Assembly: GCA_947624815.1 (NCBI GenBank)
Contig: CANQME010000003.1
Location: forward strand, 1 to 62,733
Length of the DNA: 62,733 nt
Direction of reading: 5' to 3'
Source of the DNA: an uncultured Lachnospiraceae bacterium
Lineage (GTDB): Bacteria; Bacillota; Clostridia; Lachnospirales; Lachnospiraceae
Shown piece after piece: positions 1-62,733 of the stretch. The position numbers were made by a program, and so were the translations under genes. How positions within the stretch are numbered: position 1 is the first letter of the stretch; each line of letters starts with the position of its first letter. Below the pieces are notes generated by a model that did no database searches, was not told where the DNA came from, and was given only the letters and a program-made list of their open reading frames with translations.

Positions 1-1
1 T

Positions 2-72
2 GCAGGTGTGGTTCAATGGTAGAACACTAGCCTTCCAAGCTGGATACGTGGGTTCGATTCCCATCACCTGCT
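2..72 (+). tRNA. tRNA-Gly (TCC)
   Basis: A complete cloverleaf: the 7-bp acceptor stem pairs 2-8 with 65-71, the T-arm has GGTTCGATTCC, and the anticodon loop reads TCC. No CCA is encoded. It is the first gene of a four-tRNA cluster on the plus strand. Confidence 0.95.
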
Positions 73-144
73 CTTGCGCACTTCCGTGTGCGGCGGGCCG
101 TAAGCAGAGCGGCCGGTTGTCCGCATGACGGAGGGCGGGAGTCT

Positions 145-218
<74 letters not shown>

Positions 219-233
219 TTTGTAATTTGATAT

Positions 234-308
234 GGTGGGTATAGCGCAGCTGGTTAGCGCGCCAGATTGTGGCTCTGGAGGCCAAGGGTTCGAATCCCTT
301 TATCCACC
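234..308 (+). tRNA. tRNA-His (GTG)
   Basis: The anticodon loop reads GTG. The 7-bp acceptor stem pairs 235-241 with 301-307. The extra base pair G234-C308 is the G-1 identity element expected of bacterial tRNA-His. A rho-independent terminator follows directly. Confidence 0.95.
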
Positions 309-316
309 CTGAGTAA

Positions 317-345
317 GATGAAAGCCGGAAGGTTTTCATCTTTTT
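317..345 (+). terminator. Terminator after tRNA-His
   Basis: A 10-bp stem (317-326 with 331-340, including one G-T pair) with a 4-nt loop, followed by five T residues. It would end the Gly-Arg-His tRNA transcript. Confidence 0.8.
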
Positions 346-413
346 ATTTCCTCGCGAATCTCCTTGCCTGCCGGCGCTTTTTATGCTAATATAGTTATTG
401 CTTTTGATGTTGT

Positions 414-485
414 TGGGCCATCGCCAAGCGGTAAGGCACAGGACTTTGACTCCTGCACTCGTTGGTTCGAATCCAACTGGCCCAG
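414..485 (+). tRNA. tRNA-Gln (TTG)
   Basis: The acceptor stem pairs 414-420 with 478-484 perfectly, and the anticodon loop reads TTG. It lies after the terminator of the preceding tRNAs, so it probably has its own promoter or depends on read-through. Confidence 0.95.
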
Positions 486-566
486 TTTGTGAAACGGCCG
501 GAATCCCAGATTTATCACAGGGGCTTGCGGCCATTTCGTATCTTTGGCGGCTGCAACGGCCTGGGA

Positions 567-747
567 GTCAGCGGCGCTAGCCGAGGCAGAAGGGCGGAAA
601 CGTCGGCGGCGCTAAACGAGGTTGAAGGGCGGAAGGCGTCGGCAGCACCGAACGGGGTGGAAGGGCGAATGCGTTGACGTTGGCCTAGGTGGAAGGACGG
701 AAGGAGTCAGCGGCGCTAGCTGAGGCGGAAGGACGAAAGCCGGAGGC
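567..747. repeat. Degenerate ~35-bp tandem repeat, five units
   Basis: Units start near 567, 602, 638, 673 and 705 and are 32 to 43 bp long; a partial sixth begins at 748. Each begins with GTCRGCGGCGCTA-like sequence and ends with a GAAGGRCGGAA-like purine stretch. The array fills the gap between tRNA-Gln and the MATE gene and ends just before that gene's ribosome binding site. It shows no gene of its own. It resembles in style, not in sequence, the in-frame repeats inside several genes of this window. Confidence 0.8.
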
Positions 748-773
748 GTCAGAATAGAAGGAGCGACAGAATC

Positions 774-2162
774 ATGAGCAGTTTCAGGAAGAAATACATT
801 GGCGACCGGCAGTTTTACCGGATGGTCCTGACCGTAGCGGTTCCTATCATGATCCAGAACGGGATCACGAATTTCGTGAGCCTTCTGGACAATATCATGG
901 TGGGGCAGGTGGGGACCGTGCAGATGTCCGGCGTGGCGATCGCCAATAACCTGATCTTTGTTTACAATATCTGTATTTTCGGCATGATCTCCGGCGCGGG
1001 TATCTTCGGGGCGCAGTTCTACGGACAGAAGAACCATGACGGCGTCCGCAGTACCTTCCGGTTCAAGCTGATCATCTGCGCGCTGTTCACGGCGGCTGCC
1101 ATCGCCGTGTTTCTGGCGGGCGGCGGAGAGCTGATCTCGCTGTATCTGCAGGGAGAAGGGGCGGCGGAGGATATCGAGGCGACCTTTTTCTACGGCCGTC
1201 AGTACCTGAATATCATGTTGATCGGATTCGTCCCGTTCGCGATCGTGCAGATTTATTCCAGCACGCTTCGGGAGTGCAGCGAGACCTTTGTGCCCATGGC
1301 GGCAGGAGTGGCGGCGGTACTGGTGAATCTGGTATTCAACTATATCCTGATCTTCGGCCATTTCGGCGCGCCCCGGCTGGGCGCGGCGGGAGCGGCTTAC
1401 GCGACGGTGCTTTCCCGTTTCGTGGAGTGCGCCGTTACGGTGGTATGGACTCACGCCCATGCGGAGAGGAATCCGTTTATCAGGGGCGCTTACCGCAGCC
1501 TTCGGATGCCCCGGTACCTGGTGGGTCAGATCGTTCGGAAGGGAACTCCGCTGATGTTTAACGAGGCCATCTGGTCCGTGGGAATGGCTGTGCTTCTGCA
1601 GTGCTACTCCTACCGGGGGCTTGACGTGGTGGCGGCGCAGAATATTTCCTCCACCGTGTCGAATCTGTTCAATGTGGTGTTCATGGCGCTGGGAAGCGCA
1701 GTGGCCATCATCATGGGGCAGCTTCTGGGCGCCGGAAAGATGGAGGAAGCGGTAGATCAGGACCGGAAGCTGATCTTCTTCTCCGTGGCGGTCTGTCTTG
1801 TCATGGGGTCTCTCATGTCCCTGGCGGCCCCGTTTATACCGAAGATCTACAATACGACCGAAAGCGTGCGCAGCCTGGCGGCTGTATTTATCCTGATCGA
1901 AGCGCTGTTCATGCCGGTCCACGCCTTTATTCATGCGTCGTATTTCACCCTGCGCTCCGGCGGGAAGACGGTCATCACCTTTTTCTTCGACGGCGTGTAT
2001 GTATGGGCGGTCTCGATCCCGGTGGTCTATGCGGTGGGACATTTTACCGGTCTTCCCATCGTGCCGCTGTTCTTCCTCGGCAGGAGCCTGGACCTGATCA
2101 AATGCGCCATCGGCGCGGCGCTTCTGAAGCGGCGGGTGTGGGTGCATAATATCGTGGGATGA
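774..2162 (+). CDS. MATE family efflux transporter
   Basis: A 462-residue integral membrane protein with about twelve hydrophobic segments in two halves, the usual MATE length. The N-terminal half shows the family pattern of an early Pro in TM1 (VAVPIMIQNGITNFVSLLDNI, residues ~21-41) followed by a conserved MVGQVG stretch. MATE proteins export cationic drugs or metabolites by sodium or proton antiport; the substrate cannot be told here. The start at 774 has an AAGGAG site 10-14 bases upstream. The gene stands alone between tRNA genes, right after a tandem repeat that may lie in its leader. Confidence 0.92.
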   Translation: MSSFRKKYIGDRQFYRMVLTVAVPIMIQNGITNFVSLLDNIMVGQVGTVQMSGVAIANNLIFVYNICIFGMISGAGIFGAQFYGQKNHDGVRSTFRFKLIICALFTAAAIAVFLAGGGELISLYLQGEGAAEDIEATFFYGRQYLNIMLIGFVPFAIVQIYSSTLRECSETFVPMAAGVAAVLVNLVFNYILIFGHFGAPRLGAAGAAYATVLSRFVECAVTVVWTHAHAERNPFIRGAYRSLRMPRYLVGQIVRKGTPLMFNEAIWSVGMAVLLQCYSYRGLDVVAAQNISSTVSNLFNVVFMALGSAVAIIMGQLLGAGKMEEAVDQDRKLIFFSVAVCLVMGSLMSLAAPFIPKIYNTTESVRSLAAVFILIEALFMPVHAFIHASYFTLRSGGKTVITFFFDGVYVWAVSIPVVYAVGHFTGLPIVPLFFLGRSLDLIKCAIGAALLKRRVWVHNIVG

Positions 2163-2201
2163 GCGCCGGCTTCGGATAAGCCCGCTGCTTTGAATGATCG
2201 C

Positions 2202-2230
2202 CTGGCTTCGGATTTTTATTGCGAAGCCGG
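2202..2230 (+). terminator. Hairpin after the MATE gene
   Basis: Arms CTGGCTTCG (2202-2210) and CGAAGCCGG (2222-2230) pair around an AT-rich loop. There is no T-run after the stem, so it may be a weak or rho-assisted terminator or an mRNA 3' end stabiliser. Confidence 0.45.
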
Positions 2231-2275
2231 GGAAAATGGTGTATAGTAGAAGCGATAACGCAGACGCGTGATCAG

Positions 2276-2355
2276 GCGGCTATGGTGGAATTGGCAGACA
2301 CGGTAGATTTAGGTTCTACTCCGAGAGGGTGCAGGTTCGAGTCCTGTTAGCCGCA
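2276..2355 (+). tRNA. tRNA-Leu (TAG)
   Basis: The acceptor stem pairs 2276-2282 with 2348-2354. The anticodon loop reads TAG, and a long variable arm marks it as a class II tRNA. A terminator hairpin follows immediately. The adjacent DUF1016 fragment makes this tRNA a possible old integration point. Confidence 0.95.
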
Positions 2356-2358
2356 TGG

Positions 2359-2386
2359 AAAAAGTGCCGTATTTTCGGTGCTTTTT
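2359..2386 (+). terminator. Terminator after tRNA-Leu
   Basis: An 11-bp stem (2359-2369 with 2376-2386, with G-T pairs) whose 3' arm ends in five T residues. It overlaps the first codons of the open frame that follows, which supports that frame being a relic rather than a gene starting here. Confidence 0.7.
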
Positions 2387-2707
2387 CATTTTGCCAAACA
2401 TAACCCCGGCGTCAAAGGCTTCAATCGTCGCGGGCTTTATCGGATGAAGCAATTCTATGAAACCTACAAGGACGATGAATTTGTGTCAGCACTGCTGACA
2501 CAAATCAGCTGGACTGATCACCTTCTGATCATGTCTGGCTCAAAGTTCATCGAGGAACAGTATTTTTACATGGCGCCCTGCGTAAAGGAGCACTCTTCTT
2601 CCCGCGAGCTGGAGCGCCAGATGAACAGCGCCTTTCTTTGCCGATCGCAATGTTGTTTGGCAACACAGAAGAACGGTTCGGATCTGAACCGCTCAACTGC
2701 ATTCTGA
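2378..2707 (+). pseudogene. Fragment of a DUF1016 / YhcG-type nuclease protein
   Basis: The open frame encodes 109 residues. Residues ~10-88 match the DUF1016 N-terminal domain as I know it: GFNRRGLYRMKQFYETYKDD, then a LLTQISW-DHLLIMS block, a FYM--CVKE block and SSRELERQMNSA. Full YhcG proteins are about 340-380 residues and end in a PDDEXK nuclease domain, which is absent. The frame has no ribosome binding site and begins inside the tRNA-Leu terminator. After MNSA the similarity stops and about 23 unrelated residues follow. This is a truncated remnant, overlapping the 3' end of the convergent kinase gene by 15 bases. Confidence 0.75.
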
Positions 2708-5299
2708 GACCGGCCACGACGTCGTTACCTTGAACACATCGTCGTCCAGTTCAACGGTCAGCTGGCCGCCCTGAAGCTCCGTGAAGCTCTTGGCGATGGC
2801 CAGACCCAGGCCGCTGCCTTCTGTGCCGCGGGATTCGTCGCCGCGGACAAAGCGGTCGGTCAGTTCGGCCGGATCCACATGGATCTCGGCGGCGGAGATG
2901 TTTTTGAGGGTCACGGTGACGCGGCCGTCCCGGGCGCTTCCGGTCAGATAGACCCTGGAGCCGGGCAGGGCGTATTTGGCGATATTGCTCATCAGGTTTT
3001 CATAGATCCGGCAGGTCTTCTCGCTGTCAAGGGTGAGAACGGCCTTCTCCGGCAGGTTCACGCGCACATCCAGCCGGGCGCGCTCGAACTGGTCCGCCAT
3101 TTCGAAGCGGACCTGCCGCACCAGACTCATCAGGTCCACGTCCACCAGGTTCAGACTGACGGAACGGGAGGTGGCCTTGCTGATTTCGAACAGATCCTCG
3201 ATCAGCGCTTTTAAGCGCATGGATTTGCGTTCCAGAGTATCCAGATATTCAGTGCGCTGTTCCGGCGTAATACTTTCCTCCTTCAGAAGTCCGATATAGG
3301 TGATAATGGCGGTCAGCGGCGTCTTAAGGTCGTGGGAGACGTTGGTGATCAGCTCGGTCTTCAGCCGCTGGCTCTTGATCTCCTCGTCCACGGCTTTGCG
3401 GAAGCCCTGGCGGATGCGGACGATCTGGGGCTTGAACGGTTCGAAGACGCCCAGATCCTCGTCTAAGGGCGCGTCCAGACGGCCCTCGGCGATCTCGTTG
3501 GTGGCGGATAAGAGCGCCCGGTACTGTTCCTGCAGGCGGCTTAAGTAGCGGCGCAGCAGCAGGTACAGGACCACGGTGTAGATGATCGTGAAAATGACCG
3601 CGCTGGGGCCCCACAGAAGCGCCAGGATAAAGACCAGTACCGCGTTGACCAGAAGGATACGGCGGAGGATGCGGTCGGCGTTCTTTGTGATATCCATATG
3701 GGTCAGCGTATACCGGACGGCCGCGGACTTCTCGCGGATATAGGGGAAGAAACGGTAAATGAGGCTTTTCTTCTGCAGATACCCGCGGATGCCAAGGACG
3801 CGGACCGGACGCAGGCTGGCGCCCACATACCACGCGGTGAAATTGATCGCGCAGAGAAGAACGAAGGTCAGAAGCATGAGCCATGATGTCCGGGCGCCGT
3901 CGATCAGGCCCCAGAACTGCCGGCTGAGCGTTTCGACCTCCGAACCACCGGCTGCGCAGGCGATCATGGTGATCACGCGGGCGCAGGCCGGGAAAATGAG
4001 GAAGACCAGGAGAGCCGAAAGCTCCAGCGGAGCATGCGTGAGGAACGGGGGCTGCCCGGCGGCTGCCGCAGGTTCTGAAGACGCATGCCTGGCAGTTGCG
4101 GCAGGTCCCGAAGAAGCAGGTGCGGATTTGCCCGCATTAGGCCGGTTGGCGTTGTCAGCAGCTGCGCCGTCCGAAGCTTCGGACCTGGCGGCGGAAGAAG
4201 GTTCCTGCCCGGCATCCTCTGTGGCCACATTCATCGGAATATAAGGCAGGAGAAACGCCGTTGTCATCACGGCGAGCAGCAGAACCAGAAGAAAGGTGTC
4301 CATTCCCGCTTTGTGGTAGCTTTGGGAAGCCGTACCGTAGATTGCATTAAAGGGTGCGTATTCCGTTTTCAGATCGCCGTACAGAAGCTTCTTCCAGGTG
4401 TCCTCGCTGATGCCGTAGAGGATGCGGCAGCCGGAGATCGGGCGGCGGCCTGTATACTGCAGGAAGCTATTTACCGACGGGGTATCCTCCTGCTTCAGCG
4501 CACTGTCGCTGGCCAGGGCGGACTGCTCCGAGATACCGGTCGCCAGGCGGCGAATCCGGGCCGCGTCCTCCCCGGCGATCTGGCCGATGGATGCGCTGCC
4601 GTCCGCATTATAGCAGAATTCCAGGAGGAAATGATAGCCGCTGCCGTCCTGAAGCGCCGGGATATCGGCGGTATTGGTCAGGACTTCGCCGGTTTCGGTA
4701 TCGCAGATATAGTAGTCGCAGGCGGCGCTCATCGCGCGCAGTTCCGCTTCCGCGGACAAAAAATAACTGTTCAGATAATCGGCTGCTTCCTGATAGTCGG
4801 AGTAAAGCGTCTCTAGACGCTGGCGGTATTCCTGATAATCATCGGAAGGCGGCTCGGGAGATTCTGCCACGTAGGAGTTGCCTGTACCCCCGGCATCCGT
4901 ATTTTCTTCGTCGGTATCCAAAATCTTTTCGCCGGCATCCGTATTTTCTTCGCCGGTATCCAAATTCTCTTCGCTTGCATCCGGTTCACCCAAAGAATCC
5001 GGCACTCCCTCGACGATCCATTTGGCCTTTTCCATAAGGGAGCCTTCCCTGACAGGATAGTACAGCTCCACATAGTCCGCGCCGGCCTGGTTCTGGCGGT
5101 TATAGAGACTGCGGTACAGGATCTGGTTGTATTTGTACAGATCCTGGATGTAGTCCGTGCTTTCAAGCGGGTTATTGGCCAGGGATCCCGCCAGCGTGCT
5201 GAAATGCGGGATCCGTTTCATAAAGAGGGCGGCCACGGCGATGCTTAGAATGATCCCGCATATAAGGAAGCGGGTGCGGATGTTTCTGGGTGTGTTCAT
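2693..5299 (-). CDS. Sensor histidine kinase (VanS-like), membrane-bound
   Basis: 868 residues from the ATG at 5299, chosen because AAGGAG lies 9 bases upstream; an upstream ATG at 5329 overlaps the regulator stop but lacks such a site. TM1 is at ~11-28, an outside sensor region at ~30-335, TM2 at ~336-358, and three more membrane segments at ~425-447, ~473-494 and ~548-584. Then come a HAMP-like stretch, the H-box NVSHDLKTPL with phospho-acceptor H656, the N-box YENLMSNIAKYA (~766-777) and the G-box GSGLGLAIAKS (~828-838). Two low-complexity inserts stand out: four 7-residue repeats at 110-137 (outside the cell) and an Ala/Ser/Pro-rich stretch at 360-420. It is the partner of the regulator just upstream. 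The signal is unknown. Confidence 0.93.
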   Translation of the reverse strand: MNTPRNIRTRFLICGIILSIAVAALFMKRIPHFSTLAGSLANNPLESTDYIQDLYKYNQILYRSLYNRQNQAGADYVELYYPVREGSLMEKAKWIVEGVPDSLGEPDASEENLDTGEENTDAGEKILDTDEENTDAGGTGNSYVAESPEPPSDDYQEYRQRLETLYSDYQEAADYLNSYFLSAEAELRAMSAACDYYICDTETGEVLTNTADIPALQDGSGYHFLLEFCYNADGSASIGQIAGEDAARIRRLATGISEQSALASDSALKQEDTPSVNSFLQYTGRRPISGCRILYGISEDTWKKLLYGDLKTEYAPFNAIYGTASQSYHKAGMDTFLLVLLLAVMTTAFLLPYIPMNVATEDAGQEPSSAARSEASDGAAADNANRPNAGKSAPASSGPAATARHASSEPAAAAGQPPFLTHAPLELSALLVFLIFPACARVITMIACAAGGSEVETLSRQFWGLIDGARTSWLMLLTFVLLCAINFTAWYVGASLRPVRVLGIRGYLQKKSLIYRFFPYIREKSAAVRYTLTHMDITKNADRILRRILLVNAVLVFILALLWGPSAVIFTIIYTVVLYLLLRRYLSRLQEQYRALLSATNEIAEGRLDAPLDEDLGVFEPFKPQIVRIRQGFRKAVDEEIKSQRLKTELITNVSHDLKTPLTAIITYIGLLKEESITPEQRTEYLDTLERKSMRLKALIEDLFEISKATSRSVSLNLVDVDLMSLVRQVRFEMADQFERARLDVRVNLPEKAVLTLDSEKTCRIYENLMSNIAKYALPGSRVYLTGSARDGRVTVTLKNISAAEIHVDPAELTDRFVRGDESRGTEGSGLGLAIAKSFTELQGGQLTVELDDDVFKVTTSWPVSECS
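4889..4973. repeat. In-frame 21-bp tandem repeat in the kinase gene
   Basis: Four degenerate 21-bp units, best seen as two 42-bp units starting at 4890 and 4932 on the plus strand. They encode EENLDTG, EENTDAG, EKILDTD and EENTDAG in the kinase's extracellular region. The unit is a multiple of three, so copy-number change keeps the reading frame. Confidence 0.9.
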
Positions 5300-5325
5300 G
5301 GCGGATGTCTCCTTGATTCCTGATC

Positions 5326-6042
5326 TCATTGCTTCTCGATCTTATATCCGACTCCCCAAACGACCTTCAGGTATTTCGGCTTCCTGGGGTCGATCTCGAT
5401 CTTCTCCCGGATGTTGCGCACATGGACCATGATCGTGTCGGTGTTCACGGCCCGTTCGTTCCAGATCCGCTCGTAGATCTCGTCGGCGGAAAAGACGCGG
5501 CCTGGGTTGCGGATCAGCAGGTGGAGGATCTTGAATTCCAGCGGCGTCAGCTTTACCGGCTCGCCGTCCACGGTCACCTCCACCGTGTCTTCGTTCAGCT
5601 CCAGACCGCCGATGGTGTAAATGTGTTCGTTCTCCGCCGGTTCGCTGGTGGCGGAGAGATATTTTGAATACCGGCGCAGATGGGAATTGACCCGGGCCAG
5701 AAGCTCCAGCGGCGTGAAGGGCTTGGTCACATAGTCGTCGGCGCCCATATTCAGCCCCATGATCTTATCCACCTCTTCGGATTTGGCGGACAGCATGACG
5801 ACCGGGAATTCCCGGTTCATGGCCCGCAGCTTCATGAGCATGGTCACGCCGTCCATGACCGGCATCATGATATCCACGATGGCCAGATGGATCTCATTGT
5901 TCTCAATGATCTCAAGTCCCTCGCGGCCGTTGGCGGCGGTGTGGGTCTGGTAGCCCTGGTTGCGCAGATAGATCTCGATGCCTTCACGGATCTCCTTGTC
6001 GTCCTCTACGACCAGGATGTGATAGTTCTGGTTCGGTTCCAT
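5326..6042 (-). CDS. OmpR-family response regulator
   Basis: 238 residues. The receiver domain (~7-120) has the acidic pair ED at 13-14, phospho-acceptor D57 in AIVDIMMPVMDG, S85 and K107. The winged-helix DNA-binding domain (~140-236) contains LTPLEFKILHLLIRNPGRVFS and the WNERAVNTDTIMVHVRNIREKIE recognition region. Length and domain order are standard for OmpR/VanR-type regulators. The kinase gene follows 26 bases downstream and the glycosyltransferase ends 13 bases upstream, so all belong to one minus-strand operon. Targets are unknown; the co-transcribed membrane genes suggest an envelope response. Confidence 0.95.
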   Translation of the reverse strand: MEPNQNYHILVVEDDKEIREGIEIYLRNQGYQTHTAANGREGLEIIENNEIHLAIVDIMMPVMDGVTMLMKLRAMNREFPVVMLSAKSEEVDKIMGLNMGADDYVTKPFTPLELLARVNSHLRRYSKYLSATSEPAENEHIYTIGGLELNEDTVEVTVDGEPVKLTPLEFKILHLLIRNPGRVFSADEIYERIWNERAVNTDTIMVHVRNIREKIEIDPRKPKYLKVVWGVGYKIEKQ

Positions 6043-6055
6043 GGAAATGTCCTCG

Positions 6056-7543
6056 TTATGATAAAATGATTCGCTCTGCGGTCTGCCATAAGGGGGCCGA
6101 GTATGCGGCGATGGTTTTATTATAGATTCGAATCGCCTTTTTCACAACCGATTCTTCCCGGAAATCGACCGCCGCCGCCAGCGCCCGGCGCCGCAGACGC
6201 TCCTGCAGCGCCCGGTCTTCGCAATACAGGTTCATTTTTTGGGCGAATGCGTTCTCGTCTTCGGCGCACAGCAGGCCGTTCTGGCCGTCGCGCACCAGAT
6301 CCCTTACGCCGCTGGCATCCACCGCGATGACGGGCGAGCCGCCTGCGAAGGCTTCCAGGAGCACGATGCCCTGGGTTTCCGTGGTGGAGGCGAAGAGGAA
6401 CGCATCGGCCGCCGCATAATATGGAGCCAGCTCCCCATGGGGAATACTGCCCGTGAAGATCACTTCCTGCTCCAGATGCAGCTTGCGGCAGAGCGCTTCG
6501 CATTCCTTCCGGTCCGGTCCGTCGCCGGCGACCGCCAGGCGGAAGGGCCGGCGGTACCGGTCGCGGAAAAGGGCCGCGCTGCGCAGAAGAAAGGAAATGT
6601 TCTTCTCGTGGGACAGGCGGGAGACGGTAAGAAAGAGCGGAGCCTGGGGCGTCTCCCCCAGAAGCCGCGCCCGCGTCTCCGCTGCAGCCGCCGGATCCGC
6701 GTCAAAGCAGCTGTCTTCGATGCCGGTGGGTAGCACGGCGACCCGGGCCGGATCGAACCGGCAGACACCGGTGAGATATTCCTTCATCCCTGCCGTGGGC
6801 GCGAAGACCTGGTGGCAGTTCTGCAGGAAGAGACGGAGGTAGAGAGGAACCATTTCCTCCTGCGTGAAACGAAGAAACTGTCGCGCCAGGTCTGCGCGCA
6901 GACTGCCTGCGGCCGTCGCTTCGCCGGTCTCCAGGGATGCTGTCGTGTTGGTTGCCAGGGATGTTGCTGTACTGGCCGCCAGGGATGTTGCTGTGTTGGC
7001 CGCCAGGGATGCTGTCGTGTTGACCATCAGAGATGTTGCCGTGCCGGTTGCCAGAGGTGCAGCCGCGTTGGCCGCCTGCGGTATCGCGTGGGAAGCAGCT
7101 CCGCAGGCGTTCTGGCTTACGCGGTCCAGGCAGCGGAACACGCCGGCGTTCAGCAGATACTGGTCGTAACGGGTGTGGTAGGTGAAGACCAGCGGAACCC
7201 TGTAGCGGCGGGACAGACGAACCGCCGTGCGGCCGATCAGCATCGGATGATGAACATGGATGATATCGTAACGGCAGCGGCGGAATTCCTCTTCGATGCG
7301 CGGATCGAACGGGTTCGGGCACGCGGCTCCGCCAAGGAAACAGTAGGGCAGAGACGCGTAGCGAAGAACCGGGACGCCGTCGCATACGGTGAGGCCGGAA
7401 TCGGCCGGGACAGTCGCGGCGGCCGGGGCGAACACGGTTACTTCGTGTCCGGCGGCGATCAGTCCTTTGGCCAGCAGCTCGATGGAGATGGGAACGCCTC
7501 CGACGAAGGGCTTGTAGTTGTTGGTCATCATTGCGATCTTCAT
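6056..7543 (-). CDS. Glycosyltransferase, GT4 family (glycolipid type)
   Basis: 495 residues, longer than the usual ~390-410 because of an insert. It has the Rossmann-like N-terminal domain (GGVPISIELLAKGLIAAGHEVTVFAP; HVHHPMLIGRTA ~96-107) and the C-terminal sugar-nucleotide domain with the EX7E motif in ETQGIVLLE followed by AFAGGSPVIA. GT4 enzymes of this shape often transfer glucose or mannose to diacylglycerol or phosphatidylinositol on the inner membrane face; the acceptor here is an inference. Between the two domains, residues ~165-212 are six Thr/Ser/Ala-rich 8-residue repeats. The gene follows dedA by 6 bases and precedes a two-component system, suggesting membrane lipid homeostasis. 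Confidence 0.88.
   Translation of the reverse strand: MKIAMMTNNYKPFVGGVPISIELLAKGLIAAGHEVTVFAPAAATVPADSGLTVCDGVPVLRYASLPYCFLGGAACPNPFDPRIEEEFRRCRYDIIHVHHPMLIGRTAVRLSRRYRVPLVFTYHTRYDQYLLNAGVFRCLDRVSQNACGAASHAIPQAANAAAPLATGTATSLMVNTTASLAANTATSLAASTATSLATNTTASLETGEATAAGSLRADLARQFLRFTQEEMVPLYLRLFLQNCHQVFAPTAGMKEYLTGVCRFDPARVAVLPTGIEDSCFDADPAAAAETRARLLGETPQAPLFLTVSRLSHEKNISFLLRSAALFRDRYRRPFRLAVAGDGPDRKECEALCRKLHLEQEVIFTGSIPHGELAPYYAAADAFLFASTTETQGIVLLEAFAGGSPVIAVDASGVRDLVRDGQNGLLCAEDENAFAQKMNLYCEDRALQERLRRRALAAAVDFREESVVKKAIRIYNKTIAAYSAPLWQTAERIILS
6931..7074. repeat. In-frame 24-bp tandem repeat in the glycosyltransferase gene
   Basis: Six degenerate 24-bp units start at 6931, 6955, 6979, 7003, 7027 and 7051. 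On the minus strand they encode 8-residue units like NTATSLAA. The array lies between the acceptor-side and donor-side domains, away from catalytic motifs. Confidence 0.92.
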
Positions 7544-7549
7544 TTCCTG

Positions 7550-8065
7550 TTACAGCCTCCCCAGCAGTGCGAATACCTGCTCGCCGCAGGCGTAGCCGGC
7601 GCCGACGAACACCAGGTTCCAGATGAGAATGCCAAGCGCGGAGCTGACCGTGTACTTGACCAGATCCATTCGCAGGATCCCGGCGGGGATGGAGACGAGG
7701 GTGCGCAGGGCGGGCAGCAGCTTGGCCACGAAGACGCCGGCGCAGCCCCGCTGCCGGACCCAGTCAAGCTTCCGTTCCAGGGATTCCCGTTTCTCCGGGT
7801 GCCGGTCCATGTACCGTTCCAGAACGCGGCTTCCGCCGGTTCGGCCCAGCGCGTAGAGGATCAGACTTCCGAGCAGCCCGGCGGCCACGGTGACGGCCAG
7901 GACATGCACGAAACCGATCTTGCCCCTGGCGGCCATGACGCCGGACAGCGGCATGATAACGCCGGCCGGGAACCCGGGCAGGTTCATGTATTCCAGAAGC
8001 ACGATCACGAAGATCGCCGCCTCGCCGTATCGGAGAAAATAAGCGGTGAAGGTTGAGATGTCCAT
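7550..8065 (-). CDS. DedA family membrane protein
   Basis: 171 residues with several hydrophobic segments. It carries the SNARE-associated / DedA pattern: EYMNLPGFPAGVIMPLSG (~25-42), a G-x-LGS-LILYALGR stretch (~63-75) and F-AKLLPALRTLVSIPAGILRM (~112-132). DedA proteins act in lipid transport across the cytoplasmic membrane and membrane potential maintenance. The length is a little short of the common ~200. It is the first gene of the operon that continues with the glycosyltransferase and two-component genes; the 6-base gap to the glycosyltransferase implies coupling. Confidence 0.92.
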   Translation of the reverse strand: MDISTFTAYFLRYGEAAIFVIVLLEYMNLPGFPAGVIMPLSGVMAARGKIGFVHVLAVTVAAGLLGSLILYALGRTGGSRVLERYMDRHPEKRESLERKLDWVRQRGCAGVFVAKLLPALRTLVSIPAGILRMDLVKYTVSSALGILIWNLVFVGAGYACGEQVFALLGRL

Positions 8066-8180
8066 AAAAACGCCCCCTGTGATGGTTGTTTGCTTTGCTA
8101 TGCTCCATCATAGGGGGTGAAACGAAAGTTGTTCGTCAGAGAAAACGAAAGATTTTCTAAAGAATCTGCTATTTTATCCT

Positions 8181-8963
8181 TTAGAGCCGGATCAGCTCCG
8201 CGCCCAGAAGCGCGACGTCCTCCTCCTGGTGTGTGGAAATGAGAACCATCCGTCCGGCGGTCTTCTCCAGAATATAGGAGATGACCGTCTGCCGCGTGTC
8301 TTCGTCTAGTCCGGTGAAGGGCTCGTCCATGAGCAGCACGTCATAGGGCGCCAGCAGCGCCCGGCAGATGGCGGTGCGGCGTTTCATGCCGCCGCTTAAG
8401 GTCGAGACGGGACGCGTGAGGGATTCTTCCGGCAGCAGCCGGGCCAGCTCCGAACGCACCTGCGCCTGGCTCAGAAGCTTCCCTGTGACCATCATGACGT
8501 TCTCGATGGGCGTAAACGCCTCGCAGAGCCGGTCCTCCTGGAAGACGGCAGAGAAACGCGGGAGGCTGCCTGCCCGCCCGCGGACGGCGCTGCCCGAAAC
8601 GTTTCGAGAAAGACGGGGGCTGTTCGCAGCGTTCTGTGGCTGGTGCCCGCTGTTCGCAGCGTTCTGCGGCTGTCGTTCACTGTCTGCAGCGTTCTGTGGC
8701 TGGCGCTCACTGGCCGAAGCGTGCTGTGGCAGGCGTTCATTGTCCGCAGCCCCGGACTGTCCGGAGCCGGCCGGATTCTCCCACAGGATGCTTCCTGCGT
8801 CTGCCTCTTCCAGCCCCATCAGCAGCCGCAGCAGCGTCGTCTTGCCGGAGCCGGACGGCCCCATCAGGCAGTAGACGCGGCCGCTTTCCATTTGCAGGTC
8901 GAATCCGTTTAATACGGAAAGCTCTGCGTAGGATTTACACAGATTGCGGACGGTCAGCTTCAT
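8181..8963 (-). CDS. ABC transporter ATP-binding protein, NitT/TauT type
   Basis: 260 residues from the ATG at 8963, which has AAAGGGGG nine bases upstream; a GTG three codons earlier is the alternative. Walker A GPSGSGKT is at 35-42, the Q-loop Q142 in FQEDRL, the signature LSGGM at 189-193, Walker B LLMDEP at 210-215 and the switch His at ~245. Between Walker A and the Q-loop there is an insert of ~50 residues (~75-125) made of 10-residue Gln/Asn/Ser-rich repeats. It is the energy subunit for the permease and binding protein genes upstream; its start overlaps the permease stop by about 29 bases. Confidence 0.92.
   Translation of the reverse strand: MKLTVRNLCKSYAELSVLNGFDLQMESGRVYCLMGPSGSGKTTLLRLLMGLEEADAGSILWENPAGSGQSGAADNERLPQHASASERQPQNAADSERQPQNAANSGHQPQNAANSPRLSRNVSGSAVRGRAGSLPRFSAVFQEDRLCEAFTPIENVMMVTGKLLSQAQVRSELARLLPEESLTRPVSTLSGGMKRRTAICRALLAPYDVLLMDEPFTGLDEDTRQTVISYILEKTAGRMVLISTHQEEDVALLGAELIRL
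8590..8755. repeat. In-frame 30-bp tandem repeat in the ABC ATPase gene
   Basis: Clear 30-bp units start at 8620, 8650, 8680 and 8710, with more degenerate units at 8590 and 8740. On the minus strand they encode 10-residue units like ERQPQNAADS. The insert falls in the beta subdomain between Walker A and the Q-loop, where ATPases tolerate loops. Confidence 0.92.
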
Positions 8964-9726
8964 GGGCCGCACCCCCTTTCCTCTGGAGGGCCGACAGAAG
9001 GGCCAGGAAAAGCCGCTCGAAGAGAGCGCTGATCACGATGACTACGAAGGTCCAGGCGAACAGATTCGCCGTATCCAGATAGATCTTCGACATGTAAAGA
9101 TTCTCGCCGATGGAGGCGGTCGGGATACCGATGACCTCCGCGGCGACGCCGGACTTCCAGCTCATGCCGAGGGCCACTCTGCAGCCGCTCAGAAGATACG
9201 GCAGCAGGGAGGGCAGGTAAATGTACCGAAACTGCTTAAGCGCCGGCATACGGAAGATCCGCGCCATCTCAAGCAGCTTCGGATCGGTGCTTTCCAGGCC
9301 CGCCAGCGTATTGACGTAGATCATGGGGAGCACCACGAGAAACGCGATGATCACCGCCAGATTCCGGGATCCGACCCAGATCAGCGCCAGGATCACGAAG
9401 GACGCCACCGGGATGGATTTCAGCAGTGAAAAAAGCGGCGCCAGAAGCTCCCGCAGGAACGGAAACCGGCAGGCCGCGCCGCCCAGCGCCAGTCCGCAGG
9501 CGAAGGCCAGCAAAAAGCCCAGGCTGATCCTGCCAAAGGAGTGGGCGACGGACAGCCAGAATTCCCCGGTAGGGATCAGGCGCAGAAGCGCCAGCCCGGC
9601 GTCCGCCGGGCCGACCAGAATGATGTTGTTGTGGATCAGCCATGCGGCCAGCTGCCAGATGAAGATCCAGAAAAGGATGATCAAAAGGCGCCGGCCGGCA
9701 GGTGAAATCGATGGATTCTGTTTCAT
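8935..9726 (-). CDS. ABC transporter permease, NitT/TauT (SsuC/TauC) type
   Basis: 263 residues with about six membrane segments. The cytoplasmic coupling region reads LLEMARIFRMPALKQFRYIYLPSLLPYLLSG (~157-187), and GMSWKSGVAAEVIG follows (~194-207), a pattern typical of the SsuC/TauC/ThiX group. It forms the channel of the importer encoded with its neighbours. Its start codon overlaps the stop codon of the binding protein by one base (TAATG), showing translational coupling. The substrate class of this family includes sulfonates, nitrate, riboflavin and pyrimidine thiamin precursors; which one applies is unclear. Confidence 0.92.
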   Translation of the reverse strand: MKQNPSISPAGRRLLIILFWIFIWQLAAWLIHNNIILVGPADAGLALLRLIPTGEFWLSVAHSFGRISLGFLLAFACGLALGGAACRFPFLRELLAPLFSLLKSIPVASFVILALIWVGSRNLAVIIAFLVVLPMIYVNTLAGLESTDPKLLEMARIFRMPALKQFRYIYLPSLLPYLLSGCRVALGMSWKSGVAAEVIGIPTASIGENLYMSKIYLDTANLFAWTFVVIVISALFERLFLALLSALQRKGGAAHEADRPQSV

Positions 9727-10889
9727 TACCGCTTATAATAGAATGCGTCGTCCGGCAGCTGCCCGCCAACGGAGGTGGGATCCTGGCTGAACAGGACATT
9801 CAGATAACCGGACAGCATTTCCTTCATCTCGTCGCCTTCGATGCAGACGATGCTGCAGTAAGGCAGGGCCTTCTGTGCTACCGGAGCTTTCTCGATGATT
9901 CCGAACTTGGCTACCAGCTCCGCGGCGGCCGCGACATCCTCGCCGGTAAAGGCCGCCGACTGCGCGTGCTCGTCCATGAACAGCTGAATCGCCGCAGCGG
10001 TCGTCTCATCCGCAAGCAGCTCGCTTCTGGCTACGGTCACGCCGGTCACCAGACTGCCGCCGTCTTCGGAAGCCGCATTGACCTTGTCCCATTCGGCGGT
10101 CAGGTCAAGGACGATCTTCAGGCTCTCGTTCTGCGCCATCGCCACGGTTACGAAGGGCTGGGGCAGAAGGCCGATGGCGTCCGCCTGCTCCTTTAAGACT
10201 GCCGCCACCTCGGTGGGCTCCGACTTGTATTCGATGGTCAGATCGTCGGCGGACATTCCGTTGGCGGACAGCAGGTACTGGAATACATAGTCCGGCGTGG
10301 TGCCCTTGCCGGTCATGTAAACGGTCTTGCCGGCCAGATCGGAGATGCCGGTGATCGAATCGTCGGCCGCCACCACATAGAGAACGCCAAGGGTGTTGAT
10401 GTTCAGGACGTTAACGCCCTGGTTCGTCTTCTGGTACAGGATCGACGCCATGTTGGCGGGTACCAGCGCGACGTCCAGATCGCCGGAGACCATCTTCGCC
10501 ACCAGCTCGGAGGCGTCGGCGACCATTGTAAATTCGTAGCTTCCTTCGGCTTCACCCTTCTCTTCCTGATCCATCAGGGAGACCAGACCCATGGAGGTCG
10601 GGCCCTTTAAGGAGCCGATCCGCAGCGTAACGCCGCTTCCGTCTGCGCCCGGCGCTTCCAGCGCGACATCCGACGAATCGGCGGCAGTGGTGGGAGCGTC
10701 TTCTGTGGGAGCCTCGATATTGGCCTCGGTTTCGGTCTCTGCGGCGGTCGTCTCCTCTGCGACGGTCGTCTCAGCAGCGGTCGTTGCCGCTGTCGTTGTG
10801 GTTTCTGTGTTGCCGGAGCTTCCCGAGCAGCCCGCCAGAAGGGCTGCGGTCATGGCGGCTGCCATGAAGACAGACATGGATTTTTTCAT
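9726..10889 (-). CDS. ABC transporter substrate-binding lipoprotein (NMT1/ThiY-like)
   Basis: 387 residues. A lipoprotein signal peptide ends at LLAGC with C21 as the lipidated residue. A Thr/Glu-rich linker (~28-75) tethers the binding domain to the membrane. The binding domain (~88-387) has the NMT1/SsuA-type features: RIGSLKGPTSMGLV, GDLDVALVPANMASILYQ, and ISDLAGKTVYMTGKGTTPDYVFQYLL. It captures the substrate for the permease and ATPase encoded downstream. No TPP riboswitch is seen in the leader, so a thiamin precursor role is not supported by regulation. Confidence 0.9.
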   Translation of the reverse strand: MKKSMSVFMAAAMTAALLAGCSGSSGNTETTTTAATTAAETTVAEETTAAETETEANIEAPTEDAPTTAADSSDVALEAPGADGSGVTLRIGSLKGPTSMGLVSLMDQEEKGEAEGSYEFTMVADASELVAKMVSGDLDVALVPANMASILYQKTNQGVNVLNINTLGVLYVVAADDSITGISDLAGKTVYMTGKGTTPDYVFQYLLSANGMSADDLTIEYKSEPTEVAAVLKEQADAIGLLPQPFVTVAMAQNESLKIVLDLTAEWDKVNAASEDGGSLVTGVTVARSELLADETTAAAIQLFMDEHAQSAAFTGEDVAAAAELVAKFGIIEKAPVAQKALPYCSIVCIEGDEMKEMLSGYLNVLFSQDPTSVGGQLPDDAFYYKR

Positions 10890-11075
10890 AATAATAGTTC
10901 CTCGCTTTCTTTTCTTCTCTGTCAGGGAATCCCTTTCAGGTGAGTGTGCGTGGCTGCGGCCTGCAGATGCGTGATCCCCGCGCCGTCCTGCCGTGCCGCA
11001 TCGCCGGGAACCCGTTGAATAGGCTTATGCAGAACGCGCGAAACTACCGTCAGGTGGTCCGCGGCCAACGAGCCT
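10890..11075 (-). other. Long GC-rich leader of the ABC importer operon
   Basis: About 180 bases lie between the predicted -10 box and the binding-protein start. The region is GC-rich with many short complementary segments. I could not match it to a riboswitch class I know (TPP, purine, guanidine, SAM, THF and ZTP were considered). The last 25 bases before the start are purine-rich and hold the ribosome binding site. No open frame of note is present. Confidence 0.4.
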
Positions 11076-11104
11076 AGTATAGCACAAAGAAGATGGTTCG
11101 TCCA
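11076..11104 (-). promoter_or_regulatory. Putative promoter of the ABC importer operon
   Basis: On the minus strand a good -10 box TATACT (11081-11076) is preceded at 17 bp by a poor -35 box TGGACG. It is divergent from the folC promoter about 70 bases away. Confidence 0.4.
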
Positions 11105-11149
11105 GAGGGAACTTGTGCGGGAATTGTCGCATTCTGCGAAAAAAACCAG

Positions 11150-11178
11150 TTGGCATTGTCCGGATATTATATTATAAT
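11150..11178 (+). promoter_or_regulatory. Promoter of the folC operon
   Basis: TTGGCA (11150-11155), a 17-bp spacer and a perfect TATAAT (11173-11178). Transcription would begin near 11185, about 70 bases before folC. Confidence 0.75.
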
Positions 11179-11254
11179 CTTCCTATGGACACCCGATAAC
11201 GTGTGCGGCCGGAACGGCGGTGGGGGCGGCGGCGCATCCTGAGAGGATTTTGGC

Positions 11255-12571
11255 ATGAATACGATCGAAGAATACCTGAACAACATTCCCATGTGGGCTG
11301 ATCGGAAGAACAGTCTGTCCGATATCCGCCGCTGCCTTGAGATGCTGGGCAATCCGGACGACTCCATGCGGATCATCCATGTGGCCGGAACCAACGGCAA
11401 AGGCTCTGTCTGCGCGTATCTGACCGCCATGCTCTGTGAGGCAGGCTTCTCAGTGGGGACGTTCATTTCCCCGCATCTGGAGACGACGAGGGAGCGGTTC
11501 CTGTTCGACGGAGAGATGGTTGACGAGGTCCTGTACGAGGAAGCCTTCGACCGGGTGAAGGCGCTGTCGGAGCAGATGATGGAGGAAGGGCTGAACCCGC
11601 CCACTTATTTTGAATTCCTGTTTTACATGTGCATGGTGATGAATGAGCGGCGGAGGCCGGATTTCCTGATCCTGGAGACGGGGCTGGGCGGGCGGCTGGA
11701 TGTGACGAATGTGATCCGGCATCCGGTGCTTACGGTCCTCACTTCGATCAGCATGGACCACATGCAGTATCTGGGCAATACCCTGGCGGAGATCGCTTCC
11801 GAGAAGGCCGGGATCCTAAAGCCGGGCGTACCGGCGGTCTACGACGCTTCCTGCCGGGAGGGCGCCGCCGTGATCGAACGGAGGGCGAACAGCCTGGGGT
11901 GTCCGCTATACGCGGTGAATCATGAGGACTATACGCTTCTGGAACGCGGTTTGGACGGCCCGCGGATCTCGATCCGGACCGTGGACGGCGGGCAGGTGGT
12001 GGTATCGGTGCCTTCCCAGGCCGAGTACCAGATGATCAATGTGACCGTGGCGGTCCGCGCCGTGGGCGTGCTGCGCAGACGCGGGATCGCATGGCTGTCG
12101 CCGGACGACGTGATCCGCGGCATCCGTCACAGCTACTGGCCGGGACGGATGGAAGAGGTGCTGCCGGGGGTCTGGTTGGACGGCGCGCATAATGAAGGCG
12201 GCGTCGCGGCGCTGGCGGATACGATTAAGCGGATGCAGAAGGAGACGGGGAAGGACGTGTCCCTGATGTTCGGGGCCATGTCGGACAAGGCCCATGAGGT
12301 CATGATCCGGCGGCTCTGCGAGGGGATCCGCATAAGCCGCGTCACCATAGCGGGGATGGACAACGCACGGTACGCCGACACGGACCAGCTGGCGGAGGAA
12401 TTCCGCGCCGGCCTGGACTGCCCGGTGACGGTGTGCCGGACGGTCGAGGAAGCCTGGGAGGAATTTCTGAAGCACCGGGGAGACGGTCTGGCGTTTTGCG
12501 CCGGCTCCCTGTATCTGGTGGGGGCGGTCAGAAGTTTGCTGAACGAGGAGAATGAACATGATCAATTTTGA
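11255..12571 (+). CDS. folC: Folylpolyglutamate synthase / dihydrofolate synthase
   Basis: 438 residues, the normal FolC length. The ATP-binding loop is VAGTNGKGSVCAYL (~44-57), followed by SPHLETTRERF and the LETGLGGRLDVTNV block (~133-146) and DHMQYLGNTLAEIASEKAGI (~168-187). The C-terminal Mur-ligase domain contains WPGRMEEVLPGVWLDGAHNEGGV (~294-316). It adds glutamate to folates in the cytoplasm. GAGAGG lies before the start. The stop overlaps the start of the next small gene, so it heads a three-gene operon. Confidence 0.95.
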   Translation: MNTIEEYLNNIPMWADRKNSLSDIRRCLEMLGNPDDSMRIIHVAGTNGKGSVCAYLTAMLCEAGFSVGTFISPHLETTRERFLFDGEMVDEVLYEEAFDRVKALSEQMMEEGLNPPTYFEFLFYMCMVMNERRRPDFLILETGLGGRLDVTNVIRHPVLTVLTSISMDHMQYLGNTLAEIASEKAGILKPGVPAVYDASCREGAAVIERRANSLGCPLYAVNHEDYTLLERGLDGPRISIRTVDGGQVVVSVPSQAEYQMINVTVAVRAVGVLRRRGIAWLSPDDVIRGIRHSYWPGRMEEVLPGVWLDGAHNEGGVAALADTIKRMQKETGKDVSLMFGAMSDKAHEVMIRRLCEGIRISRVTIAGMDNARYADTDQLAEEFRAGLDCPVTVCRTVEEAWEEFLKHRGDGLAFCAGSLYLVGAVRSLLNEENEHDQF

Positions 12572-12713
12572 AGAGGAATTGAGCCATTTTAAACCGAGCC
12601 TTGAGGTGGAGCAGGTGGAGGACGCCATTGTGGACAGCGATCTGACGGATATGGCGGATATCATGATGAGTCTGATCAGGGAAGGCAGCGAGAGCAAGAA
12701 GAGAAATGAGTAG
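12558..12713 (+). CDS. Small acidic protein, function unknown
   Basis: A 51-residue frame from the ATG at 12558, which has GAGGAG seven bases upstream; an in-frame ATG at 12552 is an alternative. The product is acidic at its start and middle (INFEEELSHFKPSLEVEQVEDAI) and basic at its end (SKKRNE), and is probably helical. It overlaps the folC stop by 14 bases and the TPR gene start by 8 bases, the arrangement of a translationally coupled operon. I recognise no domain. The two overlaps and good ribosome binding site support a real gene; it may work with the TPR membrane protein. Confidence 0.65.
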   Translation: MINFEEELSHFKPSLEVEQVEDAIVDSDLTDMADIMMSLIREGSESKKRNE

Positions 12714-14022
12714 ACCGGTGAACTACGCGGAGAAATGCAGCCGTATTTCCAACGCGTTCTATAACGCGGGACTGGAAAAGGCGCAGATCAGAGATCTGAC
12801 GGGGGCTTCCCAGTGTCTGAAGAGGAGCCTCGCGTTCGATAAATACAATACAAACGCCCGCAACCTGCTGGGCCTGATCTATTACGAGATCGGCGAGACG
12901 GCCGAGGCTCTGGTTCAGTGGGTCATCAGCAGCAACCTGAAGCAGGAGCAGAACCGGGCGGCCCACTATATCTATGAGATCCAGGGAAAGCCCGGCAGGC
13001 TGGAGGACGAGAGCGTCCATATCCGCCGCTACAACCAGGCCCTGATCCAGGCCCAGAACGACAATCCGGATCTGGCGATCCTGCAGCTGGGCCGGGTGGT
13101 GGACCATAAGCCCAATTTTGTGAAGGCCCATATGCTTCTGGCCCTTCTGTATATCGGCCGGGAGGATTACGCCAGGGCGGGCAAGTCTCTGTACCGGGTG
13201 CTGCAGATCGACAAGAACAATCCCAAGGCTCTCTGGTACATGTCCGTCGTCAAGAGCCATACGGGCCGTGCGGATGTGGAGAAACGAAAGCTGAAGAATG
13301 CATTTTCCCACCATCAGATGCAGGACGACGATATCATCCTGCCGCCCAGCTACAGGGAGAATACGGGCTGGCAGATGGTGCTGCATATCGTCGCCGGACT
13401 GGCGATGGGAGCGGCGGTGATCTTCTTCCTGGTCATGCCGGCCAGGGAGGAGCAGTTAAACGACAGCCATAACCGGGAAATGTCCCAGGTGCTGGAGCAG
13501 GTGAACCAGAAGAGCATGGAGATCGACGAGATGGAGGCGTCCGTGACGGCCATGGAGTCGGAGCGGGACGCGGCTGCCGCTGAGCTTCAGGAGATCATGG
13601 ACGAGAACGGCGGCGTGCTGAGCCAGTATCAGCAGCTGGCGCATATCCTCCGCGCCTATAAGGCGGATGATTTCCCGACGGCGGTGGAGCTTTATACCGG
13701 GCTGAATCCGGAGGCGATCAGTGACGAGGGAATGCAGGCGATCATCGCCGAGATCAGGCAGGATATGGAGGAGAGAGGCTATCAGGTGCTGGCGGACCTG
13801 GCCGGACAGGCCCGGGATGCGGGGAATACGGATCTGGCGCTTGATTATTACCAGAAAAGCCTGAATATCAAGGCGGACAATCCCCAGGTTCTCTATGATA
13901 TGGCCATGGTCTACCAGAGCCGCGAAGAGGAAGAACGGGCCAACGAGCTGTTCGGGCAGGTGATCTTAAACTATCCAGACACGGAGCTGGCCGCGAAGGC
14001 GAAGGAGGCCAGGGGCTACTAG
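12706..14022 (+). CDS. Membrane-anchored TPR protein
   Basis: 438 residues. The N-terminal cytoplasmic part (~1-220) has several TPR-like helix pairs, for example DLTGASQCLKRSLAFDKYNTNARNLLGLIYYEIGE and DYARAGKSLYRVLQIDKNNPKALW. A single membrane span lies at ~226-245 (VLHIVAGLAMGAAVIFFLVM), then a coiled coil (~250-300, rich in Glu/Met/Gln), then further TPR units near the end (LALDYYQKSLNIKADNPQVLYDMAMVYQ). It probably scaffolds proteins at the membrane. It is co-transcribed with folC and the small gene. No catalytic motif is visible. Confidence 0.8.
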   Translation: MSRPVNYAEKCSRISNAFYNAGLEKAQIRDLTGASQCLKRSLAFDKYNTNARNLLGLIYYEIGETAEALVQWVISSNLKQEQNRAAHYIYEIQGKPGRLEDESVHIRRYNQALIQAQNDNPDLAILQLGRVVDHKPNFVKAHMLLALLYIGREDYARAGKSLYRVLQIDKNNPKALWYMSVVKSHTGRADVEKRKLKNAFSHHQMQDDDIILPPSYRENTGWQMVLHIVAGLAMGAAVIFFLVMPAREEQLNDSHNREMSQVLEQVNQKSMEIDEMEASVTAMESERDAAAAELQEIMDENGGVLSQYQQLAHILRAYKADDFPTAVELYTGLNPEAISDEGMQAIIAEIRQDMEERGYQVLADLAGQARDAGNTDLALDYYQKSLNIKADNPQVLYDMAMVYQSREEEERANELFGQVILNYPDTELAAKAKEARGY

Positions 14023-14142
14023 AACCGCCGGGAACCGGGCCGGGCGGGCCTTCGGACCGGCGCGCTTCGGCGGCGACGGATAAGGAGCGGCAGCGGCCTG
14101 CGGACAGACAAAGGATCAGACTGGAAACAGCAGAATACAGAC

Positions 14143-14171
14143 AGAGGAAAGAAGTCGTTACGGAAGAATCC
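14143..14171 (+). promoter_or_regulatory. Sigma-H-like promoter of the spoIIA operon
   Basis: AGAGGAAAG (14143-14151), 11 bases, then GAAGAATCC (14163-14171). This fits the known sigma-H pattern RNAGGAWWW-N11/12-RNNGAATWW except for the last bases of each box. In Bacillus the spoIIA operon is sigma-H dependent, so position and pattern agree. Confidence 0.7.
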
Positions 14172-14191
14172 AGAGGAGACGGCTTCTTTTT
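14148..14191 (+). terminator. Terminator of the folC-TPR operon
   Basis: An arm AAGAAGTCGT (14149-14158) pairs with ACGGCTTCTT (14179-14188) and T residues follow. It overlaps the sigma-H-like promoter: the promoter's start point falls in the loop, so sporulation transcripts would not contain the full hairpin. Confidence 0.65.
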
Positions 14192-14221
14192 GTGCGCTAA
14201 AATCAGGAAGGGAGAAGAATC

Positions 14222-14563
14222 ATGGGAGAGATATCTTTTTTGTATGAAGCGAAGGGGCAGGTGCTGGTGATCCATCTGCCGAAGGAGTTTGACCACCATA
14301 ATTCCAGGGATCTGCGGTATGAGACGGATCTGCTGCTGTCGGAGAACTATGTGCGGCGGATGGTGTTCGATTTCTCCAGGACCGTGTTCATGGATTCCAC
14401 CGGCGTCGGGATCCTGCTGAACCGCTATAAGCAGATGCAGAGGAGCGGAGGAACGGCCGCGATCTACGGAGCCAACGCCCAGATCCGGCGGGTGCTGGCG
14501 CTGGGCGGCGTGGCGAAGCTGATGCCGGAGTTTTCGTCGAAGGAAGCGGCGCTTCTGGGATGA
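14222..14563 (+). CDS. spoIIAA: Anti-sigma F factor antagonist SpoIIAA
   Basis: 113 residues forming one STAS domain, the usual size. The regulatory serine lies in FMDSTGVGILLNRYK (~59-73); SpoIIAB phosphorylates it and SpoIIE removes the phosphate. Unphosphorylated protein frees sigma F from SpoIIAB in the forespore. It is first in the spoIIAA-spoIIAB-sigF operon and has GGAAGGGAG upstream of its start. Confidence 0.96.
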   Translation: MGEISFLYEAKGQVLVIHLPKEFDHHNSRDLRYETDLLLSENYVRRMVFDFSRTVFMDSTGVGILLNRYKQMQRSGGTAAIYGANAQIRRVLALGGVAKLMPEFSSKEAALLG

Positions 14564-14613
14564 GGGATCCCATGAGGACCGTCCGCTTTGGGCTGGAAGA
14601 GGAGGAAGAAAAA

Positions 14614-15207
14614 ATGGGTCGGACAGAGACAAACATGGACAGACCGGAGGCGCTGCCGGGGAAGGAGCCTGCGTCGAGACTGCCGGGACAGGAGCCGGCG
14701 TCGAGACTGCCGGGACAGGAGCCGGCGCCAGGACTGCCGGGGAAGGAGACAGGCTCCGGACGTTCGGAGCAGGGGACGGCGAATCGGCTGACCGAGACCA
14801 TGCGGCTGCAGATTGAGAGCCGTTCCCGCAACGAGGAGTTCGCCCGGGTCGTGGTGGCGGCTTTCGCCAGCCGCCTGGATCCCACGCTGATGGAAATCGA
14901 CGATCTGAAGACGGCGGTCTCCGAAGCGGTGACCAACGCGGTGATCCACGGATACGGCGGCGGTGAGGGGATCATTTACATAGAGGCGTCCGTTTGCGGC
15001 AGGGAGCTGACCGTGACCGTGCGGGATACCGGCGTGGGGATACCGGATATCCCGAAGGCCATGGAACCCATGTTCACCACGGACCGTACCGGCGAACGCT
15101 CCGGTATGGGCTTCGCGTTCATGGAAGCCTTTATGGATCAGGTGGAGGTGCGTTCGGAGGTTGGACGCGGAACAGCCGTCACCATGAAAAAGCAGATGGG
15201 CGGGTGA
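14614..15207 (+). CDS. spoIIAB: Anti-sigma F factor / serine kinase SpoIIAB, with N-terminal repeat extension
   Basis: 197 residues from the ATG at 14614, chosen for the AGGAGG eight bases upstream; an earlier ATG at 14560 would overlap spoIIAA. The conserved GHKL kinase core begins near residue 63 (MRLQIESRSRNEEFARVVVAAF) and has the N-box VSEAVTNAVIHGYGGG, the G1 box VRDTGVGIPD and the G2 box ERSGMGFAFME. Typical SpoIIAB is about 145 residues. The extra ~60 residues at the N-terminus hold four 9-residue repeats (LPGQEPASR type, ~14-49). It phosphorylates SpoIIAA and sequesters sigma F. No ribosome binding site precedes the core methionine, so the extension is probably made. Confidence 0.93.
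   Translation: MGRTETNMDRPEALPGKEPASRLPGQEPASRLPGQEPAPGLPGKETGSGRSEQGTANRLTETMRLQIESRSRNEEFARVVVAAFASRLDPTLMEIDDLKTAVSEAVTNAVIHGYGGGEGIIYIEASVCGRELTVTVRDTGVGIPDIPKAMEPMFTTDRTGERSGMGFAFMEAFMDQVEVRSEVGRGTAVTMKKQMGG
14653..14760. repeat. In-frame 27-bp tandem repeat in spoIIAB
   Basis: Four 27-bp units start at 14653, 14680, 14707 and 14734. Units two and three are nearly identical to each other. They encode nine residues each (LPGKEPASR, LPGQEPASR, LPGQEPAPG, LPGKETGSG). Confidence 0.95.
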
Positions 15208-15211
15208 GCGC

Positions 15212-15931
15212 ATGGATGAGACGATGGTGCTTATCACCAGGGCACACCAGGGAGATAAAGCGGCCCGTGACCGGCTTGTATGTGACAATATGGGTCTGGT
15301 CTGGAGTATCGTGAGACGATTCGCGGGCCGGGGATACGACGTGGAGGACCTGTTTCAGATAGGCAGCATCGGACTGATGAAGGCGGTGGACAAATTTGAC
15401 TTAAGCTATGAGGTGCGTTTCTCCACTTACGCGGTGCCTATGATCACCGGGGAGATCAAGCGATTTCTGCGGGACGACGGGCTGATCAAGGTGAGCCGGT
15501 CCCTTAAGGAAATGGGCGTCCGCGTGGCTGCCGTGCGGGAGAGTCTGAGCGGAACCTATGGGCGGGAGCCGACGGTGGAGGAGATCGCCAGGCAGATCGG
15601 GGCCAGCAAGGAAGAAGTAGCCGCATCCATCGAAGCGGGGGCGGAGGTGGAGTCCCTTTATAAGAGCGTAGGGCAGAATGAGGAGGCGGGGCTGTGCCTG
15701 ATGGACCGGATTGAGGATCCGGATGAATCCCAGGAGCAGCTTTTGAACCGGATGGTTCTGAAGAATCTGATCGAGGAGCTGGGAGAGAAGGAGAAAGAGA
15801 TTATCATGCGGAGGTATTTTGAGAATCAGACGCAGATGCAGGTGGCGGATGCTTTGGGAATCTCGCAGGTGCAGGTGTCGCGGCTGGAGAAGCGGATACT
15901 GAGGGAGATGAGGGAGAGGTTTTCGCAGTGA
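15212..15931 (+). CDS. sigF: RNA polymerase sigma-F factor
   Basis: 239 residues. Region 2 contains DNMGLVWSIVRRFAGRGYDVEDLFQIGSIGLMKAVDKFD and STYAVPMITGEIKRFLRDDG (-10 recognition). Region 3 is at ~100-140. Region 4 ends with an HTH in QTQMQVADALGISQVQVSRLEKRIL. It directs early forespore transcription and is held by SpoIIAB until activation. It starts five bases after the spoIIAB stop, giving the canonical spoIIA operon. SigF and SigG are close relatives; the operon position identifies this as SigF. Confidence 0.96.
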   Translation: MDETMVLITRAHQGDKAARDRLVCDNMGLVWSIVRRFAGRGYDVEDLFQIGSIGLMKAVDKFDLSYEVRFSTYAVPMITGEIKRFLRDDGLIKVSRSLKEMGVRVAAVRESLSGTYGREPTVEEIARQIGASKEEVAASIEAGAEVESLYKSVGQNEEAGLCLMDRIEDPDESQEQLLNRMVLKNLIEELGEKEKEIIMRRYFENQTQMQVADALGISQVQVSRLEKRILREMRERFSQ

Positions 15932-15958
15932 ACAACGCATTCAGGTATCTATGTGTTC

Positions 15959-15987
15959 GCATATTTTGAGGAAAGAAGGCCATACTA
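15959..15987 (+). promoter_or_regulatory. Sigma-G-like promoter of the spoVA genes
   Basis: GCATA (15959-15963), a 17-base spacer and CATACTA (15981-15987). This fits the sigma-G pattern GYATR-N17/18-CATNNTA. In Bacillus spoVA is sigma-G dependent. The start point would be near 15994, about 28 bases before the 43-residue frame. Confidence 0.75.
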
Positions 15988-16021
15988 GCTTTCATAAAGA
16001 AGTGATGAGGAAGTGATCGGT

Positions 16022-16153
16022 ATGGAATTTCTTAAGGGTAAATGGATTTACGCGCTATTGATGTTGGCGCTGATCCTCGCGTTGGCTGCAGCGGCGTATC
16101 TGTACCTGCTGACAGGCGACGCAGACCCTTACGCGGGCGGGATGCTCGTATGA
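16022..16153 (+). CDS. 43-residue single-span membrane peptide, unknown
   Basis: The frame reads MEFLKGK followed by a hydrophobic span (WIYALLMLALILALAAAAYL, residues 8-27), then an acidic tail. Its TGA shares bases with the spoVAA start (ATGA, four-base overlap), so its translation would feed spoVAA, which lacks a strong site of its own. It lies directly after the sigma-G-like promoter, so it would be the first forespore gene of the operon. I know no family for it. A GAGGAAG stretch lies about 10 bases upstream of the start. Confidence 0.6.
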   Translation: MEFLKGKWIYALLMLALILALAAAAYLYLLTGDADPYAGGMLV

Positions 16154-16779
16154 ATAAGACGTTATATCTGAAGCTGAATCAGGTTTCGACGGTTCATGAT
16201 AAGGACATATTCCTGAGGGATGTGGCGTCTCTTTATTCTGACGATGCGGCGGTTATGGCGAAATGCGGCGCGATTAAGGTGAAGACCATTCATGGAGATC
16301 ATGATCACCGCTATGTGGAGGATGTGCTGGATATTCTGCGGCTGATCAGCGAGGCCGATCCGTCTGTTCAGGTCACGAATCTGGGGGAAACGGATTATAT
16401 CATCGACTACCGGCGTCCGCGCCCGGCGCGTCTTCTGTGGCAGTGGGTTAAGACCGCCTGGGTCTGCGTGGTCTGCTTCTGCGGGGCCGCGTTTGCGATC
16501 ATGACGTTCAACAATGACGCCGGCGTCACGACGGTGTTTCAGGATGTCTGCCGGATGGTGCTGGGACAGGAGCGGCAGGGGAACATGTCCATGCTGGAGT
16601 TGTCCTATTCAGTTGGACTGGCTGCGGGGATCCTGGTTTTCTTTAACCATTTTGCCGCGTGGAAGCTGAATACGGATCCGACGCCTCTGGAGGTGGAGAT
16701 GCGCCTTTATGACGACAATATCGCCAGAACCCTGATCGAGAGCGGCGGAGAGGAGGAACCCGGCGCCCATGTTCCTTAA
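16150..16779 (+). CDS. spoVAA: Stage V sporulation protein AA
   Basis: 209 residues from the ATG at 16150. A soluble N-terminal part (~1-95, YLKLNQVSTVHDKDIFLRDVASLY) is followed by two membrane segments (~101-122 and ~152-170) and a C-terminal EVEMRLYDDNIARTLIESG stretch typical of SpoVAA. SpoVA proteins form the forespore inner-membrane channel that loads dipicolinic acid and releases it during germination. It overlaps the 43-residue frame by four bases and spoVAB by eleven. Confidence 0.92.
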   Translation: MNKTLYLKLNQVSTVHDKDIFLRDVASLYSDDAAVMAKCGAIKVKTIHGDHDHRYVEDVLDILRLISEADPSVQVTNLGETDYIIDYRRPRPARLLWQWVKTAWVCVVCFCGAAFAIMTFNNDAGVTTVFQDVCRMVLGQERQGNMSMLELSYSVGLAAGILVFFNHFAAWKLNTDPTPLEVEMRLYDDNIARTLIESGGEEEPGAHVP

Positions 16780-17245
16780 ACAGCTGTTTCTGGTATTCTT
16801 CGGGTTAAGCGCCGGAGGCGTCATTGCCGCGGGCATATTCGCGTTTCTGGCGATCATCGGCGTATTTCCCAGACTGATCGGCAAGACGGGGACAAGACCG
16901 CATATCCTGCTTTATGAGACCGCCCTGATTCTGGGAGGCGCTTCGGGAAATGCGGCGGATCTTTTTGTCTTTCACCGGCGCGGGAACGGGGCTTCGGACG
17001 GCGTATTCTCTGTCTTTTCGGTCCTGCCCGGCGGCGCGGCGGCCGCGGTTCTGATAGTGTTCGGACTGGCGGTGGGCGTATTTGTCGGCTGCCTGATCAT
17101 GTCGCTGGCGGAGACGCTTAAGACGTTGCCGGTCATCAGCCGCCGGATCCGTCTGACGGCGGGACTTCAGTGGCTGGTTCTGGGGATCGCGCTTGGGAAA
17201 TGTCTCGGGGCGCTGCTTTATTTTTCACGGGGGATGGGACTGTGA
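16769..17245 (+). CDS. spoVAB: Stage V sporulation protein AB
   Basis: 158 residues, strongly hydrophobic with four to five membrane segments. It shows the SpoVAB pattern: GLSAGGVIAAGIFAFLAIIGVFPRLIGKT near the start and GCLIMSLAETLKTLPVISRRIRL near 110-132, ending in a GIALGKCLGALLYF segment. The start has GAGGAGG upstream within the end of spoVAA. It acts with SpoVAA in the inner membrane of the spore; its exact role in dipicolinate transport is not settled. Confidence 0.92.
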   Translation: MFLKQLFLVFFGLSAGGVIAAGIFAFLAIIGVFPRLIGKTGTRPHILLYETALILGGASGNAADLFVFHRRGNGASDGVFSVFSVLPGGAAAAVLIVFGLAVGVFVGCLIMSLAETLKTLPVISRRIRLTAGLQWLVLGIALGKCLGALLYFSRGMGL

Positions 17246-17299
17246 CAGGCCGCGGGCGCCGCCCGGCGGAAGAACGATATCGCATAAGGAGAAGATACG

Positions 17300-17755
17300 A
17301 TGGAGATCAATAAGGATTCATACAATGAATATGTCAAGCAGATCACGCCGGCGAATCCGCTTTGGAAGAACATGCTGCGGGCGTTTATCACCGGCGGTAT
17401 GATCTGCATGATCGGACAGGCGGTTATAAACGGTCTTATGTCCGTGTACGGACTGGATCAGCAGACCGCGGCTTCCTGGAACACGCTGGCGCTGATTCTG
17501 GGGAGCATCCTGCTGACCGGTTTTAATATCTACCCGAAGATCGTCAAATGGGGCGGCGCGGGCGCGCTGGTGCCGATCACCGGCTTCGCCAATTCCGTCG
17601 TGGCGCCGGCGATCGAGTACCAGGTAGAGGGCCAGGTCTACGGCATCGGCGTGAAGATCTTCACGATCGCCGGGCCGGTGATCCTGTTCGGGATTCTGTC
17701 CAGCTGGGCGCTGGGAGTAGCGTACTGGGCCGGGCAGATGTTGGGATGGCTATAA
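17300..17755 (+). CDS. spoVAC: Stage V sporulation protein AC
   Basis: 151 residues, full length for SpoVAC. After a soluble start (YNEYVKQITPANPLWKNMLRAFITGG) come four membrane segments, with the conserved GGAGALVPITGFANSVVAPAIEY stretch at ~76-98. SpoVAC forms a mechanosensitive channel in the spore inner membrane that takes part in dipicolinate release. AAGGAGAAG lies eight bases before the start. The genes expected next, spoVAD and spoVAE, are missing; an opposing blaR1-like gene ends 33 bases away. Confidence 0.94.
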   Translation: MEINKDSYNEYVKQITPANPLWKNMLRAFITGGMICMIGQAVINGLMSVYGLDQQTAASWNTLALILGSILLTGFNIYPKIVKWGGAGALVPITGFANSVVAPAIEYQVEGQVYGIGVKIFTIAGPVILFGILSSWALGVAYWAGQMLGWL

Positions 17756-17757
17756 TT

Positions 17758-17778
17758 AGGAGGCGCTCTGTTCGTATG
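17758..17778 (+). promoter_or_regulatory. Orphan ribosome binding site after spoVAC
   Basis: AGGAGG (17758-17763) lies three bases after the spoVAC stop, and an ATG follows at 17776. That ATG opens a frame running antisense through the 3' end of the blaR1-like gene and encodes nothing like SpoVAD. The strong site looks like the leftover leader of the lost next gene. Confidence 0.6.
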
Positions 17779-17787
17779 GAAATACGG

Positions 17788-20337
17788 TCACAGATCAGGC
17801 TTAAGCGTCTGAAAGCTGTACCGTTCCGCGTCGGATACCGGATCCGTGCGCAGTTCGCCCTCCTGGGAGGACAGAAGCAGATGGCTGTGCGTAAGCCAGA
17901 CCTCCAGATTACCGCACCACCGGCGGAACAGTTCTTCGTCATAACCGGTATGGCTTTCGTAAAAGCGGAAGGATGAGCCGGCGATCTGCCGGATCTGTCC
18001 TTCCCGGCCCAGGCGGAATACCTGATAGGAATATTCGCCGAAGGTGTCGCGGTCTTCGATATGGACGGTCAGAAGATACCCGGTCTCGTCCAGTTCGCCG
18101 GCGTAGATATTGTTCCACCCGGCCCGGGCAGAGTGGGCGGAAAGGGGAAATGAAAGCGGTCCCGCTTCTTCATTGTCATAGCGAACGAGCACGATCCCGC
18201 TGTTTCCGTCGCCGATATTGCCGGTATAGATATCGATCTGTTCCGCGCCGCGGGCGTCGGAGACATCCGCTGTCTCGGTCCTCGCAAGACTGTAATACGC
18301 CGCCAGGGCGCCGGCGCTGGTTGGCTGTCCGGTAAGCTCCGGAAGATCGTCGTACCAGCTGTCCGTACCCTCGAGGGCCTTATAGGAGATGCCGGTCTTG
18401 TAGAAGGCGCTTTCCAGGGCGGCCTGGCTGATCCGGCCGTTCGTGAAAACCGCGTGTACCGGCGTATCCTGCCAGGTCAGACCATCCGTCAGGAGGTCTG
18501 CAAAGTCGTCGAAGACGGTCTCTTCGTACTGCAGAGTCTCAAAATTCCGGTTGACCAGGAAGGTGCAGTCGTCCGCGAAAGAAAGGAACGGCAGTTCTTC
18601 GCCTTCCGGCCATTCGGAGACGACGTAGCGGTCGAATCCCCGCGCGCTGCGGGAGAGAGAGCGGGGATAGAGCAGATAGGTTCCGTCCGGGACGGCGCCG
18701 CCGCGAAGAATGTCCGGCGTGAGGGTCGCGGGGAGCGCGGAACGTTCCAGCTCGCAGGTAATTTCGGAACCGGAACCAGACAGGATCCCGGAGCCGAAGC
18801 CGGCCAGAAATGCTGCCGCTTCCTCTGCGGAAAGTGTGACCCAGATATCGTACTGCCCCGCATCCACTGCTGTCACACGGGTGTCGGCAAAGAGGAGAGG
18901 GGCGGCTGAGCCGCTTCCGGCGTCGCCGGTCTGCCTGCGGTAGAGGAGGAGACGGTCCCCCTCACGGGCGTCTTCGGCCATACCGATAGGGACAGAGAAG
19001 AGATACCGGCCGTCGTCGAGCGAAACGAGGTCGAAGCCGACGCCGGCGACCTGGATCGCTTCCGCTCTGGCGGTGAAGCGGCCGGCCGCCTGTGTTTTGG
19101 ATGCTGCAGTCAGCGTATCCGCGTCTGTCCCTTCCGGAAATACGATCCGCACCAGCTGTCCCGGCTCCAGTCCTGAGAAATTGATCTCAATATAAGGTTC
19201 TACAGTTTCCGCATCGGGAATTTCCATTTCTCCCAATCCGGGGATCATGATTACATAAGGACTGTCCGCCGGACGGTCCGTTTCTGTATCGGCAGTCTTT
19301 ACGACGCCGTAGTAAACGGGCGCGGCTTCGCCAGATGACGTCTGTCTTCTGGGATTTGCCAGGAGAAGGACGGCGGCCAGCAGACAGATCAGGCAGACTA
19401 CGACTACCGTGGCGGCCGCAGGCCTGTGGAAACGGAGGACATTTTGGATGCGGGTCTTTGGTTCCCGTTCGCCGAAAGCCAGGGGAACGCCCCTTGGGGA
19501 GCCGTCCCCTTCTCCGGCCGCCAGGGCCAGAAGGGAGGCGGAATAGGCTTTTTTCACGCCGGTTCCGGCTTTCCGAAGGACCGCCTCGTCACAGGACATC
19601 TCCATGTCGCGGCCGCTTAGGGCGCAGGCCAGCCACACCAACGGATTGAACCAGTGGAGGCACAGGGCAAGGCAGGCCAGAAGCCGGAAAATGTGGTCGC
19701 CGCGGCGGATATGGATCCGCTCGTGAAGAATGATATAATCCTTGTGTTCCATATCGATACCGGCCGGGATGTAGATCCGCGGACGGATCAGGCCGAAGAC
19801 GAATGGCGTTCCGAAGCCGCCGGTCTGCCAGAGACCGCCGCCAAGCGGTACAGCGTTCTTAAGCCGCCGGCGGAGACGGACGCAGGAGACCAGGCCGCAG
19901 ACCAGCAGGAGCAGGACGCCCAGAATCCAGACGCGGGCGCCGGCGCGCAGCCAGAACGGAAACGTTCGTGGTGAAACAGCAGCCGGGTCTGGAAACGACG
20001 TACGATTCAGGGAATCCGCTTCTTGTGCAGGCACATTGCTGTCGCCGTAAGATACAGATATCATTTCCGGCGACGGGCTGTTGGATACCGCCGCCTCCGA
20101 TAGATAGTTCATCCTCCCGTGATCAGCGGAGTTCTCCTGCCAGAATCCCAGAAGGGAAACGCCGGATGTGAAGGAGAACGGACAAAGGAGCCGGAACAGA
20201 ACCACGGCCCAGAGCGCATAGGAAAAGATCCGCGGGGCGCGTCCCAGCGCAAGCCGCAGCAGCAGTACCGCCAGGATCACGGCGCTCGCCGTCAGGCTCA
20301 TATTCAGGATCTCGATAAACAGATGTTCAAGACTCAT
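17788..20337 (-). CDS. BlaR1/MecR1-type M56 peptidase antirepressor
   Basis: 849 residues from the ATG at 20337, which has AAGGAG upstream; the start overlaps the blaI stop by 11 bases. Three N-terminal membrane segments lie at ~10-30, ~36-55 and ~130-150. The zinc peptidase motif is H205-E-R-I-H209, with further acidic residues in MEMSCDEAVL (~246-254). A fourth membrane segment (~310-330) leads to a ~520-residue outside region. That region shows no beta-lactam sensor motif I can recognise, so this is likely one of the many M56 sensors that respond to something else. It would cleave or trigger cleavage of the partner repressor. Confidence 0.88.
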   Translation of the reverse strand: MSLEHLFIEILNMSLTASAVILAVLLLRLALGRAPRIFSYALWAVVLFRLLCPFSFTSGVSLLGFWQENSADHGRMNYLSEAAVSNSPSPEMISVSYGDSNVPAQEADSLNRTSFPDPAAVSPRTFPFWLRAGARVWILGVLLLLVCGLVSCVRLRRRLKNAVPLGGGLWQTGGFGTPFVFGLIRPRIYIPAGIDMEHKDYIILHERIHIRRGDHIFRLLACLALCLHWFNPLVWLACALSGRDMEMSCDEAVLRKAGTGVKKAYSASLLALAAGEGDGSPRGVPLAFGEREPKTRIQNVLRFHRPAAATVVVVCLICLLAAVLLLANPRRQTSSGEAAPVYYGVVKTADTETDRPADSPYVIMIPGLGEMEIPDAETVEPYIEINFSGLEPGQLVRIVFPEGTDADTLTAASKTQAAGRFTARAEAIQVAGVGFDLVSLDDGRYLFSVPIGMAEDAREGDRLLLYRRQTGDAGSGSAAPLLFADTRVTAVDAGQYDIWVTLSAEEAAAFLAGFGSGILSGSGSEITCELERSALPATLTPDILRGGAVPDGTYLLYPRSLSRSARGFDRYVVSEWPEGEELPFLSFADDCTFLVNRNFETLQYEETVFDDFADLLTDGLTWQDTPVHAVFTNGRISQAALESAFYKTGISYKALEGTDSWYDDLPELTGQPTSAGALAAYYSLARTETADVSDARGAEQIDIYTGNIGDGNSGIVLVRYDNEEAGPLSFPLSAHSARAGWNNIYAGELDETGYLLTVHIEDRDTFGEYSYQVFRLGREGQIRQIAGSSFRFYESHTGYDEELFRRWCGNLEVWLTHSHLLLSSQEGELRTDPVSDAERYSFQTLKPDL

Positions 20338-20731
20338 GACTGCCGTCTGCTCCTTTTCCCTCTTCTGGTTCATCTTCCGGGTATTCCGCGATCATCTGCC
20401 GCAGCTGCTCGATCTCCCGGCTGCTTAAACGCCGTTTTCTGGAGAAGGCGGCCAGAAACATGGGCAGGGAGCCGTGAAAGTTCTCATCGATAAACAGATG
20501 CCCCTGGGAAGCCTGAAAATCCTCGCGGGACATTAAGACCGTCACGGTGCCGTTCTCATTGGCGAAGATCCCCCGGTCGCAGAGACGCTTTAACATCGTA
20601 TAGGCGGTGGTTCGTTTCCAGCCGAACGCTTCCGCACACCGCCTGGCCAGCTGCCCCGAAGCGATGGGCGCCTCCGCCCAGATCAGTTCCGCGAAACGCT
20701 GCTCCATTTCCCCAAGCTTGAATTGTTCCAT
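20327..20731 (-). CDS. BlaI/MecI family transcriptional repressor
   Basis: 134 residues from the ATG at 20731, with GGAGGAACC just upstream. The winged-helix domain (~1-75) includes MEQRFAELIWAEAPIASGQLARRCAEAFGWKRTTAYTMLKRL, the hallmark BlaI/MecI pattern. The C-terminal part (~80-125) is the dimerisation region. It likely represses its own operon through two palindromes about 55 and 80 bases upstream, and is inactivated when the M56 partner is triggered. Confidence 0.94.
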   Translation of the reverse strand: MEQFKLGEMEQRFAELIWAEAPIASGQLARRCAEAFGWKRTTAYTMLKRLCDRGIFANENGTVTVLMSREDFQASQGHLFIDENFHGSLPMFLAAFSRKRRLSSREIEQLRQMIAEYPEDEPEEGKGADGSHES

Positions 20732-20783
20732 GATGGTTCCTCCTCGTATGTTCGTTTCCGCGCGTGGCGTAAATGCGGAATAT

Positions 20784-20802
20784 TGTCTAACACAATTAGA
20801 CA
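20784..20802. promoter_or_regulatory. BlaI operator, proximal dyad
   Basis: Perfect inverted arms TGTCTAA (20784-20790) and TTAGACA (20796-20802) around five bases. Penicillinase-type repressors bind dyads of this kind. It lies about 55 bases upstream of blaI. Confidence 0.8.
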
Positions 20803-20808
20803 AATGTA

Positions 20809-20825
20809 GTCTAACATCATTAGAC
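20809..20825. promoter_or_regulatory. BlaI operator, distal dyad
   Basis: Arms GTCTAA (20809-20814) and TTAGAC (20820-20825) match the proximal dyad. The centres are about 24 bp apart. The region also holds the leader of the divergent esterase gene, so both directions could be controlled. Confidence 0.8.
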
Positions 20826-20947
20826 AGAACAGTCAAGTGCTTTTCGCAATTTTCGGCTGCAAATCGATAAAAATCTGAATTTACGAAATCGGTATTTTGC
20901 GGTAATATGGCGGTATAAGAATGATGGATTGAAGGGGAAATTATCGG

Positions 20948-21619
20948 ATGCTGACGAGATATGATTACGGAGATACAAATTCGCGGAATGTCCTGATCCA
21001 ACTGGTCGGGGAGCATGATCTTGCGCAGCTGCCGGATACCATGGAAACGGTGAGCGCCCTGGCGGGCGAGGACTTCTGCCTGACCGCGCTGAAGGTGGAC
21101 GACTGGAACCGGGAGCTGTCGCCGTGGAAGGCCCCGGCTGTGTTTCCAGGAAGGCAGGCCGCCGTAGATGCATTGTCCGTATCCGATGAAGAAGGTTTCG
21201 GCGATGGCGCGCGGGAGACTCTGGATCTGGTACTGGAGGCGGCGTCGGATGCCGGAAAGCGCTATTTTATCGGCGGCTATTCCCTGGCGGGATTGTTTGC
21301 GCTGTGGGCGGTGTATCAGACGGATGCGTTCGCGGGGGCCGCGGCCGTGTCCCCCTCGGTCTGGTTTCCCGGATTTGTGGATTATATGAAGAAGAAAGAG
21401 ATCCTGACCGGCAAAGTGTATCTGAGTCTGGGCGACCGCGAAGAGAGGACCGGCAATCCGGTCGTGCGGACGGTAGGCAGATGCATCCGCGAGGGCTATG
21501 AGATCCTTGAGAAAAATGGTGTGGACAGCGTTTTGGAGTGGAATAAAGGGAATCATTTTAAGGATCCGGGAAAACGGGTAGGGAAAGGATTCGGGTGGCT
21601 GCTGGGCAGCGTCCGGTAA
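20948..21619 (+). CDS. Alpha/beta-hydrolase, esterase-like
   Basis: 223 residues. The nucleophile elbow is GYSLAG (~99-104) in a strand-turn-helix context (YFIGGYSLAGLFALWAVYQTDAFAGAAAVSPS), the layout of the esterase D / Fes-like family. A likely acid lies in LSLGDREERT (~155-164) and the catalytic His in GNHFKDPG (~203-210). It has no signal peptide, so it is cytoplasmic. The substrate is unknown. It is divergent from blaI and shares its control region, so it might belong to that regulon. Confidence 0.8.
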   Translation: MLTRYDYGDTNSRNVLIQLVGEHDLAQLPDTMETVSALAGEDFCLTALKVDDWNRELSPWKAPAVFPGRQAAVDALSVSDEEGFGDGARETLDLVLEAASDAGKRYFIGGYSLAGLFALWAVYQTDAFAGAAAVSPSVWFPGFVDYMKKKEILTGKVYLSLGDREERTGNPVVRTVGRCIREGYEILEKNGVDSVLEWNKGNHFKDPGKRVGKGFGWLLGSVR

Positions 21620-21649
21620 TGTCCCGCCGCGGCTCAGGCAAATAATTGA

Positions 21650-21784
21650 AAAGTCGGAGATGATAATAACCGGAACGAGGCCGGGAACGCGTTCTGGGAG
21701 AGCCAGGGATTTACGGTCAGGGAGGATATCGCATATAGAAATAAGGCTTTGACGAAAAAAGAAAAATTTCATTTGCCGGATTGA
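21650..21784 (+). pseudogene. C-terminal remnant of a GNAT acetyltransferase
   Basis: A 44-codon frame, open from after a stop at 21648 to the TGA at 21784. It reads NNRNEAGNAFWESQGF then TVREDIAYRNKAL, which is the last motif of GNAT acetyltransferases (acetyl-CoA binding motif B and the final strand). The rest of the domain (normally ~140 residues) is missing and there is no start codon. The relic's stop overlaps the -35 box of the trp promoter. Confidence 0.7.
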
Positions 21785-21809
21785 CAACCCGGGGAAGCTG
21801 TGCTATTAT
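21781..21809 (+). promoter_or_regulatory. Promoter of the trp operon
   Basis: Perfect TTGACA (21781-21786), a 17-bp spacer and TATTAT (21804-21809). The transcript would start near 21816 and include the T-box leader. Confidence 0.88.
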
Positions 21810-21815
21810 CTTTAA

Positions 21816-22104
21816 TAATTTAATAAGCCAAACCGTTGAAGCGGAGATAACGGCGGCGATGCCTTTACAGAGAGCCTGCGTTGCTGAGAGTCAGGTGAGA
21901 AACAACCCGTCAAATGGACCGCGGAGGGTGCAGTCAAATGCGCCGCATGGCGCAGAGTATTCTGCAACGTGAGGCATACGTCAGTTGCCGGGGATATGAG
22001 GGTATCCCGCTAAGAGCACGGTTCAAAACCGTGAATTCAGGGTGGCACCGCGGATAAGATGATTCGTCCCTGACAGAACGAGATTCGTTCTGTCAGGGAT
22101 CTTT
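21816..22104 (+). ncRNA. T-box leader, tryptophan specific
   Basis: The highly conserved T-box sequence AGGGTGGCACCGCGG lies at 22039-22053. Upstream, stem I carries AGAGAG and GCTGAGAG-type elements near 21870-21897, and the likely specifier is TGG (Trp) at 21915-21917, followed by ACC. Downstream is the terminator hairpin. Uncharged tRNA-Trp would bind and favour the antiterminator, switching on trpEGDCFBA. The codon identity fits the operon; the exact specifier pairing is read by eye. Confidence 0.92.
22067..22104 (+). terminator. T-box regulated terminator
   Basis: A perfect 13-bp stem (22067-22079 with 22087-22099) with a 7-base loop, followed by a T-rich stretch. Its 5' arm lies just after the T-box sequence, so the antiterminator competes with it. 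Confidence 0.9.
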
Positions 22105-22165
22105 GCGTTTTCGAGGTGCGGTCGCGGACCCCCTCACAGAACAAAGAAAAAGGAGGCAGTCGAAC

Positions 22166-23623
22166 ATGAACATTTCCCCATCCCTGCAGGAGGTCCGCGA
22201 GATCGCGGCGTCGGGAGAGTACAAGGTGGTCCCGGTCAGCTGCGAGATCCTGTCGGACATCTGCACGCCCATCGAGGCGCTGCGGATCCTGAAAAACGTA
22301 TCCACCCACTGCTATATGCTGGAGTCGGCGGAGGAAAAGGAGAAGTGGGGCCGTTATACATTCCTGGGGTTTGACCCGAAGCTGGAGATCACCTGCATGG
22401 ACGGCGAGATGAAGGCCGGCAACATCCGGTTTCATACGGATGATCCGTCCGCCTATCTGCGCCAGATCCTGGCGGATTACAAGAGCCCCCGCTTTCCGTA
22501 TCTTCCGTCCTTTACCGGCGGGCTGGTGGGATATTTCTCTTATGATTATCTGGGATACAGCGAACCGGCGGTGCGGACGAAGGTGCCGGATGAGGAGGCG
22601 TTCCGCGATGTGGACCTGATGCTTTTTGACAAGGTCATCGCCTTCGACAATTTCCGTCAGAAGCTGATCCTCATCGTCAATATGCCGCTGGCGGAGCCGG
22701 AGACCGGATACAATAAGGCGGTGATGGAGCTTCGGCAGCTGTGCGAGCTCCTGAAAAACGGAGAGAAGAAACAGGAGCCGGGCGGCCGCCTTCTGGGGGA
22801 AGTTAAGCCGCTGTTTGACAGGGAGACCTACTGCGGTATGGTGGAGAAGGCGAAGCATTATATCCGGGAGGGAGATATTTTCCAGATCGTACTGTCCAAC
22901 CGGCTGAGCGCGCCGTTTGAGGGGAGCCTTTTAAACACCTACCGGGTGCTGCGGACGCTGAATCCGTCGCCGTATATGTTCTATTTCTCCGGGACGGACG
23001 TGGAGGTGGCGGGGGCGTCGCCGGAGACTCTGGTGAAGCTGGAGAACGGCGTCCTGCATACGTTCCCGCTGGCGGGCACCAGACCGCGCGGGAAGACGGA
23101 GGAGGAAGATAAGGCGCTGGAGCGGGAGCTTCTGGCGGATGAGAAGGAGCTGGCCGAGCACAACATGCTGGTGGATCTGGGGAGAAATGATCTGGGCCGG
23201 ATCAGCCGGTTCGGAACCGTGAAGGTGGAGAAATTTCATTCCATCGAGCGGTATTCCCACGTCATGCATATCGGCTCTACGGTGCGGGGCGAGATCCGAG
23301 AGGACTGCGACGCGCTGGATGCCGTCAGCGCGGTGCTGCCGGCGGGGACGCTGTCCGGGGCGCCGAAGATCCGGGCCTGTCAGCTGATCGGGGAGCTGGA
23401 GAACAATAAGCGCGGCATCTACGGCGGAGCTATCGGCTACATCGATTTCACCGGCAATATGGACACCTGCATCGCGATCCGGATCGCCTACAAGAAGAAC
23501 GGCAAGGTGTTCGTGCGAAGCGGCGCGGGAATTGTGGCCGATTCGGTTCCGGAGAAGGAATTCGAGGAATGCATCAACAAGGCGAAGGCCGTGGTGAAGG
23601 CTCTTGAGACGGATGTGGAGTGA
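22166..23623 (+). CDS. trpE: Anthranilate synthase component I
   Basis: 485 residues from the ATG at 22166, with AAAGGAGG upstream; the frame is open further upstream through the leader. It has the feedback-inhibition segment MLESAEE (~51-57) near the N-terminus and the chorismate-binding core: NPSPYMFYF, GASPETLVKL, GTRPRG, HNMLVDLGRNDLGRI and LPAGTLSGAPKIRA. It makes anthranilate from chorismate, using ammonia supplied by TrpG. First gene of the trp operon. Confidence 0.97.
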   Translation: MNISPSLQEVREIAASGEYKVVPVSCEILSDICTPIEALRILKNVSTHCYMLESAEEKEKWGRYTFLGFDPKLEITCMDGEMKAGNIRFHTDDPSAYLRQILADYKSPRFPYLPSFTGGLVGYFSYDYLGYSEPAVRTKVPDEEAFRDVDLMLFDKVIAFDNFRQKLILIVNMPLAEPETGYNKAVMELRQLCELLKNGEKKQEPGGRLLGEVKPLFDRETYCGMVEKAKHYIREGDIFQIVLSNRLSAPFEGSLLNTYRVLRTLNPSPYMFYFSGTDVEVAGASPETLVKLENGVLHTFPLAGTRPRGKTEEEDKALERELLADEKELAEHNMLVDLGRNDLGRISRFGTVKVEKFHSIERYSHVMHIGSTVRGEIREDCDALDAVSAVLPAGTLSGAPKIRACQLIGELENNKRGIYGGAIGYIDFTGNMDTCIAIRIAYKKNGKVFVRSGAGIVADSVPEKEFEECINKAKAVVKALETDVE

Positions 23624-23718
23624 AGCCTGGCGCGCATTTCGGACAGAACAAAAGGACTGCCGCATACGGTTGTTATGGTATGGGACTGCAGGCGGCAATG
23701 GAAAGGAAGCGATAGATT

Positions 23719-24315
23719 ATGATTCTGCTGATCGATAATTACGACAGCTTTTCCTACAATCTGTATCAGCTGATCGGCGAGATCGAGCCGGATATCCGGG
23801 TGATCCGGAATGATGAACTGACGGTGGAGGAGATCCGGGAAATGGCCCCGGACCGCATCATCCTGTCCCCGGGACCGGGGCGTCCGGAGGACGCCGGCGT
23901 GATCTGCCGGGTGGCGGCGGAGCTGGGGAAGGAGATTCCGATCCTGGGCGTCTGCCTGGGCCATCAGGCCATCTGCGCGGCGTTTGGAGCGACGGTCACC
24001 TACGCCCGCCAGCTGATGCATGGGAAGCAGTCGGAGGTACGGTTCGATCCGGACTGTCCGCTGTTTGCGGGATGCCCGGAGACGGCTCCGGTGGCCAGGT
24101 ATCATTCGCTGGCGGCGGACCCGGCGACGATGCCGGACTGCCTGAAGGTGACGGCTGTGACGGTGCCGGAGCATCGGGACGCGGCGGCCGGCGGCGAAGT
24201 GATGGCGGTACAGCACAGGCAGTATCCGATCTTCGGCGTGCAGTTCCATCCGGAATCCATCATGACGCCGGACGGGAAGCGGATGCTTGAGAATTTCATC
24301 CGGTACTGCGGATAA
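23719..24315 (+). CDS. trpG: Anthranilate synthase component II (glutamine amidotransferase)
   Basis: 198 residues, a class I glutamine amidotransferase alone and not fused to TrpD. The nucleophile is C79 in ILGVCLGHQAIC, the oxyanion region is SPGPGRPEDAG (~50-60), and the catalytic His-Glu pair is in QFHPESIMTPDG. It supplies ammonia to TrpE. A close relative, PabA, is excluded mainly by operon context. It starts 95 bases after trpE. Confidence 0.96.
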   Translation: MILLIDNYDSFSYNLYQLIGEIEPDIRVIRNDELTVEEIREMAPDRIILSPGPGRPEDAGVICRVAAELGKEIPILGVCLGHQAICAAFGATVTYARQLMHGKQSEVRFDPDCPLFAGCPETAPVARYHSLAADPATMPDCLKVTAVTVPEHRDAAAGGEVMAVQHRQYPIFGVQFHPESIMTPDGKRMLENFIRYCG

Positions 24316-24405
24316 GCGGCCGATTTCTGAACAGGCATTCGTGTTCCGGATAAGAAGAAACGCAAATCAATTTTTAATAAGAATAGAAAAGGAGAAGTAA
24401 ACACC

Positions 24406-25428
24406 ATGATTAAAGAAGCGATTGTAGAGATTGTGAACAAGCAGGATCTGACCTACGACGAGGCGTACGCCGTGATGAACGAGATTATGAGCGGCGAAAC
24501 CACGCCCACCCAGAACGCGGCGTTTCTGGCGGCGTTGTCCACGAAGAGCGCGCGGGCGGAGACCACGGACGAGATCGCGGGCTGCGCGGCGGCCATGAGG
24601 GATCACGCGACGAAGGTGGAGACGGATATGGAGCTGTTCGAGATCGTCGGCACCGGCGGCGACAACGCCCACAGCTTCAACATTTCCACCACCTCGGCCC
24701 TGGTGGCCGCGGCGGGCGGCGTGAAGGTGGCCAAGCACGGCAACCGGGCCGCATCCTCCAAGTGCGGCACCGCCGACTGTCTGGAGGCGCTGGGCGTCAA
24801 TATCAGCCAGAGCCCGGCCCGCTGCGTCGAGCTGTTAAATGAGGTCGGCATGTGCTTCTTCTTTGCGCAGAAATATCACACCTCCATGAAATACGTGGGC
24901 CCCATCCGCAAGGAGCTGGGCTTCCGCACGGTGTTCAATATCCTTGGGCCGCTGACGAATCCGGGCAGTCCGAAGATCCAGCTGCTGGGCGTCTATGACG
25001 AGTATCTGGTGGAGCCGCTGGCGCAGGTTCTGATCAGCCTGGGCGTGAAGCGGGGCATGGTGGTCTACGGCCAGGATAAGCTGGATGAGATCTCCTTAAG
25101 CTCCCCGACCACGGTCTGTGAGTTTAAGGACGGGTGGTTTAAGTCTTACGTGATCAAACCGGAGGATTTCGGATTTGAGCGCTGCGCCAAGGCAGATCTG
25201 GTCGGCGGCACACCGCAGGAGAACGCGGCGATCACCCGGGCGATCCTGGGCGGCGAGAACGGGCCGAAGAGGAACGCCGTTCTGATGAACGCAGGCGCGG
25301 CCCTCTATCTGGGCGGCAAGGCGGAGAGCATGGCCGACGGCGTGAAGCTGGCGGCGGAGCTGATCGATTCCGGCAAAGCGCTGGCGACTCTTGAGAAATT
25401 CATCGAGGTCAGCAACCGGCCGGAGTGA
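24406..25428 (+). CDS. trpD: Anthranilate phosphoribosyltransferase
   Basis: 340 residues. Family motifs are [49 protein letters not shown] (PRPP and anthranilate site, ~82-130; contiguous in the protein) and [13 protein letters not shown] (~173-185). The GTGGD loop binds PRPP. It converts anthranilate and PRPP to phosphoribosyl-anthranilate. AAAAGGAGAAG precedes the start. Confidence 0.97.
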
Positions 25429-25563
25429 GACGTAAAAACGGCTGAGGAACGGCCTGGGGCGTGAGGACAGCCGGCAGCGGAATACCGGTCGGCGTTGGTA
25501 AGTGAGGCAAAGAAAGGAAACAGACAGAAGCGAAATCAGTGGCGGATCAAAAGGAGCGCGGAA

Positions 25564-26349
25564 ATGACGATACTTGACCAGTTGGCGGATCACGCGAGAG
25601 AAAGAACAGAACAGGCGAAAGCGCGGCTTCCATTGGCGGAAATCCGCCGTCAGGCGGAGGCGATGCCGAAGGGCAACTTCCGGTTTGAAAAGGCGCTCAG
25701 AAGGCCGAAAGACGGCCCCGCCTTCATCTGCGAGTGCAAGAAGGCGTCCCCCTCGAAGGGACTGATCGCGCCGGATTTCCCGTATCTGCAGATTGCAAAA
25801 GACTACGAAGCGGCGGGAGCCGACGCCATTTCCGTGCTGACGGAGCCGAAATGGTTCCTGGGTAGCGGCGAATATCTGCGTGAGATCGCAGCGGAGGTCC
25901 GGATCCCGTGCCTGCGGAAGGATTTCACCGTGGACGAATACATGATCTATGAGGCGAAGCTTCTGGGCGCGTCTGCAGTGCTTCTGCTCTGTTCGATCCT
26001 CGCGGAACCGCAGGTGAAGGAGTATCTGGCGGTCTGCGATGATCTGGGGCTTTCGGCCCTGGTGGAAGCGCACGACGAGGCGGAGGTGCAGGCGGCCCTG
26101 CGGGCCGGGGCGCGCGTGGTTGGCGTCAATAACCGGAACCTGAAGGATTTCACCGTGGATACGGAGAACAGCCGCAGGCTGCGGCAGATGATCCCGCCGG
26201 AAGTGGTCTTTGTGTCTGAGAGCGGCGTCAGCGGACCGGAGGATGTGCAGCGGCTGTGCGAGATCGGCGCGGACGCCGTGCTGGTTGGAGAAACGCTGAT
26301 GCGCGCGGCGGATAAAAAGGCGCGGCTGGCTGAGCTGCGGGGGTACTGA
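25564..26349 (+). CDS. trpC: Indole-3-glycerol phosphate synthase
   Basis: 261 residues from the ATG at 25564, with AAAAGGAGCG upstream. Motifs are FICECKKASPSKG (~57-69, with the catalytic Lys pair), ISVLTEPKWFLGS (~97-109), PCLRKDFTVDEYMI (~119-132), GVNNRNLKDF (~183-192) and SESGVSGPEDV. It closes the indole ring. The gap to trpD is 135 bases without a clear terminator. Confidence 0.96.
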   Translation: MTILDQLADHARERTEQAKARLPLAEIRRQAEAMPKGNFRFEKALRRPKDGPAFICECKKASPSKGLIAPDFPYLQIAKDYEAAGADAISVLTEPKWFLGSGEYLREIAAEVRIPCLRKDFTVDEYMIYEAKLLGASAVLLLCSILAEPQVKEYLAVCDDLGLSALVEAHDEAEVQAALRAGARVVGVNNRNLKDFTVDTENSRRLRQMIPPEVVFVSESGVSGPEDVQRLCEIGADAVLVGETLMRAADKKARLAELRGY

Positions 26350-26435
26350 GAAAGCTGTTTGTACTCCTCAGAAAACGGATGCTATGCACAAAGAATGAAG
26401 GACAGAACACTTCAGGAAAGAAAGAGAACGTAACC

Positions 26436-27041
26436 ATGACCAGGATCAAATTGTGCGGAATGGCCCGTATGGCAGACATCGAGGCAGTCAACGAGCTGCT
26501 GCCGGAATATATCGGCTTCATCTTCGTGCCGGGCCGGCGCCGGAATATTGCGCCGGAGCTGGCGGCGGAGCTGAAGCGCCGTCTGCTTCCCGGGATCCAG
26601 GCGGTGGGCGTATTTATCAATGAAGAACCGGAACGGGTCGCGCAGCTTCTGCGGGAAGGACTCATCGATATCGCCCAGCTTCACGGAACAGAAGATGAAA
26701 ACTACATAAGGCGGCTGCGCATTCTGACGAAGAAGCCTCTCATCAAGGCGTTCCGGATCGATACGGAGGAGGATATCCGAAGGGCCGAAGCAAGCACGGC
26801 GGATTACGTGCTTCTGGATTCCGGCATCGGAGGAACCGGGAAGGTCTTCGACTGGACGCTTCTACAGCAGATGAAACGGCCGTATTTCCTGGCCGGGGGC
26901 CTGACGGTGGAAAATGTGCGCCCGGCGGTGGAGCGGCTTCGCCCATATGCAGTGGACGTAAGCTCCGGGATCGAGACAGACGGTCTGAAAGACCAGATGA
27001 AAATGAGAGAATTTGTCCGGCAGGTGCGGAACGCAGAGTGA
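26436..27041 (+). CDS. trpF: Phosphoribosylanthranilate isomerase
   Basis: 201 residues from the ATG at 26436. The catalytic Cys is in IKLCGMAR (~3-10) and the general acid Asp is in VLLDSGIGGTGKVFDW (~126-141). PYFLAGGLTVENV (~150-162) and DVSSGIETDGLKD (~174-186) form the phosphate site. It is a single-function protein, not fused to TrpC. The upstream region is poor in ribosome binding sequence (AAGAAAGAG). Confidence 0.95.
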   Translation: MTRIKLCGMARMADIEAVNELLPEYIGFIFVPGRRRNIAPELAAELKRRLLPGIQAVGVFINEEPERVAQLLREGLIDIAQLHGTEDENYIRRLRILTKKPLIKAFRIDTEEDIRRAEASTADYVLLDSGIGGTGKVFDWTLLQQMKRPYFLAGGLTVENVRPAVERLRPYAVDVSSGIETDGLKDQMKMREFVRQVRNAE

Positions 27042-27193
27042 CGGAAGCATCCGCCTTGCAGATGAGAGTTGTCCTGCCGGTGAGAACTTCGACATTTTCA
27101 GCACGATCAGTTATCATACGACAATATGCAGCCTGATTCAGTAAATAGTCTGTAATCGGCAGAATTATAGAAACCAGAAAGAAGGAACCAATT

Positions 27194-28384
27194 ATGACCA
27201 ATCCAAACGGACGCTTCGGCATCCATGGCGGCCAGTACATCCCCGAGACGCTGATGAACGCGGTGATCGAACTGGAAGCCGCCTATAACCATTACAAGGA
27301 CGATCCGGAATTCAACCGGGAGCTGACGCAGCTGTTCAACGAGTACGCCGGCCGCCCTTCCCGCCTTTACTACGCGGAGAAGATGACGAAGGATCTTGGC
27401 GGCGCGAAGATCTATCTGAAGCGCGAGGATTTAAACCACACCGGCGCCCACAAGATCAATAACGTGCTGGGCCAGGCCCTTCTGGCGAAGAAAATGGGCA
27501 AGACCCGGCTGATCGCCGAGACCGGCGCCGGCCAGCACGGCGTGGCCACGGCCACGGCCGCGGCGCTGATGGGCATGGAGTGCGTGGTGTTCATGGGCGA
27601 GGAGGACACGAAGCGGCAGGCGCTGAACGTCTACCGCATGCGGCTTCTGGGCGCGGAGGTGATCCCGGTGAAGACGGGCACGGCGACGTTAAAGGACGCG
27701 GTTTCCGAGGCCATGCGCGAGTGGACCAGCCGCATCGACGACACCCATTACTGCCTGGGTTCCGTCATGGGACCGCACCCGTTTCCGACGATCGTGCGCG
27801 ACTTCCAGGCGGTGATTTCCAAAGAGATCAGGCAGCAGCTGAAAGAGAAGGAGGGACGTCTGCCGGATGCGGTGATCGCGTGCGTGGGCGGCGGCTCCAA
27901 CGCCATCGGAAGCTTCTACCATTTTATCGGCGATGAGAGCGTGCGTCTGATCGGCTGCGAGGCGGCGGGACGGGGGATCGACACCTTCGAGACGGCGGCC
28001 ACGATCAATACGGGCCGGCTGGGGATCTTCCACGGCATGAAGTCGTATTTCTGTCAGGATGAGTACGGTCAGATCGCGCCGGTCTATTCCATCTCCGCGG
28101 GACTGGACTATCCGGGCATCGGGCCGGAGCACGCCCATCTCCATGATATCGGCCGGGCCGAGTATGTGCCGGTCACGGACGACGAGGCGGTCTGTGCATT
28201 TGAATATCTGGCGAAGACCGAGGGCATCATTCCGGCCATTGAGTCGGCCCACGCGGTGGCCCACGCGATGAAGATCGCGCCGGAGATGGGCCGCGATCAG
28301 ATCATCGTCATTACGATTTCCGGCCGGGGAGACAAGGATTGCGCGGCGATCGCCCGGTACAGAGGGGAGGATATCCATGAGTAG
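27194..28384 (+). CDS. trpB: Tryptophan synthase beta chain
   Basis: 396 residues, the TrpB1 type. The PLP lysine is K87 in [14 protein letters not shown]. The phosphate loop [13 protein letters not shown] lies at ~235-247, and [13 protein letters not shown] with the carboxylate-binding loop at ~108-120. It joins indole and serine. A gap of about 150 bases separates it from trpF; the last 8 bases overlap trpA. Confidence 0.97.
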
Positions 28385-29150
28385 GATCAGAGAAGCATTT
28401 GCAAATGGAAAAGCATTTATCCCGTTCGTCACCTGCGGCGATCCGGATCTTGAGACCACCGCGGCCGTGGTGCGGGCCTGCGCGGAAAACGGGGCCGACC
28501 TCATCGAGCTGGGCATTCCGTTCTCCGATCCGACGGCCGAGGGTCCGGTGATCCAGGGAGCCAACCTGCGGGCGCTGACCGGCGGCGTCACCACCGACAA
28601 AATCTTCGATCTGGTGCGGGATCTGCGCCGGGATGTGACGGTTCCGATGGTATTTATGACCTACGCCAACGTGGTCTACTCCTACGGCGCGGAGCGGTTC
28701 ATTTCCACCTGCCGCCAGATTGGCATCGACGGGCTGATCCTGCCGGATCTGCCTTATGAGGAGAAGGACGAGTTCCTGCCGCTGTGCCGGCAGTACGGCG
28801 TGGATCTGATCTCCCTGATCGCGCCTACGTCCCGGAACCGGATCGCGATGATCGCGAAGGAGGCGGAGGGCTTCATCTACGTGGTGTCCAGCCTCGGCGT
28901 CACCGGTACCCGCAGCGAGATCAAGACGGATCTGGCCTCCATCGTGGAGGTGATCCGCGGCAGCACCGACGTGCCCTGCGCCATCGGTTTCGGCATCTCC
29001 ACGCCGGAGCAGGCCCGGAAAATGGCTTCCGTCGCCGACGGCGCCATCGTGGGTTCGGCGATCATTAAGATTCTGGAGAAACACGGCGCGGACGCGGCGC
29101 CTTACGTGGGCGAATATGTGAAGAGCATGAAGGACGCGGTACGCGGGTAG
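28377..29150 (+). CDS. trpA: Tryptophan synthase alpha chain
   Basis: 257 residues. The catalytic Glu is E44 in [11 protein letters not shown]. The second catalytic acid, Asp60 in the Salmonella enzyme (LADGP), is Glu here (TAEGP, E55), a substitution I believe is common in this family. The phosphate loop is [11 protein letters not shown] (~170-180) and [10 protein letters not shown] follows. It cleaves indole-glycerol phosphate and channels indole to TrpB. Last gene of the operon; no terminator is obvious after it. Confidence 0.96.
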
Positions 29151-29180
29151 AGAATGAATCTTTAAAATAGAATTTTTGCC

Positions 29181-29205
29181 AACCTTTTTCCATTCCCCGC
29201 GTCTA
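29181..29205 (+). promoter_or_regulatory. ECF-type promoter of the sigma factor gene
   Basis: AACCTTTTT (29181-29189) and CGTCTA (29200-29205) match the common ECF sigma pattern of an AAC-containing -35 and a CGTC -10. ECF genes usually transcribe themselves, so this is probably an autoregulated promoter. Confidence 0.65.
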
Positions 29206-29211
29206 TATGAG

Positions 29212-29223
29212 TGAAAGCTTTCA
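29212..29223. promoter_or_regulatory. Palindrome at the expected start point
   Basis: TGAAAGCTTTCA is a perfect 12-bp palindrome at the expected transcription start, 7 bp after the -10 box. It may be an operator; it is two bases shorter than a typical cre site. Confidence 0.4.
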
Positions 29224-29248
29224 AATGGCTGCAAGGAGGTACGAACAG

Positions 29249-30949
29249 GTGCTCAGACAGGAGGCGGAGAGGATCATAACAGAATATGCAGGCCCGATCT
29301 TCGGTTTTGCCTTAAAGCGCTGCGGCAATGTCCACGACGCCGAGGATCTGTCGCAGGAGATCGTAACCCGGGCGTTTCGGGCGCTTCTTCTTCGGGACGA
29401 CATCGAGGACGCGCGCAAATTCATCTGGACCATCGCCCACAACACGCTGAACAGCTATTACCGGGAGACGTCCCGGATGATCGTGGGCGTTCCGCTAGAG
29501 GAAGCGGCCGGGGCGGTTTCCGATCCGGGCGCAGGGCCGGATACGGCGCTTGAAGCGGAGGAGGAGAGAAAAACCATCCGGCGGCTGCGGGGAGAGATCG
29601 CGTATCTGTCAAGGCTGCAGCGGCGGATCGTCATCGCGTATTATTTCGAAAACCGAAAGCAGGCGGACATCGCCCGCGAACTGGGAATTCCTCTTGGCAC
29701 GGTCAAATGGCATCTGTTCGAAGCAAAAAGGGAATTGAAAAGAGGAATGGACAAAATGAGACAACCGAGCGAACTGAAATTCAATCCGATTCATTTTGAT
29801 TCGGTAGGAATGAACGGAAAAAGCGGTACGAAATCCCTGGACGAGTTCTTCCGCTCCGCGCTGTCGCAGAATATCTGCTACTGCGTCCGGAAGACGGCGA
29901 AGACCGTGGGCGAGATCGCCGACGATTTGGGCGTCTCCCCGGTCTATGTGGAGACCGAGGTCGAGTTTCTGGAGAAATATGGGTTCCTGCTGGAGAAGAA
30001 CGGACGCTATATCGTGAATTTCCTGATCAGCGAACCTACGGCGGAGCTTCTGACCATGCAGGACCGGATGTATAAGAAGGCGGCGGAGCTGTTCGCCAAC
30101 GATCTGTATGACGGGCTGACCGGAAGCGGGATTCTGGACGATGCGGGGATTCTCTGTCATCAGACGGACGGACCGGCTACGCCTGCGGATAACGCCCGGG
30201 CGGATCGTAATTTCCTTCTGTGGACGCTGATCCCGTTTATCGCGTCCTGGTCCGGGGAGGAACTGATGGATAAATCGGTCTCCTTTGAGGAGGTAATGAC
30301 GATCCGGGCGGACGGCGGTCGGAATATCGTCCTCGCGACGGTAGTTCCTGATGATCTGAAGTTGCCGGAGGATTATGTGTATCTGAACGGCTGGTGCGGC
30401 CCTTTCCTGAACGGGAACGGTCCCGGCGGACGGATGCTCTGGCAGATGGACAGCGAGTGGTCAGACCGGAACGAGGAAGGCCGGACGATGCATGTCGGCA
30501 AAGACGCGCTGCGCGTGATCGCCCTTTACGAGCGGGAGAGGGAGGAACGTCTTTCCCGGGATGAATACGCGTGGTTGGCGGAGCAGGGCTATGTGAAGAC
30601 CGGCGGAGACTATGACGGCTTGTTTCAGGCGGCGTGGCAGATCGTGATACTGGAAAACAGGGATATTCAGGCGCGGCTGATCGGGATCGGGGACCGGATC
30701 AAGAGAAAGCACCAGGCAGAGTTTGAGGCGCTGAAAGCGCCTTACGTCAAAGCCTGGCTGGACATGGTTCCGGCGCATCTAAAGAAGCTTGGAGCCTATG
30801 AGATGCAGTTCATCTTCTCGGACGGGTGGTTTCTGGTCCATTGCGTCGCGGCGCTTCTGCGGAACGGGAAGCTGAAGCCGCCGGCGCAGGGGCAGAGAAA
30901 GGCGCTGACGACAGTGCTGTGCTTCTGCCGGGATGAGGGGGAAGGATGA
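29249..30949 (+). CDS. ECF-like sigma factor with fused C-terminal regulatory region
   Basis: 566 residues from the GTG at 29249. This start has AAGGAGGT eight bases upstream; an ATG at 29207 would lie on the promoter. Sigma region 2 is at ~15-75 (FALKRCGNVHDAEDLSQEIV, FIWTIAHNTLNSYYRE). Region 4 is at ~110-165 (IAYYFENRKQADIARELGIPLGTVKWHLFEAKREL). About 390 further residues follow. They open with a second winged-helix-like stretch (TVGEIADDLGVSPVYVETEVEFLEKYGFL, ~219-247). The remainder (~260-566) is unlike any domain I know. Ordinary ECF factors are about 180 residues. No anti-sigma gene is adjacent, so the extension may sense the signal itself. Confidence 0.85.
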   Translation: MLRQEAERIITEYAGPIFGFALKRCGNVHDAEDLSQEIVTRAFRALLLRDDIEDARKFIWTIAHNTLNSYYRETSRMIVGVPLEEAAGAVSDPGAGPDTALEAEEERKTIRRLRGEIAYLSRLQRRIVIAYYFENRKQADIARELGIPLGTVKWHLFEAKRELKRGMDKMRQPSELKFNPIHFDSVGMNGKSGTKSLDEFFRSALSQNICYCVRKTAKTVGEIADDLGVSPVYVETEVEFLEKYGFLLEKNGRYIVNFLISEPTAELLTMQDRMYKKAAELFANDLYDGLTGSGILDDAGILCHQTDGPATPADNARADRNFLLWTLIPFIASWSGEELMDKSVSFEEVMTIRADGGRNIVLATVVPDDLKLPEDYVYLNGWCGPFLNGNGPGGRMLWQMDSEWSDRNEEGRTMHVGKDALRVIALYEREREERLSRDEYAWLAEQGYVKTGGDYDGLFQAAWQIVILENRDIQARLIGIGDRIKRKHQAEFEALKAPYVKAWLDMVPAHLKKLGAYEMQFIFSDGWFLVHCVAALLRNGKLKPPAQGQRKALTTVLCFCRDEGEG

Positions 30950-31058
30950 TCTCCGGAGTCAAAGCAGCGGGGGATTTTTCTCATTTTTCTAGTTTATTTT
31001 TATCAGATTCTATATTATTATGAATATGGTACTTATTCCAACAGTGGAGGAAACACGC

Positions 31059-32318
31059 ATGAAAAAGTTCTTTCTGAAAGCATTAACCGTTCTGATGGCC
31101 GTAACCCTGGCAGGCTGCGGCAGCGCGGGAAATAATGGGCAGACTGCGGCGGGAGCCGGTTCCGACGAAGCGGGGCAGGCGGGAGAGACCGCAGCATCGG
31201 AAGAGACGGAAACGCCTGCACCGGAGACGTCCGCAGCCGAAGCTTCGGAATCCGAAGCATCCGGCCCGCAGGATGATTCCATTGAAGGACTTTCCTTAAA
31301 GGATCTGTTCGCGGAGCACGGCATGAAGGCCGGTACCTGCCTGTCATCCCAGCTGATCGGAGATCCGGATACGAACCAGCTGATCCTCGACCAGTTTAAC
31401 AGCGTCACCATGGAGAATTCCATGAAGCCCGATTATATTCTGAATCAGGAAGCCAGCAAGTCGGAGGGGCATCTGGTCGTGGAATTCAATCAGGAAGCGA
31501 TCGATATGATGGAATGGGCCAGGGAGAACGGCTTCGCCATGCGCGGCCACACGCTGGTCTGGTACAGTCAGACTCCGGAATGGATTTTCCATAAGGATTT
31601 CGACGCGGGGAGCGACTATGTGGATCGGGACGAAATGCTGTCCCGCATGGAGGACATGATCCGCCAGGTCTTCGAAAAGCTTGAGGAGTTGGGGTATCTG
31701 GATCTTTTCTACGCTTATGACGTGGTGAATGAGGCCTGGATGGAGAACGGTTCCATGCGTGAAAACCACTGGTCCGAGATCATCGGCGACGATTATCTCT
31801 GGTATGCGTTTTCCTACGCAGACAAATACGCGCCCGAAAGCATCGATCTCTACTATAATGATTACAATGAGCAGTACAAGACGCTGGCTCTGTACAATTT
31901 CGTGAACACCCTGGTGGATGAGGACGGCCGCTTCCTGATCGACGGCATCGGCTTCCAGGCCCATCTCTATACCACAGATGATCTGTCGAAGTATTTCTGG
32001 GCTCTGGAGAAGCTGGGCTCGACCGGTCTGAAGCTGGAGCTGACAGAGCTGGACGTATGCCTGGGCAGATACGACTCCCCCCTGCTTCCGGACGAAGAAA
32101 ACACCAGGGCACAGGGCCGATTCTATTACGACCTGATCAGCGGCCTGTTTGAACGGGTGGATTCCGGCAAGATCAAAATGGATGCGCTGACCTTCTGGGG
32201 CTTCTCCGACAGCCTGTCCTGGCGGAAGGAATACAGTCCGCTGCTTTTTGACGGCGAGCTGAAGCCGAAGTACGCCTTCTATGGCGCGATGCAGATGAAA
32301 GAGAAAGCGGGATACTAA
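31059..32318 (+). CDS. Endo-1,4-beta-xylanase, GH10, lipoprotein
   Basis: 419 residues from the ATG at 31059, with GGAGG upstream. A lipoprotein signal ends at LAGC (C20) and an acidic Ser/Glu/Ala linker runs to ~75. The GH10 domain (~80-415) has TMENSMKPDY (~117-126), MRGHTLVWYSQTPEW (~161-175), the acid/base E225 in DVVNEAW and the nucleophile E330 in LELTELDV. It would cut xylan at the cell surface. The histidine phosphatase gene starts one base after its stop. It is upstream of the arabinan genes but is read from a separate promoter region. Confidence 0.94.
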   Translation: MKKFFLKALTVLMAVTLAGCGSAGNNGQTAAGAGSDEAGQAGETAASEETETPAPETSAAEASESEASGPQDDSIEGLSLKDLFAEHGMKAGTCLSSQLIGDPDTNQLILDQFNSVTMENSMKPDYILNQEASKSEGHLVVEFNQEAIDMMEWARENGFAMRGHTLVWYSQTPEWIFHKDFDAGSDYVDRDEMLSRMEDMIRQVFEKLEELGYLDLFYAYDVVNEAWMENGSMRENHWSEIIGDDYLWYAFSYADKYAPESIDLYYNDYNEQYKTLALYNFVNTLVDEDGRFLIDGIGFQAHLYTTDDLSKYFWALEKLGSTGLKLELTELDVCLGRYDSPLLPDEENTRAQGRFYYDLISGLFERVDSGKIKMDALTFWGFSDSLSWRKEYSPLLFDGELKPKYAFYGAMQMKEKAGY

Positions 32319-32319
32319 A

Positions 32320-33057
32320 ATGAAACTGCTGATCGTACGCCACGGCGATCCGGATTACTCCATCGATTCCCTGACGGAACGGGGCTGGGTGGAGGCGGAA
32401 TATCTGTCGGAACGTCTGTCGAAGCTGGATGTGGCCGCATTCTACGTATCGCCCCTCGGCAGGGCGAAGGATACGGCGTCGCTGACGCTTAAGAAAATGA
32501 ACCGGACGGCTCAGGAATGTCCGTGGCTTAAGGAATTTGGCCCGCCTGTGGCACGGCCTGACTGGAAGGGACCGGGACTCTGCCCGGTGGCCTGGGACTG
32601 GCTTCCGCAGGACTGGACCGCAGACGAACGGTTCTATGAGGAAGCCCGCTGGTCTGAACGGGAAGTGTTTGAGGAGGCCGGGGTAAGGCAGGAATACGAC
32701 CGGGTCGTGGAGAACTTCGACCGTCTGCTGGCCCGTCATGGATATGTGAGAGACGGCCGCGTTTACCGCGCGGTGCGGCCGAACCGCGATACGATCGTGC
32801 TGTTCTGCCATTTTGGTGTGGAATGTGTGCTGCTGTCCCATCTGCTCGGCGTTTCGCCGATGATCCTGTGGCATGGGATCTGCGCGGCGCCGACTTCGGT
32901 GACGACGGTGATCTCGGAGGAGAGACGGCCGGGTATCGCGATTTTCCGCGCGAACGCGATTGGAGACATTTCCCATCTGTACGCCCATGGGATGGAGCCT
33001 GCCTTTGCGGCCAGGTTCTGCGAGTGCTATGGAAGCGAAGACGAGAGGTGCGACTGA
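32320..33057 (+). CDS. Histidine phosphatase family protein
   Basis: 245 residues. The catalytic motif is RHGD at ~7-10 (LLIVRHGDPDYS), and the YVSPLGRAKDTASLTL stretch (~45-60) and CHFGVECVLLSHLLG (~165-179, second His) complete the active site. Family members dephosphorylate sugars, nucleotides or proteins; the substrate is unclear. It starts one base after the GH10 stop, so they are co-transcribed. Confidence 0.9.
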   Translation: MKLLIVRHGDPDYSIDSLTERGWVEAEYLSERLSKLDVAAFYVSPLGRAKDTASLTLKKMNRTAQECPWLKEFGPPVARPDWKGPGLCPVAWDWLPQDWTADERFYEEARWSEREVFEEAGVRQEYDRVVENFDRLLARHGYVRDGRVYRAVRPNRDTIVLFCHFGVECVLLSHLLGVSPMILWHGICAAPTSVTTVISEERRPGIAIFRANAIGDISHLYAHGMEPAFAARFCECYGSEDERCD

Positions 33058-33148
33058 GACGGGCGATATTCTGGGCATCCTGTTCGGGTTGTTCATGCCG
33101 GCGGCCATGAAGGAGACATGCAGACTGAAATAGAACAGGACAGGCCTG

Positions 33149-33580
33149 TTATATGATGTAATCAAAGGCGCCGGTGTCGCGACGCATCAGATCGGCGACG
33201 GTGATCCCGTCCAGATACTGCGAAATGATCTGATCCAGTCCTTTCCACATGGTCAGCGTCCGGCACTGCGCCATCCGCGGACATGGTTTCGCGTTGGGCT
33301 CCAGACAGGCGACCGGCGCCAGGGAGCCTTCCGTCAGCCGCAGGATCTCTCCTGCCGTATAGTTCTCCGGCGGACGTGTCAGGCGGTATCCGCCGCCCTT
33401 GCCGCGGACGCCGGTCAGCATATTCTGCTGAACCAGAGTCTTCAGGATGCCTTCCAGATATTTTTCTGATATTTCCTGGCGCTGCGCCGTTTCTTTAAGC
33501 GGCACATAGCCGTCCTTTTGGTTTTCTGCCAGATCGATCATGACCCGCAGGGCATAGCGCCCTTTTGTCGATATCAACAT
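33149..33580 (-). CDS. Rrf2-family regulator, CymR/IscR-like
   Basis: 143 residues from the ATG at 33580 with AAGGAG upstream. The winged helix (~1-80) has KGRYALRVMIDLA and GVRGKGGGYRL. Three cysteines (C92, C100, C106) are spaced as in iron-sulfur binding Rrf2 proteins such as IscR, although the Bacillus cysteine regulator CymR lacks all three. It is divergent from cysK and metY, and inverted repeats lie over both promoters, so it likely controls cysteine synthesis genes. Whether it senses cysteine (CymR-like) or iron-sulfur state is open. Confidence 0.9.
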   Translation of the reverse strand: MLISTKGRYALRVMIDLAENQKDGYVPLKETAQRQEISEKYLEGILKTLVQQNMLTGVRGKGGGYRLTRPPENYTAGEILRLTEGSLAPVACLEPNAKPCPRMAQCRTLTMWKGLDQIISQYLDGITVADLMRRDTGAFDYII

Positions 33581-33661
33581 AAATGTGTTCTCCTTACCGG
33601 TGCCCTTTAAACTCTGTCTGCTGCCGCAGCCAGGGGCTTTCGGGTGTGGCGTTCGTACAAT

Positions 33662-33702
33662 ATTACCTATAAACCCATTATAGTACATGGTAAATGGGTA
33701 AT
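33662..33702. promoter_or_regulatory. Inverted repeat over the rrf2 promoter
   Basis: ATTACC (33662-33667) and GGGTAAT (33696-33702), with ACCCATT (33673-33679) and AATGGGT (33693-33699) nested inside. The GGTAATT element also occurs at the cysK operator. It covers the rrf2 -10 and -35, consistent with autorepression. Confidence 0.6.
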
Positions 33703-33706
33703 CAAT
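33678..33706 (-). promoter_or_regulatory. Promoter of the rrf2 gene
   Basis: On the minus strand TTGATT (33706-33701), 17 bp, then TATAAT (33683-33678). The leader to the start codon is about 90 bases. Confidence 0.75.
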
Positions 33707-33737
33707 AGACGAATCGAAAATTTTCTTGTATATTCTA

Positions 33738-33766
33738 TTGACAAAGTAAAAAGGCAGGCGTATAAT
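33738..33766 (+). promoter_or_regulatory. Promoter of cysK-metY
   Basis: Perfect TTGACA (33738-33743), 17 bp, perfect TATAAT (33761-33766). The start point is near 33773. Confidence 0.9.
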
Positions 33767-33790
33767 CCCCATAAACATATCAGTTAAGTG

Positions 33791-33813
33791 GGTAATTACT
33801 TAAGCCAATTACC
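33791..33813. promoter_or_regulatory. Inverted repeat in the cysK leader
   Basis: Perfect arms GGTAATT (33791-33797) and AATTACC (33807-33813) lie just after the start point of cysK, well placed for repression by the Rrf2 protein encoded next door. Confidence 0.65.
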
Positions 33814-33830
33814 TGCGAGGAGGTAATCAT

Positions 33831-34760
33831 ATGAGCCGTATTTACACATCGGCCGATCAGCTGATCGGCGGAACACCGCTTCTGGAGCTTTCACACATTG
33901 AGAAGGAGGAGGGACTGAAGGCCCGGGTTCTGGCGAAGCTGGAGTACTTTAATCCGGCGGGGTCTGTCAAGGACAGAGTAGCCATGGCCATGATCGACGA
34001 CGCGGAAGCACGCGGCGTTTTGAAACCCGGTTCCGTTATCATAGAACCCACGTCCGGCAATACGGGAATCGGCCTGGCCGCCGTGGCGGCGGCCAGGGGA
34101 TACCGTATCATAATTGTCATGCCGGAAACCATGAGCGTGGAGCGCCGGCAGCTGATGAAGGCATACGGCGCGGAGCTGGTCTTAAGCGAAGGAGCCAAGG
34201 GCATGCCGGGAGCCATCGCGAAAGCAGATGAGCTGGCAAAGGAGATTCCGGACAGCTTCATCGCCGGACAGTTTGTGAACCCGGCCAATCCGAAGATCCA
34301 CCGGGAAACCACTGGCCCCGAGGTTTGGAACGACACGGACGGTCAGGTGGATATCTTCGTGGCGGGCGTCGGCACCGGCGGTACGATCACCGGCGTGGGC
34401 GAGTACCTGAAGGCGCAGAAACCGGGAGTCCGGATCGTGGCTGTAGAGCCTGCGGCATCCCCGGTCCTCTCGAAGGGCGTCAGCGGCCCTCACAAGATCC
34501 AGGGCATCGGCGCGGGCTTTGTGCCTGAGGTTCTGAATACCGGAATCTACGATGAGATCATCCCGGTGGCCAACGAGGACGCCTTCGCCGTGGGACGGCT
34601 GATCGGCCGGAAGGAAGGCGTGCTGGTGGGAATCTCCTCCGGCGCGGCGGCCTGGGCGGCCATTGAGCTTGCGAAGAGGCCGGAGAACGAGGGGAAGACC
34701 ATTGTGGTTCTCCTTCCGGATACGGGCGACCGGTATCTGTCGACGCCGCTGTTTGAGTAA
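33831..34760 (+). CDS. cysK: Cysteine synthase A (O-acetylserine sulfhydrylase)
   Basis: 309 residues. PLP lysine K47 in [11 protein letters not shown]; substrate loop [10 protein letters not shown] (~68-77); PLP phosphate loop [15 protein letters not shown] (~177-191); [10 protein letters not shown] near 267. It makes cysteine from O-acetylserine and sulfide. GAGGAGG precedes the start. metY follows 42 bases later. It lies under a putative Rrf2 operator. Confidence 0.96.
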
Positions 34761-34802
34761 AAAACCATTTGAAAGAATAAGAAAAGAAAAGAGGATCCGC
34801 AA

Positions 34803-36086
34803 ATGAGTAATTACCATTTTGAAACTCTGCAGCTTCATGTAGGACAGGAGCAGGCCGATCCGGCGACAGATTCCCGCGCCGTACCGATCTACCAGACGAC
34901 CTCCTATGTATTCCATAATTCCGCCCATGCGGCTGCCCGCTTCGGCCTAGCCGATGCCGGCAATATCTACGGCCGTCTGACCAACTCCACGCAGGACGTG
35001 CTGGAAAAGCGTATGGCAGCTTTGGAGGGCGGCGTCGCGGCCCTGGCGCTGGCCTCCGGCGCGGCAGCCATCACCTATACGATCATGGCGCTGGCCCAGA
35101 AGGGCGATCATATCGTGTCCCAGAAGACCATCTATGGCGGCAGCTATAACCTGCTTGCACATACGCTGAGCCAGTACGGCGTCTCCACTACCTTTGTGGA
35201 CGCCCACGACCTGGCGGAAGTAGAGGGAGCGATCCAGGAGAATACCAAGGCCATTTATCTGGAGACCCTGGGGAATCCCAACAGCGATATTCCGGATATC
35301 GACGCCGTCGCGGCGATCGCCCATAAGCATGGCCTGCCGCTGGTGATCGACAATACCTTCGGTACTCCGTACCTGATCTGCCCCATTGAGCACGGCGCGG
35401 ACATCGTGGTTCATTCCGCCACCAAGTTCATCGGCGGACACGGAACCACCCTGGGCGGCATCATTGTGGATTCCGGCAAATTTGACTGGAAAGCCAGCGG
35501 CAGATACGCCCCCATTGCGGAGCCCAATCCCAGCTATCACGGCGTGTCCTTTGTGGACGCGGCAGGACCGGCGGCCTTCGTGACCTACATCCGCGCGATC
35601 CTTCTGCGGGACACCGGCGCGACCATTTCTCCGTTTAACGCCTTTTTGCTGCTGCAGGGCGTGGAAACGCTGTCCCTGCGTCTGGACCGTCATGCGGAGA
35701 ACACGAAGAAGGTAGTGGAATACCTGGCGAAGCACCCCCAGGTGGAGAAGGTAAACCATCCGTCCCTGCCGGATCATCCGGACCACGCCCTCTATGAGAA
35801 ATATTTCCCCAACGGAGGCGCCAGTATCTTCACGTTCGAGATCAAGGGAGGACAGGAGGAAGCATACCGGTTCATCGATCACCTGGAGATCTTCTCCCTG
35901 CTGGCCAATGTGGCCGACGTGAAGAGCCTGGTGATCCACCCGGCGACCACGACTCACTCCCAGCTGTCGGCGGAGGAACTGGCCGATCAGGGCATTAAGG
36001 CCAATACGATTCGTCTGTCCATCGGAACCGAGCATATCGACGATATCATCGCGGATCTGGAGAAAGGGTTCGCGGCGGCGAGATGA
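34803..36086 (+). CDS. metY: O-acetylhomoserine sulfhydrylase
   Basis: 427 residues. A Cys/Met metabolism PLP enzyme: the cofactor region is ALALASGAAAITYTIMAL (~76-93), the Tyr and Asp residues that stack and hold PLP lie in YGGSYNLL and VIDNTFGTPYL, and the PLP lysine is in VVHSATKFIGGHGTTLGG (~199-216). The long C-terminal domain with SLRLDRHAENTKKV is typical of MetY and O-acetylhomoserine enzymes rather than MetB. It makes homocysteine directly from sulfide. Confidence 0.93.
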   Translation: MSNYHFETLQLHVGQEQADPATDSRAVPIYQTTSYVFHNSAHAAARFGLADAGNIYGRLTNSTQDVLEKRMAALEGGVAALALASGAAAITYTIMALAQKGDHIVSQKTIYGGSYNLLAHTLSQYGVSTTFVDAHDLAEVEGAIQENTKAIYLETLGNPNSDIPDIDAVAAIAHKHGLPLVIDNTFGTPYLICPIEHGADIVVHSATKFIGGHGTTLGGIIVDSGKFDWKASGRYAPIAEPNPSYHGVSFVDAAGPAAFVTYIRAILLRDTGATISPFNAFLLLQGVETLSLRLDRHAENTKKVVEYLAKHPQVEKVNHPSLPDHPDHALYEKYFPNGGASIFTFEIKGGQEEAYRFIDHLEIFSLLANVADVKSLVIHPATTTHSQLSAEELADQGIKANTIRLSIGTEHIDDIIADLEKGFAAAR

Positions 36087-36117
36087 CGGGTCGCATAAGA
36101 TAATATGTTAGAATCAG

Positions 36118-36158
36118 AAAATCCGGCGTCATGGAAGTCAGGCCATGGCGCCGGATTT
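36118..36158 (+). terminator. Terminator of cysK-metY
   Basis: A long stem (arm AAATCCGGCGTCATGG at 36118-36133 with CCATGGCGCCGGATTT at ~36142-36157, one G-T pair). The T-run is only the last three bases of the arm, so efficiency is uncertain. Confidence 0.6.
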
Positions 36159-36381
36159 GTGATATCAGGATGCAGATGCGTTATCCCTGCCTGCGGCAGG
36201 AAGCATGGCCTCCAGTTCGCGGATACGGGCAAGAGGATATGTATTTGACTTAAATGTAAAATATTTAAAAATATAATAAAACCTCTGGAAAAATGCTCAC
36301 GTATGTTGTATGATAAAGAATGAGAAAGATGGTGACTGATATCGGCGTCAGGCCGGTATTCTGGCAAGGAGGAAAGTTATT
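36159..36381. other. AT-rich region upstream of the GH51 gene
   Basis: About 220 bases with an AT-rich stretch at 36241-36290 that contains TTGACT (36245-36250) and TATAAT (36272-36277), but the 21-bp spacing is too long for a standard promoter. A second -10-like TATGAT lies at 36307-36312. A promoter for the GH51 gene must be here; I cannot place it with confidence. AAGGAGG precedes the gene. Confidence 0.4.
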
Positions 36382-37863
36382 ATGCGTATCATTATCAATG
36401 GAAACCATTCCAAAGGAACCATTAACAAGAACATTTACGGACATTTCTCCGAGCATCTGGGGCGCTGCATCTACGGCGGCCTGTATGTGGGCGAGGATTC
36501 CGACATCCCGAATGTAAACGGCATGCGTACCGACGTGGTGGAAGCGCTTAAGGATCTGGATATCCCGGTGCTTCGCTGGCCCGGCGGATGCTTCGCCGAC
36601 ACCTATCACTGGCAGGACGGCATCGGCCCGAAGGAGAACCGCAAGACCATCGTCAATACCCACTGGGGCGGCGTCACGGAAGACAATTCCTTCGGTACCC
36701 ATGAGTTTCTGGAGCTGTGCCGCCAGCTGGGCTGCGAGCCTTATATCTCCGGCAACGTGGGCTCCGGCACGGTTCAGGAATTCTCCGACTGGGTCGAGTA
36801 CTGCAACATGGGCGGTATCTCCCCGATGGCCAACCTGCGCCGCGCCAACGGCCACGACGAGCCCTGGCATGTGAAGTACTGGGGCATCGGTAATGAGGCC
36901 TGGGGCTGCGGAGGCAATATGCGGCCGGAGTACTACAGCGATCTGTGCCGCCAGTATTCTACATATCTGCGCAATTATGACAAGGAGCATAAGATCTATA
37001 AGATCGCTTCCGGAGCCAATGTGGACGATTACCGATGGACCGAAGCGGTAGCCAGAATTGCCGGCCATGTGATCGACGCCATGTCCCTGCACTATTATAC
37101 GGTGCCCAATAAAGACTGGAACCATAAGGGAGCCGCCACCGGCTTCACGACGGAAGAGTATTATACGACGCTTTGGAAGACCTTGTATATGAAGACGCTG
37201 GTGGAGAACCATGCCAACATTATGCGCATGACGAACCCGAAGCATCAGCTTGGTCTGGTGGTTGACGAATGGGGAACCTGGTTCGACGTAGAGCCGGGTA
37301 CGAACCCCGGATTCCTCTATCAGCAGAATACGATGAGGGATGCGTTGGTGGCCGCGATCAATCTGAACATCTTCAATGATCACTGCGACGTGGTGGTCAT
37401 GGCCAATATCGCCCAGACGGTCAATGTGCTTCAGGCCATGGTGCTGACCGAGGGAGAGAAGATGGTACTGACGCCCAGCTACCATGTATTCCATATGTAT
37501 AAGGGACATCAGAGCGCGAAGCAGCTTGAGACTTATGCGGAGACGAAGAATGTAGGCGTTGGCGACGATCAGGTGCCGAACCTGCACGTATCGGCCAGTC
37601 AGGCGGCGGACGGAAGCGTGCTTCTGACTGTGGCGAATTTAAGTGATACCGAAGCTGTGCCGGTAGAGGCGCTGTGGTCCGGAATCGGCCGCTGCGGAAC
37701 CGTGAAGGGTAAGGTGCTGACCGGAACTACCGGAGCTTATAACACGTTCGATGCTCCGGAGAACGTGAAGCCGCAGACGATGGACGGCATACAGGTGACG
37801 GAGAACGGATTTACCGCTGTGATGCCGGCCTGCAGTGTGGCGGCGTTTACGATTACGGAATAA
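36382..37863 (+). CDS. Alpha-L-arabinofuranosidase, GH51
   Basis: 493 residues, no signal peptide, so intracellular. GH51 motifs: [15 protein letters not shown] near the N-terminus, [21 protein letters not shown] (contiguous, ~63-83), acid/base E172 in [12 protein letters not shown] and nucleophile E296 in [11 protein letters not shown] beta-sandwich domain completes the C-terminus. It releases L-arabinose from imported arabino-oligosaccharides. The next gene starts on the last base of its stop codon. Confidence 0.95.
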
Positions 37864-38141
37864 TGGAACTGCATGATGGAAACGGTCCGGGTACCGGCCG
37901 CCGCTGCCGCCGCTGCTTTCTCTACGAGATGGACGGGCAGGAGACATATTATCAGAGTGTCGTCCGTCTGCGGCAGGCCATGCCGGCAGCGGAGAAAGCG
38001 GATGATGCGGAATACAGCCGGCGTCTGTCCGTCTGCCGGGAATGCCCGGATCTGAATAACGCTACCTGTATGCAGTGCGGCTGCTACGCGGAAGTGCGTG
38101 CGTTAAAACGAACAGCCCATTGCCCAATGAAACACTGGTGA
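37863..38141 (+). CDS. Small cysteine-rich protein, DUF6171-like
   Basis: 92 residues. It has Cys pairs in CRRC near residue 15-18 and a second cluster VCRECPDLNNATCMQCGCYAEVRA (~57-80) with a final CP near 87, likely to bind zinc. I recall this as the DUF6171 family; function unknown. The start shares a base with the GH51 stop (TAATG), so it is translated with it. A strong terminator follows, so it ends the GH51 transcript. Confidence 0.75.
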   Translation: MELHDGNGPGTGRRCRRCFLYEMDGQETYYQSVVRLRQAMPAAEKADDAEYSRRLSVCRECPDLNNATCMQCGCYAEVRALKRTAHCPMKHW

Positions 38142-38149
38142 AGAAGCTG

Positions 38150-38178
38150 CCTCCCGCTGTCCGGGAGGTGGTTTTTTT
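38150..38178 (+). terminator. Terminator after the DUF6171-like gene
   Basis: CCTCCCG (38150-38156) pairs with CGGGAGG (38162-38168) around a 5-base loop, and seven T residues follow at 38172-38178. Confidence 0.88.
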
Positions 38179-38558
38179 ATGGAGGATGTGAGGATGGAAA
38201 CGAATATTTAGATATTTCTAAAATAATTTATTTATATATGAATTATTCACAAAAAGTTCACATTCTTTTTGTTTCTATCTACCAAAAATCATGTATTTCC
38301 CAATTAAATGTTGAAAAACCAGCGCGCAAGTGATAAGATACTTTTGTAAACAAAATGACAAAAATGCTCGACCGAATTTGCCACTTTCACCAAGAGACAG
38401 CCGGAAAGAGGGGCGGTATGAACAAAATTGTAAAATAATCGCGAGGATTTCCCTCCGACAGATTGTCGATTTGGTTTAGCATAGCATTACGTATGGCGGA
38501 TTATTTTTTTACTTAATTATTGACAATTTTCTAAATTATTTCAGAAAAAGGAGGCATT
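38179..38558 (+). other. AT-rich leader region of the arabinan transport operon
   Basis: 380 bases without a gene. It holds a predicted promoter at 38311-38339, giving a leader of about 210 bases. Upstream there is TGAATTATTCA, an odd palindrome, near 38240, and downstream a small CGACA-GAT-TGTCG hairpin at 38456-38468. An AAAAAGGAGG ribosome binding site ends the region. I see no known riboswitch and no clear cre site. Confidence 0.5.
38311..38339 (+). promoter_or_regulatory. Promoter of the arabinan transport operon
   Basis: TTGAAA (38311-38316), a 17-bp spacer and TAAGAT (38334-38339). It is the best sigma-A type promoter upstream of the GH43 lipoprotein and the eight transport genes. Confidence 0.55.
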
Positions 38559-40172
38559 ATGAAAAAAGAATGTTTGATAGCTGCATTTATGCTAGTTTCT
38601 GTAGGACTGACCGCCTGCAGCGGTAATGGCAGTTCCGTCTCAGAAACGACTGCTGCGGGACAGACTTCAGACAGGGAATCGGAACAGACAGAACAGGCCA
38701 TGAATCAGGAGAGCGGGACGGTGGGGCAGAGCGCAGCGGAGATCACCGCGGCCGAGGATGATTCAGTCCCGGAATTCCTGCGGGGGATCACGCTTAAGAC
38801 GGATCCGGCCCTGACCTATGATCTGAAGGAGGTTTCCGTTCATGATCCGTCTGTCGTGAAGGCAGACGGAACCTATTACATATTCGGTTCTCACCTTGCG
38901 GCCGCCAAATCTGACGACCTGATCCACTGGGAGCAGATCGACTCCGGCGTACATTCGGATAACAAGATCATTCCGGATGCCACCATTGAGATGAGTGAAG
39001 CGTTCACCTGGGCGCAGACGGATACATTCTGGGCGCCGGATGTGATCCAGCTGGCGGACGGAAAGTATTATATGTATTACTGCAACTGCCAGGGCAGCAT
39101 GCCTTTGTCGGCCATGGGACTGGCTGTGGCGGACAGTATCGAAGGCCCGTATAAGAATCTGGGCGTCTTTCTGAAATCCGGCCAGGGAGCGGATATTCCG
39201 GATGAGGACGGAGAGGTCTATGACGCAACAGTGAAGCCGAACGCAGTCGACCCATGCGTGTTCTTTGACAAGGAAGGAAAGCTCTGGATGGTCTACGGAT
39301 CTTATTCCGGCGGTATTTACATTAAGGAAATGGACCCGGAGACCGGATTCCCTCTGGAGCCGGGCTACGGAAAGAAGCTTCTCGGCGGCAATCACCTGCG
39401 GATCGAAGCTCCTTACATCCTCTACTGCCCGGACACGGATTACTATTATCTGTTCCTTTCCTTCGGCGGTCTGGCCGCGGACGGCGGCTATAACATCAGG
39501 GTGTGCCGGTCGGAGAATCCGGACGGACCTTACTATGATTCCGAGGGACAGGATATGACGGACTGCGCGGGTGCGCCCGGAACCGCGTTTGACGATGGAA
39601 CCGCAGGAAAGTTCGGCGTCAAGCTGATGGGAAACTTCAGCTTTGACTATCAGGAGGGCGAGTGGGGGCAGTTCCGTGCAGGCTATGTCTCTCCGGGTCA
39701 CAACAGCGCTTATTACGACGAGGAGAGCGGCCGGTATTTTCTGATCTTCCACACCCGCTTTGAAGGGAAGGGCGAAGCCCACAATGTGCGTGTTCATCAG
39801 ATGTACCTGAATGAGGACGGATGGTTCGTCGTATCGCCCCACCGTTACGTGGGTGATCAGGTGGAGCAGGTGACGGCTGAGGATGTCGTCGGTCCTTACC
39901 GGGTCGTGAACCATCTGCACAATACCAGCGCCAATGTGAATCATTCCAGGAATATTATCCTGAATGCTGACGGAACGATTACCGGGGACTTTAAGGGTTC
40001 CTGGGAGCTGAAGGACGACAATACGGCGACGATCGATCTGAACGGTATTGTTTATAAAGGAAAATTTCTGATCGAGTGGGATCAGTTCGGGTTCAAGAAC
40101 GTGAGTACCTTTACGGCAGTGTCCGATACCGGAATTACGGTCTGGGGCAGCGGCTATGAGGTGAAGGAGTAG
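38559..40172 (+). CDS. GH43 arabinanase-type lipoprotein
   Basis: 537 residues. A lipoprotein signal ends at LTAC (C20), followed by a Ser/Glu/Gln-rich linker to ~65. The five-bladed GH43 domain starts with VHDPSVVKADGTYYIFGS (catalytic base Asp), has VDPCVFFDKEGKLWMVYGSYSGG (pKa-tuning Asp) and RIEAPYILY (acid Glu). A C-terminal ~90-residue beta domain (GDFKGSWELKDDNTATI) resembles the GH43_C2 domain of endo-arabinanases. It likely cuts arabinan on the cell surface and feeds the importer encoded 50 bases downstream. Confidence 0.92.
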   Translation: MKKECLIAAFMLVSVGLTACSGNGSSVSETTAAGQTSDRESEQTEQAMNQESGTVGQSAAEITAAEDDSVPEFLRGITLKTDPALTYDLKEVSVHDPSVVKADGTYYIFGSHLAAAKSDDLIHWEQIDSGVHSDNKIIPDATIEMSEAFTWAQTDTFWAPDVIQLADGKYYMYYCNCQGSMPLSAMGLAVADSIEGPYKNLGVFLKSGQGADIPDEDGEVYDATVKPNAVDPCVFFDKEGKLWMVYGSYSGGIYIKEMDPETGFPLEPGYGKKLLGGNHLRIEAPYILYCPDTDYYYLFLSFGGLAADGGYNIRVCRSENPDGPYYDSEGQDMTDCAGAPGTAFDDGTAGKFGVKLMGNFSFDYQEGEWGQFRAGYVSPGHNSAYYDEESGRYFLIFHTRFEGKGEAHNVRVHQMYLNEDGWFVVSPHRYVGDQVEQVTAEDVVGPYRVVNHLHNTSANVNHSRNIILNADGTITGDFKGSWELKDDNTATIDLNGIVYKGKFLIEWDQFGFKNVSTFTAVSDTGITVWGSGYEVKE

Positions 40173-40222
40173 CAGAGCGGTAATTTATTTCCATATAAGC
40201 ATAAAAGAAAGAAGGTGGAGGT

Positions 40223-43200
40223 ATGTTTTCAGGAAAGAAAATGCGCAGATGGGCAGCAGTCCTTACGGCCGCGGCGATGGCGGCAATGAGCGTTCCCGTC
40301 TGGGCGACAGATCTGAAAACGAGCGAACAGGCGTCAGCGGACGGACAGGTTAACGCGGAAACTGCTGCCAATTATATCACGGACGATAATTTCTCCAACG
40401 ATATGATCGACAACAACTACACGAAGGTCAGCCAGTCCCTGACAAGCCCCTTCTATGAGGGGGAGCCCGTCACCATCGACACGGCGTCGAATTTCACGGC
40501 GATCAGCGGAACCTCCGCAGCCAGCGATACCTACGGCTACGGAAGCGGAGCGATCCAGATGAACATTCATGATTCCGGGATCGTGACGGTCAATGCGCCG
40601 CAGACGGGACGCTACTTCATCAGCATGGATTACCTCGATATCGGGGACAGTGTCCTGGCCCTGGAGATGTCCATGAAGGTGAACGGCGAGTTCCAGTTTT
40701 ATGAACTCAGGGACATAAAGCTGGAGGCCATGTGGCGCGACCCGGCAGAAGATTCCTATGACCGATACGGGAATCAGATCGTGCCGGTGCCCGACAAGCT
40801 TCTGCAGTGGCAGAACAAGTATGTGGGGGACGCCAGCTACCGTTACAGCGGACCGCTGGCTGTGGAACTGAAGGAAGGGAAGAACGAACTGGAGATCGCC
40901 CTGATTGAAGGGACGATGCTTCTGGGCAATCTGTATCTGAATCCGGAGCCGGCCATCGCGGAATACAGCGGCTCAAAGGAAGCCCCGGGCAATGCGCTGA
41001 TCACGGTTCAGGGAGAGAAGATGGATTACAGGAACGCTTCCTCTATCCGCGCGGCCTGCGAGTATGACATCGACCTGGATCCCTATGAGGTAGAGACCAA
41101 GGCGCTCAATACTATCGACAGCGCGTCCTTCTCCGAGGCCGGCCAGTCCGTCACCTATAAGGTGAATGTGGAGAGCGCGGGAACCTACCATCTGGCCCTG
41201 AACTACGTTCAGAGCAGCAAGGCGGATTTCCCGGTCTTCGTCAATGTGGCTGTTGACGGTGTCGTTCCCAACACGGAGTTCGAGAATTACCCGCTGCCCT
41301 ACGGCTCCGGTTATCAGGTGGAGAAGCTTTCCGACGACGCGGGAAGCGCACTAAGCCTGGATCTGGACGCGGGGGAGCACACGATCACCCTTACGATCAC
41401 AGCCGATCCGATCCGGCATGTGCTGGAGGCTGTAGACGAGATCATGAACGGTGTCAACAACCTGAATCTGGAGATCACCAAGGTCGCGGGCACCAATAAG
41501 GACAAATACCGTGACTTAAACATTGAGGAATATATCCCCGACGCGATCACCAGGCTCAGCGGTTATGCCGACAGGCTGGATGAACTGGTCGAGAGTGTAA
41601 AGCAGTACAATCCGACGGCCAAAAAGATCGGTGCGTTTTCTTCTGCAGGCGTAGCCAGCGGGCAGCTGCGTTCCCTGGCCAGCGAGCCGGATGAACTGGC
41701 GTTTCGTGTGTCCGAACTGACCACCAGTTCGAATTCGGTAAATCAGTTCCTGGCGAACCTGATCGACAGCATCAATGAGAACGCCCTTGGCATTGACCGG
41801 ATCTATCTGTACCAGGACGGCGCGAAGGTTCCGACCGGTTCGGGCTTCTTCGCATCCCTCGCAGCCAGTGTCAAGCGGTTTGTCACATCATTCACTTCCC
41901 AGGCTTATTCAACCAGCGGGAATGATCCGGAGCATCTGCAGGTATGGGTGAACCGTTCCAGGCAGTATCTGGAGATCATGCAGAAGATGATCGACGAGGA
42001 CTTCACTGCCAAGACCGGTATTCAGGTCGATCTGGCCCTGATGCCAGATCAGAACAAGCTGATCCTGGCCAACGCTTCCGGCGACGCCCCCGATGTGGCG
42101 ACCGGCATCAACTACGCGGTGCCGTTCGAGCTGGGCATCCGCGGCGCCATCAAGGATCTGACGGAATTTGACGACTTTTCGGAGGTCGCGGAACGGTTTG
42201 AGGAAGGGCTTCTGGTGCCGTCTACGATTGAGGACGGGATTTATTCCCTGCCGGAGACCATGAATTTCTATGTCCTGTATGTGAGAACCGATGTGTTCGA
42301 TAAACTGGGACTGGAAGTGCCGGATACGATCCAGGATGTGAGAAACCTTCTGCCGAGTCTGCAGATGCGCGGTATGAATTTCTACTATCCAACGGCCGGT
42401 ATGCAGGCCATGAGGAATTTCCACGGCACCACGCCGCTGATCCTGCAGAACGGCGGATCGCTGTACACACAGTACGCCGGCGATTCGAATATGAACAGCG
42501 AAGAGTCCGTCAAGGGCTTTAAGGAGCTGACCGAGCTCTTTACCATTTACAATATGCCCAAGGACATCCCCAACTTCTACCAGCATTTCCGCAACGGCTC
42601 CATGCCGATCGGAATCGCGGACTACGGCGTCTACAACCTGCTGATCAACGCGGCACCCGAGATTGCCAACAGCTGGGATATCTACCCTGTGCCCGGCACG
42701 GTGGATGAAAATGGAGAGGTGCTCCGCTACATATCCGGCGGTGCCGAGAGTACGGTCATGTTCAAGTCCGATCCGGAGCGCGAGGCGAAGACCTGGGAAT
42801 TCATGAAGTGGTGGTCCTCTGCCGACGTGCAGGCTGAATTCGGACAGACCCTGCAGGTCACCTACGGAAGCACCTTCATGTGGAATACGGCGAATAAAGA
42901 GGCGTTCCGCAGGCTGCCGTGGAAGACCCAGGACAAGGAAACCATTCTGGCTCAGGCCGAGTGGATCAACGAGGCTCCGAGACTTCCGGGCTCCTACATG
43001 GTGGAGCGCGAGATATCCAACGCCTACAACTCCATTGTGGTCAACGGCGAGAATTTAAGAAGAACGCTTGATAATGCCGTGAAACGTATTAACCGTGAGA
43101 CGGAGCGTAAGCTGGAGGAGTTCGGCTACAACGACCAGAACGGCAACGTGATCACGCCTTACGAGGTGCCGACCCTTGAAAAGGTGCGGCAAATCATAGG

Positions 43201-43225
43201 AAAGACGGAAGGAGGAGATGACTGA
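40223..43225 (+). CDS. Large solute-binding protein fused to N-terminal carbohydrate-binding-like domains
   Basis: 1000 residues with a signal peptide (~1-28) but no lipobox. Two beta-rich domains follow: ~60-250 ([26 protein letters not shown]) and ~258-395 ([31 protein letters not shown]). Both have the look of CBM35-type modules. A helical linker spans ~400-555. The C-terminal ~570-1000 is a family 1 extracellular sugar-binding protein ([44 protein letters not shown]). It probably binds oligosaccharides through both parts. GGTGGAGG precedes the start, and the stop overlaps the next start (TGATG). Confidence 0.85.
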
Positions 43226-44154
43226 TGAGCAAAGCCGAACCAAAAGGCAAGAAGAATCAGATCAGCAAGCGCGAGGCGTCCAATCCGGCGGCGCTGGTTT
43301 TCCTGGCTCCTTACCTGATCCTGTTCGTCGTCTTCATCATCGTCCCGATGGTGATCGCGATCGGCCTTTCCTTTACGAATTTTAATACAATTGAGTTCCC
43401 GACTTTCGCCGGGTTCCTCAACTATATCAACCTGATTACCCAGGACGAGATCTTCATGCAGAACGTCCTGCCCAACACGGTGGTGTACGTCATCATTGTC
43501 GGTATCGGCGGCTACCTGCTCTCGTTTTTGCTGGCCTGGGTGCTGGCGCAGCTGTCCAGCGTTCCCAGGACGATCCTGGCGCTGATCTTCTACTCGCCCA
43601 GCATGACAAGCGGCGTGGCGATGGCAGTTCTGTGGAAGATCATTTTCACCGGCGACCAGACCGGATACCTGAACAGTATCCTGATGAACCTGGGGATCAT
43701 CAACGAACCCATCATCTGGCTGACCAATACGACCTATCTGCTGCCCATCGTCATCATCGTGGCGTTGTGGTCCAGCATGGGCGTAGGGTTCCTCTCCATG
43801 TTGGCCGGTATCCTAAACGCGGATGAGGAGCTTTATGAGGCGGGGGCCATCGACGGGATCAAGAACCGGTTCCAGGAGATGATCTACATCACGATCCCGA
43901 CCATGAAGCCGCAGATGCTGTTCGGCGCGGTCATGGCGGTGGTCAACACCTTCTCCAACGGCGCCATCGGCGTATCCCTGACCGGCGCCAACCCGACGCC
44001 CGGCTACGCGGCGCAGCTGATCGTCAACCACATCGAGGACTACGGCTTTATCCGTTACGAGATGGGTTATGCGGCGGCCGTATCCGTCGTACTGTTAGCT
44101 ATCATCTGGCTCTTCTCCACCATGGCGAAGAAGCTGTTTGCAGAGAAAGACTGA
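43225..44154 (+). CDS. Sugar ABC transporter permease, UgpA/MalF type
   Basis: 309 residues with six membrane segments. The ATPase-docking EAA loop reads [22 protein letters not shown] (~207-228). The N-terminus is soluble and basic. It pairs with the next permease. No ATPase gene is in the operon, so a shared MsmX-type ATPase encoded elsewhere is expected. Start and stop of neighbours overlap, showing tight coupling with the binding protein. Confidence 0.92.
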
Positions 44155-44170
44155 AAGGGGGCGAAAGATT

Positions 44171-45040
44171 ATGGCATATAAAGGAAGTAATATCAATCCG
44201 AGAAAATTTGAGCGCGGACAGATCAAACTGATCGTTGCGGTAGCTCCGCTGGCGCTTTTCATGCTGCTCCCGATCATTTATATCTTCTGCCACGCGTTTA
44301 AGCCTATGGAGGAGCTGTTCGCGTTCCCGCCCAAGTTCTTTGTGCGGAACCCGACGCTGGATAACTTCCGGGGTCTGATGAAAGCATCCCAGACCTCCGG
44401 TATTCCGCTGAGCCGCTACGCGTTCAACAGCCTGGTCGTGACTGCCGCGGATGTGATCTGCTCCATCCTGCTTTCATCCATGGCAGGCTACGCGCTGTCC
44501 AAGCTCCGTTTCAAAGGCAAGAACACGCTTTTGGAGATCAACAACGCGGCCCTGATGTTTGTTCCCGTAGCCGTCATGATCCCCCGTTATCTGGTGATCG
44601 ACGCTCTGGGAATGACCAATAACTACCTGGCCCATATCCTGCCCCTTCTGGCCATGCCTGTGAACCTGTTTCTGGTAAAGCAGTTCATCGACCAGATCCC
44701 GGACGCATTAATCGACGCGGCGTATATGGACGGCGCCACCGAGTATGTGGTGTACCGCAAGATCATCATTCCGATGATCAAGCCGGCCATCGCTACCAGC
44801 GCGATCCTGGCCTTCCAGCAGGTTTGGACCAATGTGGAGAGCTCCAACCTCTACATGAACGAGGACGGTCTGCGGACCCTGGCCTTCTATATGAATACGC
44901 TGGCCTCTGCGAACAATACGGTAGCCGGTCAGGGTATCGCGGCTGCGGCGACGCTGATCATGTTTATACCGAACCTGGTCGTGTTTATATTCTGCCAGAA
45001 GAGCATTATGAACACCATGGCCCATTCCGGCATCAAGTAG
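44171..45040 (+). CDS. Sugar ABC transporter permease, UgpE/MalG type
   Basis: 289 residues from the ATG at 44171, with AAAGGGGG upstream; an upstream ATG at 44138 overlaps the previous gene and is less likely. Six membrane segments and the EAA loop LIDAAYMDGATEYVVYRKIIIP (~187-208). It ends near HSGIK, typical of the family. It forms the first permease pair with the gene before it. Confidence 0.92.
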   Translation: MAYKGSNINPRKFERGQIKLIVAVAPLALFMLLPIIYIFCHAFKPMEELFAFPPKFFVRNPTLDNFRGLMKASQTSGIPLSRYAFNSLVVTAADVICSILLSSMAGYALSKLRFKGKNTLLEINNAALMFVPVAVMIPRYLVIDALGMTNNYLAHILPLLAMPVNLFLVKQFIDQIPDALIDAAYMDGATEYVVYRKIIIPMIKPAIATSAILAFQQVWTNVESSNLYMNEDGLRTLAFYMNTLASANNTVAGQGIAAAATLIMFIPNLVVFIFCQKSIMNTMAHSGIK

Positions 45041-45051
45041 GAGGAAAGAAC

Positions 45052-47085
45052 ATGAAAAAATGGAAAATGCTTCTGCCTGCTGTTCTTTCCGTACTGAGCC
45101 TGGCCATTACGCCTCTGCAGGCATACGCGGAGGTTCCATACAAGACCTACACCATCGACGGTTACGGTTATGTTACGGAAACACAGACGGCATACACGCC
45201 CAAGGGGTCGTTCAATAAGATCGGCGACAATTCCCTGGTGAAGCCCACCGATATCAAGATCACCAGGGACGGCTACATCTATATCGCCGACGCCGGAGCC
45301 AAGGTGGTCTGGGTCAGCACCCTGACCGGCGAATATGTGGATACCATCGGCGAAGGCGAGCTGGTGGAGCCCTACGGGATCTTTGTTACGGAAGAAAAGC
45401 AGCTTTATGTGGCGGATCGCTCCGGCAAGGTCGTGGTATTTAACCCGGAGGGCGAGGTCATCGCCACCTACACAAAGCCCAATCACCCGCTGTACGGAAA
45501 AGGCGATTTCAAGCCGGTGAAGATCGTGGTCAACGCCGGCGGCGATATGTACATTGTCTGCGAAGGAAACTCCAACGGACTTGTACAGCTGACCCCGACC
45601 GAGGGCGGCACCTTCCTTGGATACTTCGGTACCAACAACGCCAACGTCACGGTGCTGCGTATGATCCAGGAGGCGGTCTTCACGGATGAGCAGCTGGCCA
45701 GAATGGTGAGCAACCTTCCGTCTACGCCGGTGAATGTGGCGATCGATAAGCAGGGCCTGATCTACACGATCACCCCGGGCCTTAAGAATTTAAGTCTTAA
45801 GAAGCTGAACATCGCAGGCACCAACCTGATCGAGCCGGATGCCTATGACGGCAGGGAAGCGGCGGTCACGGTAGGCAACCATGACAACGTGTATGTGGCA
45901 TCCTCCGACGGCTACATCTACGAGTACAACGCGGAAGGAGACATGCTCTTCGTGTTCGGAGGACGCGACGATGGTCGGTTCCGTATCGGTCTGTCCAGCC
46001 GGGTCGAGGCCATCGCGGTAGACGCTGACGACAACATTTACATCGTGGACTCCGACAGCCGCCAGGTCCAGTATTTCCAGGCGACCGAGTTTACAAACCT
46101 GCTGCACAGCGCCTTAAATCTCTATGAGAACGGCCGCTATATTGAGAGCATGGCCCCGCTTTTACAGGTTCTGGAGACCAACAGTCTGTTTGATTACGCC
46201 AACGAGGCTATCAGCCGTTCCTACCTGCAGGTGGAGGATTACGCCAACGCCTTAAAGTACGCGAGGGTGTCCAAGGCCTTCGAGGTCTATTCCGACGCAT
46301 TCTGGGAGGTCAGAAATACCTGGCTGCGCGAGAACCTGATCACGGCTGCGGGCGTCGTCCTGGCGATCTGCCTGGCAATCTGGGCGCTTAAGAAGCTGCA
46401 GCAGAAGAAGGGAATCTTTAATCCTCTCCTGAACGCTACCGAGGGCTTCCGCAAAGGCGATTTCTGGCAGCGTCAGAAGTATATGACCTACTATATGAAG
46501 CATCCGGTAGACGGCGCCTACGGCCTGCGCTATGAGAACAAGAGCTCCTGGATCACGGCGGGGATCCTGCTCATCCTGACCACGCTGATCTTCGTGATCA
46601 ACAAGTACTACTGCGGATTCCTGCTTCGTACGATCCGCGAGGGACGCTATACGATCCCCAACGATATCCTGATGATCATCGGCGTGTTTGTGGTGCTGAC
46701 GGCCTGCAACTACCTGATGTGTACCATCAACGACGGCGAAGGAAGCTTCAAGCGCCTGTTCTGCGGCTTTGCGTTTTCGCTTACGCCCTACATCCTGTTT
46801 GAGCCCCTTTGCATCATCTTAAGCAATGTGATCACCTATAACGAAGTGTTCCTGATCGATTTCGGGCAGATATTCATTTATTCATGGTGCGTCATCCTGT
46901 TGTTTATGACGATCAAGGAAGTGAATAACTACACGGTCGCGGAGACATTCAAGATCATCTTCCTGACTGCGTTCACCGTATTGATCCTGGCGCTTCTGGC
47001 GTTCATCATTTACGTACTGTTTAAGCAGATCATCGACTTCGTGTCGGCGGTAGCTGGAGAGGTGGTGTATCGATATGGCAGATAA
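45052..47085 (+). CDS. NHL-repeat / YIP1-domain membrane protein
   Basis: 677 residues from the ATG at 45052, with TAGGAGG upstream. A signal peptide (~1-26) leads to an outside beta-propeller of NHL-type repeats (~45-345; KPTDIKITRDGYIYIADAGAKVV, EPYGIFVTEEKQLYVADRSGKVV, EAIAVDADDNIYIVDSDSRQ). A helical TPR-like stretch (~355-410) and a membrane span (~425-445) follow. The C-terminal ~465-677 has five membrane segments with the YIP1 pattern. This joins a carbohydrate-type sensor or scaffold to a membrane domain. It sits between the two permease pairs; its function is unknown. Confidence 0.8.
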   Translation: MKKWKMLLPAVLSVLSLAITPLQAYAEVPYKTYTIDGYGYVTETQTAYTPKGSFNKIGDNSLVKPTDIKITRDGYIYIADAGAKVVWVSTLTGEYVDTIGEGELVEPYGIFVTEEKQLYVADRSGKVVVFNPEGEVIATYTKPNHPLYGKGDFKPVKIVVNAGGDMYIVCEGNSNGLVQLTPTEGGTFLGYFGTNNANVTVLRMIQEAVFTDEQLARMVSNLPSTPVNVAIDKQGLIYTITPGLKNLSLKKLNIAGTNLIEPDAYDGREAAVTVGNHDNVYVASSDGYIYEYNAEGDMLFVFGGRDDGRFRIGLSSRVEAIAVDADDNIYIVDSDSRQVQYFQATEFTNLLHSALNLYENGRYIESMAPLLQVLETNSLFDYANEAISRSYLQVEDYANALKYARVSKAFEVYSDAFWEVRNTWLRENLITAAGVVLAICLAIWALKKLQQKKGIFNPLLNATEGFRKGDFWQRQKYMTYYMKHPVDGAYGLRYENKSSWITAGILLILTTLIFVINKYYCGFLLRTIREGRYTIPNDILMIIGVFVVLTACNYLMCTINDGEGSFKRLFCGFAFSLTPYILFEPLCIILSNVITYNEVFLIDFGQIFIYSWCVILLFMTIKEVNNYTVAETFKIIFLTAFTVLILALLAFIIYVLFKQIIDFVSAVAGEVVYRYGR

Positions 47086-49354
47086 AAACTGGAGACGTTA
47101 TCTGGTAAACGGTCTGGCAGGTCTGTTCGCAGGAGCCATATTGGCGGCCCCCATGACGGCGTACGCCACGGAGGATACCGGAGTGGTTGTGGACGTGGAG
47201 GTCTCGGCGGAAGAAAAGAAAGAAGCGCTTAAGGACGCCATTATCGAAAACCCCGGCGATACCATCAACGGCCACAAGCTGGTGGCGGAGAACGATAGCC
47301 TGCAGCTTTATCTCTATGAGCCCACATTGTCGGTGATTATTCGCGACAAGAAAACCGGGGCGATCATGGAATCTACCGTCAGCGAAAGCGACGGCACCCT
47401 GAATACGACCTGGGAGAGCTTCATCCATTCCGGTCTGGGATTCGAGATCTTAAACGGCCTGAACGAGGAGAGAAGCGATCTGACAGCGGGCGGAGCCGAG
47501 ATCAGTGTGAATTACACAGATAACGGATTCTCGGCGGATATCAATCTGACCAAGTACCAGATCAGGATGAAGCTGATCGTGGCCCTGACAGACGACGGCT
47601 TTACGGCTGAGATCCCCAACGATTCTATCGTGGAGGAGCAGGCGGACGCAGCTGCGCCTGTGACCATCGGAAGCATTTATATCTATCCGTTTTTGGGTTA
47701 TACCTACTCCGCGGAGCGTTCCGGGTACATGTTCGTGCCGGACGGCAACGGCTCTCTGATCTATCTGGAAGACAACGACGGACGGTTCAGTTCTCCTCAG
47801 ACCTTAAGCGTCTGGGGCAGCAATGCCGGCGTGGACGAGAGCTATGTGCTGAGTCTGTTCTGGGACGAGTATCAGACCATCAATGAAGGCGAGCCGGTCC
47901 TGGCGCCTGTCTTCGGTATGGTCCATACGGATTCCCGGATGGCTGTCTTAAGCATCATCGAGAGCGGCGCCGAGGATTCCAGGATCATGGCGTACCCTAA
48001 CGGCGCGATCACCAATTATAACTGGATCACTCCCAGATTTACCATGAGGCGGATCTATACCCAGCTTCTGAGCAAGGAGGCGACTGCTTCCGTCAAGCTT
48101 CAGGAGAGCCGCCATTCCCAGTGCGACCTGAAGATGAGGTACATTTTCCTGGGCGGCGACGAGGCGGATTACGCCGGTATGGCGATCAAGTACCGCGAAT
48201 ATCTGTTAAGCGACCAGGGGCTGACTTCAAAGGACGACGGTTTCCGGATCAAACTGGATTTCCTGGGAAGCGACCGTGAGAACGGTATTGTCGGCAAGAA
48301 GGCCGTGACCATGACCACCACGGACAATATCCGTGATATCTACGACGATCTGGCAGCCAGCGGCGTGACCGACATTACCACGGTGTACAAGGGCTGGCAG
48401 AAGGGCGGTATCTGGAGCGTCCCGATCACCAAGTACAAGGCGGACAGCAAGATCGGCGGCACCCATGATCTGACCAAGCTGATCGAGGAGGCCGACGGGA
48501 AAGGAATCAGGTTCTATCTGTATCAGGACGCCCTGCGGGCCAATCCGGATACCGTGAACACGACCTTCAATATCATTAAGAAGCTGAATGAGAGCGTCTA
48601 CGAGGAGGATACCTACAAGGAGATCTACGAGTATTTCAACTACCAGACGCCTGACAAAGCGGTGGAGAGACTGCAGAGCGCTCTGGCTTCCTATAAGAAG
48701 GAAGGCGTTAAGCAGCTGGCGCTGACCGGCATTACGAACCACCTGTTCAGCTACAATTACAACAATAAGCTTTACAACCGGTCGGATACGCTCGGCGTAC
48801 TGGAATCGGCTATTGCAGGCGCAGCCCAGGATATGGATCTGCTGATGGAGCAGCCCATTTCCGAATACTGGAGCCTGACAAGCGGCATCATGGGCATGCC
48901 GGTGAACACCTCCAATTATGTATTTACCGACAGGGAGGTTCCGTTCATGTCCATCGCATTAAAGGGAATCCTTCCCATGTATGCGGACTACACCAACTTC
49001 GAGGCCAACCGGAGCGAGTATTTCCTGGAACTGGTAGAGACCGGAATCTATCCGTCCTTCTACCTGACCTGGGAAGATCCGGTGGATCTGCTGTACACGA
49101 ACTCTTCCGACCTGTACACCTCCAAGTATTCGGTGTACAAGAGCGAGATCGTCGAGTACTACGAGAAACTTAAGGAAGTCAACGACGCTGTAGCCGGTGC
49201 AACTATCGTAGACCACGAGAGGACTGCCGATGATCTGGCTGTCGTCACCTACTCAAACGGCGTGAAGGTCTACGTAAACCACAGCGAGAACGCTGTCGAA
49301 TATGACGGCATGACCATCGAGGCCATGTCCTATAAGGTAGGTGAGGTCGGATGA
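47075..49354 (+). CDS. DUF5696 domain protein, secreted
   Basis: 759 residues with a signal peptide (~1-32, cleaved near AYATED). The rest matches DUF5696 as I know it: an N-terminal beta-rich half (ENDSLQLYLYEPTLSVIIRDKKTG; FLGYTYSAERSGYMFVPDGNGSLIYLEDNDG) and a C-terminal half that looks like a TIM-barrel glycosidase (SGVTDITTVYKGWQKGG; GIRFYLYQDALRANPDT; DLLMEQPISEYW). Its activity is unknown. It overlaps the previous gene by 11 bases and the next by four, so it is fully embedded in the transport operon. Confidence 0.8.
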   Translation: MADKNWRRYLVNGLAGLFAGAILAAPMTAYATEDTGVVVDVEVSAEEKKEALKDAIIENPGDTINGHKLVAENDSLQLYLYEPTLSVIIRDKKTGAIMESTVSESDGTLNTTWESFIHSGLGFEILNGLNEERSDLTAGGAEISVNYTDNGFSADINLTKYQIRMKLIVALTDDGFTAEIPNDSIVEEQADAAAPVTIGSIYIYPFLGYTYSAERSGYMFVPDGNGSLIYLEDNDGRFSSPQTLSVWGSNAGVDESYVLSLFWDEYQTINEGEPVLAPVFGMVHTDSRMAVLSIIESGAEDSRIMAYPNGAITNYNWITPRFTMRRIYTQLLSKEATASVKLQESRHSQCDLKMRYIFLGGDEADYAGMAIKYREYLLSDQGLTSKDDGFRIKLDFLGSDRENGIVGKKAVTMTTTDNIRDIYDDLAASGVTDITTVYKGWQKGGIWSVPITKYKADSKIGGTHDLTKLIEEADGKGIRFYLYQDALRANPDTVNTTFNIIKKLNESVYEEDTYKEIYEYFNYQTPDKAVERLQSALASYKKEGVKQLALTGITNHLFSYNYNNKLYNRSDTLGVLESAIAGAAQDMDLLMEQPISEYWSLTSGIMGMPVNTSNYVFTDREVPFMSIALKGILPMYADYTNFEANRSEYFLELVETGIYPSFYLTWEDPVDLLYTNSSDLYTSKYSVYKSEIVEYYEKLKEVNDAVAGATIVDHERTADDLAVVTYSNGVKVYVNHSENAVEYDGMTIEAMSYKVGEVG

Positions 49355-50397
49355 GTAAGATTGAGAAAAAGGAAAAAGCGCCGCAGTCTCCTGCGGTAAA
49401 GAGACGCCGCCTCTCACTGAAACAGCGTGAGAATATGATGGGCTACCTGTTCGTGCTGCCGTGGATGATCGGCGCGGCGATCTTCGTGATCCGTCCGTTG
49501 ATCCAGTCCTTCAACTTCGCGCTAAGCAACGTGAAGATCACGCCGAAGGGCCGCGAGGTCAGCTTCATCGGGCTTCTGAACTTCACCCAGATCCTTCAGG
49601 AGGACGCGACGTTCCCGACAGAGCTGGTGGCTTACCTGATGAAGACCGTGCTGGCCACCCCGGTCATCGTGGTATTCGCGCTGATCATCGCGCTGCTTCT
49701 GAACAGCAGGATCAAAGGGAAGGGTTTCTTCCGGCTGATCTTCTTCCTGCCCGTGATCATCGCGTCGGGGCCTGTGATGGAGCAGTTGGTGAGCCAGGGC
49801 GCTGGTTCTATCCCGTCCATGAACACCAGCGCGATCAGCAGCCTGATCGGCTTTCTGCCGGATTTCCTGGAAGACGCCATCATGGGGCTGTTCGAGAACA
49901 TCGTTATGTACCTATGGTATTCCGGCATCCAGATCCTGATCTTTCTGGCAGCCGTGCAGAAGATCGACACCTCGCTTTACGAGGCCGCCAAGATCGACGG
50001 CGGTTCTACCTGGGAGTGCTTCTGGAAGATCACGCTGCCGACCATTAAGAACATGACCCTGTTAAATGTGGTCTATACCATCATCTTCCTGTCCAACAAC
50101 GAGCAGAACACCATTATCGAGACGATCAAGGACGCCATGTTCGGTACGACGGGAAGCAAGGGCTACGGTTACGCATCCGCCATGGCCTGGCTGTACGCGG
50201 TGATCGTGACGGCCCTGGTTCTGATATTCGCCGCCGCCCTGATGCTTAAGAAGGACGTGTACGCGAAGCAGGCCAAGAAGGCCCGCCAGGAGATGAAGCA
50301 TCAGGAAAAGCTGGCGAAGAAATTAAAGAGAAAGGGGATCCGGTATGCAAAACAAGAAGCAAAACGCGCAGGCAAACCAATCAAAGAGCGGCGTTAA
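49351..50397 (+). CDS. Sugar ABC transporter permease, second pair (UgpA type)
   Basis: 348 residues with six membrane segments and a basic cytoplasmic tail (KKARQEMKHQEKLAKKLKRKG). The EAA loop is YEAAKIDGGSTWECFWKITLP (~211-231). An extra ~35-residue insert (LVSQGAGSIPSMNTSAISSLIGFLPDFL) lies between membrane segments. It overlaps the DUF5696 gene by four bases and the next permease by 53 bases. Confidence 0.92.
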   Translation: MSKIEKKEKAPQSPAVKRRRLSLKQRENMMGYLFVLPWMIGAAIFVIRPLIQSFNFALSNVKITPKGREVSFIGLLNFTQILQEDATFPTELVAYLMKTVLATPVIVVFALIIALLLNSRIKGKGFFRLIFFLPVIIASGPVMEQLVSQGAGSIPSMNTSAISSLIGFLPDFLEDAIMGLFENIVMYLWYSGIQILIFLAAVQKIDTSLYEAAKIDGGSTWECFWKITLPTIKNMTLLNVVYTIIFLSNNEQNTIIETIKDAMFGTTGSKGYGYASAMAWLYAVIVTALVLIFAAALMLKKDVYAKQAKKARQEMKHQEKLAKKLKRKGIRYAKQEAKRAGKPIKERR

Positions 50398-51358
50398 GGC
50401 AGCTGCCGTTCCGAGAAGGAAAATGGACAGGTACGCGCTTAAGAAATGGTTCTTCGGCTCTAAGGATACCCAGGGCGCCGGCAAGATCTTCGCCATCTAC
50501 GGCCTGCTGATCTGCATCGGATTCGTCTATATCTATCCGCTGCTCTACATGATCAGCAAGAGCTTCATGCAGCGCGCCGACCTGCTGGACAGCTCTGTAA
50601 ACTGGATTCCCAGCGTGCTGTATGTAAAGAACTATATCGACGCGTTCACCAGCATGAACTTTGTAAAGACTCTGTGGCAGTCGGTGGTTATCGCCGGCGT
50701 GCCTACACTGGTCAATGTGGTCATGTGCGGCGTCATCGGCTACGGCTTCGCCCGGTATGATTTCCCGCTTAAGACAGTGATGATGGGAATCCTGATCTTC
50801 TCCTTCATCCTGCCGCCGCAGATCACCATGATGCCGAATTATCTGCTGTACAATGACATGAAGATCCTGAATTCCCTGGCGGCCTTTGTGGTGCCGTCCT
50901 TCTTCGGACAGGGAATCAAGTCGCAGCTTTATATCCTGATCTTTTACCAGTTCTTCCGTCAGATCCCGCAGGCTCTGATCGAGGCGGCGAAGATCGACGG
51001 CTGCGGCCACTTCAAGACCTTCTTCAAGATCGCGGTGCCGTCCGCGGCCCCGGCTATACTGGTGGTGTTCCTGTTCTCCATCGTGTGGTACTGGAACGAG
51101 TCCTATCTGACCCAGCTGTACGTCTGCGGTATCCTGGGCGGCAGCGAGTGGAATACCCTGATGGTTGCCTTAAAGGGCTTTAACGACAGCTACAGCACGG
51201 CCGGCGCTTCCGTGACCGGAGACGCTATGGGAAGTCTGAACGAGGGGATCAAGATGGCGGCGACGATGCTGTCTATCCTTCCGGTACTTCTTATGTATTT
51301 CGTGCTTCAGAAGCAGTTCGTGGAAAGCGTAGACCGTACCGGTATCACCGGCGAGTAA
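50345..51358 (+). CDS. Sugar ABC transporter permease, second pair (UgpE type)
   Basis: 337 residues with a ~45-residue basic N-terminal extension and six membrane segments. The EAA loop is LIEAAKIDGCGHFKTFFKIAVP (~217-238). AAAGGGG lies seven bases before its start, inside the previous gene, giving a 53-base overlap. With the previous gene it forms a second permease pair, served by the binding protein encoded downstream. Confidence 0.92.
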   Translation: MQNKKQNAQANQSKSGVKAAAVPRRKMDRYALKKWFFGSKDTQGAGKIFAIYGLLICIGFVYIYPLLYMISKSFMQRADLLDSSVNWIPSVLYVKNYIDAFTSMNFVKTLWQSVVIAGVPTLVNVVMCGVIGYGFARYDFPLKTVMMGILIFSFILPPQITMMPNYLLYNDMKILNSLAAFVVPSFFGQGIKSQLYILIFYQFFRQIPQALIEAAKIDGCGHFKTFFKIAVPSAAPAILVVFLFSIVWYWNESYLTQLYVCGILGGSEWNTLMVALKGFNDSYSTAGASVTGDAMGSLNEGIKMAATMLSILPVLLMYFVLQKQFVESVDRTGITGE

Positions 51359-51396
51359 TAACAGTCCGGAAGACGGCACATTTCAAAAAGTAGTTC

Positions 51397-51422
51397 GCCC
51401 GCCCCCATACCGGGGGCCGGGC
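51397..51422 (+). other. Intercistronic stem-loop before the second binding protein gene
   Basis: GCCCG-CCCCC (51397-51406) pairs with GGGGG-C-CGGGC (51412-51422) with a single bulge. There is no T-run. Such hairpins often protect the binding-protein part of an ABC operon mRNA, giving more of it than of the permeases. Confidence 0.6.
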
Positions 51423-51451
51423 TGCTATAAAAAAACAAGGAGGATTCAAGT

Positions 51452-53011
51452 ATGAAGAAAAGATTAATCAGCGCACTTCTGTGCGCGGCCATGGTATCCA
51501 CGGCCGTACTGACCGGCTGCGGCGGCGGAAACAGCGGCGGCAGCGGGACTCAGACAACGTCAACCACAGCGGCGGCCGGCGGCTCCGAGTCCGCAGCTCC
51601 TGCCGGAGATGCCGGCAGCGAAAATGGGGGGGCGGCAGCTGAAGCAGAGTCTGCGCTTCCGCCTCTGACAGATGAGGAGATCACCCTCACCTACATGAAC
51701 TTTGACAATAAGGTCCTGACTGAGTATCTGGCGGAAAAGTTCACCGAACTCCATCCCAACATCAAGGTCAATGTGATCTATGAGGTTGCAGGAGAGGATT
51801 ACAACAACACCCTGCTGAACCTGGTCAGCACCGGTCAGACGCCGGACTGCTTCATGATCCTGGGCAACTGCGATTTCGCTCTGTCCAACAGCCTTTTAGG
51901 CGACATGACCGAGTATTGGGAGAACGACCCGGAGAACGACAATATCCTTCCGTCGATCAACGGTGCGAAGCTGGGCTACTACGGCTCCAACCAGAAGCTT
52001 GCAACTCCGATGAAGTTCTTCCCGGACGCGATCTATGCCGATATGGCTGTGTTCGAGAAGCTGAATGTGGAAATGCCTCCGACAGACTGGACCTGGGATG
52101 AGATGGTGCAGGCGTTCAAGGACGTGACATCTCCGGATGAAGGTATTTATGGCTTCAATCAGTTCCACTCTATCGTAACGTACTATCCGGTAGCCGCGAA
52201 CCCCAACGCCATCGGCGAATTCGGCTGGAACGGCAAGGAGTTCGATATGAACGACTGGGCAGTAGGCGTGAACACGCTGGCTGAGCTGATCAACGGCAAG
52301 TACCGCGCTCCGGTAACCGAGGATGAGCTGATCGCATGGCAGGGCTCCACCGACTGGGCCGCCTACTCCGGCAGACTGGGCTTCCAGATCGACGCGTTCT
52401 GGACCTATCTGAATCTGTTTGATACCGACGATTACAGGAACAAGGGCATCGAGTTCGTTCCCTACGCGACTCCTTCCGTGGAAGGCAACGACGTGAAGTA
52501 TAAGTTCGGCGTTCTGGACTTCGGCGGTATCTCTTCCGGCACCGAGCATCCGAGAGAGGCTTATGAGCTTCTGAAGTTCATGGGCTGGGGTCTGGAAGGC
52601 TGGAAGTACAAGATGGAAGGCTACAAGACCCTGTTTGACGAGGCTGCGAATGTGTATGTATGGCAGCAGTCCATGCCTTGCCCGCTGACGATGGATGAGG
52701 ACATCTGGGCTGATTTCCAGGCTTCCTTCTTCCCGTCTCTGCATGACGACGGCGACATTAACGAAAAGGATCAGAAATACGGCAAGTATTTTGACGATTT
52801 CTTCGCAGAAGTTCGCCACGGCGTGGTTCCGTTCGGCGACTGCCAGATCCCGGGCTTTGCGGCGTTCATCGCGGGTGCTTACGCGGGTGTTGAGGATTCC
52901 GTATTTACCGGCCAGAGCAACGCGAACGACTGGGTGGCCGAGCTGACACAGAAGGCCAACGAGTACAACAAGCAGGCCATGGCCGACGCGGGTCTGACTC
53001 CGGCAGAGTAA
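51452..53011 (+). CDS. Extracellular solute-binding lipoprotein, family 1
   Basis: 519 residues. A lipoprotein signal ends at LTGC (C23) and is followed by a Gly/Ser/Thr/Ala-rich linker to ~65. The binding domain has LTEYLAEKFTELHPNIKVNVIYEV, LVSTGQTPDCFMI and aromatic-rich segments (PTDWTWDEMVQAF, FWTYLNLF) suited to sugar stacking. It likely feeds the second permease pair. AAGGAGG precedes the start. A strong terminator follows at 53177, ending the operon that begins at 38559. Confidence 0.92.
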   Translation: MKKRLISALLCAAMVSTAVLTGCGGGNSGGSGTQTTSTTAAAGGSESAAPAGDAGSENGGAAAEAESALPPLTDEEITLTYMNFDNKVLTEYLAEKFTELHPNIKVNVIYEVAGEDYNNTLLNLVSTGQTPDCFMILGNCDFALSNSLLGDMTEYWENDPENDNILPSINGAKLGYYGSNQKLATPMKFFPDAIYADMAVFEKLNVEMPPTDWTWDEMVQAFKDVTSPDEGIYGFNQFHSIVTYYPVAANPNAIGEFGWNGKEFDMNDWAVGVNTLAELINGKYRAPVTEDELIAWQGSTDWAAYSGRLGFQIDAFWTYLNLFDTDDYRNKGIEFVPYATPSVEGNDVKYKFGVLDFGGISSGTEHPREAYELLKFMGWGLEGWKYKMEGYKTLFDEAANVYVWQQSMPCPLTMDEDIWADFQASFFPSLHDDGDINEKDQKYGKYFDDFFAEVRHGVVPFGDCQIPGFAAFIAGAYAGVEDSVFTGQSNANDWVAELTQKANEYNKQAMADAGLTPAE

Positions 53012-53176
53012 CCGGCTGCAGAAGACAGCGAAGGCTGATGGATTCGGATCGGCGTTCAGGCTGTGAAGTCTGCTTCCGACGGAATTGCAGGAAGCGGTTC
53101 CGGCAGGATACGACATCTGTACAGACGGTTCAAAAGAGAAGTGCAAAGAAATAGGGGCGCGTAAGAGCGTGCTAAA

Positions 53177-53213
53177 GCAGGAGGGGAGGGGGAATTTCCC
53201 CTCCTGCATTTTT
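53177..53213 (+). terminator. Terminator of the arabinan transport operon
   Basis: GCAGGAGGGGA (53177-53187) pairs with TCCCCTCCTGC (53197-53206 region) and five T residues follow. It is among the strongest terminators in the window and its T-run overlaps the next -35 box. Confidence 0.92.
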
Positions 53214-53240
53214 GACAAAATGTTCAAATATATCTATAAT
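53212..53240 (+). promoter_or_regulatory. Promoter of the GH43-ArsR-araB-araD genes
   Basis: Perfect TTGACA (53212-53217), 17 bp, perfect TATAAT (53235-53240). Start point near 53247. Confidence 0.92.
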
Positions 53241-53250
53241 AATATATAAT

Positions 53251-53264
53251 TGATTAAATAATCA
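53251..53264. promoter_or_regulatory. Candidate operator at the GH43 promoter
   Basis: TGATTAAATAATCA, a perfect 14-bp palindrome just after the predicted start point. A repressor bound here would block transcription; the ArsR-type protein encoded 2.5 kb downstream is the obvious candidate. Confidence 0.45.
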
Positions 53265-53325
53265 TTTCGTGCTATATTGGTGGGTGTTTACGTCCGAAAG
53301 GCGATAGGAACAGGAGGAATAAAGT

Positions 53326-54279
53326 ATGGATGAGAGACTAAAATGGAATCAGCCCTGGATCCTGCAGAGGGCGGATCCATACGTATATAGACATACAGAC
53401 GGGACGTATTATTTTACTGCCTCGGTGCCGGATTACGACCGGATCGTACTGCGTCATGCCGACAGTCTGGGCGGACTTTACGACGCGGAAGAGATTGTGA
53501 TCTGGCGCAAGCATCGTTTCGGTCCCATGAGCAGGCATATCTGGGCTCCGGAGCTTCATTATCTGGATGGAAAATGGTATGTGTATTTTGCAGGGGGAGA
53601 AGCGGACAGTCCCTGGAAGATCCGGCCTTATGTGCTGGAATGTATGGGGCAGGATCCGATAAAGGATAAATGGATGGAGAAGGGCAAGATGAAAGCGGCG
53701 CCCGGCGATAAATTCTCTTTTCATGCGTTCTCCCTGGACGCCACCGTGTTCGAGAATCACGGAAAACGTTATTATATCTGGGCGGAGAAGGTGGGCGTAG
53801 GCAAGCAGATTTCCAATCTCTATATTGCGGAAATGGAATCGCCCTGCCAGCTGAAAACGGTTCAGGTACTTTTGACTACGCCGGATTACGACTGGGAGCG
53901 GGTCGGCTTCTGGGTCAATGAAGGGCCGGCGGTATTAAAGCATGACGGAAAGATCTTTGTCACTTATTCCGCCAGCGAGACCGGCGCAGCTTATTGCATG
54001 GGTATGCTGACCGCGGATGAGGACGCGGATCTTCTGGATCCCAGATCCTGGAAGAAGGAGCGGCATCCGGTGCTGGCATCCAATGTGGAGCACGGCATCT
54101 ATGGTCCGGGACACAACTCCTTTACCACGGACGAAGAAGGGAATCCGGTCATGGTCTATCACGCGCGGACGGAGAGCGAGATTACCGGCAATCCGCTGTA
54201 CAATCCCAACCGCCATGTATTCCTGATGCGCGTTCGCTGGGATGAGGAAGGGCGCCCGGTCTTTGAGACGGGCGCGTAA
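53326..54279 (+). CDS. GH43 glycoside hydrolase, intracellular
   Basis: 317 residues without a signal peptide. The GH43 triad: Asp in RADPYVYRHTDGTYYFTAS (~15-33), Asp in SLDATVFENHGKRYYIWAEK (~137-156) and Glu in NEGPAVLKHDG (~195-205). It likely acts as an exo-alpha-L-arabinofuranosidase or xylosidase on imported oligosaccharides. CAGGAGG precedes the start. Confidence 0.92.
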   Translation: MDERLKWNQPWILQRADPYVYRHTDGTYYFTASVPDYDRIVLRHADSLGGLYDAEEIVIWRKHRFGPMSRHIWAPELHYLDGKWYVYFAGGEADSPWKIRPYVLECMGQDPIKDKWMEKGKMKAAPGDKFSFHAFSLDATVFENHGKRYYIWAEKVGVGKQISNLYIAEMESPCQLKTVQVLLTTPDYDWERVGFWVNEGPAVLKHDGKIFVTYSASETGAAYCMGMLTADEDADLLDPRSWKKERHPVLASNVEHGIYGPGHNSFTTDEEGNPVMVYHARTESEITGNPLYNPNRHVFLMRVRWDEEGRPVFETGA

Positions 54280-54348
54280 GACAGGACGGACGGAAATGAC
54301 AGTATGGGGATCCTGCAAAATGATAGTTTAGATAATAGTATAATTATA

Positions 54349-54377
54349 TTGTAGATCGTAAAATCTTGTGCTATAAT
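54349..54377 (+). promoter_or_regulatory. Possible internal promoter before the third GH43 gene
   Basis: TTGTAG (54349-54354), 17 bp, perfect TATAAT (54372-54377). Start point near 54384, 44 bases before the gene. Confidence 0.55.
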
Positions 54378-54427
54378 TTTAGATGAATGTAAAGATAACA
54401 TGGGAGACGGAAAGGAAGGAGAACCGG

Positions 54428-55762
54428 ATGGACGGGATTCTGCGGCTGAATGATTTTGATATTCGCAGCAATGCAGCCATCGGCTCTCATGATCCCTCGA
54501 TAATGTGGGATCCGGTGACACGGACCTATTATTCTTACTCAACGGACAGTTATATGCCGTACTGTGGAATCGAAGGAAAGATCGGCATTCCGGTGCGCTC
54601 TTCGAAGGATCTGGTGCATTTCCGATACGAAGGGACGGTGCTGTCGGAGACTGCCGCCGCGCAGGGACGGGATAACGGCGCATACCCGCCGACACGAAGC
54701 TTCTGGGCGCCTTACGCGGAGTATGTGAAAGGAGAATACCGGCTGTACTATGCGGCGACCAGAGCGTTTGGAAGTTCGGAGTCACGGATCTGGCTGGCTG
54801 TGGCGGATCGTCCTCTGGGACCGTTTGAGAACCGGGGAGTGGTGATGGATACCTGGGGGACGGACGATACATATCCGAACGACATTGATCCCCATATCGT
54901 ATGGGACGGAGATCGGTGCTTTCTGGTATATGGTTCCTTCTTCGGAGGTATTTTCCTGAAGGAGCTGGACGGAGAGACAGGCCTGCCGCTGGATGGCGAT
55001 CCAAAGTCCTTCGGACGGTGTATCTCTAGGAAGAACCCGCGGCCGGTTATCGACGGGCCGGAAGGCGCGGCGGTGATCTTCGTGCCGGAGACCGGATACT
55101 TCTATCTGTTCCAGTCCTACGGCTGGCTGGGCGATAATTACGATATCCGTGTGGGGCGCAGCCGGAATGTGCAGGGACCTTATCTGGACCGGCGGGGATG
55201 CTGTCTGGTGGAGGACTCAATGGGAGTGCGTATTGCGGGCAGCTATCGGTTTCGGGCAGAAGCGCCGAATGCGGGCACAGCGAGAAAAGACTGGAGCTTT
55301 AACGGATTTCGCGGGCCGGGACACGGAGTGCCGTTTTATGACCCGCAGAGGAACGCGTATTTCTTCGTTCACCATGTGCGGGACGGCGCTGATATCTATC
55401 GGAAATACGATCCTCATATGCAAAGGGACAGTTACCGGATGCACTATCTGATGATACGGCCGATGTTCTTTACGGACGGCTGGCCGGTTCTGGGACCGGA
55501 GCCGTACACGGGGGAGCCGGTGACGGCCGGTACAGCGGCGGATCTGGAAGACGTCGACGCCGGCTTGGAGCTGATCCGCTTTGTGGAGAATGGGAACCGG
55601 ATCGCCGTTTCGGCGGAGATGGATCCCCGGGAAGCCGGGGAACTGTTCCGAATCGGCGTGTTCCACAGATGCTGGGATTTTGAAAACAGCCGGCAAGTGA
55701 TGACGGTGACCGGCTTTGACCGGGACGGATACGCCTATTGGGGGAAGGTTCGCGCAAAATGA
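54428..55762 (+). CDS. GH43 glycoside hydrolase, endo-arabinanase-like
   Basis: 444 residues from the ATG at 54428, with AAGGAAGGAG upstream; an ATG at 54383 lies at the predicted transcript start and is unlikely. No signal peptide. The triad: Asp in SHDPSIMWDP (~18-27), Asp in IDPHIVWDGDRCFLVYGSFFGG (~155-176), Glu in DGPEGAAVIFV (~215-225). A C-terminal beta extension follows. It resembles endo-1,5-arabinanases more than the shorter GH43 next to it. Confidence 0.9.
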   Translation: MDGILRLNDFDIRSNAAIGSHDPSIMWDPVTRTYYSYSTDSYMPYCGIEGKIGIPVRSSKDLVHFRYEGTVLSETAAAQGRDNGAYPPTRSFWAPYAEYVKGEYRLYYAATRAFGSSESRIWLAVADRPLGPFENRGVVMDTWGTDDTYPNDIDPHIVWDGDRCFLVYGSFFGGIFLKELDGETGLPLDGDPKSFGRCISRKNPRPVIDGPEGAAVIFVPETGYFYLFQSYGWLGDNYDIRVGRSRNVQGPYLDRRGCCLVEDSMGVRIAGSYRFRAEAPNAGTARKDWSFNGFRGPGHGVPFYDPQRNAYFFVHHVRDGADIYRKYDPHMQRDSYRMHYLMIRPMFFTDGWPVLGPEPYTGEPVTAGTAADLEDVDAGLELIRFVENGNRIAVSAEMDPREAGELFRIGVFHRCWDFENSRQVMTVTGFDRDGYAYWGKVRAK

Positions 55763-55796
55763 CGGAAAGGGTGCGGATAAAGGGGGGTGTGCAGCG

Positions 55797-56753
55797 ATGC
55801 TTCATATCAAAAATTTGGATGAGGGACTCCCGGTGTTCAAGGCGCTCGCGTCGGAGATCAGGATCCGTATCGTGAAGCTGCTTTTGGACAACGGAGAGAT
55901 GAATATGAATGAGCTGGCCGGCGAGCTGGGTGTGACGAACGGCGCTCTGACAAGTCATGTACGGATGCTGGAGGAGAGCGGCCTGATCAGCGTTCTGACG
56001 GAGCGGGGCAGTCATGGCAATCAGAAGCTGTGCCGTGTGCGGCAGGAGAAAATTCTGGTGGACGTGGTTTCCGAGCTGAAGGAGGATCTGGGAAACGTCT
56101 ACTATACAGAGATTCCGGTGGGACATTATGTGAGTTATGATATTTATCCCACCTGCGGAATCGCTACGGGCAACTACCTGATCGGCGAGGTGGATGATCC
56201 GCGGTATTTTGCCCATGCGGATCGGATGTACGCAGAAATACTGTGGTTTGGCAAGGGATATGTGGAATACCTTGTACCTACGCTTCTGCCTCCGTCTACC
56301 CGGATCGATCAGATTTCCCTGTCCATGGAGATCAGCTCCGAGGCGCCCGGTGTTAATAATGACTGGCCTTCCGATATCAGCTTCTATCTGAACGACGTTT
56401 ATATCGGTATGTGGACCAGTCCCGGTGACTTCGGCGATGTGCAGGGCATATTCACACCGGACTGGTGGTTCCCCAACTGGAATCAGTATGGGCAGCTGAA
56501 GCTGATCGTCATTGACAGTACCGGGACGTATCTGGACGGACTGAAGATTTCGGATGTGACGATCGACCGGTTTCATTTAAACTATAAGAGCACGGTGAAA
56601 TTCCGGTTCGAGGTAGCGGCGGACGCGGCCAATGTGGGCGGGTTCACCATCTTCGGCAAGAGGTTCGGCAATTACAACCAGGCCATTAAGGTGCGGATCA
56701 ATTACAGTCCTTTATCGGAAGGATCCGGAGGAACGGCGGCCGGCCGCGCGTAA
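55797..56753 (+). CDS. ArsR-type regulator with a large C-terminal sensor-like domain
   Basis: 318 residues from the ATG at 55797, with AAAGGGGGG upstream. The winged helix (~1-85) has [51 protein letters not shown]. Residues ~105-315 are beta-rich with many aromatics ([37 protein letters not shown]) and resemble a jelly-roll carbohydrate-binding fold; this fold call is inference. Classic ArsR proteins are about 100 residues. It lies among arabinose genes and probably controls them with a sugar ligand. Confidence 0.82.
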
Positions 56754-56790
56754 GAGAGCAGTGTGTTTATTCAAAAAGGAGGAGATTGAA

Positions 56791-58380
56791 ATGGCGAGCA
56801 TCAAAGAGGCAATTGAGAGCAGCGTTCTGGGTCTGGAGCTGGGCTCCACCCGCATCAAGGCGGTTCTGATCGACGAGTCCCATACGCCGATCGCATCCGG
56901 CGACCACGAGTGGGAGAACCGGCTGGAGAACGGCGTCTGGACCTACAGTCTGGACGATATCTGGACGGGGCTTCGCGACTGTTACAGCAAGCTGGCGGCG
57001 GACGTGAAGGCCAAATACGGCGTGAAGCTGACGAAGGTGGGGGCCATCGGCTTTTCCGCCATGATGCACGGCTATATGGCGTTCGACCGGGAGGGGAATC
57101 TGCTGGCGCCGTTCCGCACCTGGCGCAACGGGATCACCGGACCGGCGGCGGAGGCGCTGACGGAGCTGTTTCATTATAATATTCCCCAGAGATGGAGCAT
57201 TGCCCATCTGTACCAGTCCATCTTAAACGGGGAGGAGCACGTGAAGGACGTGGCGTTCTTCACCACGCTGGCGGGCTACATCCACTGGCAGCTGACCGGC
57301 GAGAAGGTGCTGGGCGTGGGCGACGCTTCGGGAATGTTCCCCATCGATCCGGAGACGAAGGATTACGATGAGAAGATGATCGCCAGGTTCGACGATCTGG
57401 TCGCGGACAAGGGGTATCCGTGGAAGCTCCGCGACATTCTGCCGAAGGCCCTGATGGCCGGAGAGCCGGCCGGCGTGCTGACGGCGGCGGGGGCCAGGCT
57501 TCTGGATGAGAGCGGAACCCTGGAGGCAGGCGTTCCCATCTGCCCACCGGAGGGCGACGCGGGCACCGGCATGGCGGCGACCAACAGCGTGGCGAAGCGG
57601 ACCGGCAATGTATCCGCCGGAACCTCCGTATTCGCGATGGTGGTGCTGGAGAAGGAGCTTTCGAAGGTGTATCCGGAGATCGATCTGGTGACCACGCCGG
57701 ACGGAAGTCTGGTGGGCATGGTCCACGCCAACAACTGTACGTCGGATCTGAACGCCTGGGTCGGGCTGTTTAAGGAATTCGCGGACAGCGTCGGCGTGAA
57801 GCTGGATATGAATACGCTGTTCGGAACGCTGTACAACAAGGCTCTGGAAGGCGATCCGGACTGCGGCGGGCTATTGTCCTACGGGTATCTTTCCGGAGAG
57901 AATATTACCGGCGTCAGCGAGGGACGTCCGCTGTTCGTGCGCTCGCCGGAGAGCAATTTCAATCTGGCCAATTTCATGCGGGCGAATCTGTTCACGGCGC
58001 TGGGCGCGCTGAAGGTGGGCATGGATATCCTGCTGAAGGAGGAGCATGTGAAGATCGATTCGATCCTTGGACACGGCGGACTGTTCAAGACGAAGGGCGT
58101 GGGCCAGGGCTTTCTGGCGGCGGCCATCAATACGCCGGTGTCGGTGATGGAGACGGCCGGCGAGGGCGGACCGTGGGGAATGGCGCTGCTGGCGTCGTAT
58201 ATGATCCATAAGGACGCGGATGAGAGTCTGGGACATTTCCTGGCAGAGAAGGTGTTCGCGGGGAACAAGGGAGAGGAGATGCAGCCGGATCCGCGGGCGG
58301 CGGAAGGCTTTGAGAAGTTTATCGAGCGGTATAAGAAGGGGATCGGGATCGAGAAGGCCGCGCTTCAGTATCTGATCTGA
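56791..58380 (+). CDS. FGGY-family sugar kinase, probable L-ribulokinase
   Basis: 529 residues from the ATG at 56791, with AAAGGAGGAG upstream. FGGY motifs: [16 protein letters not shown] near the N-terminus (phosphate loop 1), [32 protein letters not shown] and [20 protein letters not shown] near the C-terminus. The araD gene follows in 17 bases, so L-ribulose is the likely substrate, although xylulokinases look similar. It would make L-ribulose 5-phosphate. Confidence 0.88.
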
Positions 58381-58397
58381 GAAGGAGATGATTTGTC

Positions 58398-59096
58398 ATG
58401 CTGGAACAGCTGAAAAGAGAGGTTTACGAGGCGAATATGCTTTTGCCGAAGTACGGGCTGGTGACGTTTACATGGGGAAATGTAAGCGGGATCGACCGGG
58501 AAAGCGGGCTTTTCGTGATCAAGCCCAGCGGGGTGGATTATGATAAGCTGACGCCCCAGGACATGGTGGTCGTGGATCTGGAAGGGAAGAAGGTGGAAGG
58601 GAAGCTGAATCCTTCTTCGGATACGGCGACGCATGTGGTGCTGTATAACCGGTTCCCGAAGATCGGGGGCGTGGTGCACACGCATTCGCCGTGGGCGACC
58701 AGCTGGGCCCAGGCGGGCCGCGGGATTCCGTGCTATGGGACGACGCATGCGGATTACCTGTACGGCGAGGTTCCCTGCGTGCGGAATCTGACGAAGGAAG
58801 AGATCGAGGAGGCGTACGAGCTGAACACGGGCATCCTGATCGCGGATCATTTCGAAGGAAACGGTCTGGACTATGAGGCGACGCCGGCGGTGCTGTGCAA
58901 GAATCACGGGCCGTTTACATGGGGCAGGGACGCCCACGAGGCGGTGCATAACGCGGTGGTACTGGAAGAGGTGGCGAAGATGGCGGCCCGCTGCGAGTGG
59001 CTGAACCCGGAGGTCAAGCCGGCGCCCCAGGAGCTGCAGGACAAGCACTATTACCGGAAGCACGGGGCCAACGCCTATTACGGGCAGGGGAAATAA
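58398..59096 (+). CDS. araD: L-ribulose-5-phosphate 4-epimerase
   Basis: 232 residues, a class II aldolase fold. Motifs: [27 protein letters not shown] (contiguous, ~25-52), zinc ligands in [12 protein letters not shown] (~94-105) and a third His in [13 protein letters not shown] (~178-190). It converts L-ribulose 5-phosphate to D-xylulose 5-phosphate. AGAAGGAG precedes the start. Confidence 0.95.
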
Positions 59097-59120
59097 GCTT
59101 CGGGAATTGCGCCGGAACGG

Positions 59121-59149
59121 ATGACAAAATCTGTAAATTGGTATATAAT
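59121..59149 (+). promoter_or_regulatory. Promoter of tkt and transaldolase genes
   Basis: ATGACA (59121-59126), a 17-bp spacer and perfect TATAAT (59144-59149). It lets the pentose phosphate genes be read apart from araD. Confidence 0.7.
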
Positions 59150-59198
59150 CATGGCTGAGAAGCTGTAAATCATGTTTTGAGAAGAGGAGATACTGACT

Positions 59199-61181
59199 AT
59201 GAAAACGGTACAGGAACAGGCTGTAAATGCGATCCGTGTTCTGTCGGCGGACGCGATCCAGAAGGCAAAATCCGGGCATCCCGGCCTGCCGCTTGGTTCG
59301 GCGGCGGCGGCCTATGAGCTGTGGGCCAACCATATGAACCATAACCCGGCGGATCCGGACTGGCCCAACAGAGACCGGTTCGTACTGTCCGGCGGACATG
59401 GCTCCATGCTTTTGTATTCGCTTCTGCATCTGTACGGATACGGGAATCTGTCGAAGGAAGATCTGATGAATTTCCGTCAGTTCGGTTCTCTGACGCCGGG
59501 ACATCCGGAGTACAGGCACACGGTGGGCGTGGAGGCGACCACGGGCCCGCTGGGACAGGGCATGGCGATGGCGGTCGGCATGGCGATGGCGGAGAAACAT
59601 CTGGCGGCGGTATTTAATAAGGACGAATATCCGGTAGTGGATCATTATACCTTCGTGCTGGGCGGCGACGGCTGCATGATGGAGGGAATCTCCTCCGAGG
59701 CGTTCTCCCTGGCGGGGACGCTTAAGCTGGGCAAGCTGATCGTGCTTTACGACTCCAACAGCATTTCCATCGAGGGAAGCACGGATATCGCCTTCACAGA
59801 GAACGTGCAGGAGAGGATGGCGGCCTTCGGCTTCCAGACCATCACCGTAGAGGACGGCAACGACCTGGCGGCCATCGGCGCTGCCATCGAGATGGCGAAG
59901 GCGGAGCTTAACAAGCCTTCCTTCATTACCGTGAAGACCCAGATCGGCTACGGCTGCCCGGCCAAGCAGGGCAAGGCCAGCGCTCACGGCGAGCCTCTGG
60001 GCGACGACAATATCCGCGAGATGAAGCAGTTCCTGGAATGGCCGTCTCTGGAGCCGTTCTATGTGCCGGACGAGGTCTACGCCCACTATCAGGCGCTGGC
60101 AGACAGCAAGGTGGACGCGGAGAACGCGTGGAACGCGATGTTCGCCGCCTACTGCCAGGAATATCCGGAGATGGAGAAGCTCTGGAACCAGTATCATGAC
60201 GAGAAGGCCGCCGAGATCTTCTGGGACGACGAGGAATTCTGGAAACAGTCCGAGAAGCCGGAGGCGACCCGGAACCTGTCCGGCAAGGTCATTAACTATA
60301 TGAAGGATAAGCTGCCGAACCTGTTCGGCGGTTCCGCCGATCTGGCGCCGTCCAACAAGACGAATATGTCGGGCGCCGGCGATTTCTCAGCCGCGACTCC
60401 CGAGGGACGCAACCTGCACTTCGGCGTGCGTGAGCAGGCCATGGCTGCCATCGGCAACGGACTTACGCTTCACGGCGGCTTAAAGCCCTATGTGGCCACA
60501 TTCTTCGTATTCAGCGATTACACGAAGCCCATGGCGAGGCTTTCCGCGATCATGGGTCTGCCGCTGACCTTCGTATTCAGCCATGACAGCATCGGCGTCG
60601 GCGAGGACGGCCCGACCCATGAGCCGGTCGAGCAGCTGGCCATGTTGCGGGCGCTGCCCAACTTCCATGTATTCCGTCCGTGCGACGCGGTGGAGACGGC
60701 GGCTGCCTGGTACAGCGCCATGACCTCCACGAAGACGCCGACGGCCCTGGTGCTGACCCGCCAGAATCTGGCGCCGATGCCCGGCAGCAGCAAGGAAGCG
60801 CTGAAGGGCGGCTATGTCACCGACGACTGCGAGGGCACGCCGGACGTGATCCTGATCGCCAGCGGCTCCGAGGTGGAGCTGGCTGTGAAGGCGAAGGCGG
60901 TCCTGAAGGAAGAAGGCATGAAGGTCCGTGTGGTGTCCATGCCGTGTATGGATCTGTTCGAGGAGCAGAGCGACGAATACAAGGAGTCCGTGCTTCCGAA
61001 GAGCGTCCGCAAGCGCGTAGCCATCGAGGCTCTGAGCGATTTCGGGTGGGGCAGATATGTGGGACTGGACGGCGCTTATGTGACCATGCACGGATTCGGC
61101 GCCAGCGCCCCGTACGCCAGACTGTTTGAGCATTTCGGATTTACCGTGGATAATGTCGTCGCGGCAGTGAAGTCCCTGTAG
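59199..61181 (+). CDS. tkt: Transketolase
   Basis: 660 residues, full length. The thiamin diphosphate motif GDGCMMEGISSEAFSLAGTLKLGKLIVLYDSN (contiguous, ~154-185) is intact. KSGHPGLPLGSA lies at ~24-35, and the C-terminal transketolase signature SHDSIGVGEDGPTHEPVEQL is at ~460-479. Other catalytic residues lie in REQAMAAIGNG (~412-422). It interconverts pentose and other sugar phosphates, taking the xylulose 5-phosphate made by AraD. Confidence 0.97.
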   Translation: MKTVQEQAVNAIRVLSADAIQKAKSGHPGLPLGSAAAAYELWANHMNHNPADPDWPNRDRFVLSGGHGSMLLYSLLHLYGYGNLSKEDLMNFRQFGSLTPGHPEYRHTVGVEATTGPLGQGMAMAVGMAMAEKHLAAVFNKDEYPVVDHYTFVLGGDGCMMEGISSEAFSLAGTLKLGKLIVLYDSNSISIEGSTDIAFTENVQERMAAFGFQTITVEDGNDLAAIGAAIEMAKAELNKPSFITVKTQIGYGCPAKQGKASAHGEPLGDDNIREMKQFLEWPSLEPFYVPDEVYAHYQALADSKVDAENAWNAMFAAYCQEYPEMEKLWNQYHDEKAAEIFWDDEEFWKQSEKPEATRNLSGKVINYMKDKLPNLFGGSADLAPSNKTNMSGAGDFSAATPEGRNLHFGVREQAMAAIGNGLTLHGGLKPYVATFFVFSDYTKPMARLSAIMGLPLTFVFSHDSIGVGEDGPTHEPVEQLAMLRALPNFHVFRPCDAVETAAAWYSAMTSTKTPTALVLTRQNLAPMPGSSKEALKGGYVTDDCEGTPDVILIASGSEVELAVKAKAVLKEEGMKVRVVSMPCMDLFEEQSDEYKESVLPKSVRKRVAIEALSDFGWGRYVGLDGAYVTMHGFGASAPYARLFEHFGFTVDNVVAAVKSL

Positions 61182-61213
61182 TTGTATGAATATATGGAAG
61201 GAGTGTATCGGAT

Positions 61214-61867
61214 ATGAAATTCTTTATTGACACAGCCAATGTAGACGAGATCCGCGAGGCCAATGAAATGGGCATTATCTGCGGAGTTACCACCAATCCG
61301 TCCCTGATCGCCAAGGAAGGCCGGGACTTTAACCAGGTGATCAGGGAGATCGCCTCCATCGTGGACGGCCCGATCAGCGGCGAGGTGAAGGCTACGACCA
61401 CCGATGCGGCCGGTATGATCCGGGAAGGCCGTGAGATCGCGGCGATCCATCCGAACATGGTGGTGAAGATCCCGATGACTGCCGAGGGCTTAAAGGCCGT
61501 CAAGGTTCTGTCTGCCGAGGGGATCAAGACCAATGTGACGCTGATCTTTACCACGGCGCAGGCTCTTCTGGCCGCCCGTGCGGGAGCGACCTTTGTGTCT
61601 CCGTTCGTGGGACGGCTGGATGACATTTCCATGCCGGGCGTGGAGCTGATCGAGGACATCGCGGACGTATTTATGACCCACGATATCAAGACCGAGATCA
61701 TCGCCGCCAGCATCCGCCATGCGATCCATGTGATCGACTGTGCGAGAGCCGGAGCGGATATCGCCACGGTGCCCTATAAGGTGCTGATGCAGATGACCAA
61801 GCATCCGCTGACGGATCAGGGCATCGAGAAGTTCAGGAAGGACTATATCGCGGTATTCGGCGAATAA
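61214..61867 (+). CDS. Transaldolase, small type (TalC/F6P aldolase-like)
   Basis: 217 residues. It has the small class pattern: [31 protein letters not shown], Schiff-base Lys in [12 protein letters not shown] (~84-95) and [10 protein letters not shown] (~132-141). It partners transketolase in the non-oxidative pentose phosphate pathway. It starts 32 bases after tkt with AAGGAG upstream. Whether it is a true transaldolase or fructose-6-phosphate aldolase cannot be told by eye. Confidence 0.92.
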
Positions 61868-61906
61868 GGGAAAGCCTGCAGGGACAGGCGGATGGAGAAG
61901 CGGATC

Positions 61907-62733
61907 ATGAAGGACACGAGACAGGAATGGCTTGCGGCGCTTCTTAAGATCACAGGACCGGTGCTTGACGCGCTCGAAGGCGGTGAGCTGAAGCAGAAGC
62001 TTCCGCTTGCGTTTCACGCGGGACGGGCCCAGTACGCGCCGCTCGAGGCGTTCGGCCGCAGCATGCTGGGACTGACGCCGTGGCTTGCACTGGATCCGGA
62101 GACAATTTCACAGGAGGAGAGAACGCTGCAGAGCGTCATGCGCCGGAAAACGGTCCGCTGTCTGGAGATGGCCGCCGATCCGGCTTCTCCTGATTTTATG
62201 AACTTTACGGAGGGCGGACAGCCGCTGGTCGACGCCGCCTTCCTGGCTCACGCCCTGGTGCGCGCACGGGGGATGCTGACGGGCAGCGCGCCGCCGGCAT
62301 GCGGGCAGGATCTGCCCTGCCCGGGGACGGGGGCTGCGGCCGGCGCATGCGGTACGGATCTGTCCCGCCCGGGGAGGCGTTCTGCGGCTGACGCATGTAA
62401 AGCTCCGGCTTCGGGGTCCGGAAGCGCGGCGGGCGGCACGGGCGGAATCCTGCCGGAAGAGACACGCGTCCATCTGGCGGACGCGCTGCGCGCGACCCGC
62501 AGGATCGCCGCGGTCAATACCAACTGGCTCTTTTTCTCCGCTATGGTGGAGGCCGGGCTTTATGTTCTGGGAGAGCCGTGGGACATCATGCGCGTTCTCG
62601 GCGCGCTTCGGACCTTCCAGGGCTGGTATGCCGGCGACGGCGTCTACGGCGACGGCCCCATGTTCCACTGGGATTACTACAACAGCTTCGTGATCCAGCC
62701 GATGTATGTGGATCTTGTGGATCTGTTCGCGGA
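61907..62733 (+). CDS. DUF2264 domain protein, 3' end beyond the window
   Basis: 275 codons are present from the ATG at 61907, with GGAGAAG upstream (an in-frame ATG at 61892 is possible). DUF2264 motifs: QPLVDAAFLAHALVRA (~105-120), NTNWLFFSAMVEAGL (~205-219) and WYAGDGVYGDGPMFHWDYYNSFVIQPM (~241-267, contiguous). The family is likely an alpha/alpha barrel acting on uronic or sugar substrates; its activity is not established. Residues ~130-178 form a Gly/Ala/Pro/Cys-rich 16-residue repeat insert. It follows the transaldolase by 40 bases. Confidence 0.85.
   Translation, partial: MKDTRQEWLAALLKITGPVLDALEGGELKQKLPLAFHAGRAQYAPLEAFGRSMLGLTPWLALDPETISQEERTLQSVMRRKTVRCLEMAADPASPDFMNFTEGGQPLVDAAFLAHALVRARGMLTGSAPPACGQDLPCPGTGAAAGACGTDLSRPGRRSAADACKAPASGSGSAAGGTGGILPEETRVHLADALRATRRIAAVNTNWLFFSAMVEAGLYVLGEPWDIMRVLGALRTFQGWYAGDGVYGDGPMFHWDYYNSFVIQPMYVDLVDLFA
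62297..62425. repeat. In-frame 48-bp tandem repeat in the DUF2264 gene
   Basis: Units start at 62297, 62345 and 62393 with GCATG, a 48-bp (16-residue) period; the third is partial. The units share the ACG-D-L/CPG-type reading. The insert separates conserved DUF2264 motifs. Confidence 0.85.

Follow-up and report, generated by a model that had tools for sequence, protein, structure and literature searches.

Tandem repeat arrays are frequent in the sampled part of the chromosome of an uncultured Lachnospiraceae bacterium, and all 50 of those found there within genes have a period divisible by three, whereas only 8 of the 25 others do (Fisher 4e-11). These arrays are lineage-specific births, independent at the loop of an ABC ATPase, at the N-terminus of SpoIIAB and upstream of a transporter gene. 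They probably stem from local duplication that is blind to the period of the unit, and whose products are filtered by reading frame and by the tolerance of flexible segments.

Arrays in the Window

The window, that is the whole stretch of 62,733 nucleotides analysed, corresponds to contig C3. The assembly it belongs to has 207 contigs with a total of 3,544,375 bases and is 87.8% complete. A preliminary description had placed in-frame arrays in five genes, all of which were recovered by TRF (score >= 80, overlapping rows merged) with slightly different ends, and the family names given to these genes agree with Pfam. Three of the arrays are in frame on the reverse strand: a 21-bp unit with a 42-bp higher-order period in a histidine kinase gene (4890..4983 in 2693-5329), located N-terminal to the HisKA domain recognized by Pfam; a 24-bp unit with a 72-bp higher-order period in a family-4 glycosyltransferase gene (6931..7076 in 6056-7543); and a 30-bp unit in an ABC ATPase gene (8620..8750 in 8181-8972), between what we take to be the Walker-A half and the Q-loop motif. 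Two are in frame on the forward strand, a 27-bp unit in the N-terminal extension of a SpoIIAB-type kinase (14653..14761) and a 48-bp unit in a DUF2264 gene (62280..62397) that starts at 61892 and has its other end beyond the contig edge. The unit lengths first reported for the ABC ATPase and DUF2264 arrays stand, and their extents, then put at 8590-8755 and 62297-62425, are slightly shifted. The start of the SpoIIAB-type kinase is probably the ATG at 14614 and not position 14560, because a GGAGG precedes the former in all six aligned species.

Two further arrays had been overlooked. The same histidine kinase holds a second in-frame array on the reverse strand (33 bp x 2.0, 4053..4118), and an intergenic array without assigned strand (564..737) is flanked by a tRNA cluster and a transporter gene (774-2162), presumably of the MATE type. 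The intergenic array matters because its units, of about 35 bp with a 68-bp higher-order period, are not multiples of three. The early characterization of the repeats as GC-rich is roughly true: arrays of the focal sample defined below exceed their flanks by 3.8 GC points in genes and by 3.6 points elsewhere, but the 21-bp kinase unit has a GC content of 50%.

The Period Rule Inside and Outside Genes

The focal sample comprises the window and 40 other stretches that make up 22% of the same genome (858,972 bp in total), with gene calls from a simple hexamer caller (coding fraction 0.88). Its 75 arrays, which bear out the expectation of a genome rich in such repeats, are divided into 50 within genes, 18 intergenic and 7 across gene ends, and periods divisible by three are found in 50/50, 7/18 and 1/7 of these, respectively. 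The anticipated excess of such units within genes is therefore present in this sample, although the 50/50 is partly built in, because a frame-breaking array makes the caller split the gene. That many array genes encode conserved enzymes is a counterweight to this bias. No array of the focal sample has a unit of another length that regains frame after three steps.

The rule extends to relatives. Periods divisible by three account for 20/21 genic, 1/7 gene-end-crossing and 8/14 intergenic arrays in seven sister species, for 8/9 genic and 0/1 intergenic arrays in five intermediate species, and for 7/7 genic and 0/2 intergenic arrays in eleven distant congeners. The two exceptions among the 37 genic arrays of relatives have periods of 35 and 16, in genes as given by the caller. 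When the focal sample and the sisters are combined, the proportions are 70/71 for genic and 17/46 for other arrays, the latter being close to one third (p 0.64). A chance origin was rejected, as an order-4 Markov model of the focal sample gave no arrays in three of three replicates, and codon shuffling in called genes gave 0, 0 and 1 genic arrays against the 50 observed.

Array Density and the Clade Comparison

In the focal sample, non-coding DNA is nearly four times denser in arrays than coding DNA (24.8 and 6.6 per 100 kb). Relatives were sampled at 14-60 kb per genome (420,000 bp for the seven sister species), 60 kb per sister species being a small sample for density. Overall densities per 100 kb are 8.7 in the focal sample, 10.0 in sisters, 4.5 in intermediate species and 1.7 in distant congeners, and 3.5 outside the genus (42 arrays at 70 loci in 1,211,639 bp; the order-level base total includes the 2,513 bases of locus L141, all of which are N). 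These figures bear on an alternative, namely that any GC-rich Lachnospiraceae genome would ordinarily carry such a load of tandem repeats and that the clade is not special, which retains roughly a one-in-three standing in our judgment. The arrays of other genera speak for it, as does the occurrence of the period rule in Legionella (PMC2639597) and Borgs (PMC9879509), according to the available parts of both accounts. Furthermore, the eight loci outside the genus with a GC content of at least 53% hold 6 arrays in 143,982 bp, 5 of them from locus L172, and the focal density does not differ significantly from theirs (p 0.08, or 0.10 without the window). Against it, the focal density exceeds that of other genera 2.5-fold (p 1e-6) and that of distant congeners 5.3-fold (p 1.5e-8), with arrays treated as independent in both comparisons, and non-coding densities are 24.8-27.9 versus 2.6 per 100 kb. 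At the level of genomes, the clade (8) differs from the distant congeners (11) with a Mann-Whitney p of 0.029.

Densities of individual sister species are uneven, ranging in partly chosen stretches from no arrays in 75,286 bp of G013, through 3.6-3.7 per 100 kb in G019 and G001, to 20.6-24.2 in G009 and G004. The further stretches of relatives were selected as carrying relatives of window genes and are a non-random sample; with such synteny stretches included, the number of arrays per 100 kb becomes 11.6 instead of 3.3 for G015 and 3.6 instead of 1.7 for G001. A clade-specific excess of arrays is thus likely but unproven. More tentatively, minisatellites might arise at a raised rate in one gut Lachnospiraceae clade, through a mutator-like trait that sister species have gained or lost, although we hold this to be doubtful. 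The earlier view of an active process in this lineage agrees with the array-rich focal sample, but has to be corrected in that other genera also have such arrays and sisters differ widely.

Orthologues of Array-Bearing Genes

The proposal that the inserts are foreign to their protein families has been upheld, in that the repeat arrays are missing from the orthologues examined, although loops of variable length do occur. Eight relatives were aligned for SpoIIAB, and in the five closest the core shows 88-96% identity. The N-terminal segment of the protein differs in length among 19 other species and in sequence in nearly all of them, the last part being common to G015 and G004; G022 has an unrelated repeat at this terminus, and G021 an independent array of its own. 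The core motif was identified at 67 loci outside the genus. None of these has the insert of the window, and the distance from the first in-frame Met to this motif is at most 65 residues in 60 of them; it is 50-120 residues at ten loci within the genus.

The ABC ATPase has matches at E 1e-40 in 20 of the 26 genomes of the genus, the focal one included, and the segment around the insert measures 111 residues in the window; nine congeners have 41 residues there, and the remaining ten have 47-106. In the sister species G019 and G013, the loop carries an SDSA-type repeat unrelated to that of the window. Of 708 aligned bases the two genes share 675, and their single gap, of 60 bp and in frame, falls within the array, a directly observed difference that supports the suggestion that the repeats are a source of protein length change. 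The glycosyltransferase repeat was absent from all six orthologues examined, where the loop varies in length, as does the DUF2264 loop in five other species. At the site of the 21-bp array, relatives of the kinase have a loop of different length with one or two unit-like pieces, and at the site of its 33-bp array, G015 and G004 carry 36-bp arrays. The 37-38-bp arrays that G015 and G012 carry upstream of the transporter gene are alike at 261 of 300 bases and are unlike that of the window.

The carriers are diverse. A Pfam scan outside the window, covering 29 of 33 array genes, identified IspD, beta-galactosidase, methionyl-tRNA synthetase, a UvrD/PD-(D/E)XK helicase-nuclease, CitG, SpoIIIAA, SpoIIIAE, SpoIID and radical-SAM proteins, with 8 of the 29 lacking a family. 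Some arrays are found in surface-type proteins, a class in which repeats come as no surprise.

Selection on the Repeat Peptides

The arrays are degenerate, with median unit matches of 84.5% in genes and 86.5% in intergenic DNA. Differences between units were assigned to codon positions in 34 of the 50 genic arrays, after exclusion of arrays with indels and, for the main figure, of those with a period longer than 150. Positions 1, 2 and 3 hold 101, 120 and 243 differences at about 1,060 sites each, corresponding to observed/expected ratios of 0.68, 0.76 and 1.54 with base composition allowed for. As about half of the differences (243/464) are at third codon positions, the repeat peptides are under purifying selection, which is relaxed and weaker than that on orthologous proteins (differences between species of 0-0.12 at positions 1 and 2 and 0.08-0.36 at position 3). 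The same bias is present in 16 arrays in conserved proteins, including those of the window (0.113, 0.113 and 0.194; p 0.0005), a set of 18 genes with 16 usable arrays that was hand-picked after the Pfam results were known, and in the five indel-free arrays of the window (19, 11 and 27 differences; p 0.02). The preliminary description had proposed that selection retains only repeats that are in frame and in tolerant loops; the in-frame filter agrees with the 50/50, but the peptides are more than tolerated, given the concentration of differences at third positions.

The 2211 residues of the repeat peptides are enriched 1.6-1.95-fold in G, E, S, N, A, P and T, and contain L, I, W, M, F and Y at 0.25-0.07 times the expected level, a composition which suggests peptides of the disorder type. 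The coding frame ranks among the three most hydrophilic of six in 28/47 arrays, compared with 164/628 random gene pieces. The third-position divergence between units is 0.23, similar to that between sister species (0.08-0.36), so that the age of a typical array is probably close to that of these species.

This divergence also weighs on the idea of contingency loci, in which the repeats would be hypermutable and retained because their copy number tunes or switches the protein, and which we consider improbable here. The 60-bp difference between the ABC ATPase arrays of sister species and the varying kinase loops would be compatible with it. However, units diverged to this degree argue against quick homogenization, the carriers include many ordinary enzymes and no single surface class, and because the periods are multiples of three (all 50 in the focal genes), a change in copy number is unable to shift the frame. 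In this comparison of one genome per species, the preliminary notion of phase-like tuning finds no support, given the same periods and the median match of 84.5%, whereas contingency loci are homogeneous.

Seeding of the minisatellites by a mobile or templated repeat element would explain why certain sites bear arrays in several species, yet it is highly unlikely, given that same-site units are unrelated between some species, that the intergenic array at 564-737 has one match in the genome, and that, in keeping with the original claim of unrelated unit sequences, only 3 similar pairs, one of them within one gene, occur among 75 arrays. Equally remote is an artefact of short-read metagenome assembly or binning, for even though the closest relatives in the named collection (among the best 80 of 527 spoIIAB loci) are MAGs, designated 'uncultured Lachnospiraceae ... 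Lapin' and thus presumably from rabbit gut, individual copies bear different point changes, and homologous arrays occur in separately assembled species (G019/G013 and G012/G015).

Proposed Origin of the Arrays

Under period-blind local duplication with filtering, a short local sequence would be copied head to tail irrespective of its length, probably by replication slippage or by recombination between short repeats. These are the standard candidates for local duplication. They have also been discussed for the repeats of Borgs (PMC9879509). In non-coding DNA, arrays of any period would persist; in genes, the survivors would be those with units of 3n in loops, linkers and terminal extensions, encoding hydrophilic, disorder-type peptides. 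Subsequent rounds may duplicate two or three units together, producing higher-order periods, and the copies would then decay by point mutation, with the character of the peptide held by purifying selection weaker than that on enzyme cores. The outcome would be lineage-specific flexible inserts within ordinary proteins, most of which may have no specific function.

Several candidate causes were rejected. For loss of mismatch repair, MutS1-model matches above the family cut-off are present in 22 of the 26 genomes of the genus, at full length in the focal one; of the other four, three have partial matches on short pieces, and G020 has only a partial match, which we read as MutS2-like. Ku end joining was found in none of the 26 genomes. 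Units are not unusually hairpin-prone either, as the mean fold z is -0.23 for both 72 array units and random pieces. GC content by itself may still account for the array load, in view of the comparison with GC-matched loci.

Relation to Known Repeat Systems and Significance

That repeats in genes come in multiples of three has already been published for Legionella (PMC2639597) and Borgs (PMC9879509), in the latter case together with the contrast to intergenic repeats and the argument from disorder. In the available account of Borgs, repeats in open reading frames are divisible by three, versus 14-38% of intergenic repeats, and they are of local origin, nearly all locus-unique, fast-evolving and rich in disorder-promoting residues, with functionally similar proteins repeatedly hit (PMC9879509). 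The arrays described here share the restriction to 3n in reading frames, the freedom elsewhere and the local, locus-specific births. They differ in that Borg copies are nearly perfect, A-enriched and extrachromosomal, and frequently belong to extracellular or membrane proteins (PMC9879509), whereas those of the present case are degenerate, slightly above their flanks in GC and chromosomal, and many are in cytoplasmic enzymes. In Legionella pneumophila, as in the focal sample, every intragenic repeat (9-261 bp) is divisible by three, frame selection was proposed, and no change in copy number was observed over generations in culture; IcmE/DotG and TPR/Sel1-type proteins are among the carriers in that species, and the intergenic contrast, clade comparison and codon-position test made here do not figure in the available part of that account (PMC2639597). 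Phase-variable simple sequence repeats, as far as the consulted text describes them, likewise place tandem units in coding sequence, but have short units whose copy number turns the gene on or off, unlike the long, diverged and in-frame units found here (PMC3899988). None of the papers found by our literature search deals with such arrays in Lachnospiraceae.

The present case adds a bacterial chromosome whose ordinary proteins hold such repeats in degenerate form, for which a bias towards third codon positions has been measured, and where density is uneven among sister species. It allows one to trace between sister species how repeat-born segments arise, pass the filter of the reading frame, turn over and decay, on a bacterial chromosome in which the inserts sit in conserved enzymes amenable to assay. 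If the uneven density of sister species holds in complete genomes, the cause of minisatellite birth would become testable by comparison, and if the raised rate of the clade is true, its core enzymes and sporulation proteins would constitute a natural experiment in the birth, filtering and retention of disordered segments.

Proteins that carry arrays

The substrate-binding protein encoded at window positions 9726-10889 has an N-terminal linker that is rich in Thr, Ala and Glu, and several relatives also carry tandem arrays in this protein. In the own genome, arrays are found in four sporulation proteins, namely SpoIIIAE (14069-15508) and SpoIIIAA (16869-18386) in the genomic stretch L085, SpoIID in the stretch L101 (2473-3654), and a SpoIIAB-type protein in the window (14614-15207).

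Arrays and a hairpin in other genomes

G015, another species of the genus, has an extended imperfect hairpin, about 190 bases in length (locus L281, within 11300-11560; fold of the stretch -104.7 kcal/mol, z -7.0), and so does G012 at the homologous place (locus L282). The hairpin adjoins a 31-bp array, upstream of the gene orthologous to that at 58398-59096 in the window. A search of the own-genome sample for a 16-base piece from the hairpin arms gave no exact match; by resemblance only, the hairpin might be described as MITE-like. Outside the genus, a 20-kb locus of an uncultured Lachnospiraceae bacterium (L172, CALWLT010000023.1) contains five arrays, an array richness equal to that of the own clade.

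A helicase-nuclease host

In the own genome, a helicase of the UvrD type that also has a PD-(D/E)XK nuclease domain (L091, 10592-14773), probably AddA-like, contains a 33-bp in-frame array; this array host is itself a break-repair type of enzyme.
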